Part shown: one piece after another, positions 1 to 64,000 of the stretch
Numbering within the stretch: the stretch's first letter is position 1
Layout of the letters: each line of letters opens with the position of its first letter
DNA from: Cafeteria roenbergensis
Taxonomy: Eukaryota > Sar > Bigyra > Bicosoecida > Cafeteriaceae
DNA length: 64,000 nucleotides
Reading direction: 5' to 3'
Assembly: GCA_008330645.1 (NCBI GenBank)
Contig: VLTN01000044.1
Span: 62,001-126,000, forward strand
Notes under the pieces: generated by a model
What the model saw: only the letters and a program-made list of their open reading frames with translations
Databases searched by the model: none
Told to the model about the DNA's origin: nothing
Position numbers and translations under genes: made by a program

Positions 1-3000
1 GGGGCCGCGGGGCCCCGAGTCCGCTCGAGTCCCCGTCGCCAGGCTGCTGCCTCGGCAAGCCCGGCGCGCGCGGGCAGGGCAGCCTCGGGGCCCGACGGCT
101 CTGCTTCTGGCTCTGCTTCTGGCTCTGTTGCCGGCTCTGCCGCGGGGTGGGCGTCGGTCCCATCGTGCGTGGCGCCGCAGCCGGCGGCTTCGGCCGGCAG
201 CAGTGGCCGCGCGATTCGCGACGCGCCGCGTCCCGAGTCGGCGATGCTGTCGGAAGCGGGGCGAATGGCAGCGGCTGCCCTCGCCAGGGGCGCGTGGAGG
301 CCGGCCAAGGGCGCGTCTTCCGCCCTCACGCTGGCAGGAGCCCGTTCGCCTGGGGTGCTGGACGCGCTGTGCGCCGTGGGCGGGAGCGACGCCGCTGCCA
401 TGCTTGGCCCCACGGGCTGCGGTGGTGCGTCGGCCTCCGATGGAACGCTGGCTGCGGCCATGCTCGGCCCAGCTGCGGGCCGTGTCGCTCAGCCGTCGCG
501 CCAGTCGCGCGCCAGCCGCTCTGCTGGCGCCGCTGGCGGGATCCGTCGCCCCGTGAAGGACAATGATGATGACGACGACGACGACGACGACGACTTCAAC
601 GGCTCCGGCCAGGATGCCGAGGACGAGGACCCCGTTGCCCCAGCAGACCCCTCCCCCTCGTCGCCGTCCAGCAGCCGTCCGGAGGCCCGCTCCGTCCGCC
701 TGCCGACCCGCCGCCAGCGCGCGGCTGTCGCCGTCGCCTCGGCGCTGCTCAACGCCTGCCGCACCCGCACCGTGCGCCTCAGGGACGCCGCCGACGCCGA
801 CCTCCTCGTCTCCACCGTGCTCCCCCTGGCGGGCGCCGGGCCAAGCCTCGAGGCTGCCGCCGCCGCCGCCACCCTCGCAGCCCCCGACCTCGGCAGCGGC
901 GCCCTCCTGCTGCCGCGCCGCGTGCGGCTGGCCTGGTCCTCCTCCTCGCCCCTCTCCACCGCGCCAGCCGCACTGGCGTCCGCGCGCCTCGCTGCGATTC
1001 TCCGCGCCGCCGCCGCACCCGGAGCCAGCGCAGCCGTGTTCGGCCCAGCGTCGGCAGGCTGGCTGGCCTCATCGGCAGCCGCCGCGCGCACCCACCCGGC
1101 GCTGGCAGATGCCGATCGTCGCGTGCGCGCCGGCGCAACGCTGCTCGCCGGGGCTGGCATGGACGACACCGCCGCTGCCGCTGCAGCCGTGCATATCTTC
1201 GGCCCAAGCCTCTCAGCCGCGGTCACGCCCGCCACAGCCGCCGCCACAGCCGCCACAGCCACCGTCGCTTCTGCTGCCCGCATGCACCTGCTCGACGGCG
1301 ACGCCGGTGCAGCCGGCTGGCGCGGAGTTGTTACGCCGGCAGAACTTCTCGCCGCGCTCACGGGGGACCACGCCGCTCTCTCCTCGCGCACGCACAAGCG
1401 CCGCGACACCGCATCAGGGGAGTCCGCAGGCCGCGGCGGCAGGGCGGGAAGGCACCCGCACGCCGGTCGCGGTGCGGCCGTTCAACGGGAGGGCAGAGCC
1501 GACGCATCGGACGCCGGCGACGAAGACTCGGAGGCAGCCCTTGCCGTGCCGCTGGTGTGCGGCTGCGGCCACACCCGCGCGCTCGTCACGCTCCCGCGCG
1601 CCGGCGTCCTGGCCGTCGACCTCGCGCCCTCTCACTCCTGCCAGCCGCACCCCGGCCGCAGGGGCGACTCGGCCTCGCACCGCGGCACGCCCAGCGGAGC
1701 CCACGCCCACGCCGTCGCCGGGCCCTCCACTCCCGGCTCTGCCGGTGGCCGAAGCGGCTCTGCCAGCGGCCGCATGCGCGTGCCTGCGCGGTGGAGCGTG
1801 GTGGTGCGCTCGTCCTGTTTCCGCTTCGCGGACGACGAGGCTGGACCGCCCGCCAGCGCTGAGAGTCACCCTGCCGGCGGGAGGGGGCGCGCGGCGGACT
1901 GGCCCGGCTCGAGGCACGGCCCCGCTGGGGTGGCGGGGCACACTGCCGCGGCTGCGCCCTCCCGCGGCGGCGGCAAGCCCGCCTGGGACGAGGCGGTGCG
2001 GCGTGCGGCTATGATGGGGCTGGGCGCGGCGCGGCCAGCCGCGGGACAGCGCCAAGGTGCCGCACGCGCGCACCCCCGGGCCAGTGGCAGCGCCCCCTCG
2101 AATCACGGCCATGCCAGCGCCGGCGGAGCGGATATGCCGCCTGCCGGGGAGGATTGCCGCGAGGACTGGCTGGAGGCGGAGACGGCGCCCGACGCCGACG
2201 CGGCGTGGACCCTGCGCCGCGTGTGGCCGGCCCGCCTGGGGGCGCCCCCGCAGGGCCACGCGGGGGCAGCGCGGCGCTCGCCGGAGCGACAGACGGCCGA
2301 CGGCGGCCCCGCCACCGTCGGCGCCGCCTCCGCCCTGAGCGACGCTGGCCACGACACCGTCTGGTCCTGCACCGTGTGCGGCGCGGCCCTCGCCAGCGTG
2401 CCGGCGTCGGCGGCGGCCGTGGCCCGGGCGGCAGCGGCCGTGTGGGGGTCGGCCCCTTCGCGCTCCTCGCCCCTGCCGTCGCCAGCATCGCGGACTGACT
2501 CGGCGGCGGGCAACCCCACCGGGACGCGGCTGCAGCACGATTCATCGGAAGCAGCCCTCTCCGGCGCTGTCACGGGCCGCGACGACGCAGCAGCCGCCGA
2601 GGCAGCAGCCGCAGCGCGGGCTGCGGCCGGCACCAACCACGGGGCGCCCGCGGATGCCCACGCCGATGACGTCATCGCGTGCCGGCCCGCGCCCCCTGCC
2701 GCGCTCGCGGGATGGCCGGGGCTCGCCGCGGCAGTAGCGGCAGCGTCCGAGCCTGTGCCGTCGTGCATCGCAGCTTTTGCTCAGCCTCCGGCCGCCGGCT
2801 CCACGGGGGAGCCCCCCAGTCGCAGCAGCCGCCGCCCCACCGCGCCAGCGGGGTCTGCGGCGCTGGGTCCGGTTCCGGAGGCCCTAATCGTCATCCCGCT
2901 CCGGCGCCTCGCCCTCGCCCAGGCGCTGCCCCGCCACCGCCGCGCGCGCCCCGGCTCGCGCTCCAGCGGCCCCTCAGACGCCCGCGTTCGGTTCCCGGAC

Positions 3001-6000
3001 ATCAGGGTGGTCCCAGTGCCCACCGGCTCTCTGCCGGGCGTGGAGGGTTCCTCCTCCTCGCTGCCCGCCGGCGAGGCCGACTTCGCTAGCGCATCCGCCA
3101 CTGCCGCCACCGCCACCGGTGGTGCCGGTGCAGCCGCTGCCCTGGGCGGGTCGGGGCCGCGACCCGGCAGGGACGGCGCAGGCTTGGCGCTGACCCAGCC
3201 TAGGTCCCATCACGCGCCAGTCACTCCCGGCGCCACGCCGCCCGGCAGTCCCTCCGTTAGCCAGGCGCTGCCCCCCTGCGCCACCCCCTCCCTGGCGCGC
3301 TGCATCACCCTGGCGATCCGCGAAACCGCCCTGGCAGCCCGGCAGGCCGCCGCCGACCACGCCGGCCTCCGCCTCGCCCTCAAGCGCTCGGCCAGGCGCC
3401 GCCTGCTTGAGGCCGCGGCCCTCTCCGCACTCTCCGATGCTGCGGCATCGGCCTCGGCGCTCACGCGCAAGGCCAAGACCGCGCCGCTGGACACGGCCCT
3501 AGACGCGTCGGCCAAGTCCAAGCTCGCTGCCGCACTTGGCTCCCAGGCCGACAAGCGGTCGGCCACGTCGCCCAGCCCGTCCGGCTCAGCTGGCGCCGCC
3601 GCCCGCCGCTCCTCCGCCTCCTGCGCCTCCTCCGACCTCGACCGCGAGGCGGAGGCTGGCTCGCCCGACGAGGAGCCGACGCTCGAGGCGGGGGATCCCC
3701 ACAGCGACGGCTTCGACACTGACTACGCTGGCGCAGGCGCAGGCGCTGGCTGGGGCGGCGTGTCCTCTCCCGCCGGCGACAGCGTGTGGCCCGCGCTCGG
3801 TCTTGGTGTCGGCCTCGGGTTCTCGCCCGTCAGGTGGGGCACCGAGAGCCCAGCCCGAGCACCGGCCGGGACCTCCGCGAGCCGCAACAGCGGCGCTCCC
3901 GGGAGCGCCAGCGGCACCACCGAGCGCACAGAAGCGGGTGCCAAGGGCGGCAGAGCCGGCCGCAGGAGCGCTCGCACTGGCGCGGCCGACGCGCGCAGAG
4001 CCGCCAAATCGCGCCGCTCCGGCGCGAGCCAGCTTCGTCAATCGTCCATGGCGCTGCTGGGCGAGGCGGCGGCGTCCTCTCACCGGCTGGAGGACGAGCG
4101 ACGCCGCGGCGGAGGCGTCGCTCCCGCCCGGCCTGGCGCAGGTCTGCGGCGCGCAGCCGACCGCGCCGGCGGCGGCATCGCGCCCCGCGCCCTCGCCCAG
4201 CGCATGGGAGCGGCCGACGACGGCTTTGGCTCGTACGGGGAGGACGCGAACGACGGCGGCCGCCGGGCGGGCGGCGCAACCGACGACGAGGCCGACGCTG
4301 ACGATCTGGCCGCCGCGGGCATGGTCGGGGCTGGGAAGATCACCCCTGCGGCGGCAGCAGCTGCCGCAGGCGGTGGCGGGCGCCGCGGGGGCGGCTTCGC
4401 AACGGGCTGGATTGCAGCCAGGGCGGCCCGCGGCCAGCCCGCCCGAGCGGCGTCCGCGGCCGGCAGAGCCCGCTCGCAGCGTGCGGGAGCCAACGGATTG
4501 CCGTCGGCGGCGGCGGCGGCGGCGGCAGGGCTGGACGCTTCTTCAGGCCGGTGGCGCGGCCGCGCCCCTGGCAGGGCGGGCTCCACGGACGGCAGCAGCA
4601 ACGAAGCCGACACCGAGTCCCGCGGTTTCGGAGCCGCCGCCTCGTCAGACGATGGTCTCGGCCTGATGACCCCGACGCCGCAGCGGCAGCAGCTGCGCCA
4701 GCACCTCCACCGCCGCGGCCACTCTCTCTCGTCTCACCCCCTCACAGCGGGCGGTGGCGCCGCGCAAAGCAGCGCTCCCCAACTGCGCGGCCGCACCGCC
4801 ACTGCCGCCCCCGCAGCCGCAGCCGCTGCCGCTGCCGCTGCGTCCGGGCAGCCACCGCGCGGGGCATCCGCCTCCGTGGCCGGATCCCGTGGCTCCAGCG
4901 GCCTCGCTGGGTCTCTGGCAGTGCTGGCATTCGCCCGATCCTCGGCCGTGGCGTCCCGCGCGGGCCGGAGCAGCAGCAGCAGGGGGTCCAACGCCCCCGC
5001 AGTGCCTTTCAGCGCCGGCAGAGCCGGGAAGGACGGCGCCGGGGGCCGCGGGCCGCTGCAGGCGCCTGCTGACGGCTACCAGGATCTCTATCGCCAGCGG
5101 GACAGCGAGGCCCCCCTCGCAACGGCGTCGCCCTGGCACGCCCGATCGGCATCCGCCTCAGCTGCCGCCAGACCCGCCTTCGCCAGCGCGGGCACGGCGG
5201 GGGGCGCCATGGGTCTCGGCCGCGCTCCGCTCACTCCGCAGCCAGGCGACCTCGTCGGAGCCCGGCACTTCGTGTCTGGCCCCGCCGCCTCGGCCGACGC
5301 CGCTGCCACGGGCGACGCGGAAGACGTGTCGCGAATGCCGCTGCGGTCAGCTGACCTCCTGGCAGCCTCAGCGGCGCACCCCAGCGGCAGCCGCAACAGG
5401 GCGGTGGGTGCCGCCCTCGCCCGCGCCGCGTCAGGCTCGGACTGGCAGGCGGCCGTGGACGGCGCCGAGTCGGTCGAGCCCGACTGTGACAGCTGGGACG
5501 GTGACAGCCACGCAGGCGGGCTGCGAGCGGCGGCAGCCCACGCCAGCGCAGGCGGCGAGCTCGCAGCGGCCTGGCGGCAGGCGCGCCGGACGGCGGAGGG
5601 CATCCGCGACCACCCGCTCGCGTACTCGGCCGCAGGCTCGGCGGCACCCACCTACCGTGGCGAGCTGGAGGCGGCGATGCTGCGCGTGGCTGATATGGGG
5701 CGCCGCGCCGACGGCGACGACGCCGCCACCGTTCTCACGGACGCCACGCACGACCCGCGCTCCTCGCGCTGGGGCTCTGCCAGCGAAGTGTCGTGGCAGC
5801 GCAGGCCCTCTGCCGCCGCCCTCTCCGCCTACCCGGCAGGGCTGGGCGCCGCCGTGCCCGTGCGCGTGCCTGCGGCCAGCGGAGCTCATCGATCGCTCAG
5901 CGCAGCCGCCGCCGCTGCGGGCAGCCGTCTCAACCCGCGGGCCGACGGCGGGCTGCGAGCGCTCGGGGGCCCCGGGTCGACTTCGGCAGAGCTCGCAGTG

Positions 6001-7884
6001 CGCGCCCAGGCCCTCGCCGCCGCAGGGCTTGGCCCAAGCGCGGACCTTAGCGGGTCGGCGGCTGCAGCGGCGGCTTCCGCCGCGGCGGCCTCCGCCTCTG
6101 CTGCTGCCCGCGCGGCCGCCTCCCACCCCCGTCCGGGAGCCCGAGCGGAACGCGGCCACGTCACCCGCAACAGCGGCGTTGAGTCGACCGCCGGCCAAAT
6201 CTTCGGCCGTTCCGGCCGCGCGCAGGCCGTGGGGGCCCCTAGCGTCCTCAGCGACGTGCTGCCAGACGGCGCCTTCAGCGTGGGCACGGGAACCAGCACG
6301 ACGGCCGACGCTGCCCGGCGCCGGCCGGCTGACCTCGCCGCCGCAACGCCGCCCCGCGACCCGTCGCGGCTCGACAGCCGCTGGTCGCCGCAACCAGGTG
6401 TCTCCGGCCACTCCACCGCCTGGCAGCCGCGCTCCGCCCGCCTCGCTGACGGCGTGGCCGGCCTCTCCTCCATCGTGCCGCCGGCGCCCACCGTGTCGCC
6501 CTCTGCCTGGTGGGAGGCTGCCGAAACGGACCGGCCCCGCTACGCGGCAGCGGCGTCCCTCCGTGCGCCGTCGGCGCCCCCCCCGCGCCGCGCCTTCGCC
6601 ACCTCCTTGTCCCCCCTGGCGGAGTCTGCCTGGGAACGCGCGGCCCCGGCCCTCGCCCCGTCCTCCCGCCGTTCCCCGGGCTCGGGCGCCGATACTCCTC
6701 CCACCGCTGCCCAGGCACCGTCGGCCGCCGGCTCGGACTCCCCTCTGCCCGGGCCATCCTCCCCGGCAGCCTCCCCGTCGGCGCCAGCGTCGGTGTCGTC
6801 AGCCTCCTCGGCCCTCCGCGGCGGAGCCGACGTCCGGGCCATGTCATCCCGGCGCCGGGGCGTGCACTCGACGGTCTCGCAAGGCAGGCACCCGGCCCAC
6901 CCGGACCACGCGGGCGTGTCGCAGCTGAGGCCGACAACGGGCTCGGCCAGATCGCACATTGCTGGGCGCGCTCAGCCCTCCTCGGGGGCGGCCGCTGCTG
7001 CTGCTGCTTCTGCTGCAGGGCAGTCCGGGTCCCCGATTGCTGCGAGGAGGGCGCCCTCTGCCGCGTGGCAGGCTCGCCTGCTGTCTGCGGATCCCGCGGC
7101 CGCGGCCTCCGACCCCGTCCTTGCCGCCCGCGCCGGCTCGCCCGCCCCTGCCAGTGCGACGTCGCGCGCCGCATCCTCTGCGGCGGCTGCCTCCCTCTCA
7201 GGCCGCACCGGCCCTCGTTCGGCCGGTGATGCCTCTGCTGGGCGCGTGTCGCGGCGGCCTGAGCGGCGGCGGCCCAAGGCGCCTGCGCCGCCCCCGCACG
7301 CCGGCGTGCCCTCCCTGGCGGGCTCCTCGCAGGCGTCTGCCGCGACCATCGGGTCTCAGTCTCCGTCTCGGGGCCATGCTGCTGGCGCCGGCGCTGCGGC
7401 CTCCAACGGGGTTGCTTCATCGCGAAGCGACGGCTCCGAGCCGGCCGCGTCCGCTGACGCGCTGGCAGCGGCGGTGGCTGCAGCGGCCGGCCCTGGAGCA
7501 GTGCCGGGGCACCCGGCTGCAGCAGAGAGCCATCACCGCGCCTCCAACGGTCGGTCGCTGCATGGAAACGGCTCGGCTCGTGGCGCCGCGAGCGCGTCGC
7601 AGAACGGGCAAAGCAAGGCCCGCGTTCCCGACGCAGCGCGCCGGCTGGCTGGCACCTCGGGCGTTGCTGCGGCCGGGCCGCACACGCGGCCCAGTGACTC
7701 TGATGTGCGGCCTCGGGTTGCGACCGAACCCAAGACTGGCAGCGTGGACGTCGAAGCAGCCCTTCACCGCTCGCCATCGGGAGCGCAGCACCGCGATGCC
7801 ATCGACGCCTCCCTGCTGGGCGAGGAGCGCGCTGAGGCGTTCCGGCGACTGCAGGCGAGTCTCGGTGACAAGCGGACCGACTGA
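1..7884 (+). CDS. Giant low-complexity hypothetical protein, 5' end outside the window
   Basis: The frame is open from base 1 to a TGA at 7882-7884, giving 2627 residues with no credible start, so the gene begins to the left of the window. The first in-frame ATG is at 244. The protein is dominated by Ala, Ser, Gly, Arg and Pro and is probably mostly disordered. An aspartate run encoded by repeated GAC codons lies at 562-592. A more ordered, helix-rich stretch follows at about residues 235-450. Two short cysteine motifs, CGCGH near residue 520 and a CxxC (WSCTVCGAAL) near 787, could bind zinc, but they do not match a zinc-finger family I recognise. The last 40 residues look folded and charged. 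No transmembrane segment or enzyme motif was seen. I do not recognise the family and assign no function. The gene ends tail-to-tail with the next gene. Confidence 0.75.
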   Translation, partial: GAAGPRVRSSPRRQAAASASPARAGRAASGPDGSASGSASGSVAGSAAGWASVPSCVAPQPAASAGSSGRAIRDAPRPESAMLSEAGRMAAAALARGAWRPAKGASSALTLAGARSPGVLDALCAVGGSDAAAMLGPTGCGGASASDGTLAAAMLGPAAGRVAQPSRQSRASRSAGAAGGIRRPVKDNDDDDDDDDDDFNGSGQDAEDEDPVAPADPSPSSPSSSRPEARSVRLPTRRQRAAVAVASALLNACRTRTVRLRDAADADLLVSTVLPLAGAGPSLEAAAAAATLAAPDLGSGALLLPRRVRLAWSSSSPLSTAPAALASARLAAILRAAAAPGASAAVFGPASAGWLASSAAAARTHPALADADRRVRAGATLLAGAGMDDTAAAAAAVHIFGPSLSAAVTPATAAATAATATVASAARMHLLDGDAGAAGWRGVVTPAELLAALTGDHAALSSRTHKRRDTASGESAGRGGRAGRHPHAGRGAAVQREGRADASDAGDEDSEAALAVPLVCGCGHTRALVTLPRAGVLAVDLAPSHSCQPHPGRRGDSASHRGTPSGAHAHAVAGPSTPGSAGGRSGSASGRMRVPARWSVVVRSSCFRFADDEAGPPASAESHPAGGRGRAADWPGSRHGPAGVAGHTAAAAPSRGGGKPAWDEAVRRAAMMGLGAARPAAGQRQGAARAHPRASGSAPSNHGHASAGGADMPPAGEDCREDWLEAETAPDADAAWTLRRVWPARLGAPPQGHAGAARRSPERQTADGGPATVGAASALSDAGHDTVWSCTVCGAALASVPASAAAVARAAAAVWGSAPSRSSPLPSPASRTDSAAGNPTGTRLQHDSSEAALSGAVTGRDDAAAAEAAAAARAAAGTNHGAPADAHADDVIACRPAPPAALAGWPGLAAAVAAASEPVPSCIAAFAQPPAAGSTGEPPSRSSRRPTAPAGSAALGPVPEALIVIPLRRLALAQALPRHRRARPGSRSSGPSDARVRFPDIRVVPVPTGSLPGVEGSSSSLPAGEADFASASATAATATGGAGAAAALGGSGPRPGRDGAGLALTQPRSHHAPVTPGATPPGSPSVSQALPPCATPSLARCITLAIRETALAARQAAADHAGLRLALKRSARRRLLEAAALSALSDAAASASALTRKAKTAPLDTALDASAKSKLAAALGSQADKRSATSPSPSGSAGAAARRSSASCASSDLDREAEAGSPDEEPTLEAGDPHSDGFDTDYAGAGAGAGWGGVSSPAGDSVWPALGLGVGLGFSPVRWGTESPARAPAGTSASRNSGAPGSASGTTERTEAGAKGGRAGRRSARTGAADARRAAKSRRSGASQLRQSSMALLGEAAASSHRLEDERRRGGGVAPARPGAGLRRAADRAGGGIAPRALAQRMGAADDGFGSYGEDANDGGRRAGGATDDEADADDLAAAGMVGAGKITPAAAAAAAGGGGRRGGGFATGWIAARAARGQPARAASAAGRARSQRAGANGLPSAAAAAAAGLDASSGRWRGRAPGRAGSTDGSSNEADTESRGFGAAASSDDGLGLMTPTPQRQQLRQHLHRRGHSLSSHPLTAGGGAAQSSAPQLRGRTATAAPAAAAAAAAAASGQPPRGASASVAGSRGSSGLAGSLAVLAFARSSAVASRAGRSSSSRGSNAPAVPFSAGRAGKDGAGGRGPLQAPADGYQDLYRQRDSEAPLATASPWHARSASASAAARPAFASAGTAGGAMGLGRAPLTPQPGDLVGARHFVSGPAASADAAATGDAEDVSRMPLRSADLLAASAAHPSGSRNRAVGAALARAASGSDWQAAVDGAESVEPDCDSWDGDSHAGGLRAAAAHASAGGELAAAWRQARRTAEGIRDHPLAYSAAGSAAPTYRGELEAAMLRVADMGRRADGDDAATVLTDATHDPRSSRWGSASEVSWQRRPSAAALSAYPAGLGAAVPVRVPAASGAHRSLSAAAAAAGSRLNPRADGGLRALGGPGSTSAELAVRAQALAAAGLGPSADLSGSAAAAAASAAAASASAAARAAASHPRPGARAERGHVTRNSGVESTAGQIFGRSGRAQAVGAPSVLSDVLPDGAFSVGTGTSTTADAARRRPADLAAATPPRDPSRLDSRWSPQPGVSGHSTAWQPRSARLADGVAGLSSIVPPAPTVSPSAWWEAAETDRPRYAAAASLRAPSAPPPRRAFATSLSPLAESAWERAAPALAPSSRRSPGSGADTPPTAAQAPSAAGSDSPLPGPSSPAASPSAPASVSSASSALRGGADVRAMSSRRRGVHSTVSQGRHPAHPDHAGVSQLRPTTGSARSHIAGRAQPSSGAAAAAAASAAGQSGSPIAARRAPSAAWQARLLSADPAAAASDPVLAARAGSPAPASATSRAASSAAAASLSGRTGPRSAGDASAGRVSRRPERRRPKAPAPPPHAGVPSLAGSSQASAATIGSQSPSRGHAAGAGAAASNGVASSRSDGSEPAASADALAAAVAAAAGPGAVPGHPAAAESHHRASNGRSLHGNGSARGAASASQNGQSKARVPDAARRLAGTSGVAAAGPHTRPSDSDVRPRVATEPKTGSVDVEAALHRSPSGAQHRDAIDASLLGEERAEAFRRLQASLGDKRTD

Positions 7885-8230
7885 CTTGCGAGCTCACTGT
7901 GAAGCAATGTGCTGTCGACTGTATGTATGCGCGCCGCCTTGCCCTTCAGATTGAGGCTTGCTCGTTTGAACATCGCGCAAGTCATTAGTCGCGTGATGCG
8001 CAGCCACGGGGTCACGGAACTGTTCAAAGAGCCAACACACAACCTGGCCACTCGCGCGCAAGCAGTCGACTGCGTTCGCCACCGACCACCAAGCCAGTCG
8101 TGTCCCGCTTGAGCTCCCGCCAGACGCAAGCCGCAGTCGAAGCGTGCGCATCTCACACATTTCAGTCCTCGCAATGGCTGCCATGCGATTCGTGCAAGCC
8201 TGTGAACGGAGACGGTAGACAGTCGTAAAA
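7885..8230. other. Convergent intergenic spacer
   Basis: These 346 bp separate the stop codons of two genes that converge on it. The sequence is less GC-rich than the flanking coding DNA and has no sustained codon structure. It should contain both 3' untranslated regions. I saw no AATAAA signal or other recognisable element. Confidence 0.5.
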
Positions 8231-10324
8231 TCAAGCAAAATCGTCCATGCGCATCACCTTGCTCCCGGCGGACTGCTCGCTGGAGTTGCCATCGGAGTCA
8301 GAACCGTCACCGCAGTCAGCGTCGTCATCGGAGTCATCGGAGTCAGCGTCGTCGTCGCGGCGGCGCTTCTGCGCCCGAGTGCTTGCAGGCGACGCAGCCG
8401 ACGACGCCCTTGAAGACATGCTGTCTTGGTCGCGGGGGCCTTGGTTTTCGACTCCGAATCGCGGCAGCAGGCTGCCGGTGTGGTCGCGAAAATGCCACTT
8501 GGCAGCGTTGCGCGACTGCCGAGGAAGAGCGGTGGAGCCCACCAGTTCATCGGCCTCAGCGCGCACTCGCTCCTCCTGCAAGTCCCCGACGTTGCTGGAG
8601 TCGACCGAGTCACAGTCCCCGTCGCCGTCCTCCTCTGCAGCAGAGGAATCATCGTCCCAGTCGTCACTGCTGGCTCCGTCAGCTGGCACGGGGGAGAGTG
8701 TCACAGAGCGTGCGCCTTCAAATCGTGCGCTGGGAATGCGCCCTGTGAGCGCATGAAGGGCCTCCTGAAGGGCGGCACCGAGGGCAGGGTTGCGGGAGCT
8801 TGCAGCGGCTGCACACGCTGTTCCGGCTTGGGGACCAGCAGCGGGAGACACACGAGGCAAACCGCGACCCTGACCCGTCCCTGCCAGAAACTCCGCCACG
8901 GCACGGGCAGCCTCCTCGGCCAGGTTGTGGGTGGGGATCGAATGCGGCTGGACACAAGCTGTCGGCTGCTCGCAAGCCGCGGGCGATGCAGGGCCGGCGG
9001 GTGAGATCGACGTGCTCCGCGCAGCTGCCAATCCCGCGGCTGCGGCGGCAGTCGCAAGGTCGACGTCACCAGTTGCGGCCGCTTCTAGGCCTGCGGCGGA
9101 CAAGCTGTCCCAAGATGGGGAGGGGCACAGGGCAGCATTCCCAGAAGACACAGAAGGAGAAGCTGCGGCCCCAGAGCTCGCTGCTGCTGCGAGTGCGGAT
9201 GCTGCTGCTGCAGCAAATTCTTCTTCTGCGGCGCGTACAACTCGCTCCGCTGCTTCAGCTGCTGTTGCTTCTGCTGCTCCTGTTGCTGCTGGGTCGGCTG
9301 CTGCCAAGGTTGCCTCGTGTGCTGCTGCTGCTGCCTCTGCTGAAGCGTCGACTGCTGCCACGGCCCTCGCGAATACAGCCGCTTCATCATCGGCTGCTTC
9401 GTCAGCGGCTGCTGCTTCAGCGGCTGGGTCCGCGGAGGCTGGAGAGTCTGCTGTTTGGCGCTCGACGGCAAGACTTACCCAGGCTGGGATCGCGTCTTGT
9501 CGTGGGCTTCGCCACGCAACCTCATACGGACACCAGTCGTCGCCAGACCTCATCGCAAGGCGGAGAGCCACGGCCTGCGCCATTTCACGCCCGTTGGAAA
9601 AGCCCGCGAATCTCGCCCTTCGGCTGACCCAAGGGTGCCGCACGACGTTCACCAGGCCGAATGCTCCACGGCGGATGGCGTCCTGGCAAAGCATTCGTTG
9701 CAGCAGATCTTCAACCCCGTGGGAACGGGGACGGCTCTCGACCAGATCCGGAATGTCCCTCGTCGAGCCTTCGAACGGTGGAATCGGCTTTGCTGGACAT
9801 GGCAACTCCCCAGTCGCCGGGTCAAGGGACACAGTTTGATTGGTGTTGGTCAGGAGCCGGAACAGCAGGCAGCCGAGTTCGAAAACGAGGGCGGAGTCGC
9901 CAATGCCAGGGCAGCGTGCCTTGTCCTCGGGCGCAACTGCCGGGGCCTGCTTGCTGAGGCTGTGGTCGTAGACTAGCAAGCCTGGCCACTCCGCGCCCAT
10001 GTATTTCCGCTGCCTGCGTAACCATTCCTCTGTGTATGGCCTGGCCTTCAGCGCCTCGGCACGACACGAGCCTATCCGGTCAACTGCCTTCGCCAGCTCA
10101 CTCCACAGTTCGACGGGCCGAGTTCGCACCCTGAAGCACTCGACAGAGCCTCGCACGCGGCCTGCCAAGGATGCCCCGCGCTCCCCGGCTCGCCCCTTGA
10201 AGCCAACGAGTTGCAGCAACGCCATCAGAAACAAGGCCCCGACGAAGGGCTCCGAAAGGAACTGGCGGGCCTTTTGGATCACAATGAGCAGGTCGGCAAG
10301 CGAAATGGTGGGGTCGTCAGCCAT
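8231..10324 (-). CDS. Kinase C-lobe-like protein with degraded catalytic motifs (paralogue A)
   Basis: This 697-residue ORF has an ATG at 10324-10322 and a TGA at 8233-8231. Its first 240 residues follow the order of a protein-kinase C-lobe. A hinge-like SLADLL is at residues 8-13 and an alphaE-like hydrophobic helix at about 28-42. YDHSLSK at 119-125 stands where DFG-LSK is expected, APE is at 131-133, a subdomain IX-like VFELGCLLFRLLT at 147-159, and DLLQRML to HPW at 206-232. HRD and DFG are not intact and there is no N-lobe with a VAIK lysine, so catalysis is unlikely. The remainder is alanine-rich low complexity. It ends in an acidic tail with a KRRRDDD cluster that could be a nuclear signal. 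It lies in tandem with a diverged paralogue upstream. Kinase-like ancestry is inferred from motif order, not from a search. An unrecognised upstream exon could supply an N-lobe. Confidence 0.7.
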   Translation of the reverse strand: MADDPTISLADLLIVIQKARQFLSEPFVGALFLMALLQLVGFKGRAGERGASLAGRVRGSVECFRVRTRPVELWSELAKAVDRIGSCRAEALKARPYTEEWLRRQRKYMGAEWPGLLVYDHSLSKQAPAVAPEDKARCPGIGDSALVFELGCLLFRLLTNTNQTVSLDPATGELPCPAKPIPPFEGSTRDIPDLVESRPRSHGVEDLLQRMLCQDAIRRGAFGLVNVVRHPWVSRRARFAGFSNGREMAQAVALRLAMRSGDDWCPYEVAWRSPRQDAIPAWVSLAVERQTADSPASADPAAEAAAADEAADDEAAVFARAVAAVDASAEAAAAAHEATLAAADPAATGAAEATAAEAAERVVRAAEEEFAAAAASALAAAASSGAAASPSVSSGNAALCPSPSWDSLSAAGLEAAATGDVDLATAAAAAGLAAARSTSISPAGPASPAACEQPTACVQPHSIPTHNLAEEAARAVAEFLAGTGQGRGLPRVSPAAGPQAGTACAAAASSRNPALGAALQEALHALTGRIPSARFEGARSVTLSPVPADGASSDDWDDDSSAAEEDGDGDCDSVDSSNVGDLQEERVRAEADELVGSTALPRQSRNAAKWHFRDHTGSLLPRFGVENQGPRDQDSMSSRASSAASPASTRAQKRRRDDDADSDDSDDDADCGDGSDSDGNSSEQSAGSKVMRMDDFA
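9170..9460 (-). repeat. Imperfect GCN trinucleotide tract coding poly-alanine
   Basis: On the plus strand this reads as interrupted GCT/CTG triplets. In the coding minus strand it gives alternating Ala, Glu and Thr, including runs such as AEAAAAAHEA. It lies in the disordered middle of the kinase-like paralogue A and is probably length-variable. Confidence 0.6.
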
Positions 10325-10587
10325 GCCTGGGGTTCAGGCAGTCGACGCGACGGCGGGTTGGCGCCGCAGGCGTCAAGAGTGCACATCTGCGAACCGTCGC
10401 GGGCTGCCACGGGCGGCTCTGCCCAGTGAGAATCCGCCCCTCCCGGACGACTGGCTGGGGCCCGGCGACACATGAAGACCCCAGACGCTCTCGTGGATCG
10501 CCAGCATACCAGGAGGTGGGGCGGCGACTGCCTTGCTGGCTCGGAAACAACGAAACATGCGCAAGGTGCGTTTAGCCAACGAGCTCT

Positions 10588-12303
10588 TCACTCCGGCCCA
10601 CGCGACCGCTGGGCTGGCGGCTCTTTGGCATCGGGGTCGCGGGGACGCTTTTGCCTGGGCAGCTGGTCGAGCATACTGGCGGCCGGAGGGTCTTGCGGCG
10701 ACAGAGTGAAGGTCGGGCGGCTTGCGCGGGTTGCCTCAAGGGCGCCCTCGGCGTAGCTGTTCATGGTCTGGTCGGTTGAGCTATGGACGGCCCTCACGGG
10801 GAAGGCCTCGCGGCTGGCCACGGCGGGGCCAGCAGCTGTCAGGAGAGGCAAGTTGGACGACTCGCCTGAATCGGGTGCTGACAGCGGCATCGAGACTGCG
10901 CCAGGCCCGCCCACCTGGCCAAACGGCGTCGCACTGAGCACCCTGCGGTGGTCAGGCCAGCCTTCCTGTGCAGGCCCGTCCTCCAAACCAGTGCCCCGAG
11001 CCGGCTGCGCGGCAGCGCCGCGATGTCGCTGCGGGCCGAGCAACAGTTCAAGCTGCGCCCGCGGGCTGGGCAGGCTGGGCAGACTGGTCCCTGGGCCCGC
11101 AGCGCCCGTAGACATGGAGGGGGCCAATCCACCCATGCCAGAGACGGCTGCCTCCGCGGCAGGGAAGGCCAGGGGCGACTGTGAACGGCTTGCAGCTGGC
11201 GGCTGCAACACTCTCATGGTCGAACCGGCCCGCGCAGGCTGCGCTGAAGAGCGAACTGCCGCGGCGGCCTCAGCGCCAACTGCCATGGTCACGCGCCCGT
11301 AGCCTTGAGGCGCGGGCGGGGCCGGGAGCGGCGCCTGACGCGGGGCGGGGCCAAGGGCTTGCGACGAAGGTTTCCCGAGCGTTTCCGGAAGAAACGTCTC
11401 GGCGGCGGGCTCCGCACTCGCCGCAGGCGCGGCCCCCGTCGGCGGGGCACCCGACAGCTGGCCCTGCAGGTCCGTCAGAGCAGGGCACCACTCGGCCGGG
11501 GCTTCGCGGCCAAGTCGCAGCACGCGCTCCACGGCGCAAGCAAACGACTCTTGGCTGTCGAAGCCAAGGAACGATGACCCCGACAGCACCGCGGGGTGCC
11601 TCGCGATGCCGCGCAGCCCCAACCGCTGGCGCGACGAGGGTTCGTGTCGAAGCATTGCGCTGAGTAGGTCGTGCAGGCCCGGGCCCGGCACTCGAGGGGG
11701 CGGCTCGTCGCCGTCCTCCGGCCACATGCCGGCCGGCTCCTTGTCGCTGAGCGGCGGCATCGACTGGTCCAGAGAGTAAAGATCGCCTTCCCCCATAGCC
11801 TTGGTGGCCTTGGCCGTGCCTCGCGTCAGCAGGGCTCGAAGCAAACTGCCAAGATCAAAGACGGTGGTGCCCTCGTTGACGGGAAATTGCGCAATGGCCT
11901 CCGGGGCGAGCTCGCTCGGCGCGTGGGAGGCCGGAAGCATGTGAATTGGGACGAACGGAAAGTTCCTCCACAAGTGGTGCCGCTTGAGTCGCTTTGCGCC
12001 TGGCTTGGAGTACACGAGCCCCTCGCAGGCCGAGTCTCTGCGGAACCGGACTGGAAACGCTGCGTCCGCCCGCTCTCGCCAGCGATCTGCGTGTTTCGGC
12101 GTCGCGTTGAAACCAAAGGCAAATGCATGCGCAGGGACGTACTCGCCCCCGCTCCGAGCGACACGGTCCACAACTTGCACGAATGCCAGGCAAAAAGCTG
12201 CGAGAGCTCGAGCCTCGCCAACGAAGACCTTGGTCGTCTTCAGTCGCAACAGATCCTGAAGGGTGCTGTGGTTCGCCGCATCTTTCCTCGAGGAAGCTGC
12301 CAT
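10588..12303 (-). CDS. Kinase C-lobe-like protein with degraded catalytic motifs (paralogue B)
   Basis: This ORF of 571 residues has an ATG at 12303-12301 and a TGA at 10590-10588. It is collinear with its downstream neighbour, which is 263 bp away. STLQDLL at residues 13-19 resembles the kinase hinge. An alphaE-like helix (about 30-48) is followed by EYVPAHAFAFGFN where an HRDLKPEN loop would stand. NFPF at 114-117 occupies the DFG position, ELAPEAI is at 131-137, and VFDLGSLLRALLT at 148-160 matches subdomain IX. A subdomain XI-like DLLSAML to HP stretch ends the fold near residue 240. The HRD Asp and the DFG Asp-Gly are missing, so this reads as a pseudokinase. The C-terminal half is Pro/Ala/Ser-rich and ends with basic clusters. 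The codons before the hinge leave no room for an N-lobe unless an upstream exon exists; I found none that was convincing. Confidence 0.7.
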   Translation of the reverse strand: MAASSRKDAANHSTLQDLLRLKTTKVFVGEARALAAFCLAFVQVVDRVARSGGEYVPAHAFAFGFNATPKHADRWRERADAAFPVRFRRDSACEGLVYSKPGAKRLKRHHLWRNFPFVPIHMLPASHAPSELAPEAIAQFPVNEGTTVFDLGSLLRALLTRGTAKATKAMGEGDLYSLDQSMPPLSDKEPAGMWPEDGDEPPPRVPGPGLHDLLSAMLRHEPSSRQRLGLRGIARHPAVLSGSSFLGFDSQESFACAVERVLRLGREAPAEWCPALTDLQGQLSGAPPTGAAPAASAEPAAETFLPETLGKPSSQALGPAPRQAPLPAPPAPQGYGRVTMAVGAEAAAAVRSSAQPARAGSTMRVLQPPAASRSQSPLAFPAAEAAVSGMGGLAPSMSTGAAGPGTSLPSLPSPRAQLELLLGPQRHRGAAAQPARGTGLEDGPAQEGWPDHRRVLSATPFGQVGGPGAVSMPLSAPDSGESSNLPLLTAAGPAVASREAFPVRAVHSSTDQTMNSYAEGALEATRASRPTFTLSPQDPPAASMLDQLPRQKRPRDPDAKEPPAQRSRGPE

Positions 12304-13755
12304 GCAACAGGTTCTGGGGCGGCGCAGGGGACTCCTCCAGGCCCGGGTCTCGGCGCCGTGGCGAGCGCCTCGGCTGCTTCACTCCGCGGTTCAGTTTTGG
12401 CTCGAGCGTTCAAGCTCTGCCGAAGTCGAGTTCACACGAGGCTCGCCGCCGATTTCCTGGGACGGCGGCAAGCCGTGGCCTTGTCCCTGCCTGAGTGGCT
12501 CCGTAGACCATCGCGCTGCCTGCAGGCGAGCCGCACACGACTGGCGCGCACGTGGGCATGCAGGCTGGGTGAAGGCATAAGGCGAAAACGTTTGCGCCGC
12601 CACCGCAACTGGCAAGCGCCCGACCAGGTCGACAGCTCCAAGCCGCTGCCTTGGCACGGCGGAATCCGTGGATCACCATGCGCAAACTGCCGGTGTCGCT
12701 GTCGCCGCCTGGGCGATCCAGGCCAGCAGCGGGGCTGCTTATGCGGCCGAGCACGACATTTCACGATAATGGCTCTGAATCAAACTCGCCCGAGCGAGCC
12801 AAACGCCAGTGATTGCTCCGCACAAGAGGGCTGTCGTGTTTGGGGAGCATTTGGCCTTTGACCGTGAGCCCAGCCGAGCCTGGGCGCGGGCGCTGGCCTC
12901 GTCGCCGCGGTCAAGCGCGGAGCCGGGCCGCTCGAGCACGCCGCGGCCACGTCCCGCGAAAGGACCCGACAGGGGATGGGAAGTCGGGCGCCGCCGCTAG
13001 CACCATCGCCCGGTGGGAGCGCTTCTCACCTTGGCTCGGGGTGGAATTGTGCCGTGCGCTCCCGCGCTCGGCCCATGGGGAGGAGGGGCCGCCTCGGGAC
13101 ATGCCGTGAGCGGCGCCGGATGCGCGCTGGATGAGCGGCCCAGCGCATGGGGCGGGAGAGGGGGTCGAGGGTGCGCGTGGGGCTGACGGAGCAGGAGTGG
13201 CGGGTCGCCTGCGCGGACTGGCAGCCGCCCAACACTCCGGTGCGCTGCCGAGCACGCGGGCCTGCCTGCCGCAAGAGCCGTCGTTCACGCGCGTGAGTGG
13301 CCGCAGCAGGAGCCGCTCCTGCAAAGTACCTCACATGCGAGGCGCTAGGCCGGCTTTGACCGGCCAAAGGCGGGGCGGTGCGCCGTGCCGGTGCAAGCGG
13401 GGAATTGGCCTCGTTCCAGCCTGGGCCGCCCGGCGCGCCCGCGCCCAGCAGCGCCAGCTGGCAGCTCGAGGCCTCGCCGCTTCGCCTGCCGGTCGGCGTG
13501 GGAGTCGAACATGGCACCCCTTGCGGCGGCGGCGCGCAGTCGGGGTGCAAGAGTGTCGAAGTCGGCGCTTCGTCGCGGAACGGCGACGCAATGACGTGGC
13601 CCGCTCTAACTCAGGCCTCGAACTCAGCCGCAGCTGATAGTTCGCGTGCTGGGCTCTGCCTCCGAGCGCCAACAGCAGAGTTGGGCCCACCGGATCCTGC
13701 AGGTCCGACGCGGTCAGCCCAAGGCCCGCTGGCTGCCCGCTAGCAGGCGGACGCA
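12304..13755. other. Divergent intergenic region, no convincing gene
   Basis: About 1.45 kb separates the minus-strand kinase-like gene from the plus-strand glucan synthase, so both promoters should be here. Several open frames exist on both strands, but they overlap one another and have arbitrary composition. A possible minus-strand exon starts with ATG at 13102 and ends at a GTGAGA donor at 13029-13024. I could not link it to a following exon. No TATA box or operator was recognised. Confidence 0.4.
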
Positions 13756-16700
13756 ATGAGCAGCTCGACTCTGCGAACCGAGTCGGAGCGCGCCTTGGCC
13801 GCGGAGCTCTCGCGGCGGCCCGGTGCCGATGCGGCCGAGTCTGTGACCCACGCCTGGAGCCGCAACCTGCTGCAGTGAGCCGATGGCAGTGCGCCCGCGA
13901 AAAGCCACGCCCCCTTTCCACCCCCCAGACCGCAAGGCGGCCTCGCCGGCAACGGCCTGCCGGCCGGAGCTGCGAATGGCCGTCGCGGACAGGGGTCAAA
14001 GTTCGATTGCGCTGCCAAAAGCGCTGGAACACTGTGCTGCCGCTGGGCACGATTCTGATTCAGCCGCTCGCCCGCACCGGGGCTGCCGGCCGCCCAGAGC
14101 CTCAGCAGGGCGGCCTCTGGCGCGCCTGACGGCTCGAACGCGGCCGGCTTGTGCGTATCGGCTGCGCGATCTTCGCCTTCCGCCCCCCGCACCCAGCCGC
14201 GCCGATGGCCCCACGCTGCGAGGTTGTCGCTGGGCCGGCGACAAGGCATCTGCTGACCCAGCGCGGGCAGCCGAACGCGAAGAGCGCCTGCTCCCCGCCC
14301 CCCTGAGCTCGCGCATGCTGCCAAGCCCCGCACGGGCCCCGCGCGAGCCGCCGATCCGCGCTCCGCGACCGTGTTGCGCGCTCGTGCGTGGCGCCCGCGC
14401 AGGAGGTGCGAGGAAGCCGTCGGCGAGGCCAGCAGCCTCGTCGCGGGCGGTCAGGAAGCCTTCTTTTCCGACTTTGCCGAGCGCATGACAGTCCAGGGTC
14501 CCGTGAGTCCGGACTGACGGCGCCCGTGGTTGGCCTGGGCGCCCGCTTGCGCCGGCCACCGCCGCGCCCGCAAGGATTCCGCTTGCGCCGGCTGCTCGAG
14601 AGTCACCCTGCTCGCTTGCCTGCCACGCGCCCACCGAGGCAACTGGCCACACGGCTGTGACGGCTGGGCGCTGCCCGACGTTTTTGGTGGCTTCGTGCGT
14701 GCGTGCGTGCGTCTCCGCAGGGAGCGCTGGACGACGCCGTGGGCGAGCTGCAGGAATGCGTCGCGGCCCTTGCGCCAGCCATCGCGCTGCCGCCGGCGCG
14801 CCGGCACCCAGATGTCGTGGCAGCCCGCGACACGGTAATGCGCGTGCTCGTTGCCGGCATGGGCCACGTTTCGCCGCGCGCGAGGAGGCGGTGCACGCGC
14901 GCGCTCTCCGGACTTGTCGCGGGCCACGGCTGGGACGACGTGGGCGAGCTGCCGGTCCGCGTCGCGACAGTCGGGGAGAGCATCACCATCGAGGCGCTCG
15001 TCAGCGAGGCCGACTTCAAGCGCGCGGGCAGCAGCCTGCGCATCGAGCTGTGGGCGCCGACCTGGGCGCCCGTGTGCGACGCGCGCTCGGCACCGCACGG
15101 CGTCCCATCGCTCCACCGCCCCGTCACGGTTGTCTCGCCGGTCGACCCGCCCTCCTGCCGCCGCGTGGCCCTCTCCCTGGGGCCGGCCCCGCGCCCCGGC
15201 TTCTACGACTGGCGGGTGGTCTCGGTGGGCAAGCAGGGTGCCGCCGCGCCGCTGGCCTCCGCTGCGCCGGATGCCGAGCTGCGCCCGCGCCTCGCCCAGG
15301 GCCGCCTCGTCGTCTACCACGAGGGCGCCCGCGGGGAGTGCGGCCGCCAGCTGGCCCTAGACGAGGCCGGAGTGCGCTTCTCGCCCGACACCGGCGCCAT
15401 CGAGCGGCACGGAACGTTCGCCGACGTCCAGGACACCCTCGGCGGAATGTTCGACCGCGGGGAGACGTGCCTCTACGTGGACGGCGCGCTCGAGCGCGAC
15501 GCCGGCTGGGGCGAAACCGCGGCGGCGCGGCGGGCTGCGGCGGCTCTGGCCCTCGCCGACGGCGGCCGCCCCGGGGCGGATGGCACGTCGCCGTCGGGAG
15601 ACCTCGCCGGCGCCATGTCGGCGTCTGCTGCCAAGGGCACGGTCGCTGCCCGCGCCACGGACGCGGCGTCGCCGGGCGACGACGCGGACTCGCTAGCCGA
15701 CGCAGTGCCGCGACTGGCCGGCACGCCAGCCGGGCCCGGGAGCGGCACCGGGGCGCGGCCCGCGCCGGACGCAGAGCAGGCCTCTGCGGCCAGAGCCGGC
15801 GCGGAGACAGCAGTTTCGCGTGTGCCGAAGGAGCCGGCGGCGGCGCCGGGCGCCACGGGTGCCTCGTCGCTTGACCGTCTGCTGCGGCTGCGGCTGGGCT
15901 CGCGCGCGCTGGCGGCACGGCCGTCGGCCAGCCCCCACGCCGTCGTCGACAGGTCGCTCCCGCTGCTCATGGCGGGGGGCGCGCCGGCGCTCTGCGCCCT
16001 CACGGCGGAGGCGTCGTCCCGGGGCATCCGCGTGGTCCTGCAGTGCGACCCCACGGTCTCCGCCTCCCGCCCCCACCGCCGCTACGCGCGCCGCGCCCCG
16101 CTCCCGGGCACCCCGCCCGGCGCCCCCACCGCCTCCGCCCTCGCCCACTGCCTCGACCGCACCGGCATGCGCCAGCCCCACCGCGGCACCGACGGCCGCG
16201 TCGACTCCTTCGCGGACCAGGTGCTTCCCAACTTCCGCCTCGCCCAGGCCTGGCGCGACGTGGTGAGCGACGTCTCGGCGCTGGCGGAGCACTGCGGCGT
16301 GGGCGGCGTGCGGCTCGCGGAAGCCCAGTCCTGGCCGCTGCAGCCCCCGATCGACACAACGGAGATGCTCCGGGCGGACACCGACGGCCAGCCCCACTAC
16401 AGCGCGCGTGCGCTGCTGGAGGGCGACGTGACGGTGCCCAACGAGGAGAGCGGCTACTGGACCGACGCCGGCGGCGCGCTCGCCCGGCGCCACCGCAACC
16501 CAATGATGGCGTTCCTAGCAACCACCCTGTGGGAGCGCCACGGCGACTTCGCGCTGTACGGCGACTGCTGCTGGGGCCGCGAGGGCCCCATGATCGCCTC
16601 GGGGGTCATCCCCTGCTCCAGAGGCCTCCCCGCCGCCCTCGCCAGGACGCAGGAGCGGCTCCTGGACAAGACGGGCGGCGTCTCTCACCTGCCCCCGCGC

Positions 16701-19700
16701 CGGCTGCCCTCCGGGGCGGTGGAGGCCCCCGTTGCCGCGGCCCACGCGGCCTTCCTGCGAGAGGCTGCCACGCTGCCGCCGGGCGCGGCCTCCGTCGTGG
16801 TGCGCTCTCTCACTTCCGGGGCGTCTCCCTACCCCGCGCTCCTGCTCGGCAGAGCCGCTTGGCCGGCCGTCGACGTCCTCTTCACCGCTGCGGGGTCGGT
16901 GCACCTGTTTGGCGACGAAGAGTCCGGCAGAGCCTACCGCGTGGATCCCACAGGGGGCGTCGCTCAGGACGCCCAGTTCCTCGACGACGAGAGGCAGGCG
17001 CGGCGGGAACGCCTCCGACGCCGGCAGGTGATGCGCGAGGCCGACGCCGCCGCGGCCGCCCTCCGGCTCAGCGGCGCGCAGAACATCGGCAGCGCCGCCG
17101 CAGCGGGGGGCAAGCCGGCGGGGCTGCCGGCGGGGCTGGACGGCTCTGCCGAGGGCGACGCTGCCGGCCGCCACGCGATGCGCCACTCTGCAAGCCGGTT
17201 CTTCCTGGCCGAGGGCCACGCGGGCGTGGGCGGCGTGATCGCTCCCCCCGTTCCCCAGCAGGCCGCCACGGGGCCGGCGGGCAGCGGCGGGGCCGGGTCG
17301 CGGACGGGCGGCTGGAGCGCCGCCGCGCCCTTCGCCCAGCCTGCGGCATCCGCGGACGGGGCGGCGCATGGTGCCAGCGCAGCGGCGGGCGGCAGCGCGG
17401 CCGCGTCTGGCGCCGGACGGGGGGCCGCGATCGGGCCCCGCAACGGCGCGGCGGGGTCTGGCTTCGGGCTGTCCAACTCCGCCTCCTCCGCTGGGCTCGC
17501 GCAGCTGGGGGGCCTGCACGCTGCCGACCCGGACCTGCCCAGCGAGCTACTCTCGGGTGCGATGGACGGCGCGCTGGGCCTGAACGGCGACGACGACGCC
17601 GCCGGCGCAGCGGAGCAGGGCCTGCCCTCAGCGGGCGAGGCGGCTTCGCCGGCCTTGGCGGGTCCGGACGCCTCTGGCGGCATTCGCCGCGCGGGCTCCG
17701 GGGAGCTGGCTCTGCCACAGGCCACGGGCGGGCGCCGCAGCACTCGCAGGCAGGTCACTGCGCCTGACGACGACGACATGGACCCCGATGCCGCCGCTGC
17801 CGCCGCCGCCGCCGCAGCGGCCGCCGCTGGCTCCGCGTCCACCTGGGCCGGAGACCCAATCTCCGCCGCCGTCCTGACGGCGCTCCCTCTGCACGACAGT
17901 CGCGGAGGGGTCAACGGCTTTCTGCAGGGGACCGTTTTGGCGGCGTTCCCTAAGCAGGAGGTGCGCGTCTGGCGGGCGGCCCCCGCCGACGACGACGCCT
18001 CCGCGGCGGGCGCCGACGCCGCCGACGAGTCTGCCGCCGTCGTGCCGGCCGACGCGCACCCCGGTCCCGTGTTGGACCCGCGTGTGTCGCCCCGGCTCGC
18101 CGCGCTGCAGGCCGACGAGCGGGCCATTCGCCAGAGCGTGGGGCCCTCGCTCGGCTTCGACCTGCGCCGCATCGGCGACCACTACAGGCACCGCGCCCTC
18201 CTGCGGCGGGCTCTGCCGGCACTTCGCTCGGGCGCCTTTGTGCCGCTGCTTGCGCGCCACCGGCTCGGCGCCCACGGCCACGTGCTGGCCTTCGCGCGGG
18301 TGTCCGAGGGCAGCGTGGCGGTGGTGGCTGCCAACTTCAACGAGCACCCTTCCACCTTCAGCATCGACTGCCGCAGCCTCGCGGCGGCCTTTGGAGCCCG
18401 CGCGCTCGCCGCGGCATCGGCCCGCGACGCCATGCCTTCCAAGCAGGGCTCCCTCACCCCGGAGCTCGCAGAGGCCGTCACGACGGACACCTTCGGCGTC
18501 CTGGGCGGAACCGGCGCGCCGCCGCCGGTGGCGGGCTCCTACCCGCTCCCCGGCGGTGTGTGGGAGGTGCGCGACGCATTCGGCGTCGGGGCGCCCGACG
18601 GCTCCCTCGCTACCAGCCTCCTGCGCGGCACCGCTGACCCGGCCGTCGTCGCCGGCTGGCTGGCGACGTCGCCGCTCGTCGCCATTCTCACCTCGGAGGA
18701 GGCCGCCGCCGCCCCAGTGATGACGACGCTGGGTCCGAACCGCAGCCTCTGCTGGGTGTTCCACCGCCGCGCAGACAGCGGCGCCGCCTCTCCGCCGGCG
18801 GTGCCGCACACGGCTGCCGCTGCCGCCGCCCCGGGGCCCGGCGCTCCTGCTGCTGCCTCGACCGCTGCCGCCTCGACCGCCGCCTCAACCGCTGCCGCCG
18901 CCGCCGCCGCCGCCGCCGCCGCGCCGGCCGGGCCCGTGGCCTCCCGTGACGACACCCGCTGGGCGCTGGCCTCCTCGCTGCTGCGGCTGCAGTCAACGCT
19001 GCGGCTGAAGGAGTGCGGCGTCGGCACCGCGGTGGCCAGCCCGCCGGGCACCCCTCTCGGCGCGCTGGTGGCGGCGGAGGAGTCGGCTCTGCTTGGGACG
19101 GACATGGGCGCCGGGCGGGGCACCGCCCCCGCCGACGCCTCCTCGCCAAGGTGGATCCCGCCGTGGTCCATGCTGAGCGACGCGGAGATGCGCTCCTCCG
19201 CCCGGCACAACACCGTGTACGCCACCCTCGAGGCTGCGGCGGTTCGCGGGGTGGCGGCCTGCGCTGCGGCCCAGGCCGCCGGCCGCCCCGCCAGCGCAGG
19301 CGCGGAGGCCGCCGCCGGCCTCATTCGCCGCAGTCTCAGAGTGCTCGTGTCCCAGTGGGGCTTCCGGGTGCCAGGAGAGGCCGAGTCCGCCGGCGCGGCG
19401 GCTGCTGCAGGCGACGACTTCTCCTGTCCGCCGCCCATGTCGGCCGCTGCTGCGGCGCTGCGCGCCCGGCTCTGCCGCGCCTCCGGCCCTGGGGCAGCGT
19501 CCAGCGACGGCGGCCCCGTCTCCGCGGCCGAGCAGCTTCCGCCCGCGGCCCGGCTGGTGAGCGACCCACTGCCCCCGCTGGCGTCCGCGGGGGCGGCGCC
19601 GACTGCGGCTGTGGGCCCCGCGTCGCCGGACGGGGCGGCGTCGGACGGGGGTAGAGTCGTCCCCGCTGTGGCGGCCGTGGTGTGCCGCGCCGCTCTGTGG

Positions 19701-22244
19701 CACGCTGCCGCCGCGCTGGACGGGGGGTGGGTGGACGACAGCGTCGGCCCGCGCAACGGCGGCGCCTCCGCCGTGGTCCTTGCCGCCCTCGCCCGCGTGG
19801 CGGCCGGCGAGGCCACTGATGGCGCACCGGCGTCGCTCGCCCCGCTCGACGCCGCGGTAACCGCCTTTGCCCGCCTCATGGCAAACGGCGCGTCGCTCAG
19901 CTCCGTGGCCTTTGCCACGCCCGAGCTCGGGAAGTTCTCCACCGTGGGCGGCCTGGGCGTGATGGTGGACGAGCTGACCATCGGCGTGGGGCGCCTGGGC
20001 GTGCCCGTGACGGTTATCTCGCCATTTTACGACAGGGACAAGAAGGGCAGACCAGACTACCTGCGGCAGGACCGGATCCTCTTCACTGGCCGCGTGGTCA
20101 CTGTGCGCGTCGGCCCGCGCGTGGTCCGGCTTGGCCTCCACGCCGGGCTGGTCCGGGGCGTCAGGCTCCTGTTCCTCCACAACGCCGACGTGTTCCCCAG
20201 CCCCTACCCGAACCTGGACGCCGAGGGCCAGACGGCCCAGCTCGCCATCTTCGGCAAGGCCTTCCTCCAGACGCTCTGCGACGTGGCGGCCGCCGAGTCC
20301 CGCGGGGAGCAACTCTTCCTCCCCGGGTACGGCCCGCTGGCCGAGGACGCCCCGGCCGGATGCAGCGCGCCCCTCTCCAACGCCGGCCTCGTGGAGGCCC
20401 TGCAGGCCTTCAGCGGCCACACGCGGCCCTCCTGCGTGGTGACCAACGACTGGTTCACCGGGCTGGTCCCCGCCTACGCTCGGAAGGGCCACTTCGGCCG
20501 CTGGTTCGACGGCACCGATTTCCTTCACATCTGCCACAACCTGGATCCCTCTTACGAAGGCCGCATCTACCCCGGCGAGAAGGGCTCCCTCGAGTGGCTG
20601 CACGAGCTCCCACGAGAGACGCTCATCGACCCCACCTGGTCCACGCTCGTGGTCAACCCCACCCGCTGCGCGCTCCTCACCTCCGACTCCTGGTCCACTG
20701 TCTCCCGCTCGTACCGCGCCGACCTCCTCACGGCCTCCCCCCTCAACCACATCCTCAGGACAGCGCCCCACCCCTTCGCCCACCCCAACGGCATTGACAT
20801 CGGCCACCGCACGCGCCAGCTCCGCGCGCTCGGCCCCAAGCACGGAATCCGCTCCCACGCCGACGCAAAGTTCTTCCTCCAGCGCAAGTACTTCGGGACC
20901 GGCGCCGACGACTCCCGACCCCTCTTCGGCTTCGTGGGCCGCGTGACCGCGCAAAAGGGCGTCCACCTCATCCTGGCGGCGGTGGAGCCCATCCTCGCCC
21001 ACACCGGCGGCAGAGCCCAGTTCATCATCGGCGGCATGGCATCGCTCACGGACGCGTACGGCCAGGCCTGCGCCGACCAAATGTACCGGCTGGCGCGGGC
21101 CTACCCGCACAACGTCTGGGCCGACCCGACCGCCTTCTTCACAGACGGCGTCGCGGTGAACCTGGGTTGCGACTTCTGCCTCATGCCCTCCATGTTCGAG
21201 CCCGGCGGCATCGTGCAGCACGAGTTCTTCGTGGCAGGCACGCCCGTGGTGGCCTTCAAGACGGGCGGTCTCAAGGACAGCGTCATCGAGTTCAGCGCCA
21301 CGGCCTCGCCCCCCGACACCACAGGCAACGGCTTCACGTTCGAGCGGTACGAGCTGGACGACTTCGTGGCTGCGATCAGGCGCGCCCTCGCCGCCTTCCA
21401 GGACCCCGCCGCCTACGCGCGCTGCCGCCGCAACGCGCTCGGATCCGTGATGCCGCTCTCAACCGTGTCCACCGCCTGGTTCGGCGAGCTCTGCCGGATG
21501 CGTCGCTCGCTCCCCGTGATTCACCCCACGGCCGAGGCGGCGGACCAGGAGGCCCGGCAGGCCGCCGCGCCGGTGCTGCGCGCCGCTGGCGTGGACCCGT
21601 TCGACGACGCCATCAGCGTGCCCGCCGCGATCGGCGCTGGCTTCGGTGCGGTCGCCGACGACGCTGGGCTGTCCCGCGCAGGCAGCACGGCGTCCATGGG
21701 GGAGGACGCCGAGGCGCCGCCCGCGAAGCTCGCACCGGTCACGCCAGGGGCGTCTGGCACGGCGGAGCTCGTCATCGTGGAGGCGCGCGACGGCACGCTC
21801 GCCGGCGGCGCGATTGACCCCTCCACGCCCGACCACGAGGTGCTGGTGCCGGTGCGGATCGTGTCGGGCGCTCCCGGCGCCCCGGCCAACGCCATTGCCC
21901 CCAATAAGGCGTCGACGGTGTCGGTCTGCGGGTCGTGGGACGGATGGTCGGCGCGCACGCCCCTGTCGGCCGGCCCTGTGCCGGGCACCGTGGCCGCCAC
22001 CGTGCACCTGCGCGCCGGCCGCTACCAGTACAAGCTGGTGATCTCGACTCCCGGAGCGCCCGACAGCTGGGTCGTGGACCCGGCTTGCGCCATCGCGCTT
22101 GACGGGGCTGGAATCGAGAACAACTCTCTCACCGTGGCGGTGCGCCGCCGAGCGGCCCGCCAGGGCGAGGCAGAGGCTTCGGCCGCGATTATGCAAGCCC
22201 TCGCCGGGGGCGTGGCGCCTCACATGCGCGCCCTGCTTGCCTGA
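13756..22244 (+). CDS. Alpha-glucan (glycogen/starch) synthase-like protein: GH13-like + GT5 + CBM48-like
   Basis: I read three exons: 13756-13874, 14403-14502 and 14721-22244. Introns have donors GTGAGC and GTGAGT and acceptors GCGCAG and CCGCAG. Phases agree at both joins, giving 2580 residues. A diverged alpha-amylase-like region lies at about residues 510-800. It has GVRLAEAQSWP in place of the usual GFRLD strand and LYGDCCW in place of the acid/base Glu strand, so it is probably not hydrolytic. The GT5 glucosyltransferase domain spans about 1795-2330. It has GGLGVM, NDWFTGL, HICHNLDPSYEG, GRVTAQKG, FEPGG and KTGGLKDSV in order, and looks active, although the Lys of the N-terminal KxGGL motif appears as Thr. 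A CBM48/AMPK-type glycogen-binding module (VCGSWDGWS) lies near 2470-2545. Alanine-rich linkers separate the domains. No membrane segments were seen, unlike fungal Ags1, so a cytosolic storage-glucan role is likelier than wall synthesis. The start ATG fits but is not proven. Confidence 0.85.
13875..14402 (+). other. Intron 1 of the glucan synthase gene
   Basis: This 528-nt stretch begins GTGAGC after a CA that is completed to a Gln codon by the first G of exon 2. It ends with the acceptor GCGCAG. It has stops in the coding frame, for example TGA at 14254-14256. I saw nothing else in it. Confidence 0.6.
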
Positions 22245-22501
22245 GCGGCGACTGTTCGGGCGCTTGGTTGCGCGTGCTGCTCGGGCGTCAAGCCACACTG
22301 GAAACTCCTTTCCGCGCGCTCGGCCCCTTCCCACGCAAACGAACCGCCCAACTCGCACCCAACTGACACGCGCGCACGACGGCCGCAGCGCTCGTGGTGC
22401 GCACACCGTGCGAACGCCCGGCAGCCGGAATGCGTTGCTCGCGAGCTGCCCAGAGCCAACGGGCAGCCAGCTTCGAAGTTTGGTCGGCCCTCTGGGCTAC
22501 G
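22245..22501. other. Short convergent spacer
   Basis: These 257 bp lie between the stop of the glucan synthase gene and the stop of the SLY1 gene. No gene was seen. The 3' ends of both transcripts must be here or overlap. Confidence 0.45.
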
Positions 22502-25500
22502 CTACGCTGCCCCCCCGCCTCCGAGCGCTGCCAGCTCCTCTACAAGCTCGCGGCCGGTCGTCACCTCCGTCCCGCCCGATGCGACGGCTCTGCCGGCAGC
22601 CATGGACCCCCACTGCGCGATGTTGGTCATTTCACCCTGCGTGATGCCGCCCACCATAAACACCATTACCGAGGTGTAGGGCCCACCCGGGGCTGCGGAC
22701 TTTGATGGAGCGCCAGTCGCCAGACTCCTCATGGACGAGCTGTCCGTTGGGTCGACGAACACGAGAGACGAGCCGGCCCCGCTCGACGGGAGCACGCCGA
22801 CCTTGGCGTCGCCGGCCGCGGCAGCAGCGAAGCGCGTGGCCTGCGGGAGCGTGGGGTGCCGACACAGCAAGAGAGACGTCAACGGCGGTCAGGCGACGCT
22901 ATCACAATACGGTGTGTTGAACGACCGCGGCCGGATAGCAGCAGGAGGGGCACGCGACATGCTCACGGGGTGGATGGTGTCGCCACCAGCCAGCCGCGCC
23001 ATGGCCTCGGCACCCTTGGAGACGAGGCTTCGAGTCACGCCCGTGATTGCAGACATGAGGCTGCGGCCGAGCGCAGAGGGGGCGCTGGCCCCGTGTGCAG
23101 ATGCGGCGGCCACGTGGTCCGGGCTGCAGGTGCGGGTGGGGCAGTGGTGGGGGGGAAACAGGAGGTAGGAGGGGGGGGGGGGGGGAACAGGGGGGAGGGT
23201 TGGCCCCAGGGAAGTTGCGGTGGCGACAGGTGACAGCGCCGCCCGGGGAAGCCGTTGGCGTGGCCCAGTCGAGAGCGATGGGCCACAGTGCGGCTGTAAC
23301 GCGGCTGCAACGCGGCTGCAACGCGGCTGCTACGGCTCGGCGACAGCAGAGGCCGCAGCGGTCTCACGTGGGCTCGACGGCCATGGTCGCCGACTCCCTG
23401 CGATGGCGCTCCACCCACCGGATGGCCGCAGCCAGCCGACGGGCCTCCGCCACGGCCTTGCTGGCTCCGGCGGCGCCCTCGGCGGCGGCTGCTTCGGCCG
23501 CTGCGGACTCCGAGTTGGCCCCCGCCACCAGGCTGCCGAGCGTGGCGCCCAGCGCGCTGAAGGCGCTGCCGGCTGCCTCGGCCGCGGTAGATCCCCTGGC
23601 GTGCCTTGGAGGGGGCGGCAGCGAAGAGGCGCCCGTCTCGAGAGCGGCGCACAGCTCGTCAATCTCCTTGGGCGTCCCGTCCGCGGCAGAGCTCACAGCG
23701 AAGCAGCAAGCGAGCCGCGCCCTGTCCGAGAGGTCGCCGATGCAGCCACTGCCGTCGGCGCCCTCGCCGCGGAGCACTCGGAGCACGGCGGCCTTGGAGG
23801 GGGCTCGCTCGAGCTCGAACAAGTCGCTGAGGCCGCGACGGGCCACCTCTGACAGCACCGCAGTCATCAGCCTGCGCGGCAGTGGCAGCGGCGGCGGCAG
23901 TGGCGGCAGGGAGGCGTTCACATAGCGGCCCCCTGTGGGTGCCTCGCTCGAGACCGCCCACACGCTGAGCGGCCGCGCCGGCCTGGCGCGTGCAACTCAC
24001 GAGTGCGCGCTGCGGGAGGGCGGTCGCAGCGGGCCGGTGGCAGGCTCACTTGGTGTGCGCCTCCAGGCGCGCCTTCTGCTGCATGAGGGCGGGGAGGCGT
24101 TGCATTGCGTCACTGAGGGACCCGCCGGCGGCGCTTGCGTCGGCGCGGAGGGCTGCCTCCTTTGTCTTGACGTCCTGCAGCTCCTTTGCTGCGCGGGAGG
24201 GGCGGGGATGCAACAGCGGAGAGCTTGGAGCGATGCGGTGGTGTGTGGGGACGAGGCTCGATGGGGCGGGAGGAACGACGGGGCGGGAGGAACGACGGAG
24301 CGGGAGGAACGACGGGGCGGGAGGAACGACGGGGCGGGTGGGGATTTCGCTGCCTGCGCGAGGGCGCCGCTCGCTCACCCTGCAGCTCCACTGCGTCGCC
24401 GAAGGCCAGTCCGGCCGCCTGGGCCCAAAAGGCGTCCGTTGCTGGGTCGAGGTCCATGGTGACGGTGCTGCCGTCGGCAGCGGCGTCGGCTGCTGTGGCG
24501 TCGGGGGCGCTGCCTGGCAGGCTGGCGTGGGGCACCTTGACCCGAGTGCCGTCCGACGACACCTCCATGGTCTCTGCAACGAGCGCGGCGTAGGTCGAGG
24601 GGTGGGCCAGCCCGGAGGCGACGTCCTGCATGCGATCGACGAGTACGAGGAGCGGCCTCGGACCAAGGCCGACCCCGCCCGGACCCCCGGCCCCGCCTGC
24701 CGCCCTGATGCGGCTGAAGGCGGCGTGGGAGGCGCGGAAGCCGGGCGCAGCGAGGCGCTCCGCCAGCAGGCCCGCCGCCGCGCGGGCGGGCCCGTGGGCG
24801 CCGTGCGCAGCGATGGCGGGAATGAACCCCAGCGCCGTGAAGGCGGAGCAGATGCCTGCGGCAGGGGCGAGCAGGGCTCAAACTGGGCGGGAAAGCGGGC
24901 AGTTGCACGCGGTGCCGGGGGCTGCGGCCGCTGGCGCCTCGCGGGGAAGCCAGGCCGCGGCGTGCGAGCGCGCGGCCCAGCAGCAGGCCTTCTCACCGTC
25001 AGCGATGCGAGTCAGCGCAGCGCCGATGGCAGCGTCGGCCCCTGGCCCGACTGCCAAGAGTGTGGCTGTCGCCCGCGGCATGCCCAGACAGAGGGTGCGA
25101 GGTCCCGGGCACCGGAACCGCAGCGGGTGGCTGTGAAGGCCTGCGAGCCGGGCCGCGCCACCAGCCTCCACGGCCGCCTTGGCAAGATAGTCGATCTGTT
25201 CGGGAGTGGGCTCCGCCGTCAGGTTGACGTGGGCGGCGGAGTAAAGACCGAGCGCGCAGTCTGAGGCGATGCGATCGAACGCCGCGCGCGTGGGCTGCGG
25301 AGGGGCGGCACAGCGGCGGGAATCGCGGGCATAGCCGTCGCGCAAGCGGGGAGGCGGCAGTCGGATGCCTCAGGGGATCGAGAGGGCAGCCGGTGGGGGC
25401 GGCCTTGCACGGCTGAGAGCGCGGAGGCTGCGGGCGCGGCAAGGGCTTCTGGCGCCAGGAGCGCGCAGCGCCGGCCGGCCGCCCCTCGAGATGGCGCACG

Positions 25501-25998
25501 CGCAAGTACACCGGCGATAGCGTGCATGCGATACCAGCCAGACGCGGAGCAGGCAGGCGGCAGCCAGGCGGGATACAAGGGGGGGGGGGGGCAAGGTGCC
25601 AACCGCGGCCGCGACCAAGCTTGGCAGGTTCGACAACGCACCTCCGCCACATAAACGGCCGGCACGCCCGGCACGGGCTCGCGAGCAGAGTCAAGTGCAA
25701 GGTGCAACGTCGCCCCTAACCGCCGGAGCTCCGCCGCAGGGAACAGGTGGCTCAACACGTGCCTGCTCTGGGTGTCCATCACAAGCACCTTCCAGGCCAC
25801 CGCCCAAGGGGCTCCCGCTGCTGAACCGCCACCAGGCCGAGCAGGCGCTCCAGCTGCGGCGTGCTCGCCATCTCCCAGCTCGTTAAACCGGAGTGCATGG
25901 AGAGCAAATGCTGCGGGCACGGCAGCAGCAGCCGCAAACAAACGCGGTGGGGACGCGCCAACGAGCCGGGGCAAGGCACCTGGCCACCTTGCCGGCAT
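22502..25998 (-). CDS. SLY1: Sec1/Munc18 family vesicle-fusion protein SLY1 (SCFD1), seven exons
   Basis: Exons run 25998-25642, 25294-24997, 24855-24379, 24188-24050, 23871-23368, 23123-22967 and 22840-22502. They sum to exactly 757 codons with matching phases, so 756 residues against about 640 in animals. SLY1 binds the syntaxin-5/Sed5 SNARE and promotes ER-Golgi fusion. Diagnostic stretches appear in family order: WKVLVMDTQSRHVLSHL and VPGVPAVYV in exon 1, FDRIASDCALGLYS in exon 2, RPLLVLVDRMQDVASG and LDPATDAFWAQ in exon 3, LPALMQQKARLEAHT in exon 4, and VMVFMVGGITQGEMTN at the C-terminus. The extra length is alanine-rich sequence in exon 5 and the N-terminus. The start is uncertain. The exon 1 frame reaches ATG 25998, but another frame starting at ATG 25871 gives MASTPQLERLLGLV, which resembles the usual SLY1 N-terminus and runs into exon 1 one frame off. 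Confidence 0.92.
23171..23185. repeat. G15 homopolymer (C15 on the SLY1 sense strand)
   Basis: Fifteen consecutive G lie on the plus strand inside SLY1 intron 5 (23367-23124). On the sense strand this is a C tract about 45 nt before the CTGCAG acceptor, where a polypyrimidine tract could sit. Confidence 0.8.
23290..23333. repeat. 11-bp tandem repeat, four copies, in SLY1 intron 5
   Basis: The unit GCGGCTGCAAC is repeated four times with two single-base variants. It is a non-coding minisatellite inside the intron and is probably variable between strains. Confidence 0.8.
24264..24338. repeat. 17-bp tandem repeat, four copies plus a part copy, in SLY1 intron 3
   Basis: The unit GGGCGGGAGGAACGACG occurs at 24264, 24281, 24298 (one change) and 24315, then a partial copy. 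It fills much of the 190-nt intron 24378-24189. No coding role was seen. Confidence 0.85.
25295..25641 (-). other. Intron 1 of SLY1 with a G13 tract
   Basis: This 347-nt intron has the only GTGCGT donor among those I placed and ends CCGCAG. It joins VYVAE to PTRAAFDRI in phase 0, matching the continuous SLY1 sequence. A run of 13 G on the plus strand lies at 25579-25591. Nothing else was seen. Confidence 0.75.
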
Positions 25999-26596
25999 CC
26001 GACGGACGCAGAGCGGGGACTTCCATGTCGATCGCACCTCTCTGGCATGCTCGCAGGTCCATGGCGCGGCACGTGGCAGCCTGAGAGCTGGTTCCTGGCG
26101 GTGCTCGGGTGTGGGCGGCTCTGCCGCTCTCGGCGATCGGCGAAGCGCCCGAGGCGAACCCCCGCGGTGCCGCGCGGCTGCAAGCTCCAGTCCCGGCCGT
26201 GACACCTGCGCCTGCTCCGCCCAGGACCACTGGGCTTCCTTCGGGGGCGCCTCACGCGTCGCCGCCTCGGGTCCTCGCAACCTCGGGCGCTTGAAGCAAG
26301 GCCAAAAGCCCAGTTGCCGTCGCCTCGGCGTTCCTGGCCCTTGGAACCCGGCACGCAGCCCTGCTGGACTTGCAACCAGGGAAGCTGCGGGAAGCATGAG
26401 CACCTCAAGCAGCCAGCTCGGGGCGCCCACCCTGCCAGCCCAACAGAGCACGGTCAGCAGGTCGGCAAGTGCGCTGAACAGACTCGCGCGACCGTCGCAT
26501 TCGAGCAGCCCCGCGCAGCAGCGCCAGGACGACGTACCACCGAGCCGAGATGCGACGCCCAGGCCTATGAACGGCATGCCAGGTGCTCCTTGCGCC
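25999..26596. other. Divergent promoter region between SLY1 and the giant receptor
   Basis: About 600 bp separate the two presumed start codons. The plus frame is open across it, and ATG codons at 26396 and 26567 could extend the giant protein. I prefer ATG 26597 because it gives a signal-peptide layout like the paralogue's. No defined promoter motif was recognised. Confidence 0.4.
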
Positions 26597-29500
26597 ATGA
26601 ACGCGAGAGCTCCGGCCCTTGCCACGCAAGCAAGGCCCGCGTGGCGCTCATCACCGCAGCGTTGTCGGCAAGCAACAGGCATCCCTTTGGCAGTGGTGGC
26701 TTGCGCCGCCGTGGCACAGGCATTGGGTGCGCTTGAACCCTCATGGAGGACGACAGCAGCGATGCAGCATTTCAGGGAGCTCTCTTCTCAAACTCGACAT
26801 CTCGCAGTCGATGACTCATTGCTAACCTTTGACTGCACCGGCATAGCTGGAATCAATGGTCCCCCTACCGAGCCAGGCACTGGGCTTGAGGAGTGGGGAC
26901 AGTTCGGGTACTCCCTCGCAGCCATGAGTGGTGGCCTGCTGGTCGGGGCGCCCAACTCGAGCGCCGGCAAAGGTCAAGTTCACTACTTCCCGTTTAGCAG
27001 AATCACGCAGGCTGACGGTGCGTACCAGACGTACACCATCCTTCCCTTTATGAGCTCCAAACTCGATGGAGTCCTAGAGCAGGGCAGGCTTGGAGAGCTG
27101 CTTGCAACTGACTCAAGTGGCGTGACTGCGGTGGCGGCTCAGGTGAACGGGAGCCACACCCAGTTAATTGCGTGGAAAGCACCGGCTCCGTTTCAAGACC
27201 TTGACCTCCAGGCGGGGGTGCTGACAAGGCCAGACTTTGCTCCAGGGCGCCCAACTGCTTTGGCTATGGACGACTCGATTGTTGCTTTAGTCACGTTTTC
27301 TGGGGTCTCGTGGGGTCTGTACCTGACTCCTGTCTCGGCCATTTTCGCGGAACACAGTGAGCGCTTGCCCGACGCGGCTCGAAACGCAAGTTTCTACCAA
27401 TGGTTTCCCACGCCCAGCGTGTCGGCTAGCCCTTCTTCGTCGATGACTTCGTCTGCATCGCCGAGCGCGACAGCGACTGCGTCTCCGAGCGCGACAGCGA
27501 CGGCGTCTCCGAGCGCGACAGCGACTGCGTCACCGAGCTCGACAGCGACTGCGTCTCCGAGCTCGACACCACTTGGAAATCTCGAAGACCCAGCACAAGT
27601 CATTGGGCGGGCACTGCAAGACCTGGACGTGCCCTCGACAGGCTCCACAAGCGGGGCGACTGAGGGCAATGTCACGCGTTTCTCTGCGCACTTCGGCATC
27701 GCCGTTTCAGGCGGTATTGTGGTCGTGGGGATCAGGGCGCTTCGAGGTCAGAATGCCACCGTGGCGCTGGTGCGAGTTGACCGTCAAGCCAGCGTGCTGT
27801 GGACATCAAACCTTGACGTTGATCTCAGCGACGACGGAGCAAGTCTGGCCGCAACTCGCGACGCTCAGACTGGTGATACAACTCTGGCCTTGTTTCTTTC
27901 TCGCGAAAGGTCCGCTCACTTCTTCGAGTGGCCCGAGAACCCTGGAACGGCAGCGGCAGTCAAGGCTGCCGGACGCGTTCTGATGCCTGAGAGTGTGGAC
28001 GTGACGTGCGCGCCCCCATCAGCGCGGGATGGCCTCTTCGTGGTGCCGACGAACTGCGGAGGATCGTCTGGCGGCTCCGTCGCCATCGTTGACCGCGCAA
28101 ACTCCAACTCGCAGTGGCGCTGGCGAGATTGGCCAATTCAGCAGTTCGGCCCTGTGGCGAGCCACCAAAACGGGAAGCTGTTCCTTGCGGATCCCTCCTA
28201 TCGCCGATCCGCGACATCTGAGCCAACGGGTTCAGTGCGGTCTTACTTTTGCCAAACTCGGGCGACCCCCTCGCCTTCTGCAACTGCTAGTATTACGCCC
28301 TCGTCCACCGCTTCGCCGTCCGTGTCCCCGTCCTCTTCGCCAAGCCCTTCAACTTCGCCTTCGGGAACGCCGAGTCCCTCGTTTGTCCCCTCAGCCCCAA
28401 GGGCGGAAGGCAACTTCGAGTTGGTGGTCGCAGAAGTGGGGTTGCCATTCGTCCACTTCGTTGCAGCCCCCTTTTGCGCTGACACGGACACGGGCAAGAA
28501 CATGGAATCAGTGTCCGACCTCCGGGTTTTCGTTGCCAGCGCCGGCGAGTTTCCGAATGGGCTTGCGGTCGGCGGAAACGGTTCAACGCAGGCCGAAACC
28601 CTCAGCGGTCGCGGTGCGCTCGTTTTTGGAACGCCGGAGTCGGTTGCAAACGTCACCTTCAGGGCTAGCTGCGGAGACACGTTCGGGCTGCTGTCCGTGC
28701 GATCCGTGGATTTGACGTACGTGTGCCTTGCGTCCGTGACGCAGGTTCAAGTCTGGCGCTCCAGCGCTCAGCCCTCCAAGGCCATCAGCGAGCCTTTGGA
28801 AGACGCAGCGCTGACAATTTCCATCCACTTTTCGGCACCATTGGTGCGCAGCCTCAACAACGCCAGCCTGCGAGCCAGCGGCTTTCTGCTTGACGGCACG
28901 CCTTGGATGTCAACCGACGGCCAAATTGCGTTTGTCAACGCGTCTGTCGTTGGAAACGCGTCCGAATTGTCGCTCCAGGTTCGGAGCGACCTGGGTGCAG
29001 GCCATCTGTCATCCAGCAAGGCCTTCCAGTGGGAGTTCCGACAGCGCCCAAAGTCTGTGATCCTTTGGAGTGGGCCGGCCGGGGCAGAGACGGAGCAGCA
29101 GCAGGGCGGCACCATTACCAGCAGTGACAGCCTGTTTGCCCGGTTGTCGTTCGCGACGCCAAAGGGTCCAAGCCAAGTCTCGGCATTCCAGCTCGACATT
29201 TCCGGCCTGGTGGTGTCCGGATCACCGGCTTCACTGAACGATGACGACACGGAATGGCTGGTTCCTCTTGCGATTCCGGACGGCAGCCGCGGCCTTCTTT
29301 CTGTCAACTCGCTCAACTCCGGGCCCCTTGGCACGAGCCCCGGGCTACTCCCCGCGGCCGAAGCAGCGATGGGGGCATTTCGAGCTGAGGTTCTGAGCAT
29401 TCAGCTCGTTAAACCAGGCTCTTGCACCGAGCTTGACAAGTTCACGCCCGATGGCGCCACCTCGACGCAAGTTGTGTCGAACCAGATGGACTTATTAGTC

Positions 29501-32500
29501 GACTTCGGGGCTGCGGTTAGCAACTTTTCCGAACAGGCCCTGAACCTGACAAACCTGAAAACCCGCGGGGAGGCAGAAATTGTCCAGGCCTCGGCAACAA
29601 ATCAAGCTGCAGGGAAGCGGTGGCGGGTTCCACTGGAGGTGAATGCAACAGGTGGAGACGCAATCTCGATCGCAGTGAGCGTGCGCGTCGGGCCCGATAG
29701 CGCCACGCTGCCTCAGCTAACCGGCAACGCCTCCCTCCTGCTGGGCTTTGGGCTCGTTCGTCCGTCAGACATTGCTGTGATGGCGGGAGCCACGCCCTCT
29801 GCCCTGACGCCTAGAATAGTCGGTGATGCTGATGCCAGCATGAACCTGTGGGTAGTCGTGTCGTTTCCCCTGGCCGTCAATACGATGAGGCTACAGCACT
29901 TTGTGCTTCAAGGCCTCAAGGAAGCGCCAGGCGCGAAGCCCGTCGCACTTCAGGACGCGCCCAGCCTGGAGACTCTGTCCTCGAGCCTGGATTCTGGGGC
30001 GAAGCATTGGGCCTTGCGCGTCACTCCCATCGACTTGGCAGATTCAGCCAGCGCCAACACTCGGCTCTCTGACGAGTGCGAGCTGGGCAACACCGGCTGT
30101 GTGAACCAGGCGCCGTCGATTTCCTCACATGCAACAGGTGTGACCCTCGGCCTGCGGTCCGTCGCCACAGCGCTTCAGGTTGTGGAGTGGGATGCCGAGC
30201 TGCAGACACCCAAGAACACGATGGCGCTCAACTCCTCCGCCAGTTCCGCTTCTTGCTTTGCGGTGATTGCAACCTTCATGACGGGACTGAGGTCCTTAGA
30301 TGTCGCCGACTTTCGTCTGGCGGGCCTTAGTGCAAGCATCAGCACCGACGACTGCGGCTCGGCGAATCTTGGCCAGCAGCTGCCGAACAGCACTGATGCC
30401 AACGGCAGAGTGTGGCGCCTGCTTGTGGTTCCTCTTGAATCTGGGAAGGCGAGCGTCAGCTTAAAAGACGGCCTGGGGACCAGCTCCCCGAGCTACACCC
30501 TCGGGCCATCCGTGCACGACCGGCACTTTGAGCTCAGGGTGCAAGTCAAATCTCTGGACTGGCTCACCTGTGCTGCGAACCCCTGCCAAGCGCTCACCAG
30601 CTCGGCAACAACGGACCGCAGCCTCGCTCTGCGGGTGACCTTCAACCGGCCAGTCGCCCACTTCGTTGCCGCGCGAGACCTGGCGCTCGCAGGGCTCGCC
30701 GTCAGCGGCGAAAGCAGCGACCCCGGCCCGCGCGCGGTGTGGGTGGTGCACCTCGTCCCCACCGCTGAGCGGAGCGACGTGTCCGCCACTGTGTTGCCTT
30801 TCCGATCAGGACTGTGCAACGCTAGCGAAGCCGGAAGCTCCTGGAGCTGGGCAAGCGGTCCAGCTACCTCTTGCTCCCTCGCGACGCCGCGCATCGCCGC
30901 CACAGGGCCGATGGCAGCCGCAGTCCAAGTGCAGGCCAAGCCCACGGCGTTGGGCTTCTACAAGCAGCCCGTGCTTGATCCAGGCTCCAAGATTGCACCT
31001 GATACGGCAGCGTCGGACCTGTGGGTCGTGGCCGACCTGTCCCTGCCGGTCTGTGGGCTGCCAGCAAGGGCGTTCGTCCTGTCGAACGCGACTGCGACTC
31101 TGTCGGACCCGGTTGCAGTGCGCATGGATGAGACGGCGCTGAGTGGCGGCTGCTCGAGTCGATGGGCCATGCATGTCCAAGTTCACGACCGTGCAGGGAG
31201 CATCCGCGCGGAGGTGCGGCACATGGCAAGTTGCGACAGTCTCGATGGGCAAGCCGACGACGATGGCTGCTTTGCAGCGCCTCCCTCGCCACTGCTGGAG
31301 GCCGGCTCCTCGGCGAACGCGTCGATCAGTCTACGGACCCGAGTCACGTCGGTCTCAGTGTTCGAGGGGAGTCTGGCAAAGGCAGGGGAGCGGACGCTGG
31401 CAGAGCAAGTCCGTTCTGGAGGCTCGTCGTCCGAGACTTGCTTCACCGTGGTCGTGGAGTTCGAGCGAGGCGTTTCGGGCCTGGAGGCCGGTGATGTGGA
31501 CCTTGTTGGCTTGGAGGCGACGGAATGCTCGACGCAGACCGCCAGCCAGCCACAGAGCGATGCCACGGGGCAGCGTTGGTTGCTTCATGTGAGCGTCGGA
31601 GCTGAGATCACGTCCCACGAGATGGGTGCAGGAATTCGGCCGTCGAGCGGTCGGGCCGAGCCGGAAATTGACACAGCCAGCGCGCAACGAGTCGGCTTTA
31701 GCTTCCTTGCCACAGTGAAGACAGTCCAGTGGCTTACCTGTGCTGCGAACCCCTGCCAAGCGCTCACCAGCTCGGCAACAACGGACCGCAGCCTCGCTCT
31801 GCGGGTGACCTTCAACCGGCCAGTCGCCCACTTCGTTGCCGCGCGAGACCTGGCGCTCGCAGGGCTCGCCGTCAGCGGCGAAAGCAGCGACCCCGGCCCG
31901 CGCGCGGTGTGGGTGGTGCACCTCGTCCCCACCGCTGAGCGGAGCGACGTGTCCGCCACTGTGTTGCCTTTCCGATCAGGACTGTGCAACGCTAGCGAAG
32001 CCGGAAGCTCCTGGAGCTGGGCAAGCGGTCCAGCTACCTCTTGCTCCCTCGCGACGCCGCGCATCGCCGCCACAGGGCCGATGGCAGCCGCAGTCCAAGT
32101 GCAGGCCAAGCCCACGGCGTTGGGCTTCTACAAGCAGCCCGTGCTTGATCCAGGCTCCAAGATTGCACCTGATACGGCAGCGTCGGACCTGTGGGTCGTG
32201 GCCGACCTGTCCCTGCCGGTCTGTGGGCTGCCAGCAAGGGCGTTCGTCCTGTCGAACGCGACTGCGACTCTGTCGGACCCGGTTGCAGTGCGCATGGATG
32301 AGACGGCGCTGAGCGGCGGCTGCTCGAGTCGATGGGCCATGCATGTCCAAGTTCACGACCGTGCAGGGAGCATCCGCGCGGAGGTGCGGCACATGGCAAG
32401 TTGCGACAGTCTCGATGGGCAAGCCGACGACGATGGCTGCTTTGCAGCGCCTCCCTCGCCACTGCTGGAGGCCGGCTCCTCGGCGAACGCGTCGATCAGT

Positions 32501-35500
32501 CTACGGACCCGAGTCACGTCGGTCTCAGTGTTCGAGGGGAGTCTGGCAAAGGCAGGGGAGCGGACGCTGGCAGAGCAAGTCCGTTCTGGAGGCTCGTCGT
32601 CCGAGACTTGCTTCACCGTGGTCGTGGAGTTCGAGCGAGGCGTTTCGGGCCTGGAGGCCGGTGATGTGGACCTTGTTGGCTTGGAGGCGACGGAATGCTC
32701 GACGCAGACCGCCAGCCAGCCACAGAGCGATGCCACGGGGCAGCGTTGGTTGCTTCATGTGAGCGTCGGAGCTGAGATCACGTCCCACGAGATGGGTGCA
32801 GGAATTCGGCCGTCGAGCGGTCGGACCGATCCAAGCATTGATGTCTCTCAAGCGCCCTCGGCAACGTTTGAGTTTCGCTCAAGGGTGGCATCCGTGGAGG
32901 TGGCGCAGCTGACGGCCAGCGAGGGAGCTGGCGAGCCACCTTTCCCCGCAACGTCGACCCTTCGAGTGAGGTTCTTATACGAGCGACCTGTACGCGACTT
33001 TGATGCAAGTCGTGATGCTTGGCTTGTGGGCGGGAGGTTCGTGGCCGGGAGCCAGGCTGCTATCGAACCCAGCGGCTGGGAGTTTCACGTCACCCCGACC
33101 GGCTCAACAGCCGAGGTACTGGTTGTTGCCCTGCACTGGCAGAACAGGTCGTGCGACTGGACAAGCGGGGCGAGCCGAAGCGCTATGTCATGCTCGGTGA
33201 CGGTGCCAAGAGTGGCCGCCGATGGCAAAGCCGTGCGCGTGGCGCACGCGCCAGTCAGCGTTGAGCCGGAGGATGCCAAGCTCCTACCGTACCCGGCAAT
33301 CGCCAAGTCGATTTCGCTCGACGGAACGTCGGTTACTGTCAACAACTTTTGGGTTCTCATCACTTTTGAGCAGCCGGTTGCAAACGTCCCGCTGTCTGCG
33401 TTCGGATTCGTTGGTCTGGAGCCCTTTTCGTCCCTTGACAGGAATGACTTGTCGATCGAATACCTGTCGACACCAGCCGCAGTGCAAGCGAACGCCAGCG
33501 AACTGCTTGGCTGGGATTGTCAGGGATGCTCTCGGTTCTGGTCACTGTTTGTCAAGGCAAGCGGCGGAACGAACTCGCTTTCCTTCTTCGCAGCCGAGGC
33601 GAGTACGTGTCCGAATGAGGACGACCAATGCGTCCTTCCCCGGCCTTTGGTGGAATCAAGCGGTGCCATCAAGTCAGGGGACGTGCAGTTCCGGTCGAGC
33701 GTCGTAAAGCTGGAATTTGTTGAAGTTCTGAATCGTGGGCAGTCCTTCGCAGTCGTGTCTGATGGCGGGTTCGTGACGAGCCAGTGCCTATCCGCTCGCG
33801 TGACCTTCGCCGAGGGCGTGCGGAACCTGACTGCAAGCCACTTCCGGCTGCAGACCGTTGAGGCGCGTGACTGTGACAAGGGCAACGCTGCGTCGGTTCC
33901 GGCCCCCGTCGCTGGTGACGAGACGGTATGGCAACTGCCTGTAACGCTGGCCCTGGGTGACCTGGACAAGGAATTTAGCTTCGTCATGGACGCGGAAGCC
34001 CAACCGCCCTCAGTTCCAAACTTTGTGGCGACGTCCATGCGAACTTCCGCCACGTTTCGGGCAAGAGTGAACACCGTGAGGCTGCTGGATTCCCGGACAG
34101 GTGCTGATTTGTCGGGCGGTCTGATAACTTCAGACTCGGTTGAAATCGTGACAGAGCTGTCCTCCCCGGTAGCAAGGTTTCAGACCAAGCTCGACATGTG
34201 GGTTATCGGAGGCACGGTGGTGTGGGAGGAATTCAGCGCTGAAAACGCAGACCAGGCTAGGAACACTTGGCGGGCAAACGCTACCATTGATCCTGGCGCG
34301 AGCGTGTTCTACGTGGAAACGAAGCCAAGCCAGGCATACCTCTGTGAGGCGTCGCACAACGTCCGCCAGGGACTCGGGCAATGCAGTATCACCGGACCTG
34401 CCCTTGGAGAAGCTTTCTTTTCATCTTGGGGCGTTCGGGCAGACGTTGCCACGTATCCGATTCGCTGGCGCATGTTTGATGCTGAGACGAGTCCGATGGA
34501 GCTTCTTGCGCCTGGTACCCCCGCAAGAACGTCGCTCATTGCTGTTGAGGTCAGGTTCGCGCGCCCAGTCCGCTTCCTGCCGGCGTGGGCATTCAATCTC
34601 ACGTGCATGTCTCCAATTCCGGGCATGCCACCGGTGGCCGCCCTGGGATGCACAGATACCTGGATCGTGCACGCAATACCAGATAGTGGCTGCAGCAGTG
34701 TTGTGGCAAGCATACGCAATGCCAGCAGCTGCGCTGACGCAGGTGTGACAGCTCTGTGCCCCAGCGACCTTCCCGCCCCTCGAATTGTGGCCCTCGGAGC
34801 CCCTGCCTCGGCGCCGCACCGGGTCATGGCAACGCAAATGACGGTGGCAGTCTGGGAAGACGACAATGGCGATGGGAGGCCAGGCGACGGAGAGCAGCGC
34901 GTCGCGAACGGTGGGGTCACCTCCGCACGGTGCCTCTCCGTCCGCGTCGCGTTCGGCTCCGGCATCCGGGGACTCACTGCGAAGCACTTCGATCTGCGAG
35001 GACTGCTGCCGCAGCGCTGCCGGCCGCACGCCAGCTCGGCAGCAGCCGAGCCGAGCGAGGCCGTGCAGCTCGATGCGTTCGGCGCCGAGTGGGCCCTTGG
35101 CGTCGTCGTGGCGCCCGAAGCGGCGCGGGTGACTGCTGGCCTGTTCGAGCCTGGCACGGCTGACTCTCCCATGACGTCTCCTTCGTACCGGGTCACCAGC
35201 TCGGCATTGGCACTTGAGTACCGGGTCCGACTCCTTGGCATGTCGCTGTGGGAAGTGGCGGGCGCCGTGGGCGCCCAAACACCTGCTGGACGAGAGGTTA
35301 CAGCCGGATCCACATCGGCGACCCGGCTCAAGCTCCGGGTGCAGTTCGAGGGACCCGTCCGGGGCCTCTCGGCTGGAAGGGACATATCGCTGGATGGTCT
35401 GCGGGTCGTGGAGGAGAGCCCCGACTCCGGGCCCGACGGCCAGCACTTTGCGGACGTGTGGAACATCACGGTGGAGCCGACTGGCGAGCGCTCAGACGTC

Positions 35501-38500
35501 ACAGCGACGTTGGTCCCGTTCGAAGAGCATGTGTGCGTCGGGGGGGAGGGCCCCGCGAGCGTGGCGTGGTCGGGCGGCGACGCGCCCAGCTCGTGCAGCG
35601 CAGCCGTTCCGCGCCTCGCGGGCTACGGCCCGTCCGGGCACGTTGTGGGAACGACGTTCTTTGCAGTGCCAGTCGGGGTGACCTTTCGGTCGGAGCCATC
35701 AACGGACTCATCCTTTGTGCTGGAGACGGTTACAGTGCTGTCTTCAGTGTGGGCGGTGGTGGAGTATTCGGTGCCAGTCTCCAACCTCCCTCGTTCGGGT
35801 CTTCGACTCGGGAACGATACAAGCGCCTTACTAACCCAACCAGTTGGCTTGCAGTCTCTAGCGTCGAGTGCGCATGGCACACGTTCGTGGGGAATTCCTT
35901 TGCAGATAGAAAATGATGGTGATGCGTTCGCAGTCTTTGCCACCGAACTCTCTCGGTGTCCCAGGGTCAACAACACCTCGGTGCTGTGCCAACACCATCC
36001 GCCTCGACCTCTGATTTGGTTGCAATCTTATGATACCAACCTTGACATGAGCCGGCTTTTCACCAGGCCCCCGTGGATTGGTATTGCAGTGCTTGAAGAC
36101 GACAATGGCGATGGGAGGCCAGGCGACGGAGAGCAGCGCGTCGCGAACGGTGGGGTCACCTCCGCACGGTGCCTCTCCGTCCGCGTCGCGTTCGGCTCCG
36201 GCATCCGGGGACTCACTGCGAAGCACTTCGACCTGCGAGGACTGCTGCCGCAGCGCTGCCGGCCGCACGCCAGCACAGCAGCAGCCGAGCCGAGCGAGGC
36301 CGTGCAGCTCGATGCGTTCGGCGCCGAGTGGGCCCTTGGCGTCGTCGTGGCGCCCGAAGCGGCGCGGGTGACTGCTGGCCTGTTCGAGCCTGGCACGGCT
36401 GACTCTCCCATGACGTCTCCTTCGTACCGGGTCACCAGCTCGGCATTGGCACTTGAGTACCGGGTCCGACTCCTTGGCATGTCGCTGTGGGAAGTGGCGG
36501 GCGCCGTGGGCGCCCAAACACCTGCTGGACGAGAGGTTACAGCCGGATCCACATCGGCGACCCGGCTCAAGCTCCGGGTGCAGTTCGAGGGACCCGTCCG
36601 GGGCCTCTCGGCTGGAAGGGACATATCGCTGGATGGTCTGCGGGTCGTGGAGGAGAGCCCCGACTCCGGGCCCGACGGCCAGCACTTTGCGGACGTGTGG
36701 AACATCACGGTGGAGCCGACTGGCGAGCGCTCAGACGTCACAGCGACGTTGGTCCCGTTCGAAGAGCATGTGTGCGTCGGGGGGGAGGGCCCCGCGAGCG
36801 TGGCGTGGTCGGGCGGCGACGCGCCCAGCTCGTGCAGCGCAGCCGTTCCGCGCCTCGCGGGCTACGGCCCGTCCGGGCACGTTGTGGGAACGACGTTCTT
36901 TGCAGTGCCAGTCGGGGTGACCTTTCGGTCGGAGCCATCAACGGACTCATCCTTTGTGCTGGAGACGGTTACAGTGCTGTCTTCAGTGTGGGCAGTGGTG
37001 GAGTACTCCGTACCCGTGTCCGCCGTGCCGAGAGAGGCATTGCGTGGCCGGTACAACTCGTTGTCCAGAGCCAAAACAGCAGTGAGCCTGCGGCCATCAG
37101 CCGCTGTTTCCAGTACGCAGGCGTCTACTCTTTGGGCCTTCGCAGTTGAAGCTGCTGCAGGAGCGTCAAATCTGTCTTTGTCCCAAGCCCAGGTTGACGT
37201 GTCGAGCGACCAAGTGCAAGGCGTCTCTTGGCCGGGCTTGAGGGCGAGCCCAAGTCAGCCTGATACCTTCGTGCAGCTTGTTCGCAGCGAAGCCTCGGAC
37301 ATTGCCATCGTGGAGGACACCAATGGCGATGGGAGGCCAGGCGACGGAGAGCAGCGCGTCGCGAACGGTGGGGTCACCTCCGCACGGTGCCTCTCCGTCC
37401 GCGTCGCGTTCGGCTCCGGCATCCGGGGACTCACTGCGAAGCACTTCGACCTGCGAGGACTGCTGCCGCAGCGCTGCCGGCCGCACGCCAGCACAGCAGC
37501 AGCCGAGCCGAGCGAGGCCGTGCAGCTCGATGCGTTCGGCGCCGAGTGGGCCCTTGGCGTCGTCGTGGCGCCCGAAGCGGCGCGGGTGACTGCTGGCCTG
37601 TTCGAGCCTGGCACGGCTGGCACTCCCATGACGTCTCCTTCGTACCGGGTCACCAGCTCGGCATTGGCACTTGAGTACCGGGTCCGACTCCTTGGCATGT
37701 CGCTGTGGGAAGTGGCGGGCGCCGTGGGCGCCCAAACACCTGCTGGACGAGAGGTTACAGCCGGATCCACATCGGCGACCCGGCTCAAGCTCCGGGTGCA
37801 GTTCGAGGGACCCGTCCGGGGCCTCTCGGCTGGAAGGGACATATCGCTGGATGGTCTGCGGGTCGTGGAGGAGAGCCCCGACTCCGGGCCCGACGGCCAG
37901 CACTTTGCGGACGTGTGGAACATCACGGTGGAGCCGACTGGCGAGCGCTCAGACGTCACAGCGACGTTGGTCCCGTTCGAAGAGCATGTGTGCGTCGGGG
38001 GGGAGGGCCCCGCGAGCGTGGCGTGGTCGGGCGGCGACGCGCCCAGCTCGTGCAGCGCAGCCGTTCCGCGCCTCGCGGGCTACGGCCCGTCCGGGCACGT
38101 TGTGGGAACGACGTTCTTTGCAGTGCCAGTCGGGGTGACCTTTCGGGTGGATGCTTCGCTCACGTCCCCATTGCTGACAAAGGAAACCTCTTTGCTCTCC
38201 ATGTGGGCGGTGGTGGAGTATTCGGTGCCAGTCTCCAACTTACCAGCAGAAGTCTTTGCAGTTGGGGGAGCGACAACAACCGCCTTGACAGCGCCCGTTG
38301 GCATCGTTCAAGCTCAAGCTGGCCTGGGCGGGGCATCGAAGCTCTGGGCGATGCAGATCACCGCTCTGGGACAAGCGGGAAGCCTCTCTGCGCGCCCCAA
38401 GGCTGTCGAAGGGTGCGCAGCCCTGGCCAACCCGACACGGTGTCCGACTAGTCTCCCTCGACCGCTCACGGCCGTAAATCCGCAGCTGCCAGCCCTCCAG

Positions 38501-41500
38501 GCTGTGATTGAGTTTGTAGGCTCTGTGGCGACATTTTCCGTTTTCGGGGACCGGGACAGAAATGGCCGAATCGACCCCACCGACGAGCTTGTCGTCACGA
38601 GCACCGTTGAGACGTGCCTACTGGTTCGAGTCGAGTTCAACAGTGCAGTCGCAGCCCTCACCCTTGAGCAGTTCAAGCTGTCTGGACTGCAGGCAACATC
38701 GTGCGATGGCCAGGCCTCCAAGCCCGCGCAGCAGCCCGCAGCTCTCGGAGGCAAGGCATGGCTGCTTAGCTTGTCCATACAGCGGCAATGGGAGAGCGAT
38801 GGGGTGTCAGTTCAGCTCTCCACGCCAAGGCGAGGGCCCTATACCGTCCCTCGCGTGACGGATAGCCCTTTGCGGTCGTTTGCCTTCCGGACCAGGCTGA
38901 CCTCTCTTTCTTGGTTCGATTCCGCCGCTGGCCCAGACTCTCAGTTGCTTCCCAACGGCACGGTGACCGCTGCGAGTGTGCTGACTTTGGTTCTTGATTT
39001 TGAGTACCCCTTGAAGATGTTCAGCGCAAGCCGAGACTTGGAGCTGTCTGGGCTTGAAGTGGAGTCGAGCACGCCATATGACGGCGCCGCCACATTTTCC
39101 ACCCGGTGGCAGTTTGACTTGCGAGTTCTGGGGGGCACGCCAAGCGGCGAAATCAGCGCGTCCGTGCTTGCATACCGCCCATCAGCGTGCGCCGAGGGTG
39201 CAGACCAAAGCTGGGCAAGGAGCCCGCGGACGAGCTGCTCCAAAGCTATCCCGAAGGTGGGAGGAGGCGCCGGCGAAGCGACGCACATCTGGGCCAGGTT
39301 TGCGTCTTCCATACTTAGCATGGAGGTTTTCTCGGACCCGTGGATGAGTTTGCCCGTTAAGAACGGCACGCTCCTCGCGCAGGCATTCGTTTGGGTACGG
39401 GTGAATCTGACGAAGCCAGTCCACCGCTTGGATGCGGCGCTCTTTCGATCCTCGATCGGGCTGGAGCCGGTGGCCGACCCTCTGGTGCTTGCGTCGGGGG
39501 ACTCGTGGGCGACGCAACTGCGATTCACCGGCCTGGTGCAAACTGCCACAGTTCGTCTTGACGTTGACGCTCACAACGCTGCGTCGACTATTCCACTGGC
39601 AGGTTGGCCGTCCAACACGACAAGCATGTTTGCAGTCGCTATTGTCGCCCCGGCGGCAACCTCTGACCTCAGTGTCTTTGTGCCGTATTCGGGAACATGG
39701 GGAATCAAGCCAGGTGCCAGGCTGGCGGTTGTCCCGAACGTGTCGCGGGCATCAGAGGCAGGCAACAGGAGGCGCCTAGAGGCGGCGAACGACAGCAGCT
39801 CCAAAGTCCCAGTAGTGAAGGTCACCGACCTCGCGATTGCTCCGGTCGTGTCCCGTGTGTTGCTCGTTGCCAGTGCCGAGCGGCTGGCCTCCGGTGCATC
39901 TGTAACGTCCTTCATATTAGGGCCTGATCTCTTGGCGTTGCCAGGCGAGCAGCCGTTCGCTGCAGTTGGGATCCAGCAGGGCAGCGTTGCCCTGTGGGCA
40001 GGCGTTCGACGCCCCGGTGCCTCCACATTGACCTTCGCAGTGCAGACGCCAGCAGCAGAGTTGTTGGCAGGACTTGATCCGCTACAGGTCACTCTCGACC
40101 CGCCCATTTCGGATGCTCCGTTTTTCGCACCCTCCGAAGTCGCCTCCGCCGCTTGCTCTGGGAGCTCAGTTCCGGACCCATCGCAAGTTGGCAAGCTTGT
40201 TGTGGCCCGCGCGCTGAACGCCTCGACAGGGAAGACGATTCGCGAAAAGGCCATCACCTTCATCTCTTGCAGAGCTTGCCCATCTGGGTCGGTGCCTGCG
40301 ACTGAGTCAGGATTTCGGACTTGCACTACCTGCCCAGCTGGCAGACGGGCCGCTGTTGTCAGCGTCGACGCAAACGCGACGGCAGACTCCCTCATAGAGA
40401 GCCGGTGCGTTGCATGCGAGCCGGGCCGTTTCTCTTCCCGAGCAGGATCGAGCGAGTGCCGCAGCTGCCCCAACGGCAGGTTCGCCGCCGCTGCTGGGTC
40501 TCCATTTTGTGATATTTGTCCATCTCGTACGACGACGACAGACGGCAGTGCCAGGGACCGCTGTACGGCATGCACGGCGCGCGAGTACTGGAACGAAACG
40601 ACTGGGCAGTGTTTCGAGTGCCCACCAGGGAGCGTCGTCACATCGCTCAACACGTGCGACACGTGCAAGCCCGGCGAGTTCGTCAAGCCCGGGGGTGCAA
40701 AGTGCGAGGCATGCAGCTCAGGTCGCTTCCGGGGCCCGAATGATGCTGTGGAGCGGCACGAGTGCGAGCAGTGCCCGGCAGGGAGAGCACAGTCACAGCC
40801 TGGCCAAGCTGCGTGCATCCCGTGTTCTCCTGGCTCAGTTGTACTCTCCCTTGGCTCCACCACGTGCTCACAATGCATGGCAGGTACGTTTCAGCCATTG
40901 CAGGGGCAGAAGTTGTGCAATGAGTGCCCACAGGGCACTTTCAGCAACGTGACGGGGCGCAGCACGGAGTGCGACAGATGCCCCCCCGGCCGGGTCCAGA
41001 ACGCAACCTCGCAAACCCAGTGCCAGGCGTGCGCGCGCGGCAGGTACCAAGCGCGTGCTGGCCAGGCTCTGTGCGATGCGTGCCCTGCTGGCACGTTTGC
41101 GGCCAAGCGCGAGTCCGTGCTGTGCACGGCGTGCAGCGCCGGGCGGGCCACAAGTGCCACAGAGTCCACGCTGTGCTCCGACTGTGCTGCAGGGCTCTAC
41201 CAGCCTGCTTTGGGTCAGCAAATGTGCTTGCGCTGCCCCCCAGGGTACTTTGCGCGGCCCGGATCAGCGGCGTGCTCGCCATGCCCAATCGGCTTCTTCC
41301 AGCCAAGCTCGGGCTCCAGCTCCTGCATCCCTTGCCCGCCAGGTCAATTTCAAGATCGAAACGGATCCGTGGACTGTCAGGTGTGCCACCAGGGCTCCGT
41401 GGTTGCAGCTTCCGCGAGCGATCGCTGCAACAATTGCACAGCTGCCAAGTACTCACCTCTCCCAGGACAGGCCGAGTGCATGGTGTGTCAGCAGTCGGAC

Positions 41501-43924
41501 GGGAAGGCAACGCTCAAGAGCCTCCGACAGCCAGTATGGGAAGGCTCTTCCATGGAATGGGAGGCGTGGGGCAACACGGATTGCAGGGATTGCGGCCAGG
41601 GCTGCGACTTGGAGCTGGTGCGTGCCGAGCTGGGGGAGTTTCAGCCGCAGCTCAGCGGAGTCTTCTGGGGCGACGACTTGAAGATATCGCATGTAGAGGA
41701 CCTTGCCGACAACGAGCAGAGCATCTTTGCTTGCCCGGTCGCGCAGGCGTGCCTTATCGACCGGAACGAAAACGAATTTGCACCACGCTGCGCCTTCGGC
41801 TACTCCGGACCGCTGTGCGGGAGGTGCGCGCCTGGGTTTGGGAGAATCGACATGAAGTGTGTGGAATGTCCCCCGGCGGCAGTGGCAGCCCTCCAGGTGA
41901 CTGTCCTTGGAGCCATTGGGTGCGCCATGGTGGTCAGTCTGTTGTGGCCTGCTGTTCAGCCAACTTCCGCCGACTTGACGGCGACGGAAGACGGCAGCGA
42001 AAGCCGCGCCTGTTGCCGTTCTGGCCAGCCCACGGTTGGGGTGGCCGCGGACGGCGCTGTCGTTCCGCTTCGAAAGCCGTACCGCCCGGTCACGGCGATG
42101 GTCATGCGCGTGGCCTTCAACATGATTGTTCTCATGGCCGCACTGGGCAGCGTCACTATCGAGGCCTCCGCGATTCAAGAGGCCGCGGACACACTGGCGT
42201 CCGTGTTTCCCCTGACATCGGAGGCAGGTGATTGGTTATTGCTCGGCACCAACTGCGCCCTCGGTGGGGCTGTCCCTTTCGCAGCTGGCTTTTGGGTATG
42301 GGTCACTTCGCCACTGCTCTTTCTTGTGGCATGTGTCACAGTCCTCCTGGCTCTGAGACTCGCAGCAGGGTCCATCTGTGCTGCTGGGTGCGTGCGGCAA
42401 GAGCGACTCACATCATTCTCGGACATTTTTACGGCAGTGACAACGCTCTGTTCCAGGGGCAAAGCTCACCACACGGTCAACTCGTTGCGAGTCAAAAATC
42501 GACTCATCAGCATGGTTGTCGTGTACTTTTTCCTGTGCTACCAGGCGATCATCGTGGCCGTAGCTGCGACATGGCGCTTCAGCCCGGCGCTCAGTGACGG
42601 CACGTTCCTATCCAACGACTTCAGCGTACTGGCATTCTTCCCAGCCAGCGGCGGCGGTCAAGGATGGGGACCCCCGACCCCGGAGTTCGTGGCCATGGCG
42701 GCCGCGTCAGCAGTGGCCGGGTTGGTGTGGGGCATCCTTGCGCCCGCTGTCGCCGTGTACTGGCTGTTCCGACACCGAAAACGGCTGCTTGAACAGAGCG
42801 TCCAGGACAGGTTCGGGCTGTTCCTCGACGGATTCAAGCTCGGGCTGCAGAACGATGGCTTGGATTTCATGCTGGGACGAACCTCCACGCTTCTGGCTTC
42901 AAACCTGATGACCGAAGTGTCAGCGGCAGACCTCCAACGGGACTTGCAGGACTTTTTGGTGGTTGAAAACCCACGGGGATCTGCTCGGTCGCGACTGGTA
43001 ACGATTCAGCAGACCCTCAGCTCGGAGGCACTGGGAAAGTCTTCGTTCAGAGTGCGCCACATGCTCGCTGCGTTTGCAGAGCAAATGTACGCCGACAACA
43101 GCTGGTGGTGGCCGATCTTTCTCCTTGCTTCCAGAACGGCTCTCGTGCTTCTCAACGTCGCCACAACCAACGATCTGGCTAGTCGGGCATTCTGGGGCGC
43201 TGTGGTTGTCGTCGCCTTAGCACTGGCTCACACAATGGTGCAGCCATACGCTGCGAAGGCTGCAGGGCTTGCGGAGAGCCTCACCCTCGTCACGCAAGGC
43301 GTGGCAGCTGTCCTGTCTCTCTTCTTCTTCGCCTTTGACTGGGACAGTCCGACCATCAAGTCACTGACCATCCTGGGGTCCATCGAACTGCGTGTCGTTT
43401 CGGCAGCGACTGCTGTAGCGCAGGTTACAGCTGCCATGCAGATCGCAGGCGTCACTGTCATGGCAGGAAACGCAGCTGTCCAGCTGGTGATGGTCGCGTT
43501 CAACGCTCTACGGCCAGGCGAGCCGATTGTCCAAGAGGAGCAGACGCAAGTCGTCGCGAGCGAGACTCTCTCCTGGTGGTTGTCCTCGCTCATGGCATGC
43601 TTGACATGCTCCGACAGGTGGACGAAGCTACCAGAGGCAGACCCCGAGGCGTCTGGCTCAGCTGGCGACGCAACAGTCGTCTATTGCTTTGGCCCCCTGC
43701 AGTGTAAGTCGCAGCGGCGAATGTGGCAATGGTGTGCGCTTGGCTGCTTCTGCCAATGCTGGTGCCAGCGACCTGAGCCGCTGTCAGCGAAGAGCGTGCT
43801 CGGGACCGTCACCAAGGCCAAGCTCCTCTCCCAGTACATGGTCAGGCACAGCAAGTCTGAAACTGGAGAGGTTTCCCGCATGTTCTACAACGAGGGTGTC
43901 GCCGCTGCTGCAGCAGTCTCGTAG
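26597..43924 (+). CDS. Giant multi-domain surface receptor: signal peptide, Ig-like super-units, cysteine array, multi-pass membrane region
   Basis: This is one uninterrupted frame of 5775 residues ending at TAG 43922-43924. A basic n-region and the hydrophobic IPLAVVACAAVAQALGA form a likely signal peptide. Residues about 85-500 carry FG-GAP/beta-propeller-like strands (FGYSLAAMSGGLLVGAP). Two Ser/Thr/Pro stalks follow, at 27400-27570 and 28258-28400. From about 28700 to 40100 there are Ig-like beta-sandwich repeats resembling bacterial Big-type domains (VTF-x-PV patterns), with acidic loops such as DDNGDGRPGDGE. Next comes a cysteine-rich ephrin-receptor-like (GCC2/GCC3) array at 40260-41495. 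About eight or nine hydrophobic segments span 41870-43510, and a tail of about 135 residues ends in IgG-free, charged sequence. Adhesion or sensing at the cell surface is inferred. Parts of the ectodomain are nearly identical tandem copies. No kinase domain was found. Upstream ATGs at 26567 and 26396 are alternatives. Confidence 0.85.
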   Translation: MNARAPALATQARPAWRSSPQRCRQATGIPLAVVACAAVAQALGALEPSWRTTAAMQHFRELSSQTRHLAVDDSLLTFDCTGIAGINGPPTEPGTGLEEWGQFGYSLAAMSGGLLVGAPNSSAGKGQVHYFPFSRITQADGAYQTYTILPFMSSKLDGVLEQGRLGELLATDSSGVTAVAAQVNGSHTQLIAWKAPAPFQDLDLQAGVLTRPDFAPGRPTALAMDDSIVALVTFSGVSWGLYLTPVSAIFAEHSERLPDAARNASFYQWFPTPSVSASPSSSMTSSASPSATATASPSATATASPSATATASPSSTATASPSSTPLGNLEDPAQVIGRALQDLDVPSTGSTSGATEGNVTRFSAHFGIAVSGGIVVVGIRALRGQNATVALVRVDRQASVLWTSNLDVDLSDDGASLAATRDAQTGDTTLALFLSRERSAHFFEWPENPGTAAAVKAAGRVLMPESVDVTCAPPSARDGLFVVPTNCGGSSGGSVAIVDRANSNSQWRWRDWPIQQFGPVASHQNGKLFLADPSYRRSATSEPTGSVRSYFCQTRATPSPSATASITPSSTASPSVSPSSSPSPSTSPSGTPSPSFVPSAPRAEGNFELVVAEVGLPFVHFVAAPFCADTDTGKNMESVSDLRVFVASAGEFPNGLAVGGNGSTQAETLSGRGALVFGTPESVANVTFRASCGDTFGLLSVRSVDLTYVCLASVTQVQVWRSSAQPSKAISEPLEDAALTISIHFSAPLVRSLNNASLRASGFLLDGTPWMSTDGQIAFVNASVVGNASELSLQVRSDLGAGHLSSSKAFQWEFRQRPKSVILWSGPAGAETEQQQGGTITSSDSLFARLSFATPKGPSQVSAFQLDISGLVVSGSPASLNDDDTEWLVPLAIPDGSRGLLSVNSLNSGPLGTSPGLLPAAEAAMGAFRAEVLSIQLVKPGSCTELDKFTPDGATSTQVVSNQMDLLVDFGAAVSNFSEQALNLTNLKTRGEAEIVQASATNQAAGKRWRVPLEVNATGGDAISIAVSVRVGPDSATLPQLTGNASLLLGFGLVRPSDIAVMAGATPSALTPRIVGDADASMNLWVVVSFPLAVNTMRLQHFVLQGLKEAPGAKPVALQDAPSLETLSSSLDSGAKHWALRVTPIDLADSASANTRLSDECELGNTGCVNQAPSISSHATGVTLGLRSVATALQVVEWDAELQTPKNTMALNSSASSASCFAVIATFMTGLRSLDVADFRLAGLSASISTDDCGSANLGQQLPNSTDANGRVWRLLVVPLESGKASVSLKDGLGTSSPSYTLGPSVHDRHFELRVQVKSLDWLTCAANPCQALTSSATTDRSLALRVTFNRPVAHFVAARDLALAGLAVSGESSDPGPRAVWVVHLVPTAERSDVSATVLPFRSGLCNASEAGSSWSWASGPATSCSLATPRIAATGPMAAAVQVQAKPTALGFYKQPVLDPGSKIAPDTAASDLWVVADLSLPVCGLPARAFVLSNATATLSDPVAVRMDETALSGGCSSRWAMHVQVHDRAGSIRAEVRHMASCDSLDGQADDDGCFAAPPSPLLEAGSSANASISLRTRVTSVSVFEGSLAKAGERTLAEQVRSGGSSSETCFTVVVEFERGVSGLEAGDVDLVGLEATECSTQTASQPQSDATGQRWLLHVSVGAEITSHEMGAGIRPSSGRAEPEIDTASAQRVGFSFLATVKTVQWLTCAANPCQALTSSATTDRSLALRVTFNRPVAHFVAARDLALAGLAVSGESSDPGPRAVWVVHLVPTAERSDVSATVLPFRSGLCNASEAGSSWSWASGPATSCSLATPRIAATGPMAAAVQVQAKPTALGFYKQPVLDPGSKIAPDTAASDLWVVADLSLPVCGLPARAFVLSNATATLSDPVAVRMDETALSGGCSSRWAMHVQVHDRAGSIRAEVRHMASCDSLDGQADDDGCFAAPPSPLLEAGSSANASISLRTRVTSVSVFEGSLAKAGERTLAEQVRSGGSSSETCFTVVVEFERGVSGLEAGDVDLVGLEATECSTQTASQPQSDATGQRWLLHVSVGAEITSHEMGAGIRPSSGRTDPSIDVSQAPSATFEFRSRVASVEVAQLTASEGAGEPPFPATSTLRVRFLYERPVRDFDASRDAWLVGGRFVAGSQAAIEPSGWEFHVTPTGSTAEVLVVALHWQNRSCDWTSGASRSAMSCSVTVPRVAADGKAVRVAHAPVSVEPEDAKLLPYPAIAKSISLDGTSVTVNNFWVLITFEQPVANVPLSAFGFVGLEPFSSLDRNDLSIEYLSTPAAVQANASELLGWDCQGCSRFWSLFVKASGGTNSLSFFAAEASTCPNEDDQCVLPRPLVESSGAIKSGDVQFRSSVVKLEFVEVLNRGQSFAVVSDGGFVTSQCLSARVTFAEGVRNLTASHFRLQTVEARDCDKGNAASVPAPVAGDETVWQLPVTLALGDLDKEFSFVMDAEAQPPSVPNFVATSMRTSATFRARVNTVRLLDSRTGADLSGGLITSDSVEIVTELSSPVARFQTKLDMWVIGGTVVWEEFSAENADQARNTWRANATIDPGASVFYVETKPSQAYLCEASHNVRQGLGQCSITGPALGEAFFSSWGVRADVATYPIRWRMFDAETSPMELLAPGTPARTSLIAVEVRFARPVRFLPAWAFNLTCMSPIPGMPPVAALGCTDTWIVHAIPDSGCSSVVASIRNASSCADAGVTALCPSDLPAPRIVALGAPASAPHRVMATQMTVAVWEDDNGDGRPGDGEQRVANGGVTSARCLSVRVAFGSGIRGLTAKHFDLRGLLPQRCRPHASSAAAEPSEAVQLDAFGAEWALGVVVAPEAARVTAGLFEPGTADSPMTSPSYRVTSSALALEYRVRLLGMSLWEVAGAVGAQTPAGREVTAGSTSATRLKLRVQFEGPVRGLSAGRDISLDGLRVVEESPDSGPDGQHFADVWNITVEPTGERSDVTATLVPFEEHVCVGGEGPASVAWSGGDAPSSCSAAVPRLAGYGPSGHVVGTTFFAVPVGVTFRSEPSTDSSFVLETVTVLSSVWAVVEYSVPVSNLPRSGLRLGNDTSALLTQPVGLQSLASSAHGTRSWGIPLQIENDGDAFAVFATELSRCPRVNNTSVLCQHHPPRPLIWLQSYDTNLDMSRLFTRPPWIGIAVLEDDNGDGRPGDGEQRVANGGVTSARCLSVRVAFGSGIRGLTAKHFDLRGLLPQRCRPHASTAAAEPSEAVQLDAFGAEWALGVVVAPEAARVTAGLFEPGTADSPMTSPSYRVTSSALALEYRVRLLGMSLWEVAGAVGAQTPAGREVTAGSTSATRLKLRVQFEGPVRGLSAGRDISLDGLRVVEESPDSGPDGQHFADVWNITVEPTGERSDVTATLVPFEEHVCVGGEGPASVAWSGGDAPSSCSAAVPRLAGYGPSGHVVGTTFFAVPVGVTFRSEPSTDSSFVLETVTVLSSVWAVVEYSVPVSAVPREALRGRYNSLSRAKTAVSLRPSAAVSSTQASTLWAFAVEAAAGASNLSLSQAQVDVSSDQVQGVSWPGLRASPSQPDTFVQLVRSEASDIAIVEDTNGDGRPGDGEQRVANGGVTSARCLSVRVAFGSGIRGLTAKHFDLRGLLPQRCRPHASTAAAEPSEAVQLDAFGAEWALGVVVAPEAARVTAGLFEPGTAGTPMTSPSYRVTSSALALEYRVRLLGMSLWEVAGAVGAQTPAGREVTAGSTSATRLKLRVQFEGPVRGLSAGRDISLDGLRVVEESPDSGPDGQHFADVWNITVEPTGERSDVTATLVPFEEHVCVGGEGPASVAWSGGDAPSSCSAAVPRLAGYGPSGHVVGTTFFAVPVGVTFRVDASLTSPLLTKETSLLSMWAVVEYSVPVSNLPAEVFAVGGATTTALTAPVGIVQAQAGLGGASKLWAMQITALGQAGSLSARPKAVEGCAALANPTRCPTSLPRPLTAVNPQLPALQAVIEFVGSVATFSVFGDRDRNGRIDPTDELVVTSTVETCLLVRVEFNSAVAALTLEQFKLSGLQATSCDGQASKPAQQPAALGGKAWLLSLSIQRQWESDGVSVQLSTPRRGPYTVPRVTDSPLRSFAFRTRLTSLSWFDSAAGPDSQLLPNGTVTAASVLTLVLDFEYPLKMFSASRDLELSGLEVESSTPYDGAATFSTRWQFDLRVLGGTPSGEISASVLAYRPSACAEGADQSWARSPRTSCSKAIPKVGGGAGEATHIWARFASSILSMEVFSDPWMSLPVKNGTLLAQAFVWVRVNLTKPVHRLDAALFRSSIGLEPVADPLVLASGDSWATQLRFTGLVQTATVRLDVDAHNAASTIPLAGWPSNTTSMFAVAIVAPAATSDLSVFVPYSGTWGIKPGARLAVVPNVSRASEAGNRRRLEAANDSSSKVPVVKVTDLAIAPVVSRVLLVASAERLASGASVTSFILGPDLLALPGEQPFAAVGIQQGSVALWAGVRRPGASTLTFAVQTPAAELLAGLDPLQVTLDPPISDAPFFAPSEVASAACSGSSVPDPSQVGKLVVARALNASTGKTIREKAITFISCRACPSGSVPATESGFRTCTTCPAGRRAAVVSVDANATADSLIESRCVACEPGRFSSRAGSSECRSCPNGRFAAAAGSPFCDICPSRTTTTDGSARDRCTACTAREYWNETTGQCFECPPGSVVTSLNTCDTCKPGEFVKPGGAKCEACSSGRFRGPNDAVERHECEQCPAGRAQSQPGQAACIPCSPGSVVLSLGSTTCSQCMAGTFQPLQGQKLCNECPQGTFSNVTGRSTECDRCPPGRVQNATSQTQCQACARGRYQARAGQALCDACPAGTFAAKRESVLCTACSAGRATSATESTLCSDCAAGLYQPALGQQMCLRCPPGYFARPGSAACSPCPIGFFQPSSGSSSCIPCPPGQFQDRNGSVDCQVCHQGSVVAASASDRCNNCTAAKYSPLPGQAECMVCQQSDGKATLKSLRQPVWEGSSMEWEAWGNTDCRDCGQGCDLELVRAELGEFQPQLSGVFWGDDLKISHVEDLADNEQSIFACPVAQACLIDRNENEFAPRCAFGYSGPLCGRCAPGFGRIDMKCVECPPAAVAALQVTVLGAIGCAMVVSLLWPAVQPTSADLTATEDGSESRACCRSGQPTVGVAADGAVVPLRKPYRPVTAMVMRVAFNMIVLMAALGSVTIEASAIQEAADTLASVFPLTSEAGDWLLLGTNCALGGAVPFAAGFWVWVTSPLLFLVACVTVLLALRLAAGSICAAGCVRQERLTSFSDIFTAVTTLCSRGKAHHTVNSLRVKNRLISMVVVYFFLCYQAIIVAVAATWRFSPALSDGTFLSNDFSVLAFFPASGGGQGWGPPTPEFVAMAAASAVAGLVWGILAPAVAVYWLFRHRKRLLEQSVQDRFGLFLDGFKLGLQNDGLDFMLGRTSTLLASNLMTEVSAADLQRDLQDFLVVENPRGSARSRLVTIQQTLSSEALGKSSFRVRHMLAAFAEQMYADNSWWWPIFLLASRTALVLLNVATTNDLASRAFWGAVVVVALALAHTMVQPYAAKAAGLAESLTLVTQGVAAVLSLFFFAFDWDSPTIKSLTILGSIELRVVSAATAVAQVTAAMQIAGVTVMAGNAAVQLVMVAFNALRPGEPIVQEEQTQVVASETLSWWLSSLMACLTCSDRWTKLPEADPEASGSAGDATVVYCFGPLQCKSQRRMWQWCALGCFCQCWCQRPEPLSAKSVLGTVTKAKLLSQYMVRHSKSETGEVSRMFYNEGVAAAAAVS
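27455..27570 (+). repeat. 24-bp minisatellite coding SPSATATA repeats
   Basis: Five units of 24 bp encode an eight-residue Ser/Thr/Ala/Pro repeat inside the first stalk. It is probably O-glycosylated. The whole-codon unit keeps the frame if copy number changes. Confidence 0.85.
30566..31654 (+). repeat. Intragenic duplicated unit A, copy 1
   Basis: This 1089-bp segment recurs 1170 bp downstream. I found one base difference, at 31144 against 32314, and it is silent. It encodes one three-part Ig-like super-unit, from the NPCQALTSS segment to RPSSGR. Confidence 0.92.
31736..32824 (+). repeat. Intragenic duplicated unit A, copy 2
   Basis: This is the second copy of the 1089-bp unit. It is joined to copy 1 by a distinct 81-bp linker, so the period is 390 codons. 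Near identity at silent sites means the duplication or last conversion is recent. Confidence 0.92.
34858..35754 (+). repeat. Intragenic repeated unit B, copy 1
   Basis: This is the first of three near-identical units that begin at the acidic DDNGDGRPGDGE loop. It differs from copies 2 and 3 by small changes such as the codons after CRPHAS (CTCGGC against CACAGC). Its tail, up to about 35785, is matched by a short patch in copy 3. Confidence 0.9.
36097..36993 (+). repeat. Intragenic repeated unit B, copy 2
   Basis: It lies 1239 bp after copy 1 and is almost identical to it through the LETVTVLSSVW segment, then diverges. It shares the CACAGC variant with copy 3. Confidence 0.9.
37315..38146 (+). 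repeat. Intragenic repeated unit B, copy 3
   Basis: It lies 1218 bp after copy 2. It departs from the others after VGVTFR, then at 38200-38239 returns to the copy 1 version of the VWAVVEYSVPVSN strand, which gives a mosaic pattern. Confidence 0.88.
40260..41495 (+). other. Cysteine-rich ephrin-receptor-like repeat array (domain of the giant receptor)
   Basis: Within the giant receptor about a dozen units of roughly 35 residues repeat the pattern CxxCPxGxFxxxxGxxxCxxC, for example CPAGTFAAKRESVLC and CPPGYFARPGSAAC. This is the GCC2/GCC3 or ephrin-receptor-like fold common in large protist surface proteins. It sits directly before the membrane region. Confidence 0.88.
41870..43510 (+). other. 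Multi-pass membrane region of the giant receptor
   Basis: Hydrophobic segments occur near 41880, 42090, 42235-42370 (probably two), 42500, 42690, 43110, 43190, 43275 and 43405. Examples are MVVVYFFLCYQAIIVAVAA and AFWGAVVVVALALAH. The segment count is by eye. The region resembles the multi-pass tail of other protist ephrin-like receptors, but I cannot assign it to a channel or GPCR family. Confidence 0.75.
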
Positions 43925-44121
43925 CTCGCCAGCTCGGCAAGCTAGCGTCCGTGCCTACGAGAGTCCCTCTTGTGTCGTCCCGCCCCTGATTGCGTCTGCG
44001 TATTGTGCCGCGACGAGTGGTGACCCGCTTCGACTCATTTCGCGCGCGCAAGGATCCCACCATCTTGTTCCCTCCACGCAAGCCAAACACCAAGACGCAA
44101 CTTTCGCTGAAGCGTCCTGAA
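43925..44121. other. Very short convergent spacer
   Basis: Only 197 bp separate the stop codons of the giant receptor and the MORN gene. The 3' untranslated regions probably overlap. No other feature was seen. Confidence 0.45.
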
Positions 44122-47100
44122 TCAGCTTGCTCCAGAAGTCGTCGTTTTGAAGTCCTCGCCCTCGTCGAACGGCCCCGGATCTCCTGGCCTTCCAAAGTGG
44201 TAAGTCTCTCGTAGGCTACGCCAGTTTTCGCGCACGCGTTCCCAATGCGCCAAGTGAATTGGCACATTCGCCTCCCGCACGAGCCGTGCAGCCTCCTTTG
44301 CAGCCTCGACCCGCGAATGGAGTGCCTGCTGGCGTGCCCGCGCGCTTGCCAACTCGTACTGGCGGATGAGCCAAAGCGCATCGCTCGAATGCAAACGCCG
44401 CCGCTTGTCACTCCCCTCGAAGAGGTGGCCGTCACCGCACAGGTAGAGGCTGGGCTCGCCTCGCGCCGCAACAGCGACAGACACGCTGCGTTCGTGGCGA
44501 GTGGACATGGGCGGGTACCTGGCGAGCATTTCCTCCTCGTCCGCCTCCTCCCGCTGCAAGGCCGCCGCCTCAGCAGCGCGCTCCGCGGCGCTGCGTTTCG
44601 ACTGCCCGCCAGAACCCACCGCTGGCTCGTCGGCAGCGTGATCGCCGGCGGTGTGTCGAGATGCGCCACCAGAAGCAGCTTCCCGAGGCTCCGTGCCAGA
44701 GAGAGCAGGTCGTGTTGCAACCGCGGCTGGAAGAGGCGGCAGCGACGGTCCCAGAGCCCTCATGGCCAGGTCAACGTCGGCGTGCTGATCCCCCGCAGCC
44801 TCGTCCCAATCTACACCACCTGCAGTGTCAGGCTGCAGGTGGTCATCGCTCAGTCCGCCTCCGGCCCGCAGCGTCCGTGCGGATCCGAGACCAGCGCCGG
44901 ACCGCATGCGCGGGTCGGCTGCAAGCCTCGCAGCGATGCCGCGCAGCTGCTGGTGGTCCATGGCCTCCCTTGGCGGGCCGATCGAGGCACCGGGCGCGTC
45001 GCCCAGGCGGTATCGACGGGAAGGCATGCCGGCTTCGGCGGCGCCAGGGGTGCCACTGGAGAGGAGGAAGCCGCCGTCGCGGCCGCCGCGGCCGCTCCCG
45101 CTGGCCCCGCCGCTCCGTGAGTCCTGAGGGTGGCGCGGTGCCGGGCCGGGCGCGCCGCCGCGCGCTGCTGTAGCCCGGGGCGCTCGCTGCCCTCTCCTGG
45201 ACTGCAGCATCTGCGCGCGCGACGCCGCCGCAGCCACCTCGCCGACGAGCAGTGCCGCAGCCGAGGTCGCCCCCAGGGGGCCCTCGATGTCCGCCAGGGC
45301 CCCGTCGGGGCCCCTTCCCACCAGGCCCACTCGCGTTTCCGTGGCATGAACCGGCCGGTCCATCGACCGCTGCAGCGCCGCGCGCTCAAGCTCCCTGCCG
45401 GCTTGCAATCGTCCGGCGGCGGCGGCGATGTCGGTCGCCTGCTTTCCCACGGAGAATTGCTTCACCGCCGCCGCATGCGCGCCGTCCATCTCCTGCGCAA
45501 TGCGCCGCGCACCGGGCCCCAGTGGCTCGCCTGTGACAGTGAGGAGGCGGTCCTGCAGCACCGACGTCGACGTCGTCTTGAGGTTCCCGGCCATGGCTGC
45601 CGCACGCGTGCGCCCGATATCAAACAGCTGCACGAGGGCCGCGGGATCGGGCAAAAGTTGCCCCGACGAGGACCCGATCTCCCAGCCGGCGCCAGGGCCT
45701 CGCCTCGCCCCGGCAGCGCGAGCCTCCGCGTCCACGGCAGCGAGCCCCGGCACCCGCAGCCGCTGCCCAGCCGCGCCCACCCCTGCTGCCGCGACGGCCG
45801 CCGCCTCCGCAGCCTCCGCCTCCGCAGCCTCCGCCGCGCTCTTGGAGCCGGCCTCGGGCCCCAGGCTGCCAGCCGCCTTGGCCTCTGCCCGTGCTCGCGC
45901 TGCCGTCAGCTCCCCTTGCAGCGCGCCAGCGGCAGCCGCATGCTCCAGGACCGCGAAGCTGGCGTCGCCGCGCCTCTCGGCAGCGGCGGCCCTGCCAGCG
46001 GCGGCAGCCGCAGCCTCTACATCCGCGGCGCCGAGCGCACGCTGCCCGAAGCGACCCCAAAGGCCGGCGCCCAGCCCGCCCAGCCGGCCGCGGACCGCGT
46101 TGGCGGCTCTGCCTGCAGCCATGGCCAGGCCTGGCACCCGGGCTCTGCCCTCGGCGGCAGCTCCTCCGCCCTCGCCGCCTCCCATCCCAACGGCCACTTC
46201 GGCTGCAGCGCGGGTCACCAGCGCAGACACGGCCGTCGCCGGCGCAATGTCCGGAGCGCGTTCGGCGCCCCCTCCCCGGCAGGCCCTGGCGAGGAGAGCC
46301 TCCGCCCCGACAGCGTCGCCCCTCGCCACCATCGCGGCTGCCTTGGCAAGCACGTCGGACGGCAACTTCGCCACATCTGCGGACGAAACGGAAACCACCG
46401 TGCCGTCGGCTCGAGTGACGGGAACTGCAACAGCAGCCCGCCGCTTGCCGTCCACGCGCCCTCCCGCCCCCAGCGTGGCTGCGAGCAGAAGCGACCGAAG
46501 CTTCCGCCGCCGTTCCTTGGCCGCGGCCGCGCCCTCGCAGTGCCTCCGCGCCGCCCGCGCGCCGGCATCAGACCCGTCCTTCGCGCCGCTTGCGTGGACA
46601 GCGCGCGTTCCTGTCCCCGCGAATGCCGAGCCGGCCGGGCCTGACGCTGACCGCGAGGCATCGGCTCTGCCGGACCGAGCAGCCGACGTGGAAGCCACCG
46701 CCGGCCGATCCCCAGCGGTTTCGTCGCCTCTCGCGCGCTCGACCGCGCTGCCAACGGGCTCCAGTTGGCCCCGCACCTGCGCCGACCCGGCAGCGGGTTC
46801 GGCGTCCTGCGACACAGGCTGAGACGGCTGCGCCGCGCCGGCGCTGTCGCCACGCGCGTCCAAGGCGTCGTCTGCGAAGGCCACCCTTGGAGTACGTCGA
46901 CGGGACACGTTTCCGCCGTTGGAGGCAGAGCTGGCTCCGGCGACAGCTGCGCTGCCCCGGGGGGCCGACGTGCCGCCCGCCGAGGCAGAGCCGGAACGAG
47001 CGCTGCCCCGGGCCGTCCCCAGGCCCTCCTCCGAAGTGGCAGAGCCCGAAGCCCAGGCCGGGCGCCGGGATGACGACGAGCCCCCTTCAGCCGCGCGCCG

Positions 47101-50100
47101 CGCTGCCCGCCGCAGCCGGCTCGCCCTAGCAGACGACTTGCGCGCTGCCGCCTCTTCGAGAGACTCCGCCTTGGCGTGTTGGCGTCGCCGCTCTGCCAAT
47201 GCGCGACGGAGCCAACCCTCCCCCAGGACGTCGGCCAGCCCGGCCCGCCTCTTGGCCCGCTCCTCCCTGGCAAGCCGCCCCTGGAGCACTCTGTCGCGCA
47301 TCGTGGCTAGGGCGCCCAGCGACACGCCCCCCGCCCCGGCCAGCCCGCCTCCGGCCGAGCGAGGGCCGCTTGCCGCGCCAAGCGCATATGCCGCCACCGC
47401 CTCCGCCATGGGAACCACCACGGAGCTGCCGCCGCCGCCGCTTCCGGAGGACGGGTCGCCGCCCGTGGACGGGTTGCCTGAAGCACCTCCACCGCTTGCG
47501 GCGGCGGTCTGTGCCTCCCCCCTGCCGTCCGAAGCAGCGCCGTCGCCCGCCCGTGCGCCGCTCGACCAGGTGCCGTCGGCCGACCGCGTGAGCCAGAGGA
47601 CGGTACCGGCCCTGGCAGCCGCTGCCACCGCAAGCGTCGGCCCTGCGCCCTCGTCGGGGCTCACTTCGCCGGCAGCGCCGCGCGCCCCTCCGGCATTGCC
47701 GCCCGCCGGCGCGCCAGCCAGCGGGGCGGCGGTGCCGCCGCGCGAGGCTGCTTCTGCCTCGGCCATAGCCTCGGCCGCGCCCTCTGGCTTGAGGAGACGT
47801 TCCAGAATCGCATTCCCGCGCCCGCCCACCCCGGTGGCGGCAGCAGAGGTCACGCTGTCACGGAGCATACCGACAACGGCCCTCAGAGGCCGCGGCCGCA
47901 GCCCTCGGCCGCCGTACACCGCTCGCACCAGGCGGGCCGCTGCCTCCCCCGAGGGCCTGTCCGCGTGCAGCGAAACCGCCGGCCAGGGCGAGTACAGAGC
48001 AACGCCCCCGCCCAGCATGTGGCCCCCCCGCCAGCGGCCCGACACGGTGGTGGCCGCCCACGCCTCCGGGTCGTCGTCGCCCCACCAGAACCTGGGGGCT
48101 GGGTTTTCGCCCGCCCGCCGGGCAGCCTCGGCGGCCGCCTCCGCCATCGCCTGCTGCGCCCCGACCATGAGCCTGTACCAGGACTGGGATCCCCGCCCGT
48201 CACGCATGCCAGCCTGGAAGGATCCGTCGTACACCGCAGTGCCCGCGCGCGTGATGAGCCGGCCGCTGCCCCACCTGGCTCCGTGCCTGAAGCTGCCCAC
48301 GAAGGTGTCGCCGCCCCGGCCCCCCCACATCTGGACCCCCCTGCCGTGGAGCTCGCCGCGGCGCCACGTGCCCCGCTCCACCACCCCGTCGCGCGTGGTG
48401 CGGGCGCCCTCCCCGTGAAGCAGGCCGTCCTCGAACGCTCCCTCGAGCGTCTGCCCGTCCGGTGTAGAGTACTTGCCCTGGCCGGTCACGCGCCCGTCGA
48501 GCACCTGCCCCACGTACTCGGACCCGTCGGCGAAGCGGATGCAAGCGGCCCCGGTTGCGTCGCTCATCTGGCCGTCGCGGTACGGGTTGCGGGCCCCCAG
48601 GTCTTGCTCCGAGAGCCAGACGCCCGCCCGCGCGCCGGGGTGCCGCCCCAGCGCGCCCAGCCCTCGCTTCAGGTTTGCGGTTCCCTTGGCCTCCCTCCTT
48701 GCGCGGTTTCGCGCCTCCATTTTCAGCCGCCTGAGCTCTGCCGGGTTCTTCGAGGCGTCCGCGCCGACTTGTGCCTCCACGCCTGCCATAGCGGACTGCA
48801 TTTCAGCGTCGATGCCGAGGCCATCGCCGGCGCTGGCGCCAGCCGGCTTGTCGCCGTCGGCCTGCATGCGCCGCACGGCCATGCGTACCGCGGCAAAGTC
48901 GCCCTCTCCACGCTCGAACAGGCGCTGCGGCGGCGAGAAGCGGCCTCTGCGATGGCTCAGTCGCGGCGTCGAAGCGGGGGGGGAGGGGGTGGGAGGGGGG
49001 ACGCGAGAAGCGGCAACGCAGGGGTGCGGCGCGGGGGAGCCCGTGCCGGCCGCGGTGGCAGCAGCTCCGAGGGCGAGTCGGGCGGAAGCAGCCGCCGAGG
49101 CCGGGACGGGGGGAAGAGAGAGCGGCGGCAGCGGCAGGAGCAGGGGCAGGGGCGCGATCAAGCCACGCGGCAGCCGCGCAGAGGCGACGGCGCGCTGTCT
49201 CGGCAGTCGGGGCTGGGCCGCAAGGATTCGAAATTCTCTTGCAAAGGCAACAAAAGCGCTCACTGGTACAAGTCCCCCGATGGCAGGCGGTGCGAGGCCA
49301 GCCCCCAGCGCACGCCGAAGCGAAACGCCCCGGCGTAGGTTCCGTCAGCGCCGACCTCGACGGCTCTGCCGGACTTGTGGCCAAGAAAGAACCTGTCGTT
49401 TCGGGAGAGCGCGCGCACAGGCCGAGGAAGAGAGCGCAAAAATCACGGTGAAGCGAGAAACGGTGGCTGCGTTTGCGAGCCGGCGAGGCGCGTTTGCCCG
49501 GCACACGCCAGGGCAGGGCGGCGGCCGCCTCGGCACCCTCACCTTCCAGAGTAGACGGATCCGAGCTCGTCGTCCTTGAAGACGCCCTGGCCGTGGCGCA
49601 CGCGAACGATGTTGGCCTCCCGCATGCTAGCCTCGCGCATTCCGTCGAGCGACGCGACGAACCGCGGGGGGCCTCCCGCCCGGGACGTGGTGAGGCCGCT
49701 GCGAGCCGTGGAGGCCCCTTCGACGACCATCCCGACAGCGACGCCTCCAGTGCCGTCGTCCTCCTCGCCCCCCATCACAGCGGCGGTGGGCGGGATGTGG
49801 CTGGGCATGCCTGCCCCAAAGTCGTCGTCGAACTCGTCCTCGACGGCGCCGCGCTTCTGGTAGTAGGCGAAGGAGCGACGGCGCGTCTCTGCATCCTCGA
49901 GCCCCTGCTCCTGCAGCCGCGACGACAGCAGCCGGCGGTGCTGCGCCAGCGGGTCGCGCTGCTCTCGCTCCTGCTCTTCCGTCATTTCGAACCGGTTTTG
50001 CTTGCGAATGACCCCTCGGTCGCGCGGCACAAACAGGCGGACGCGCTCCCACTCGCGGAATGCAAGCGCAGCCATGGCCACGCTCCCGTCCAAGTCTGCG

Positions 50101-52340
50101 ACAGGCGCGCAAAGCGGCCCAGACCCCGAACGGCAGGCGAGAAGGGGGGGGTAGTCTCGGCATCAGCAGGGGCAGGCGCGATCCGGCAACAACTGACAGC
50201 CACAGGGGGAGAGAGATTGCGGCCCCGGGGCGGCAGCGAGGTCGCCGCCCGGCACCGCTGAGCCCGCGCGCTTGCCCGAGCCCTGCGAGGCTGCCGAGTC
50301 TCACCTGAGGGCAAAAAGAGCTGCCACACGTGCCGGCGGCGCACCCCCGTCGTCTCCATCGCGGCAGCATCTCGAGCATCCTTAGCGGCGCGGCGCTTGG
50401 CAGCGCCCGCCCGCGCAGTGGCCCCGCCGCCGCGAGCGGCCGGGTCGTCGTCTGAGGAGGCGCTGTCGTCGCTGGACATGCCGTCGTCATCCGGGGCCTC
50501 CCAGCGCTGTCCCGACTCCATGTAGGCGGAGCGGGCAGTGGTCGCGCCGCCGCCGGAGTCGTCCGCCCGACGGGCAGCCGCCGTACTGGCCGACCGCGAA
50601 GTCAACCCACCAGCGAAGGTGGATGCGGGCCCACCCATCATCTCGCCAGACGGGTCAGCCGCCAACTTCTCGGCAAGCTCGTCGTCCGCCTCCTCGTCGG
50701 TGGGCGGGACGCCCGCCGCCCCGACCACCCGCGCTCTGAACGGCCCTTTGGCCCGCTCCCGACGCCTTCGCCCCCGCTTGCCGCGCCCGCCAGCTTCGCC
50801 GGACGCAAATGCCAGAACACCGCCCCCAGTGAACCGGAGGCGCTGGCGGCGCTCCTGGTTAGTCACGTCCGCGCCGTCCCAGCGAGCGGCGGCCATGGCC
50901 TCCCACGCAGACTGCTCCGCCACCCGCAGCATGCGGACGTCCATCGCTGCAGCCGTGTCGAGCAGCTCGGACCGCGCGTCCAGCAGCTGCGGCAGCGTCC
51001 CCCGCTCCAGCTCCGCAACCATGGCCCGCAGCCTGTCCACACGGTCCTGCAGCTCTCCTCCGAGCGCAGGAGCCTCCCCTCCCGCCCCGCGGCCCCTCCC
51101 AGCCCCACCCACTACAAGGGACTCTCCGACGACCTGCGCGACCTGGGACTGCTGAGCGCGCGACACCACGGAGGCGGCGCTTCCACTGCCTGCCGCGCTC
51201 GCGTCCTCCTGAAGCAGCGCCCCCGCCTCCTCCATCTGGCGCTCGAGCTCGCGCATATTCCCGCGGAGCGTGTTCAGGCGTCGCTCTGCGCCAACGGAGG
51301 GGGCGACGGCAGGAGAACACGGCTCTCGAAACGAGCTCGCAGCCAGTTCGCGCACGTTCCAGGGGCGGCCAGCGGGAAAACGCTGCAGCCGCTGCTTGCC
51401 ACTGCTCGAGCAGGCTGCGCTAAGCAGCCGAGCACCACTCTTGTCTTTCGTGACTCACCTGTGCGCTGAATCTTTTTCGTGATTTCAATGACTTCCACGT
51501 CTCCGCCCACCAGCCCCGCGCGGAACCACGCTCTCAGGTCCTCTTCGGTCAGCCCGTGCGGCACATTGACTATGAGCAGGGCGGTTCCGCCCAAGTACGT
51601 GGTGTCGAACAGCGCGTCGTCGAACCGGTGGGGGCTTTCCCATGGCTTTATGAAGTAGCAGTAGGGTGCAACTTGTAGCTTCTCCGCGAACTGGTGCGGG
51701 TGTAGCACTTCCCCGTGCTGCGGACCGCGACGCTAAGTATCACACAGCTTGTCGAGCAACCGTGGCGCAAGACTCGTGCCTGAGCGAGCTGCACACTTGG
51801 GTCCAAACGACGCCTTTGCCCTGCACCAGCCCCCCCCCCCTCCCCCCCGCAATCCCCACGCCTCAAGCACGGGAACCAGCTGCACAAGGACACGGTTCCC
51901 TCCCAGTCGAGAGCCAGGTGCCCCATTGGGTGCCTCACCTGGTCAAACAGGAAGCGAATGTCAGTCTCGAAAATTCGGTCGAGGTTCGCCTTGGTGCACC
52001 TCGTCGCCGGAATCTTCTTGATGGAATCCGCATCGTGCTCCCACCCAATCTGCGCCGGGCGGCGCGCGAGACGCGGGTTTGCTTCGGGAGGGGCTCGAGC
52101 TCGGCGCGCGAGAGCAACCGCTTGCGCCGTTTGCGCCCTGCAAGCAGATGCGCAGGGTCGCCCCTCCGTGGCCAAACCACCGCGCGGTGCGGAAGGCAAA
52201 CCTGGACACTCCCTGCGGCCGTTGTTCCACTTGCAGCGCGCCACCGGAGCGGCCATGGCCGCTGTGCTCACTCGAATAAGGCGGCGATCGTTCGCGTCCC
52301 TCAACCGCTGCGCTGCCTCAAACCGCTTCATGGCGGCCAT
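44122..52340 (-). CDS. RRM-like / coiled-coil / MORN-repeat protein, seven exons
   Basis: Exons are 52340-52272, 52049-51939, 51717-51459, 51285-50305, 50095-49543, 49392-49264 and 48946-44122, giving 2308 residues with all phases consistent. Residues 104-140 hold an RRM-like start (LLIVNVPHGLTEEDLRAWF). Helical, coiled-coil stretches follow at about 147-175 and 215-280, then an NLS-like basic run (GKRGRRRRERAKG). MORN repeats appear twice. The first block spans the exon 5-6-7 joins (GSVYSG, DGTYAGAFRFG, GDLYQGRF). The second, at about 835-960, contains DGSEYVGQVLDGRVTGQG and FVGSFRHGARWGSG. The rest is alanine-rich, with a conserved-looking helical C-terminus. MORN repeats often act at membranes, cytoskeleton or cilia, but no specific role can be claimed. 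A GTG at 49263 that would start a long frame is in fact the splice donor of intron 6. Confidence 0.85.
48947..49263 (-). other. Intron 6 of the MORN gene
   Basis: This 317-nt intron has donor GTGAGC and acceptor TCGCAG. It splits the MORN motif GDLYQ/GRF. A G-rich run at 48975-49000 on the plus strand is a C-rich pyrimidine tract about 30-50 nt before the acceptor. Confidence 0.75.
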
Positions 52341-52917
52341 CGTTGCGCGGCCACCGCAGCCAGAAGGCGACCTCCCGCTGCCTTCCCCCTGCCGCTACGC
52401 TGCTGAGGCCCAGTGGGGGCGCCGCGCCGAGCAGGTGGCACGCAAGTCTCGTGCGCGGCAGAGCCGTTTTCAGCGAGTGTCCAAAGCAGCAGTCCTTTTG
52501 TGGCCACACAACGCGCAGCAGCAATGCCCCAAGCAGCCACGCGTCGCGTTGCTGCGATCGCTCGGGCTCGGGCTTTCTCCGTCACGCGTTTCTCTCGCCC
52601 GGGTGCTGCCGGCCCTTGCGCCTGCCTGATTTTGGCGCAGCTCTGCCCGGGTTCGATTGGCCAGCGCGGCAGTGTGCCATCGAGGACGAAATCGAAACCG
52701 CACCCAGGCGAGCCACCCGCAGCTTGCAAGCTTGGCCGCCCCGCTGGGAAGGCAGGTCCGTGCTAGCAGCCCAGTCGCTGCCTCGGTGCTGGGAGGGCTC
52801 GGGAGCGGCACGCGGGCAGGTGCTGGGCCTCCGGGCCACAGCCCACAGGCGAGTCGACTGGCAAGCGCACAGGAGTGGCGTGCACACGCGCAACAGCGCA
52901 GGGCTCGGCGGAAATCC
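52341..52917. other. Divergent promoter region between the MORN gene and the second giant receptor
   Basis: There are 577 bp between the two start codons. The plus frame is open leftwards to a GTG at 52657, but ATG 52918 fits a signal peptide best. No distinct regulatory motif was recognised. Confidence 0.4.
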
Positions 52918-55900
52918 ATGTCACTCTACTGCACAGCCCCCCGGGCGCGGGGAGAGGGGCTCTCTGCGGCTTGCGCCCGGCCCCGCAGCGAGGCACACCT
53001 CCTTGCACTGGTGGGACTGCTCGCGCTTTCCTGCGCAGCGCAGCCCGTGCTACAAGCAGCTGGGATGAAGCCTCCGACGAGGCTGGGGCTAGAATCAATG
53101 GCAGGCGGGCGTGCGGGCCATAAGTCGGGCGGCGGGGGCGCCGCGGCCGCAAGCCGGCTGGAGCCTTCCGCCCCCCACGCTGCGTCGCGAGCTGGAAATC
53201 TAAGCCAGCGCGGCGATGTCCGAGAGGCTGCGATGAGCAGGCTTCATGGTGAGCGCATGCTGGCTCCTACGACTGGAAACACGTACACCTGCTCCTCGTC
53301 GAACATCCGAGCCGCTCCGCCCGAGGCCGGCATCACGACCCTCTCCTCCTCCGGAGAAGGGGCTCGTCTCGGCACTGCCGTTGTGGCCTCCCTGCATGGC
53401 GTGTTTGTGACAGTGCCGGGTGCCACTGTCAACAGCAATCCCCGCGCTGGGAAGGGGGTGCTGTTCAGGTACCTCTCTGAGAACAGTGCGAACCGGTTCG
53501 CACTGAGCGCCTTCTCCACTTACACGACAACAATGCTGTCAGATGTGCCTACGGCAGAAAGCCAATTTGGTGAACGTGCCTCAGGCTCGGCCGACGGGCT
53601 GAATATTCTCGCCTTTGAGCCTGGCACCGCCGCCAAGCCCAGCCAAGTCCACTTTTTCAAGGCCAGCACTGCAATGTTCGACTACACGGCGACGCGGTTC
53701 GCTGCAGAGGCCGGAACAAGTTTCGTTGGGCCGGTTTCAGTTGACTCGTCCATCGCCGTCGCACTCTCAGAGAAAGCTGGCGTTGAGCGGCTCGTTGTGT
53801 TCAAAACCTCGGCAGATGGCGAGTGGCTGCGGTCTCCTCAAGTTGTCCAACCTTTCGACCTCGATCAAGGGAAAGTCTCTTCAGTTGCCGTGCTGGGCAC
53901 GCTCATCGCCGCCGGCATGGCTGACGCTGGCTCTGGGAGCGGCGCTGTGCTGATCCTTCGGCAAGTCGCCGGCGAATGGCACAAAGTGGCACTTGTGTCC
54001 GGAGGATTCGAGACTGGCGCCGCTGGGCTCGGCAACATTGTGGCGCTCGGCAGCCTTGCATTTTCCAGTCATGCCCTCCTCGTTGCGTCGCAAACGAGCC
54101 TGGCTCCAGGCCCCACAACGCAGCGGGCGGCACACCTTCGAGGCTACTTGATCTCGACCTCTTCATTCAACCCGCTCGAGCGGCATCCCGATTTCGGAGC
54201 GGCGAGTGCATCCCAGCCAGTTCACGTGTGTGGGATAGCGATTGCCGAGGGCCAGGTTCTGGTGACCACCTCTCAGACGAACACGGAGGCGTGTGGGACC
54301 GGTCAAGTGATTGACGTGGGAAGCGACGGCTCGTGGTCGCTGCAGGAGAGCGTGGCCGTTGAATCCACTTCGAGCCACATATTCGAGGGCCGGCTGGTTT
54401 TTGGACAACCAGCCAGCAACGTCAGCTTTTCGGGCGAAGTTGTGTCCGAGCATGGAAAGGCAGTCGCGTTCTACTGCGCACCGGCGCCTTCGACCACCCC
54501 AACTGCTGCACCCACGCCGCTGACAACTCCGTCAACTTCACCCAGCTCCAGGCCAACATACGTCCCGCCTTCCCAGAGCCCCACTGCAACCGCAACCCCA
54601 TCATCGGCTGCGATAGCCCCGCTTCTGGTCCATGGGCCGTTGCTGCTGCGGGCGACCATCGGCGAGCCGTTCATTTGGTTTCCGAACTCAACTCTGTGCA
54701 CCGATGCCGACCCGACCGAGAACTGGCAAAACAGTACCGTTTTGGCACACATGGAGGTCCTGGAGCGCCGAGACGCCGGCATCAATGCTGTCAACAGCGG
54801 CCGCCCTATGGCGGCGACGATTCGCGGGGAGGGTGCTTCGCTGGCGGGGATTCCCCGCGCGTTGGGAACGGTGTCAGCGCGAGCATGGTGCTCAGACCGC
54901 GCAGGCCTGCTATCGCAAGCCGCGCTGGTAAATGTCAGCATCCGTGCGAAGCCCGCCCGAGTGGCATTCGTTCGAAGCTTCGGCCCCGACGGTTCCGTAA
55001 GACTCTTTCAGGACGACGAGGGTTTCGGTGGTGCGGATGTTTCGTCGGTCTTGGCATTTCCAGTCAACGTGACTTTGGAGGCGAAGAACTTTGAGACAGC
55101 AGGGCTGTCGATTCTGTCCGTCTCGCGTGGTCAGGTGCTCGGATGGCCGAATGCTTGGATTGTTCGATGCAGACCAAGGGGCGACACCGAGCGCTTGGCA
55201 ATCAACATCGCCCCGGGGGATGCGGACGTGGCGCCTGCAGCACAGCCGGCAACGATTCTGTTCCGCACCAAGGTTGAGTCTGTTTCGCTCGTCGCTCTCG
55301 GAGCCAATGGAACATACGAAACGCTCGCTTCGTCAGCAACTAGGACGCCCGTCGCGCCCTCTGGCCGCCTCTTCGCAAGAGCCCAGTTCTTTGACGCGCT
55401 TTTGCATGGTCCCAGCACTGTGCGTCCTGAGGCTTTCGTTCTCACGGGCTTGTCGTGGACGCTGGCAGATCCGATTCGCGAGGACGAAGGCAAAACCTGG
55501 CTGCTGCCAGTCGGCGTTTCCGACGGGCCACACCCTGGGAGCATAGGCATCCGGCTTGAGGCACCGACTTTTTTGACGGCCCCACCGGTCAACTCTAGCA
55601 CGGACAGAGTGAACGCGCCCTATAATGCAGCGGCCACCGAATTGAAGCTGGTTTCGGCTGGAACATGCGACACCTTGCCCACGTTCCAACTGAATGGATC
55701 GTCGCTAATCGGGGCCGCTCAGTTCGACGCACTGCTCGAGTTCCAGAGTCCGGTGGCTGGGATGTCTGAGAAGGACTTTGAGCTCGTTGGCGTTCGGCTG
55801 CGTACAGGCACAGCCGTTTCAATCGAGACGGCATCCTCCAACCCGCAATACGGCTTTGCCTGGCGAGCTCGCCTTGAATTGAGCACCTACCCGACGCAGG

Positions 55901-58900
55901 AGCAGCCAACGACAGCTGTGACAGTGAGGCTCTTGGAAAACGCAAATGGTTCGGTCGCCGCACCTGTCATTGGCACAAGGAGGTCCATTACTGTTGTCTA
56001 TGGCACGGCAGAGGCAACTGAGGCGTGGGTGCAGACGACTATTGGCGAGACAAACGCCGCAAGGCACACTGACGCAGTGCCTACACCGTCGGACGGACTG
56101 GTCTTCGCGGTGTGCAAGTTCTCTGTGGCAATTACTGGGCTGCATCGGTCAAACTTCCTCCTTGGCAGTGAAGTTGCAATTCCCAGCGACGCCATGCCGG
56201 TGGCAATCTGGCCAGACGGTACGTTTCCAGACAGGAGCTCTGGGTCTCAGGTTTGGGCTGTACCGCTCGTTGTCGACGACGATGCAAGCTTGATCGAATT
56301 CGGCACTCAATTGGCCGAGCCTTGTGACCCAAGCGCCGCCGCAGCCGGTTCATGCTCTCAAGTCAACCCACCTGTCGGAAAGTCGGCAGGCTTCAATTTC
56401 CGTGCCGCTTCTCGTGCCATTCTAGTTGAAGTGTTGGAGCTGGACCCCAACGACGACTCAGGCCCCGGCTCAACACAGCTCCTGATTGCGTCGTCAGCAT
56501 TCGCTTCTCCGGGATTGGCGTCTCGGGCTTGCTTCACAATTCGCGTCACTTTTGAAGCACCCGTGAGCTCTTTGCAAGCGGATGCGTTTGAGCTGGGCGG
56601 GCTTCGCAGACAAAAGTGTGGACCAGAGAGCGGCGAGTCTCTTCCAGGGAAGGAAGTGCACAGCTCAGGAAGGGTGTGGCTGTTACAGGCGGCCGCCGAC
56701 AGCTTGTCAGAGACGAGCAGACGCTCCGTACGAATCCGGCGTTCGGAAAGCTCTAGCAAGCTGGTGCTTGAGAGCGATGTCATTGCCGCATTTGATACTC
56801 TAGCCAGAGTTGTCAGGCTGGACCTCAGCGAGGTCGCGGGTGCAGCTGGGTCGAGACTATCCCCTCTAGACAGGGAACTCTCGGCCTCGGGCTCGCCCCC
56901 CGTCACCGCTGCGACGAGGCTCAACCTGACCATCCATTTCGAGCTCCCGGTGGCCAACTTGAGTGCGGCCCGGGATCTGCACCTGGAAGGCGTCGCCGCT
57001 CTCGGGCCTGCTCGTCCAGTGGGCGACGTCATGCGCGAAGCGAGGTCGGCGACCTGGGAGCTCATCCTGGTCCCCACTGGACTTGCGGCGTCGGCGGCCT
57101 TCGCCCAGGCAAGCGACGCGCAGTTCAGCGCGCTCGGCAGGGTGACGGTTCTCCCGTACTCGCCAGAGCCGTGTGAAAGCCCGCTCGCAAGCACCGCGTC
57201 GGCGACTTGGAGCCTTGGGGACGGATTGACATCCTGTTCTGCCGCATCCCCAGCCATCGCAAGCGAGCCAGTCGCGCCTGGCTCGCGGGTCGTCGAGTTT
57301 GTCCCAGTCGCGGTGCCGATGGATGCCTGGCTTGCCAGCTCCCTTTCGTCGACCCCGTCTGCCAGACTACCGACCAACGCGTCGACGCGCCTGACAAGCT
57401 TGGTCATGGTTCTGCGCTTCTCAATGCCGGTGAATGACGTTCCACGCTCTGCATTCAGGATCGTCGCCGGGCTGGCAACGGAAGCAGGCGCGCAGCCCAT
57501 TGCCCTCCGCGACACTGGCTTGCTCAGCCCGGACGCGCAAGAGAGCTTCGGCGACGGCGACGCAGGACGTAGTGGGTCCACGACCTGGGGGCTCACTGCA
57601 GGCGCTCTCCATGGCGCGGCATCGCTATCATTTACAACAGCAGCGGTGGAGTCGTGTCCCGACGAGTCGCCATCTTGCTCGGGGGCGCTGCGGCTGCCAA
57701 CTCCCCGAATCGGACTGCTTGCAGACCCAAGACCAGCCTCCGCTTGCGGTGGCGCGGGCGCAGTCGGTCCCGCTTCTCGTGGAGGTGTTCCAAGACGATG
57801 ATGCGGACGGGGCCGTCGGAGCCGCAGAGCCATTGGTCGCGACCAGCGACGCTGGCACTAGTGCAAGCGGAGTATCGCTCTCGGCGTGCATGGTGGTTCG
57901 TGTGACGCTGTCGTTGGGTGTGACTGGGCTGGGCCCTTGGGCCCTCGGACTGCTGGGACTGGAGTCCGCGGCATGCCAGGGGTCGGGGGCACAGTCTGCG
58001 CCTGGCCCGGCCCGGCCTGCTGACGCCGATGGGACGGTGTGGGAGTTCGGGGTGCGGTACACCGAGGTGGGAGCTCCCGACGCTCTGCGCGCCTGGGTGC
58101 AAGGCAGCACGGCCTCGAGACCCGAGCTTTGGGGGAATACGAGCACAGTTGCTGCCCTCGAGATTCGGACTAGGGTCGTCAGGCTGGACCTCAGCGAGGT
58201 CGCGGGTGCAGCTGGGTCGAGACTATCCCCTCTAGACAGGGATCTCTCGGCCTCGGGCTCGCCCCCCGTCACCGCTGCGACGAGGCTCAACCTGACCATC
58301 CATTTCGAGCTCCCGGTGGCCAACTTGAGTGCGGCCCGGGATCTGCACCTGGAAGGCGTCGTCGCTCTTGGGCCTGCTCGTCCAGTGGGCGACGTCATGC
58401 GCGAAGCGAGGTCGGCGACCTGGGAGCTCATCCTGGTCCCCACTGGACTTGCGGCGTCGGCGGCCTTCGCCCAGGCAAGCGACGCGCAGTTCAGCGCGCT
58501 CGGCAGGGTGACGGTTCTCCCGTACTCGCCAGAGCCGTGTGAAAGCCCGCTCGCAAGCACCGCGTCGGCGACTTGGAGCCTTGGGGACGGATTGACATCC
58601 TGTTCTGCCGCATCCCCAGCCATCGCAAGCGAGCCAGTCGCGCCTGGCTCGCGGGTCGTCGAGTTTGTCCCAGTCGCGGTGCCGATGGATGCCTGGCTTG
58701 CCAGCTCCCTTTCGTCGACCCCGTCTGCCAGACTACCGACCAACGCGTCGACGCGCCTGACAAGCTTGGTCATGGTTCTGCGCTTCTCAATGCCGGTGAA
58801 GGACGTTCCACGCTCTGCATTCAGGATCGTCGCCGGGCTGGCAACGGAAGCAGGCGCGCAGCCCATTGCCCTCCGCGACACTGGCTTGCTCAGCCCGGAC

Positions 58901-61900
58901 GCGCAAGAGAGCTTCGGCGACGGCGACGCAGGACGTAGTGGGTCCACGACCTGGGGGCTCACTGCAGGCGCTCTCCATGGCGCGGCATCGCTATCATTTA
59001 CAACAGCAGCGGTGGAGTCGTGTCCCGACGAGTCGCCATCTTGCTCGGGGGCGCTGCGGCTGCCAACTCCCCGAATCGGACTGCTTGCAGACCAAGACCA
59101 GCCTCCGCTCGCGGTGGCGCGGGCGCAGTCGGTCCCGCTTCTCGTGGAGGTGTTCCAAGACGATGATGCGGACGGGGCCGTCGGAGCCGCAGAGCCATTG
59201 GTCGCGACCAGCGACGCTGGCACTAGTGCAAGCGGAGTATCGCTCTCGGCGTGCATGGTGGTTCGTGTGACGCTGTCGTTGGGTGTGACTGGGCTGGGCC
59301 CTTGGGCCCTCGGACTGCTGGGACTGGAGTCCGCGGCATGCCAGGGGTCGGGGGCACAGTCTGCGCCTGGCCCGGCCCGGCCTGCTGACGCCGATGGGAC
59401 GGTGTGGGAGTTCGGGGTGCGGTACACCGAGGTGGGAGCTCCCGACGCTCTGCGCGCCTGGGTGCAAGGCAGCACGGCCTCGAGACCCGAGCTTTGGGGG
59501 AATACGAGCACAGTTGCTGCCCTCGAGATTCGGTCGCGGGTCATAAGCCTCAGCGTGGTTGAGAACGGGGCCAGCGCAGGGTCAAGAAGGCCGCCTCTTC
59601 GGCTTTTAAGCCCGGAGGACTGGACAGCGGCATCCGAGTTGGAGGCCAAGTTGAGCTTTGAGATTCCCGTCGCCAACGTGACCTCAGAGCGGGACCTTCA
59701 TCTCGTCGGTCTTTGGGCTGGTTTTGCTCGGCCTACGTTGCCTTTGCCTTCGGCCGTCTGGGTTGTCCCGCTTTTCCCCACCGGTGCAAGTGACATCGCT
59801 TCCGTTGCAGTGCTCTCGCGCAGCTCGATGGCGTGCGACGATGACGCGCCCGACTCGGAGGTCGCAACGGCAACAGTGCCTGGTTCCGGGCTCCTCGAGT
59901 GCTCAACTTGCTCCCCGTCCATTGCCGACGCAGCAACGTGGGGTGCGATGGAGGTTCAATTTCGAGTCAAGACCACTGTGGTGAATCTCTATCTGCAGCG
60001 AGAGGCGACTCTTGATCCCCAATACGCCATCGCAAACGACACTCAGACTGACAGTTCTACGTTCTACGCAGGGTTGCAGCTCTCCGTGGCAGCAACGCAC
60101 GTCCCTGTCTCTGCATTTCGCTTTTTGAAGAGTCTGCAGCCTCGCCCCTTGGCGATGCCCTTCGGGCTGAGGTCAGCCGAGACGGACAAGATCGCCAGAG
60201 GCGCCGCAACCCGCTGGATGGTGGCTGTGGAAGTCGGCTCGGCGTCCGAGTTGCTGCAGTTCCAGGCCGCTGAGGTGCAGCGGTGTTTGGGCCCTGGGTG
60301 CTCCGAACAAGTTGCCGTGATGCCGGACGTTGCGTTGCTGCCTGGGTCTCCCGCCCCCACGTACACCGCGCGGTTTGGAACGTCGGTACAGAGCATTCAG
60401 GTTTGGGCAGACCTGGATCAAGATTTTGAGCTGTCTGACGATGATGTTGTGGTCACCTCAGGAGCAACGACTTCGTCCCGTTGCCTCCTTGCTGTCGTCA
60501 CGTTCGCCAGCCCTGTCGGCGATGTCGAAGCCGGCCACTTCTTCTTCCAGGAGGCCGTGGGCCGTCGTTGCAACGGGGGCGCAGCGACCGCCACGAGGGT
60601 CAACGACCAGAGTGACTCGCAATGGCAGCTGCCATTCGTGCCGGAAGATGGCACTGATGGCGAGGGCATTTCCGTCACAGTCAAGTCAACGTTCAGCGGC
60701 GGCGGCGACACGACGCCAACCTTCACAGAGCCTGCGCCCGTCTCCTTCTCGTTTGCCACGACGGTGGATGCGACGCAGCTGTTTGAGCATCCCGGCTCGA
60801 CGCCTTCAACCCGTTCTCCAGGCCTAGCGCTCTCGCTGGCCGACTCTTCGTCGGCGAGCCTTTTGCTGCTTCGAGTGACATTCGCGCTGCCTGTCCAGCT
60901 CTTTTCTCCGCTCCGTGACCTCTTCGTTCAAGGAGCCCGGCTCGCGGACGACAATGCATGGGTGGACTCGGCGACGTTCTCACGCGTCTGGAACGTCACG
61001 CTTCAGCCTGTTGGCAACCTGTCCGACGTTTCAGTCGTCGTGCTGCCGTACAGAGCGCACACGTGCATTCCTGGACGACCGGAACAGCCAGTGTCGTGGG
61101 CGTTCATGTCAACCGCTCGGTGCTCGTTGGCAAGACCCACAATAGCTGCCGACGCAGCGTCGCAGAGAATTGCCCGAGTCACAGTCGGGCCCGCCTTGGT
61201 CGGCCTCCAGTTTCGGGCAGGACAGCGACAAGCGCCCCTCGTTGAGTTCGCTGTCCAGAGGGAGGTGCTCGCTGTGCTTGCTCTGTCCCTGCCTGCATCC
61301 GGGATCCACGGCGACATGCTCCAAGTCTCCGGCGACGGGCAAATGCTCGGGTCACCATTTCCGCTATTTAACGACTCCGATGTTGCCCACGGAGGCTGCA
61401 GCGCCTGGTGGGCAACAAGGATCCGGGTCGGACCGAGCGGAACACCTGTCACTGTGACTGCGGCTGCCACTCAGTGCAACTCTTCTGCGCCAACCCAGTG
61501 CGTAGTTCCCGCCCTAGTTCAGGGGACTCATCCATTGCCCTCCGCTTCGATTCGCTTCAAGGCAGCAGCGGAGGCAGTCATGCTGCTTCAGGACTCCGAC
61601 GGCGACGGCTTCCCAACAGCAAGTGACGTGGACGTGACGTGGAGGGGGTCGGGCGGCCCAGTTGCCTTTTCGCGCTGCGTGGTTGCTGTTGTGAACTACA
61701 CCCACGCAGTCGCCAATGTTTCCCTTTCCGATTGGGACCTCTTCGGTTTGCTGCCGCAACAATGCGCCAGCGGGGAGCCGACGTCTCCTGAGAGCCAAGG
61801 CGGCGGCCAGACGTGGTCCCTGGGGCTCGTGATCAATGAGACGTTTGCGGCCTGGGGTGGAACTCCCAGTCTGCGCGTGCGCGGCTCTGGCACAACGTTG

Positions 61901-64000
61901 CCGGCCACCGTCGGCGCAGAGCAACCTGCTAGCTGCGTCTTCGAAACCAGCGTTGCGACCGTCTCTGCTTGGGAAACAAGTGGCAGCGTCGGGTCATTGC
62001 CTGCCCTCCACGAGGCCGTGGCAACCACCAGCGGTAGCCCCGCCACGCTCCAGACAGCAGCATCCAATCTCCTTGTTGTCGTCCAGTTCGAGGCTCTCGT
62101 GGCTGGCTTCTCTGTCGACAGGGATGTTCACTTGTCCGGGCTTCGTGCGCAGAGCGTAGCCACGCCTGCTGGCGGCGCGGGATGGGGAAATGCTTCTCGT
62201 GAGTGGCGCTTCACGGTGTCGCCCACTGGCTCGGACGGAGTCGCGAGCATCCTGGTCTTGCCCTTCTCTGCGGCAGGCTGCGCAGACGGCACAGGCTTCA
62301 GCCCGGAGCCTGCCGAGTCTGCCCTGCCACACGCCGGCCTTGGATCCTGCTCTGGGGCACAGCCGCGCATTCATGGCAGCACCCGCTCGGCTCGCTCGAT
62401 CAGCTTCACAATCATTGCGGTGCCGCTCTCCATCCGGTTCCAAACTGCTCCGGAGGCACTGCCCTCTGCCACAGCACTTGCCAACGAAACCGTTGTCGGC
62501 GAGGGGCGCTTTTGGGTCGTGATTGATTTTTCCACGCCAGTTCGCAACGTTCCCAACTCCGCCTTTGCTCTGGGAGCCGGAGTGTTCGCCGTGCCTGGAA
62601 CTCTACCGGTGTCTGTGTCCCGGCTGCCGTCGGCAGCACCCCAGTCGGCATGGGACGCAAGCAAGTCTGACGGCAGAGAGATCCTAGGCCCGTCTCCAAC
62701 GTGGGCGATTCCAGTGGACATCCACGGGTTTGAGTCCATCCTGGTAGTCAAGTCCGCGACTATCAAGTCAGTTGCCGACCTTGATGCGAGGCGCGAGAAT
62801 AGCTCAAGACCCCTGGACTCTCTGCTGCCGATTCCACTCGTGGAAGCAAACTCGTCCGTAGTTGGCTTCGAGAATCCGGCTGCTGCGCTCAAGAGGGCCC
62901 TGACGACGCCCAAACTACAGCTACGGATCGACATGGACGGCAGCAGCTCCTTCACCCAGCCAGACGTGGAGCTTTCAGAGCTTGATCCGTGGACGTCCAG
63001 CCGGTGTTTGGTCGGCCTCGTTAATTTCACGCGGCCGACTCTGCTCACATCGAAATCGGTTGATTCGCTTGAACTGGAAGGGCTTGCGGCAATGCAATGT
63101 GGCAACGAGAACGCCGCGTCGGAGTTCCAGCCCGCGGCCCAGCCCGGACCTCCAGTTGAGGCTGGCCAGCCATCGCTCCTCTGGTCGATTGCCCTCGTGA
63201 TTCCAGACGACGGCGTGGCTCGGGGCAAAGTGTCGTTCGGCCTTGGCTCGGATGCGTCCGCTATTCCGCCCTTCTTGGCAGCCACTGCCGTGACCACCAG
63301 CGTGCAAACGAGAGTCGTGGAGATGGAGCTCCGCGAGGTGCCAGGCAGCGAGGGATCAGTGCACAAGGCTTCGGCGGTGCTGGTGGCGTCGACGAATGCG
63401 ACCCTAGCAACAGCAGCTGCGCCTCCAGCTCTGCCAGCAAACCGGTCGCTACCGTTTTACGAAGACCTTGAGAGGTTGTCCTTCGCTGTGCATGACGGAG
63501 TCAACTACTCCTGGCCTCCACAGCAGCTTCAAGGAGCCACTTCCGCATCCGAGCTGTTCTTGCGGGTGAAATTCAACTCGCTCGTCAGCAACGTGGCAGC
63601 AGGAAGGGACCTTGTGTTGAAGGGACTCGTGGCGCTTGAAGACGGCAGGGTCGTCGACACCGCGGGCAACGGTCGGTTTCGAGCGAATACTTGGGAATTC
63701 CGTCTCGGCGTAACGGGCACAGCTCGGACAGTGCGCGCATCCGTTGTCCCTTTCAATAGCTTCAGTTGCATCGAGGCAGGCCGCGACAAGCAGAGCACCA
63801 GCGTGCCCTGGTCCCGAGTGGGGGATGGCCTTACCAGCTGCTCAGCCGCTGCTCCTCGGATCGCGTCGGACTCGGAGGTGTTCACGATCGAGGCCAACGT
63901 TTCTGCCATCGCTACCAAGGCCGAGTGGCGAATTTCCTTTGATGGGTTGCCTTCGTCCGTCCTCGCCCCTTCGGCCTTCGTCTCCGAAACCCGGCTGATT
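52918..64000 (+). CDS. Second giant surface receptor, paralogue of 26597-43924, incomplete at the right edge and with one frame break
   Basis: ATG 52918 gives a basic n-region and HLLALVGLLALSCAAQ, a good signal peptide. Propeller-like strands, a Ser/Thr/Pro stalk (54480-54610) and Ig-like super-units follow, in the same order as in the upstream giant. The frame is open to about 57729. There an extra C (GCAGACCC against GCAGACC in the tandem copy at 59085-59100) shifts it, and the original frame then stops at 57801. The protein resumes in the next frame and stays open to base 64000, adding about 2090 residues with normal domain patterns. So at least 3690 residues are encoded if the extra C is an error. 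Acidic loops such as DSDGDGFPTASDVD precede cysteine-bracketed segments. The cysteine array and membrane region are not reached and presumably lie to the right. A sequencing error or a genuine disruption are both possible. Confidence 0.8.
54480..54610 (+). other. Ser/Thr/Pro stalk of the second giant receptor
   Basis: The segment encodes a Pro/Thr/Ser/Ala linker (PSTTPTAAPTPLTTPSTSPS and onward) between the propeller-like region and the Ig-like super-units. It corresponds to the stalks of the paralogue but without its regular minisatellite. Confidence 0.75.
56812..58168 (+). repeat. Intragenic duplicated unit C, copy 1
   Basis: About 1357 bp are repeated directly 1366 bp further on with only scattered differences (for example GGGAAC against GGGATC, and AATGAC against AAGGAC). 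This copy carries the extra C near 57729. Without it the period would be 1365 bp, exactly 455 codons. Confidence 0.9.
58178..59533 (+). repeat. Intragenic duplicated unit C, copy 2
   Basis: This is the intact-frame copy of unit C, ending at the AALEIR codons before sequence unique to the next super-unit. It shows what the frame of copy 1 should be. Confidence 0.9.

Follow-up and report, generated by a model that had tools for sequence, protein, structure and literature searches.

Two giant genes lie in tandem on one contig of the Cafeteria roenbergensis assembly GCA_008330645.1 (contig 44, VLTN01000044.1), and much of what they encode is a run of repeats that the initial annotation read as a super-unit of three Ig-like segments in fixed order. 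The question raised by this locus is what the three segments are to one another, and what a protein built from them could do for the cell. Cafeteria is a free-living, single-celled marine flagellate that eats bacteria, and to our knowledge the surface contacts by which such cells hold on to prey or encounter viruses are poorly understood. The proteins described here, at least four in number, are giant and apparently at the cell surface; they share a domain without a name, a clear repeat unit and a candidate calcium site. Positions refer to the window, the whole stretch of 64,000 nucleotides that was analyzed (contig positions 62,001 to 126,000).

The first gene (G1) is a single open frame, and residues 28-46 of its product form a hydrophobic signal-like segment. 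The second (G2) is read as two overlapping frames, 52657-57801 and 57434 onward, which were not mended; the latter runs to about 72364 on the window scale (about 134364 on contig 44), and the part beyond the window includes ephrin-receptor-like repeats and a membrane module. A different gene-sized open reading frame (44122-49263, minus strand) lies between the two genes. Genome searches with triads as queries (two from G1 and G2, of which triad 8 of G1 was used in the first search, one from contig 35 and one from contig 2) matched contigs 44, 35 and 2 only. As these searches score the best candidates only, the count of at least four genes is a lower bound. G1 and G2 are most likely tandem paralogues that encode multi-pass surface proteins of this bicosoecid flagellate.

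The ordered three-segment unit claimed for both giants is borne out. Type labels were first set from motifs in G1 and G2, so the paralogues on contigs 35 and 2, which were held out of profile building, are the sole independent test of order, and in both of them the G1/G2 profiles recover the same 1-2-3 order. Among the 87 typed domains of the four genes (29 of type 1, 26 of type 2 and 32 of type 3, all scoring at least 40 bits, with weaker matches dropped), all 72 adjacent steps follow this order. The other nine of the 81 steps counted span gaps (three of 1-2, three of 2-3, two of 1-3 and one of 3-3); both 1-3 gaps contain weak type 2 matches, and the 3-3 gap contains weak type 1 and type 2 matches. 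Across its two frames G2 reads 3123 and then (123)x7, and the order in G1 is given in Table 1. The rods of G1 and G2 have about 27 Ig-like domains each, including a weak pair upstream of the first type 3 domain (4.9-20.2 bits). The unit length, first put at 390-455 residues, has a wider spread when measured from type 1 to type 1: 378-426 residues in G1, 395-493 in G2, and 425-751 and 423-1040 in the two paralogues, some units of which have insertions or dropped domains.

Table 1. Features of the two giant genes, in window positions.
Feature	Positions	Strand	Remarks
Giant 1 (G1)	26597..43924	+	one open frame, 5775 aa; Met at 26597 is the initial annotation's choice (putative start); stop 43924
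G1 N-terminal region	26597..29014	+	FG-GAP-like motifs (by eye), two Ser/Pro/Thr-rich linkers
G1 rod	29015..39733	+	2 weak Ig-like domains, then 25 typed, order 3(123)x8
G1 triad 1 (T1-T2-T3)	30125..31339	+	
G1 triad 2	31310..32509	+	
G1 triad 3	32480..33685	+	
G1 triad 4	33656..34831	+	
G1 triad 5	34802..36070	+	triad modelled with AlphaFold2
EF-hand-type loop, type 1, G1	34859..34894	+	12 residues, A-B loop
G1 triad 6	36041..37288	+	
EF-hand-type loop, type 1, G1	36098..36133	+	
G1 triad 7	37259..38515	+	
EF-hand-type loop, type 1, G1	37316..37351	+	
G1 triad 8	38486..39736	+	
EF-hand-type loop, type 1, G1	38549..38584	+	
G1 ephrin-receptor-like Cys-rich repeats (PF07699)	40268..41491	+	borders approximate, by eye
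G1 C-terminal multi-pass membrane module	41879..43498	+	8 hydrophobic 19-residue segments, by hydropathy
Giant 2 (G2)	52918..64000, continues past window	+	first Met counted by hand
G2 rod, in-window part	55249..64000	+	2 weak domains, T3, then triads; rod end beyond window
G2 triad 1	56401..57747	+	
G2 triad 2	57758..59152	+	
EF-hand-type loop, type 1, G2	57794..57829	+	
G2 triad 3	59123..60382	+	
EF-hand-type loop, type 1, G2	59159..59194	+	
G2 triad 4	60353..61576	+	
G2 triad 5	61547..62905	+	
EF-hand-type loop, type 1, G2	61592..61627	+	
G2 triad 6, cut by window end	62876..64000	+	

The triad copy number and the frame changes could in part be artefacts, arising from misassembled near-identical repeats or from a decaying gene. 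The assembled G2 is not a single open frame, its frame change and that of the contig 35 paralogue both sit inside near-identical repeats, and the published assembly is described as long-read based and about 28% repetitive (PMC6972860). However, neither G1 (5775 aa) nor the 10,496-aa frame of the contig 2 paralogue is interrupted, triads that have diverged cannot be copies made by assembly, and the same order occurs in four genes, which makes such an origin highly unlikely.

The motifs ascribed to the three types differ in how well they separate them. The Arg-Asp said to be invariant in type 2 is indeed specific to that type, but the strict form of the RD-x-x-x-G pattern, RD[ALVI]x[LVFA]xG, occurs in 22/26 type 2 domains rather than in all of them (0/29 of type 1 and 0/32 of type 3). 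The two later cysteines of type 2 are confirmed, with a Cys...Cys-Ser/Thr...Pro pattern in 23/26 domains, compared with 1/29 of type 1 and 4/32 of type 3. The cysteine bracket of type 1, in a loose C...C form, is found in all 29 domains of that type, but also in 8/26 of type 2 and 13/32 of type 3. As for type 3, its PV-like pattern is present throughout (32/32) but is unspecific (22/29 of type 1, 26/26 of type 2), and its aromatic strand is a majority feature only.

Such differences in cysteine and motif pattern might be expected if three unrelated beta-sandwich families had been fused in fixed order, giving a strongly heterotypic rod. Profile-profile comparison speaks against this: the type 1, 2 and 3 profiles are mutually homologous in every pairing (hhalign E 4.9e-10, 5.1e-07 and 4.1e-07), the homologous stretch spans 100-109 columns in all three, and the controls for each pair (reversed and 60 column-shuffled) all scored far lower. 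Three unrelated folds were rejected on this comparison, and a fusion of families is barely credible and largely refuted. Judged from their profiles, types 1-3 are diverged copies of one domain and not the separate folds first envisaged; by the test first proposed, the profiles do collapse into one family, but that family is not a known one and the order of the triad persists.

In a tree of 64 domains (reduced from 87 by removing rows more than 85% alike), the types cluster across genes with two label changes, the minimum possible for three labels; support is 98/93 for type 2 and 92/48 for type 3, type 1 is a grade around type 2, 34 of the 61 inner branches are unresolved, and the bootstrap had not settled. 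Probably, one ancestral domain was triplicated and its copies had specialized into the three types by the time the gene family split, the stalk afterwards being lengthened by duplication in triad-sized steps. The triad is the unit of recent duplication, with near-identical DNA copies recurring at intervals of one triad (1170, 1239, 1218 and about 1365 bp). Positions 31730-32829 of G1 are 99.7% identical to 30560-31659, and 58172-59533 of G2 are 99.4% identical to 56806-58168; in both cases, the later copy extends from triad 2 into triad 3.

The domains are predicted to belong to the Ig-like beta-sandwich class, in keeping with the initial annotation. An AlphaFold2 model of triad 5 of G1 has three all-beta domains in three runs of strands (pLDDT 76.3, pTM 0.73), and a Foldseek comparison of this model with the PDB gives 11 matches at E <= 0.001, including FdeC, titin Ig tandems and filamin. 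The top match is FdeC (4e9l, E 7.4e-07) at 11% identity and a TM-score of 0.20-0.24, and whole-chain TM-scores are low (about 0.2). For type 2 modelled as a single domain, Foldseek gives nothing from the PDB at E <= 0.001; MHC and Fab chains make up most of its top matches, with E 0.083 at best. It is therefore chiefly the triad model that supports the fold assignment.

The architecture had been described as matching none known by name, and this holds for the 40 typed domains scanned against Pfam (12 of type 1, 12 of type 2 and 16 of type 3), which gave no credible family and only scattered, chance-like matches, one member each. The resemblance to Big-type domains is weak and indirect. Big_12 (PF19078) matches none of the 40 domains at E <= 10, in a scan where HMMER filters drop most weak matches. 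Genome-wide it has seven matches, all under the curated cut-off and all on contig 25, where an array reaches 26.2 bits (cut-off 27; E 9.7e-06). This array also matches the type 2 profile weakly (17.1 bits, E 1.1e-4, the best among 611 decoy frames), and reversed-frame controls for that profile reach E 0.094 at best, these likewise from contig 25. As a further triad gene contig 25 was rejected, the weak type 2 match being the only one.

Sequence searches for solved relatives, run at E <= 10 for the three types, gave one match for type 2 (E 1.3), one for type 1 (E 0.4) and none for type 3; the membrane module had none at E <= 1. Triad 5 of G1, used as a query in a scan that reaches close relatives only, met 37 peptide-pattern stretches in bacterial and archaeal genomes and one in viral contigs, with none confirmed at E <= 1e-3. 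Neither triad 8 of G1 nor the contig 25 domain matched any plasmid at E <= 1. No description of an ordered-triad architecture was found among the titles and abstract openings of the papers listed by literature searches.

One feature overlooked earlier lies between strands A and B of type 1: a 12-residue loop of EF-hand type, which is enriched in these domains. Among distinct segments of the first 56 residues (24, 21 and 28 segments from the 29, 26 and 32 domains of types 1, 2 and 3), the strict motif occurs in 14/24 of type 1, 0/21 of type 2 and 0/28 of type 3, and shuffled type 1 segments give a mean of 0.04 and a maximum of 2/24. The whole of G1 and G2 contains eight strict motifs, seven of them in type 1 A-B loops. 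The eighth, at residue 2275 of the G2 frame 57434, lies past the window end in the late part of a type 3 domain, and the motif is therefore not entirely exclusive to type 1. Its form suggests that the type 1 loop may bind calcium.

The strict loop is absent from 10/24 distinct type 1 segments, and long divergent branches occur within each type (median end branch 1.23 in the 64-domain tree). Both would suit a pure spacer, in which the triad is a unit of length, the types have drifted apart with no separate roles and the calcium-type loop survives as a stabilizing remnant. The strict Arg-Asp pattern, however, is found in 22/26 type 2 domains vs 0/61 others in four genes, and the order is unbroken; type-specific residues kept in this way suggest that type matters, at least for neighbour packing, and a pure spacer is rather unlikely.

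Pfam scans of G1 and G2 contain no FG-GAP (PF01839), which is matched solely in the contig 2 paralogue (E 5.8e-10, 39.3 bits). Ephrin_rec_like matches G1 in 12 stretches, above the curated cut-off (E 2.6e-37, 126.8 bits), and single PF07699 repeats exceed the cut-off in G2 and on contigs 35 and 2. Besides G2, contigs 35, 2 and 69 contain stretches related to the G1 membrane module. No typed domain accompanies the contig 69 copy in the 10 kb read, over which contig 69 was rejected as a fifth triad gene. The ephrin-receptor-like C-terminus and the membrane module that carries the rod were missed in the initial annotation.

The whole is probably best explained by an Ig-like, calcium-stiffened extracellular stalk on a multi-pass anchor, growing triad by triad. 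The EF-hand-type calcium loop would lie between strands A and B of type 1, and since in an Ig-like topology the A-B loop should sit at the type 2-facing pole, one joint in each triad is probably stiffened by calcium. In calcium-rich seawater this would give an extended rod, anchored by the Cys-rich repeats and membrane helices and keeping an N-terminal head (an FG-GAP-like propeller) at a distance from the cell. We infer the position of this joint, its stiffening, exposure at the cell surface and a role in adhering to prey, particles or other cells, which is the likeliest use.

A calcium-type loop about once per triad, in a long rod with a multi-pass anchor and recent change in copy number, could be expected of a calcium-dependent homophilic rod for cell-cell or self-recognition, a cadherin analogue that arose independently in a stramenopile. 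This is very unlikely, as the organism lives as a free single cell and the Pfam scans of G1 and of the 40 typed domains contain no cadherin family. It is distinctly unlikely that this microbe has independently evolved a calcium-gated rod in which each triad provides one calcium-set and two fixed joints, making a ratcheted adhesion or self-recognition fibre on a cadherin-like principle, built from an unrelated Ig-like family and lengthened triad-wise.

Long Ig-like, calcium-stiffened stalks are already a known kind of system, and the proposed stalk may work like SiiE, Sdr proteins or titin super-repeats, by analogy and not by any shown membership in those families. SiiE is reported to have 53 tandem Ig-like domains with conserved aspartate calcium sites and a proposed calcium-rigidified stalk (PMC6272769). 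The giants resemble this protein of BIg domains in their very long tandem Ig-like rod, with calcium sites proposed here from the motif; SiiE, however, is essentially of one domain type and a type I secretion substrate, whereas the giants have three ordered types, are eukaryotic and multi-pass, and have no Pfam match. Staphylococcal Sdr B repeats, of CnaB type, are described as carrying an EF-hand loop in each extracellular repeat (PMC3775735). The likeness is an EF-hand-type loop in an extracellular beta-sandwich repeat, here at motif level only (14/24 strict) and characteristic of one type of three; there is no profile match, since the 12 type 1 domains scanned against Pfam did not match SdrD_B/CnaB at E <= 10, and by eye the second strand in the giants looks Big_12-like.

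The A-band of titin is described as having ordered super-repeats of 7 or 11 related beta-sandwich domains (PMC3859903). Titin shares with the giants ordered super-repeats of related domains, and its Ig tandems are among the Foldseek matches, but it is a muscle protein of Ig and FN3 domains, and sequence similarity to the giants is not shown. The giants are a further example, from outside muscle, of ordered super-repeats of beta-sandwich domains. FdeC/intimin-type adhesins provide the top structural match of the triad model but do not match in sequence. In protists, proteins that combine Ephrin_rec_like repeats with a multi-pass C-terminus are probably widespread, and have the same kind of C-terminal half as the giants; the contig 69 gene, compared in this way, differs from the giants in having no typed domain in the stretch read. 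PF07699 has 57 matches genome-wide, many of them on giant open reading frames.

Two genes in the window (68.5% GC) encode giant proteins, G1 and G2, with a long stalk, or rod, of Ig-like domains of three distinguishable types (1, 2 and 3). The genome searched comprises 36,303,456 bases in 167 contigs, with the window on contig 44 at 62001-126000; the description of the Cafeteria roenbergensis strain BVI assembly gives 70.1% GC and 36,327,047 bp in 170 contigs (PMC6972860). Domain cores were picked by motif and then aligned per type (12, 12 and 16 sequences for types 1, 2 and 3, from G1 and G2 only), and the three resulting profiles were run against the giant frames, with at least 40 bits taken as a typed domain call. 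On 611 non-family frames and their reversals, the best score of any profile was 17.1 bits.

Giant genes, paralogous loci and other features, with the typed domain order where rods are present
Feature	Location	Strand	Length (aa)	Content
Frame upstream of G1	window 14703-22244	+	2513	Matches to starch synthase, glycosyl transferase group 1, AMPK1_CBM
G1	window 26597-43924	+	5775	Single long frame; 3(123)x8
Frame between the giants	window 44122-49263	-	1713	Marginal MORN repeat match
G2	from near window 52918 to >64000; end ~72364 on window scale, beyond window	+		Two frames; 3123, then (123)x7
Contig 35 paralogue	contig 35		1394 and 5122	3123123 and 12313123131
Contig 2 paralogue	contig 2		10,496 (one frame)	3312312312312312312
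Related membrane module	contig 69:81001-91000			Ephrin_rec_like frame adjoining frame with module; ectodomain differs, beta-helix-like by eye
Big_12-like array	contig 25:443001-453000			Seven matches, 1228-1240 bp apart; near-identical units

A search with one G1 triad (the ordered 1-2-3 unit) recovered the loci on contigs 35 and 2, both held out of profile building; searches with triads of contig 2, contig 35 and G2 found no further triad loci. Across the four genes, the 1-2-3-1 order is kept in 72 of 72 adjacent steps, and 9 further steps cross gaps. On contig 35 the gaps under both 1-3 steps contain weak type 2 matches, and on contig 2 the gap under the 3-3 step contains weak type 1 and type 2 matches. 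The ordered three-part unit claimed in the initial annotation thus holds, including in two genes unused in the profiles, and the ordered triad is real and common to a family of four or more giant genes.

The initial annotation also expected three separate folds. The types are instead versions of a single domain: their profiles are mutually alike by hhalign (E values of 4.9e-10 for types 1-2, 5.1e-07 for 1-3 and 4.1e-07 for 2-3); the respective scores of 66.0, 47.4 and 47.1 fall to 11.7, 10.2 and 11.9 with reversed alignments, and the maxima of column-shuffle controls (60 per pair) are also far lower, at 18.9, 11.9 and 14.7. A tree of 64 non-redundant domains clusters them by type, not by gene, with two label changes, the minimum. 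Type 2 occupies one side of a branch (support 98/93), type 3 does likewise, though weakly supported (92/48), and type 1 forms a grade around type 2. We infer that the triad predates the gene family. The leading type 3 domain of G1 clusters with those of contigs 35 and 2 (98/88), a pattern that fits rods preserving their ends and lengthening internally; that of G2 is long-branched and falls outside this cluster.

Within the rods, near-identical DNA copies lie one triad apart, at spacings of 1170 bp (99.7% identity over 1100), 1239 bp (98.7% over 937), 1218 bp (99.8% over 826) and ~1365 bp (99.4% over 1363). The G2 frame change falls inside one of these copies, and the contig 35 gene changes frame among units 99% identical at the protein level; both are likely to be assembly errors. 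With two weak Ig-like matches upstream of the typed string counted in each, the G1 and G2 rods have ~27 domains each, despite apparently independent recent triad duplications. This shared count could reflect chance or a length constraint.

The triad model, built on an alignment of 14 window units (one partial), has a pTM of 0.73 and a mean pLDDT of 76.3. It is all-beta, in agreement with the Ig-like resemblance originally proposed. Eleven PDB chains match it at E <= 0.001, headed by the adhesin FdeC (E 7.4e-07), tandem Ig domains of titin and the filamin rod of Dictyostelium; a ciliary complex and chains of antibodies, T-cell receptors and S-layers are also among them. TM-scores are ~0.2, and these low values may be an effect of superposing whole flexible rods. 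In a viral library, 16 entries match at E <= 0.001, including several phage proteins and one herpesvirus glycoprotein. Type 2 modelled alone (pLDDT 74.6, pTM 0.68) gives weak matches, mostly to MHC and Fab chains (best E 0.083). From the matches of both models, the predicted domain class is Ig-like all-beta, with no closer family established. Outside the family, the type 2 profile best matches a Big_12-like domain of contig 25 (E 1.1e-4 across 611 frames; best E on reversed frames 0.094), which itself scores 26.2 bits versus a Pfam cut-off of 27, suggesting distant kinship short of membership. The contig 25 array is split into separate exon-like frames with intron-like stretches between them.

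Type 1 carries a putative calcium-type loop. In the first 56 residues of distinct domain segments, a strict D-x-[DN]-x-[DN]-G motif just past strand A occurs in 14/24 type 1, 0/21 type 2 and 0/28 type 3 segments; shuffled type 1 segments (2000 rounds) carry it in a mean of 0.04 and at most 2 of 24. A looser 12-residue EF-hand loop pattern, drawn up after the sequences were viewed, fits 19/24. Scanning G1 and G2 in full gives eight strict motifs, seven in type 1 A-B loops and one late in a G2 type 3 domain; the motif is thus strongly bound to type 1 without being exclusive to it. The helices that flank the loop in a true EF-hand are predicted to be absent, since the triad model has no helix between strands 9-19 and 44-51. 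From Ig topology, it would sit at the type 1-type 2 joint.

Long Ig-like surface rods are a known kind, of which the triad rods are a variant. Among the closest comparisons by principle are SiiE, a calcium-rigidified rod (PMC6272769; PMC7785521), the Sdr B repeats, which carry EF-hand loops (PMC3775735), and titin, with its super-repeats (PMC3859903). As judged from sequence, the distinctive trait here is a calcium-type loop linked to a single type among the three.

On the C-terminal side of its rod, G1 carries cysteine repeats of the ephrin-receptor-like kind (126.8 bits; 12 stretches) and eight hydrophobic segments. Above-cut-off repeats of this family also occur in the G2, contig 35 and contig 2 frames, and relatives of the G1 membrane part lie in G2 (E 2.2e-5), contig 35 (2.1e-7), contig 2 (2.5e-11) and contig 69 (2.6e-5). 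There are no typed domains in the stretch of contig 69 read. The N-terminal part is FG-GAP-like by eye, with an FG-GAP Pfam match in the contig 2 paralogue only (39.3 bits). That paralogue also has a long run of short Cys-/Asn-rich repeats upstream of the rod (residues ~1750-2200). On architecture alone, the giants most likely function in adhesion. Genome-wide, there are 57 Ephrin_rec_like matches, many in giant open frames that reach 16,961 aa on contig 8 and 13,593 aa on contig 3; they make up a large repertoire of giant proteins, possibly located at the surface.
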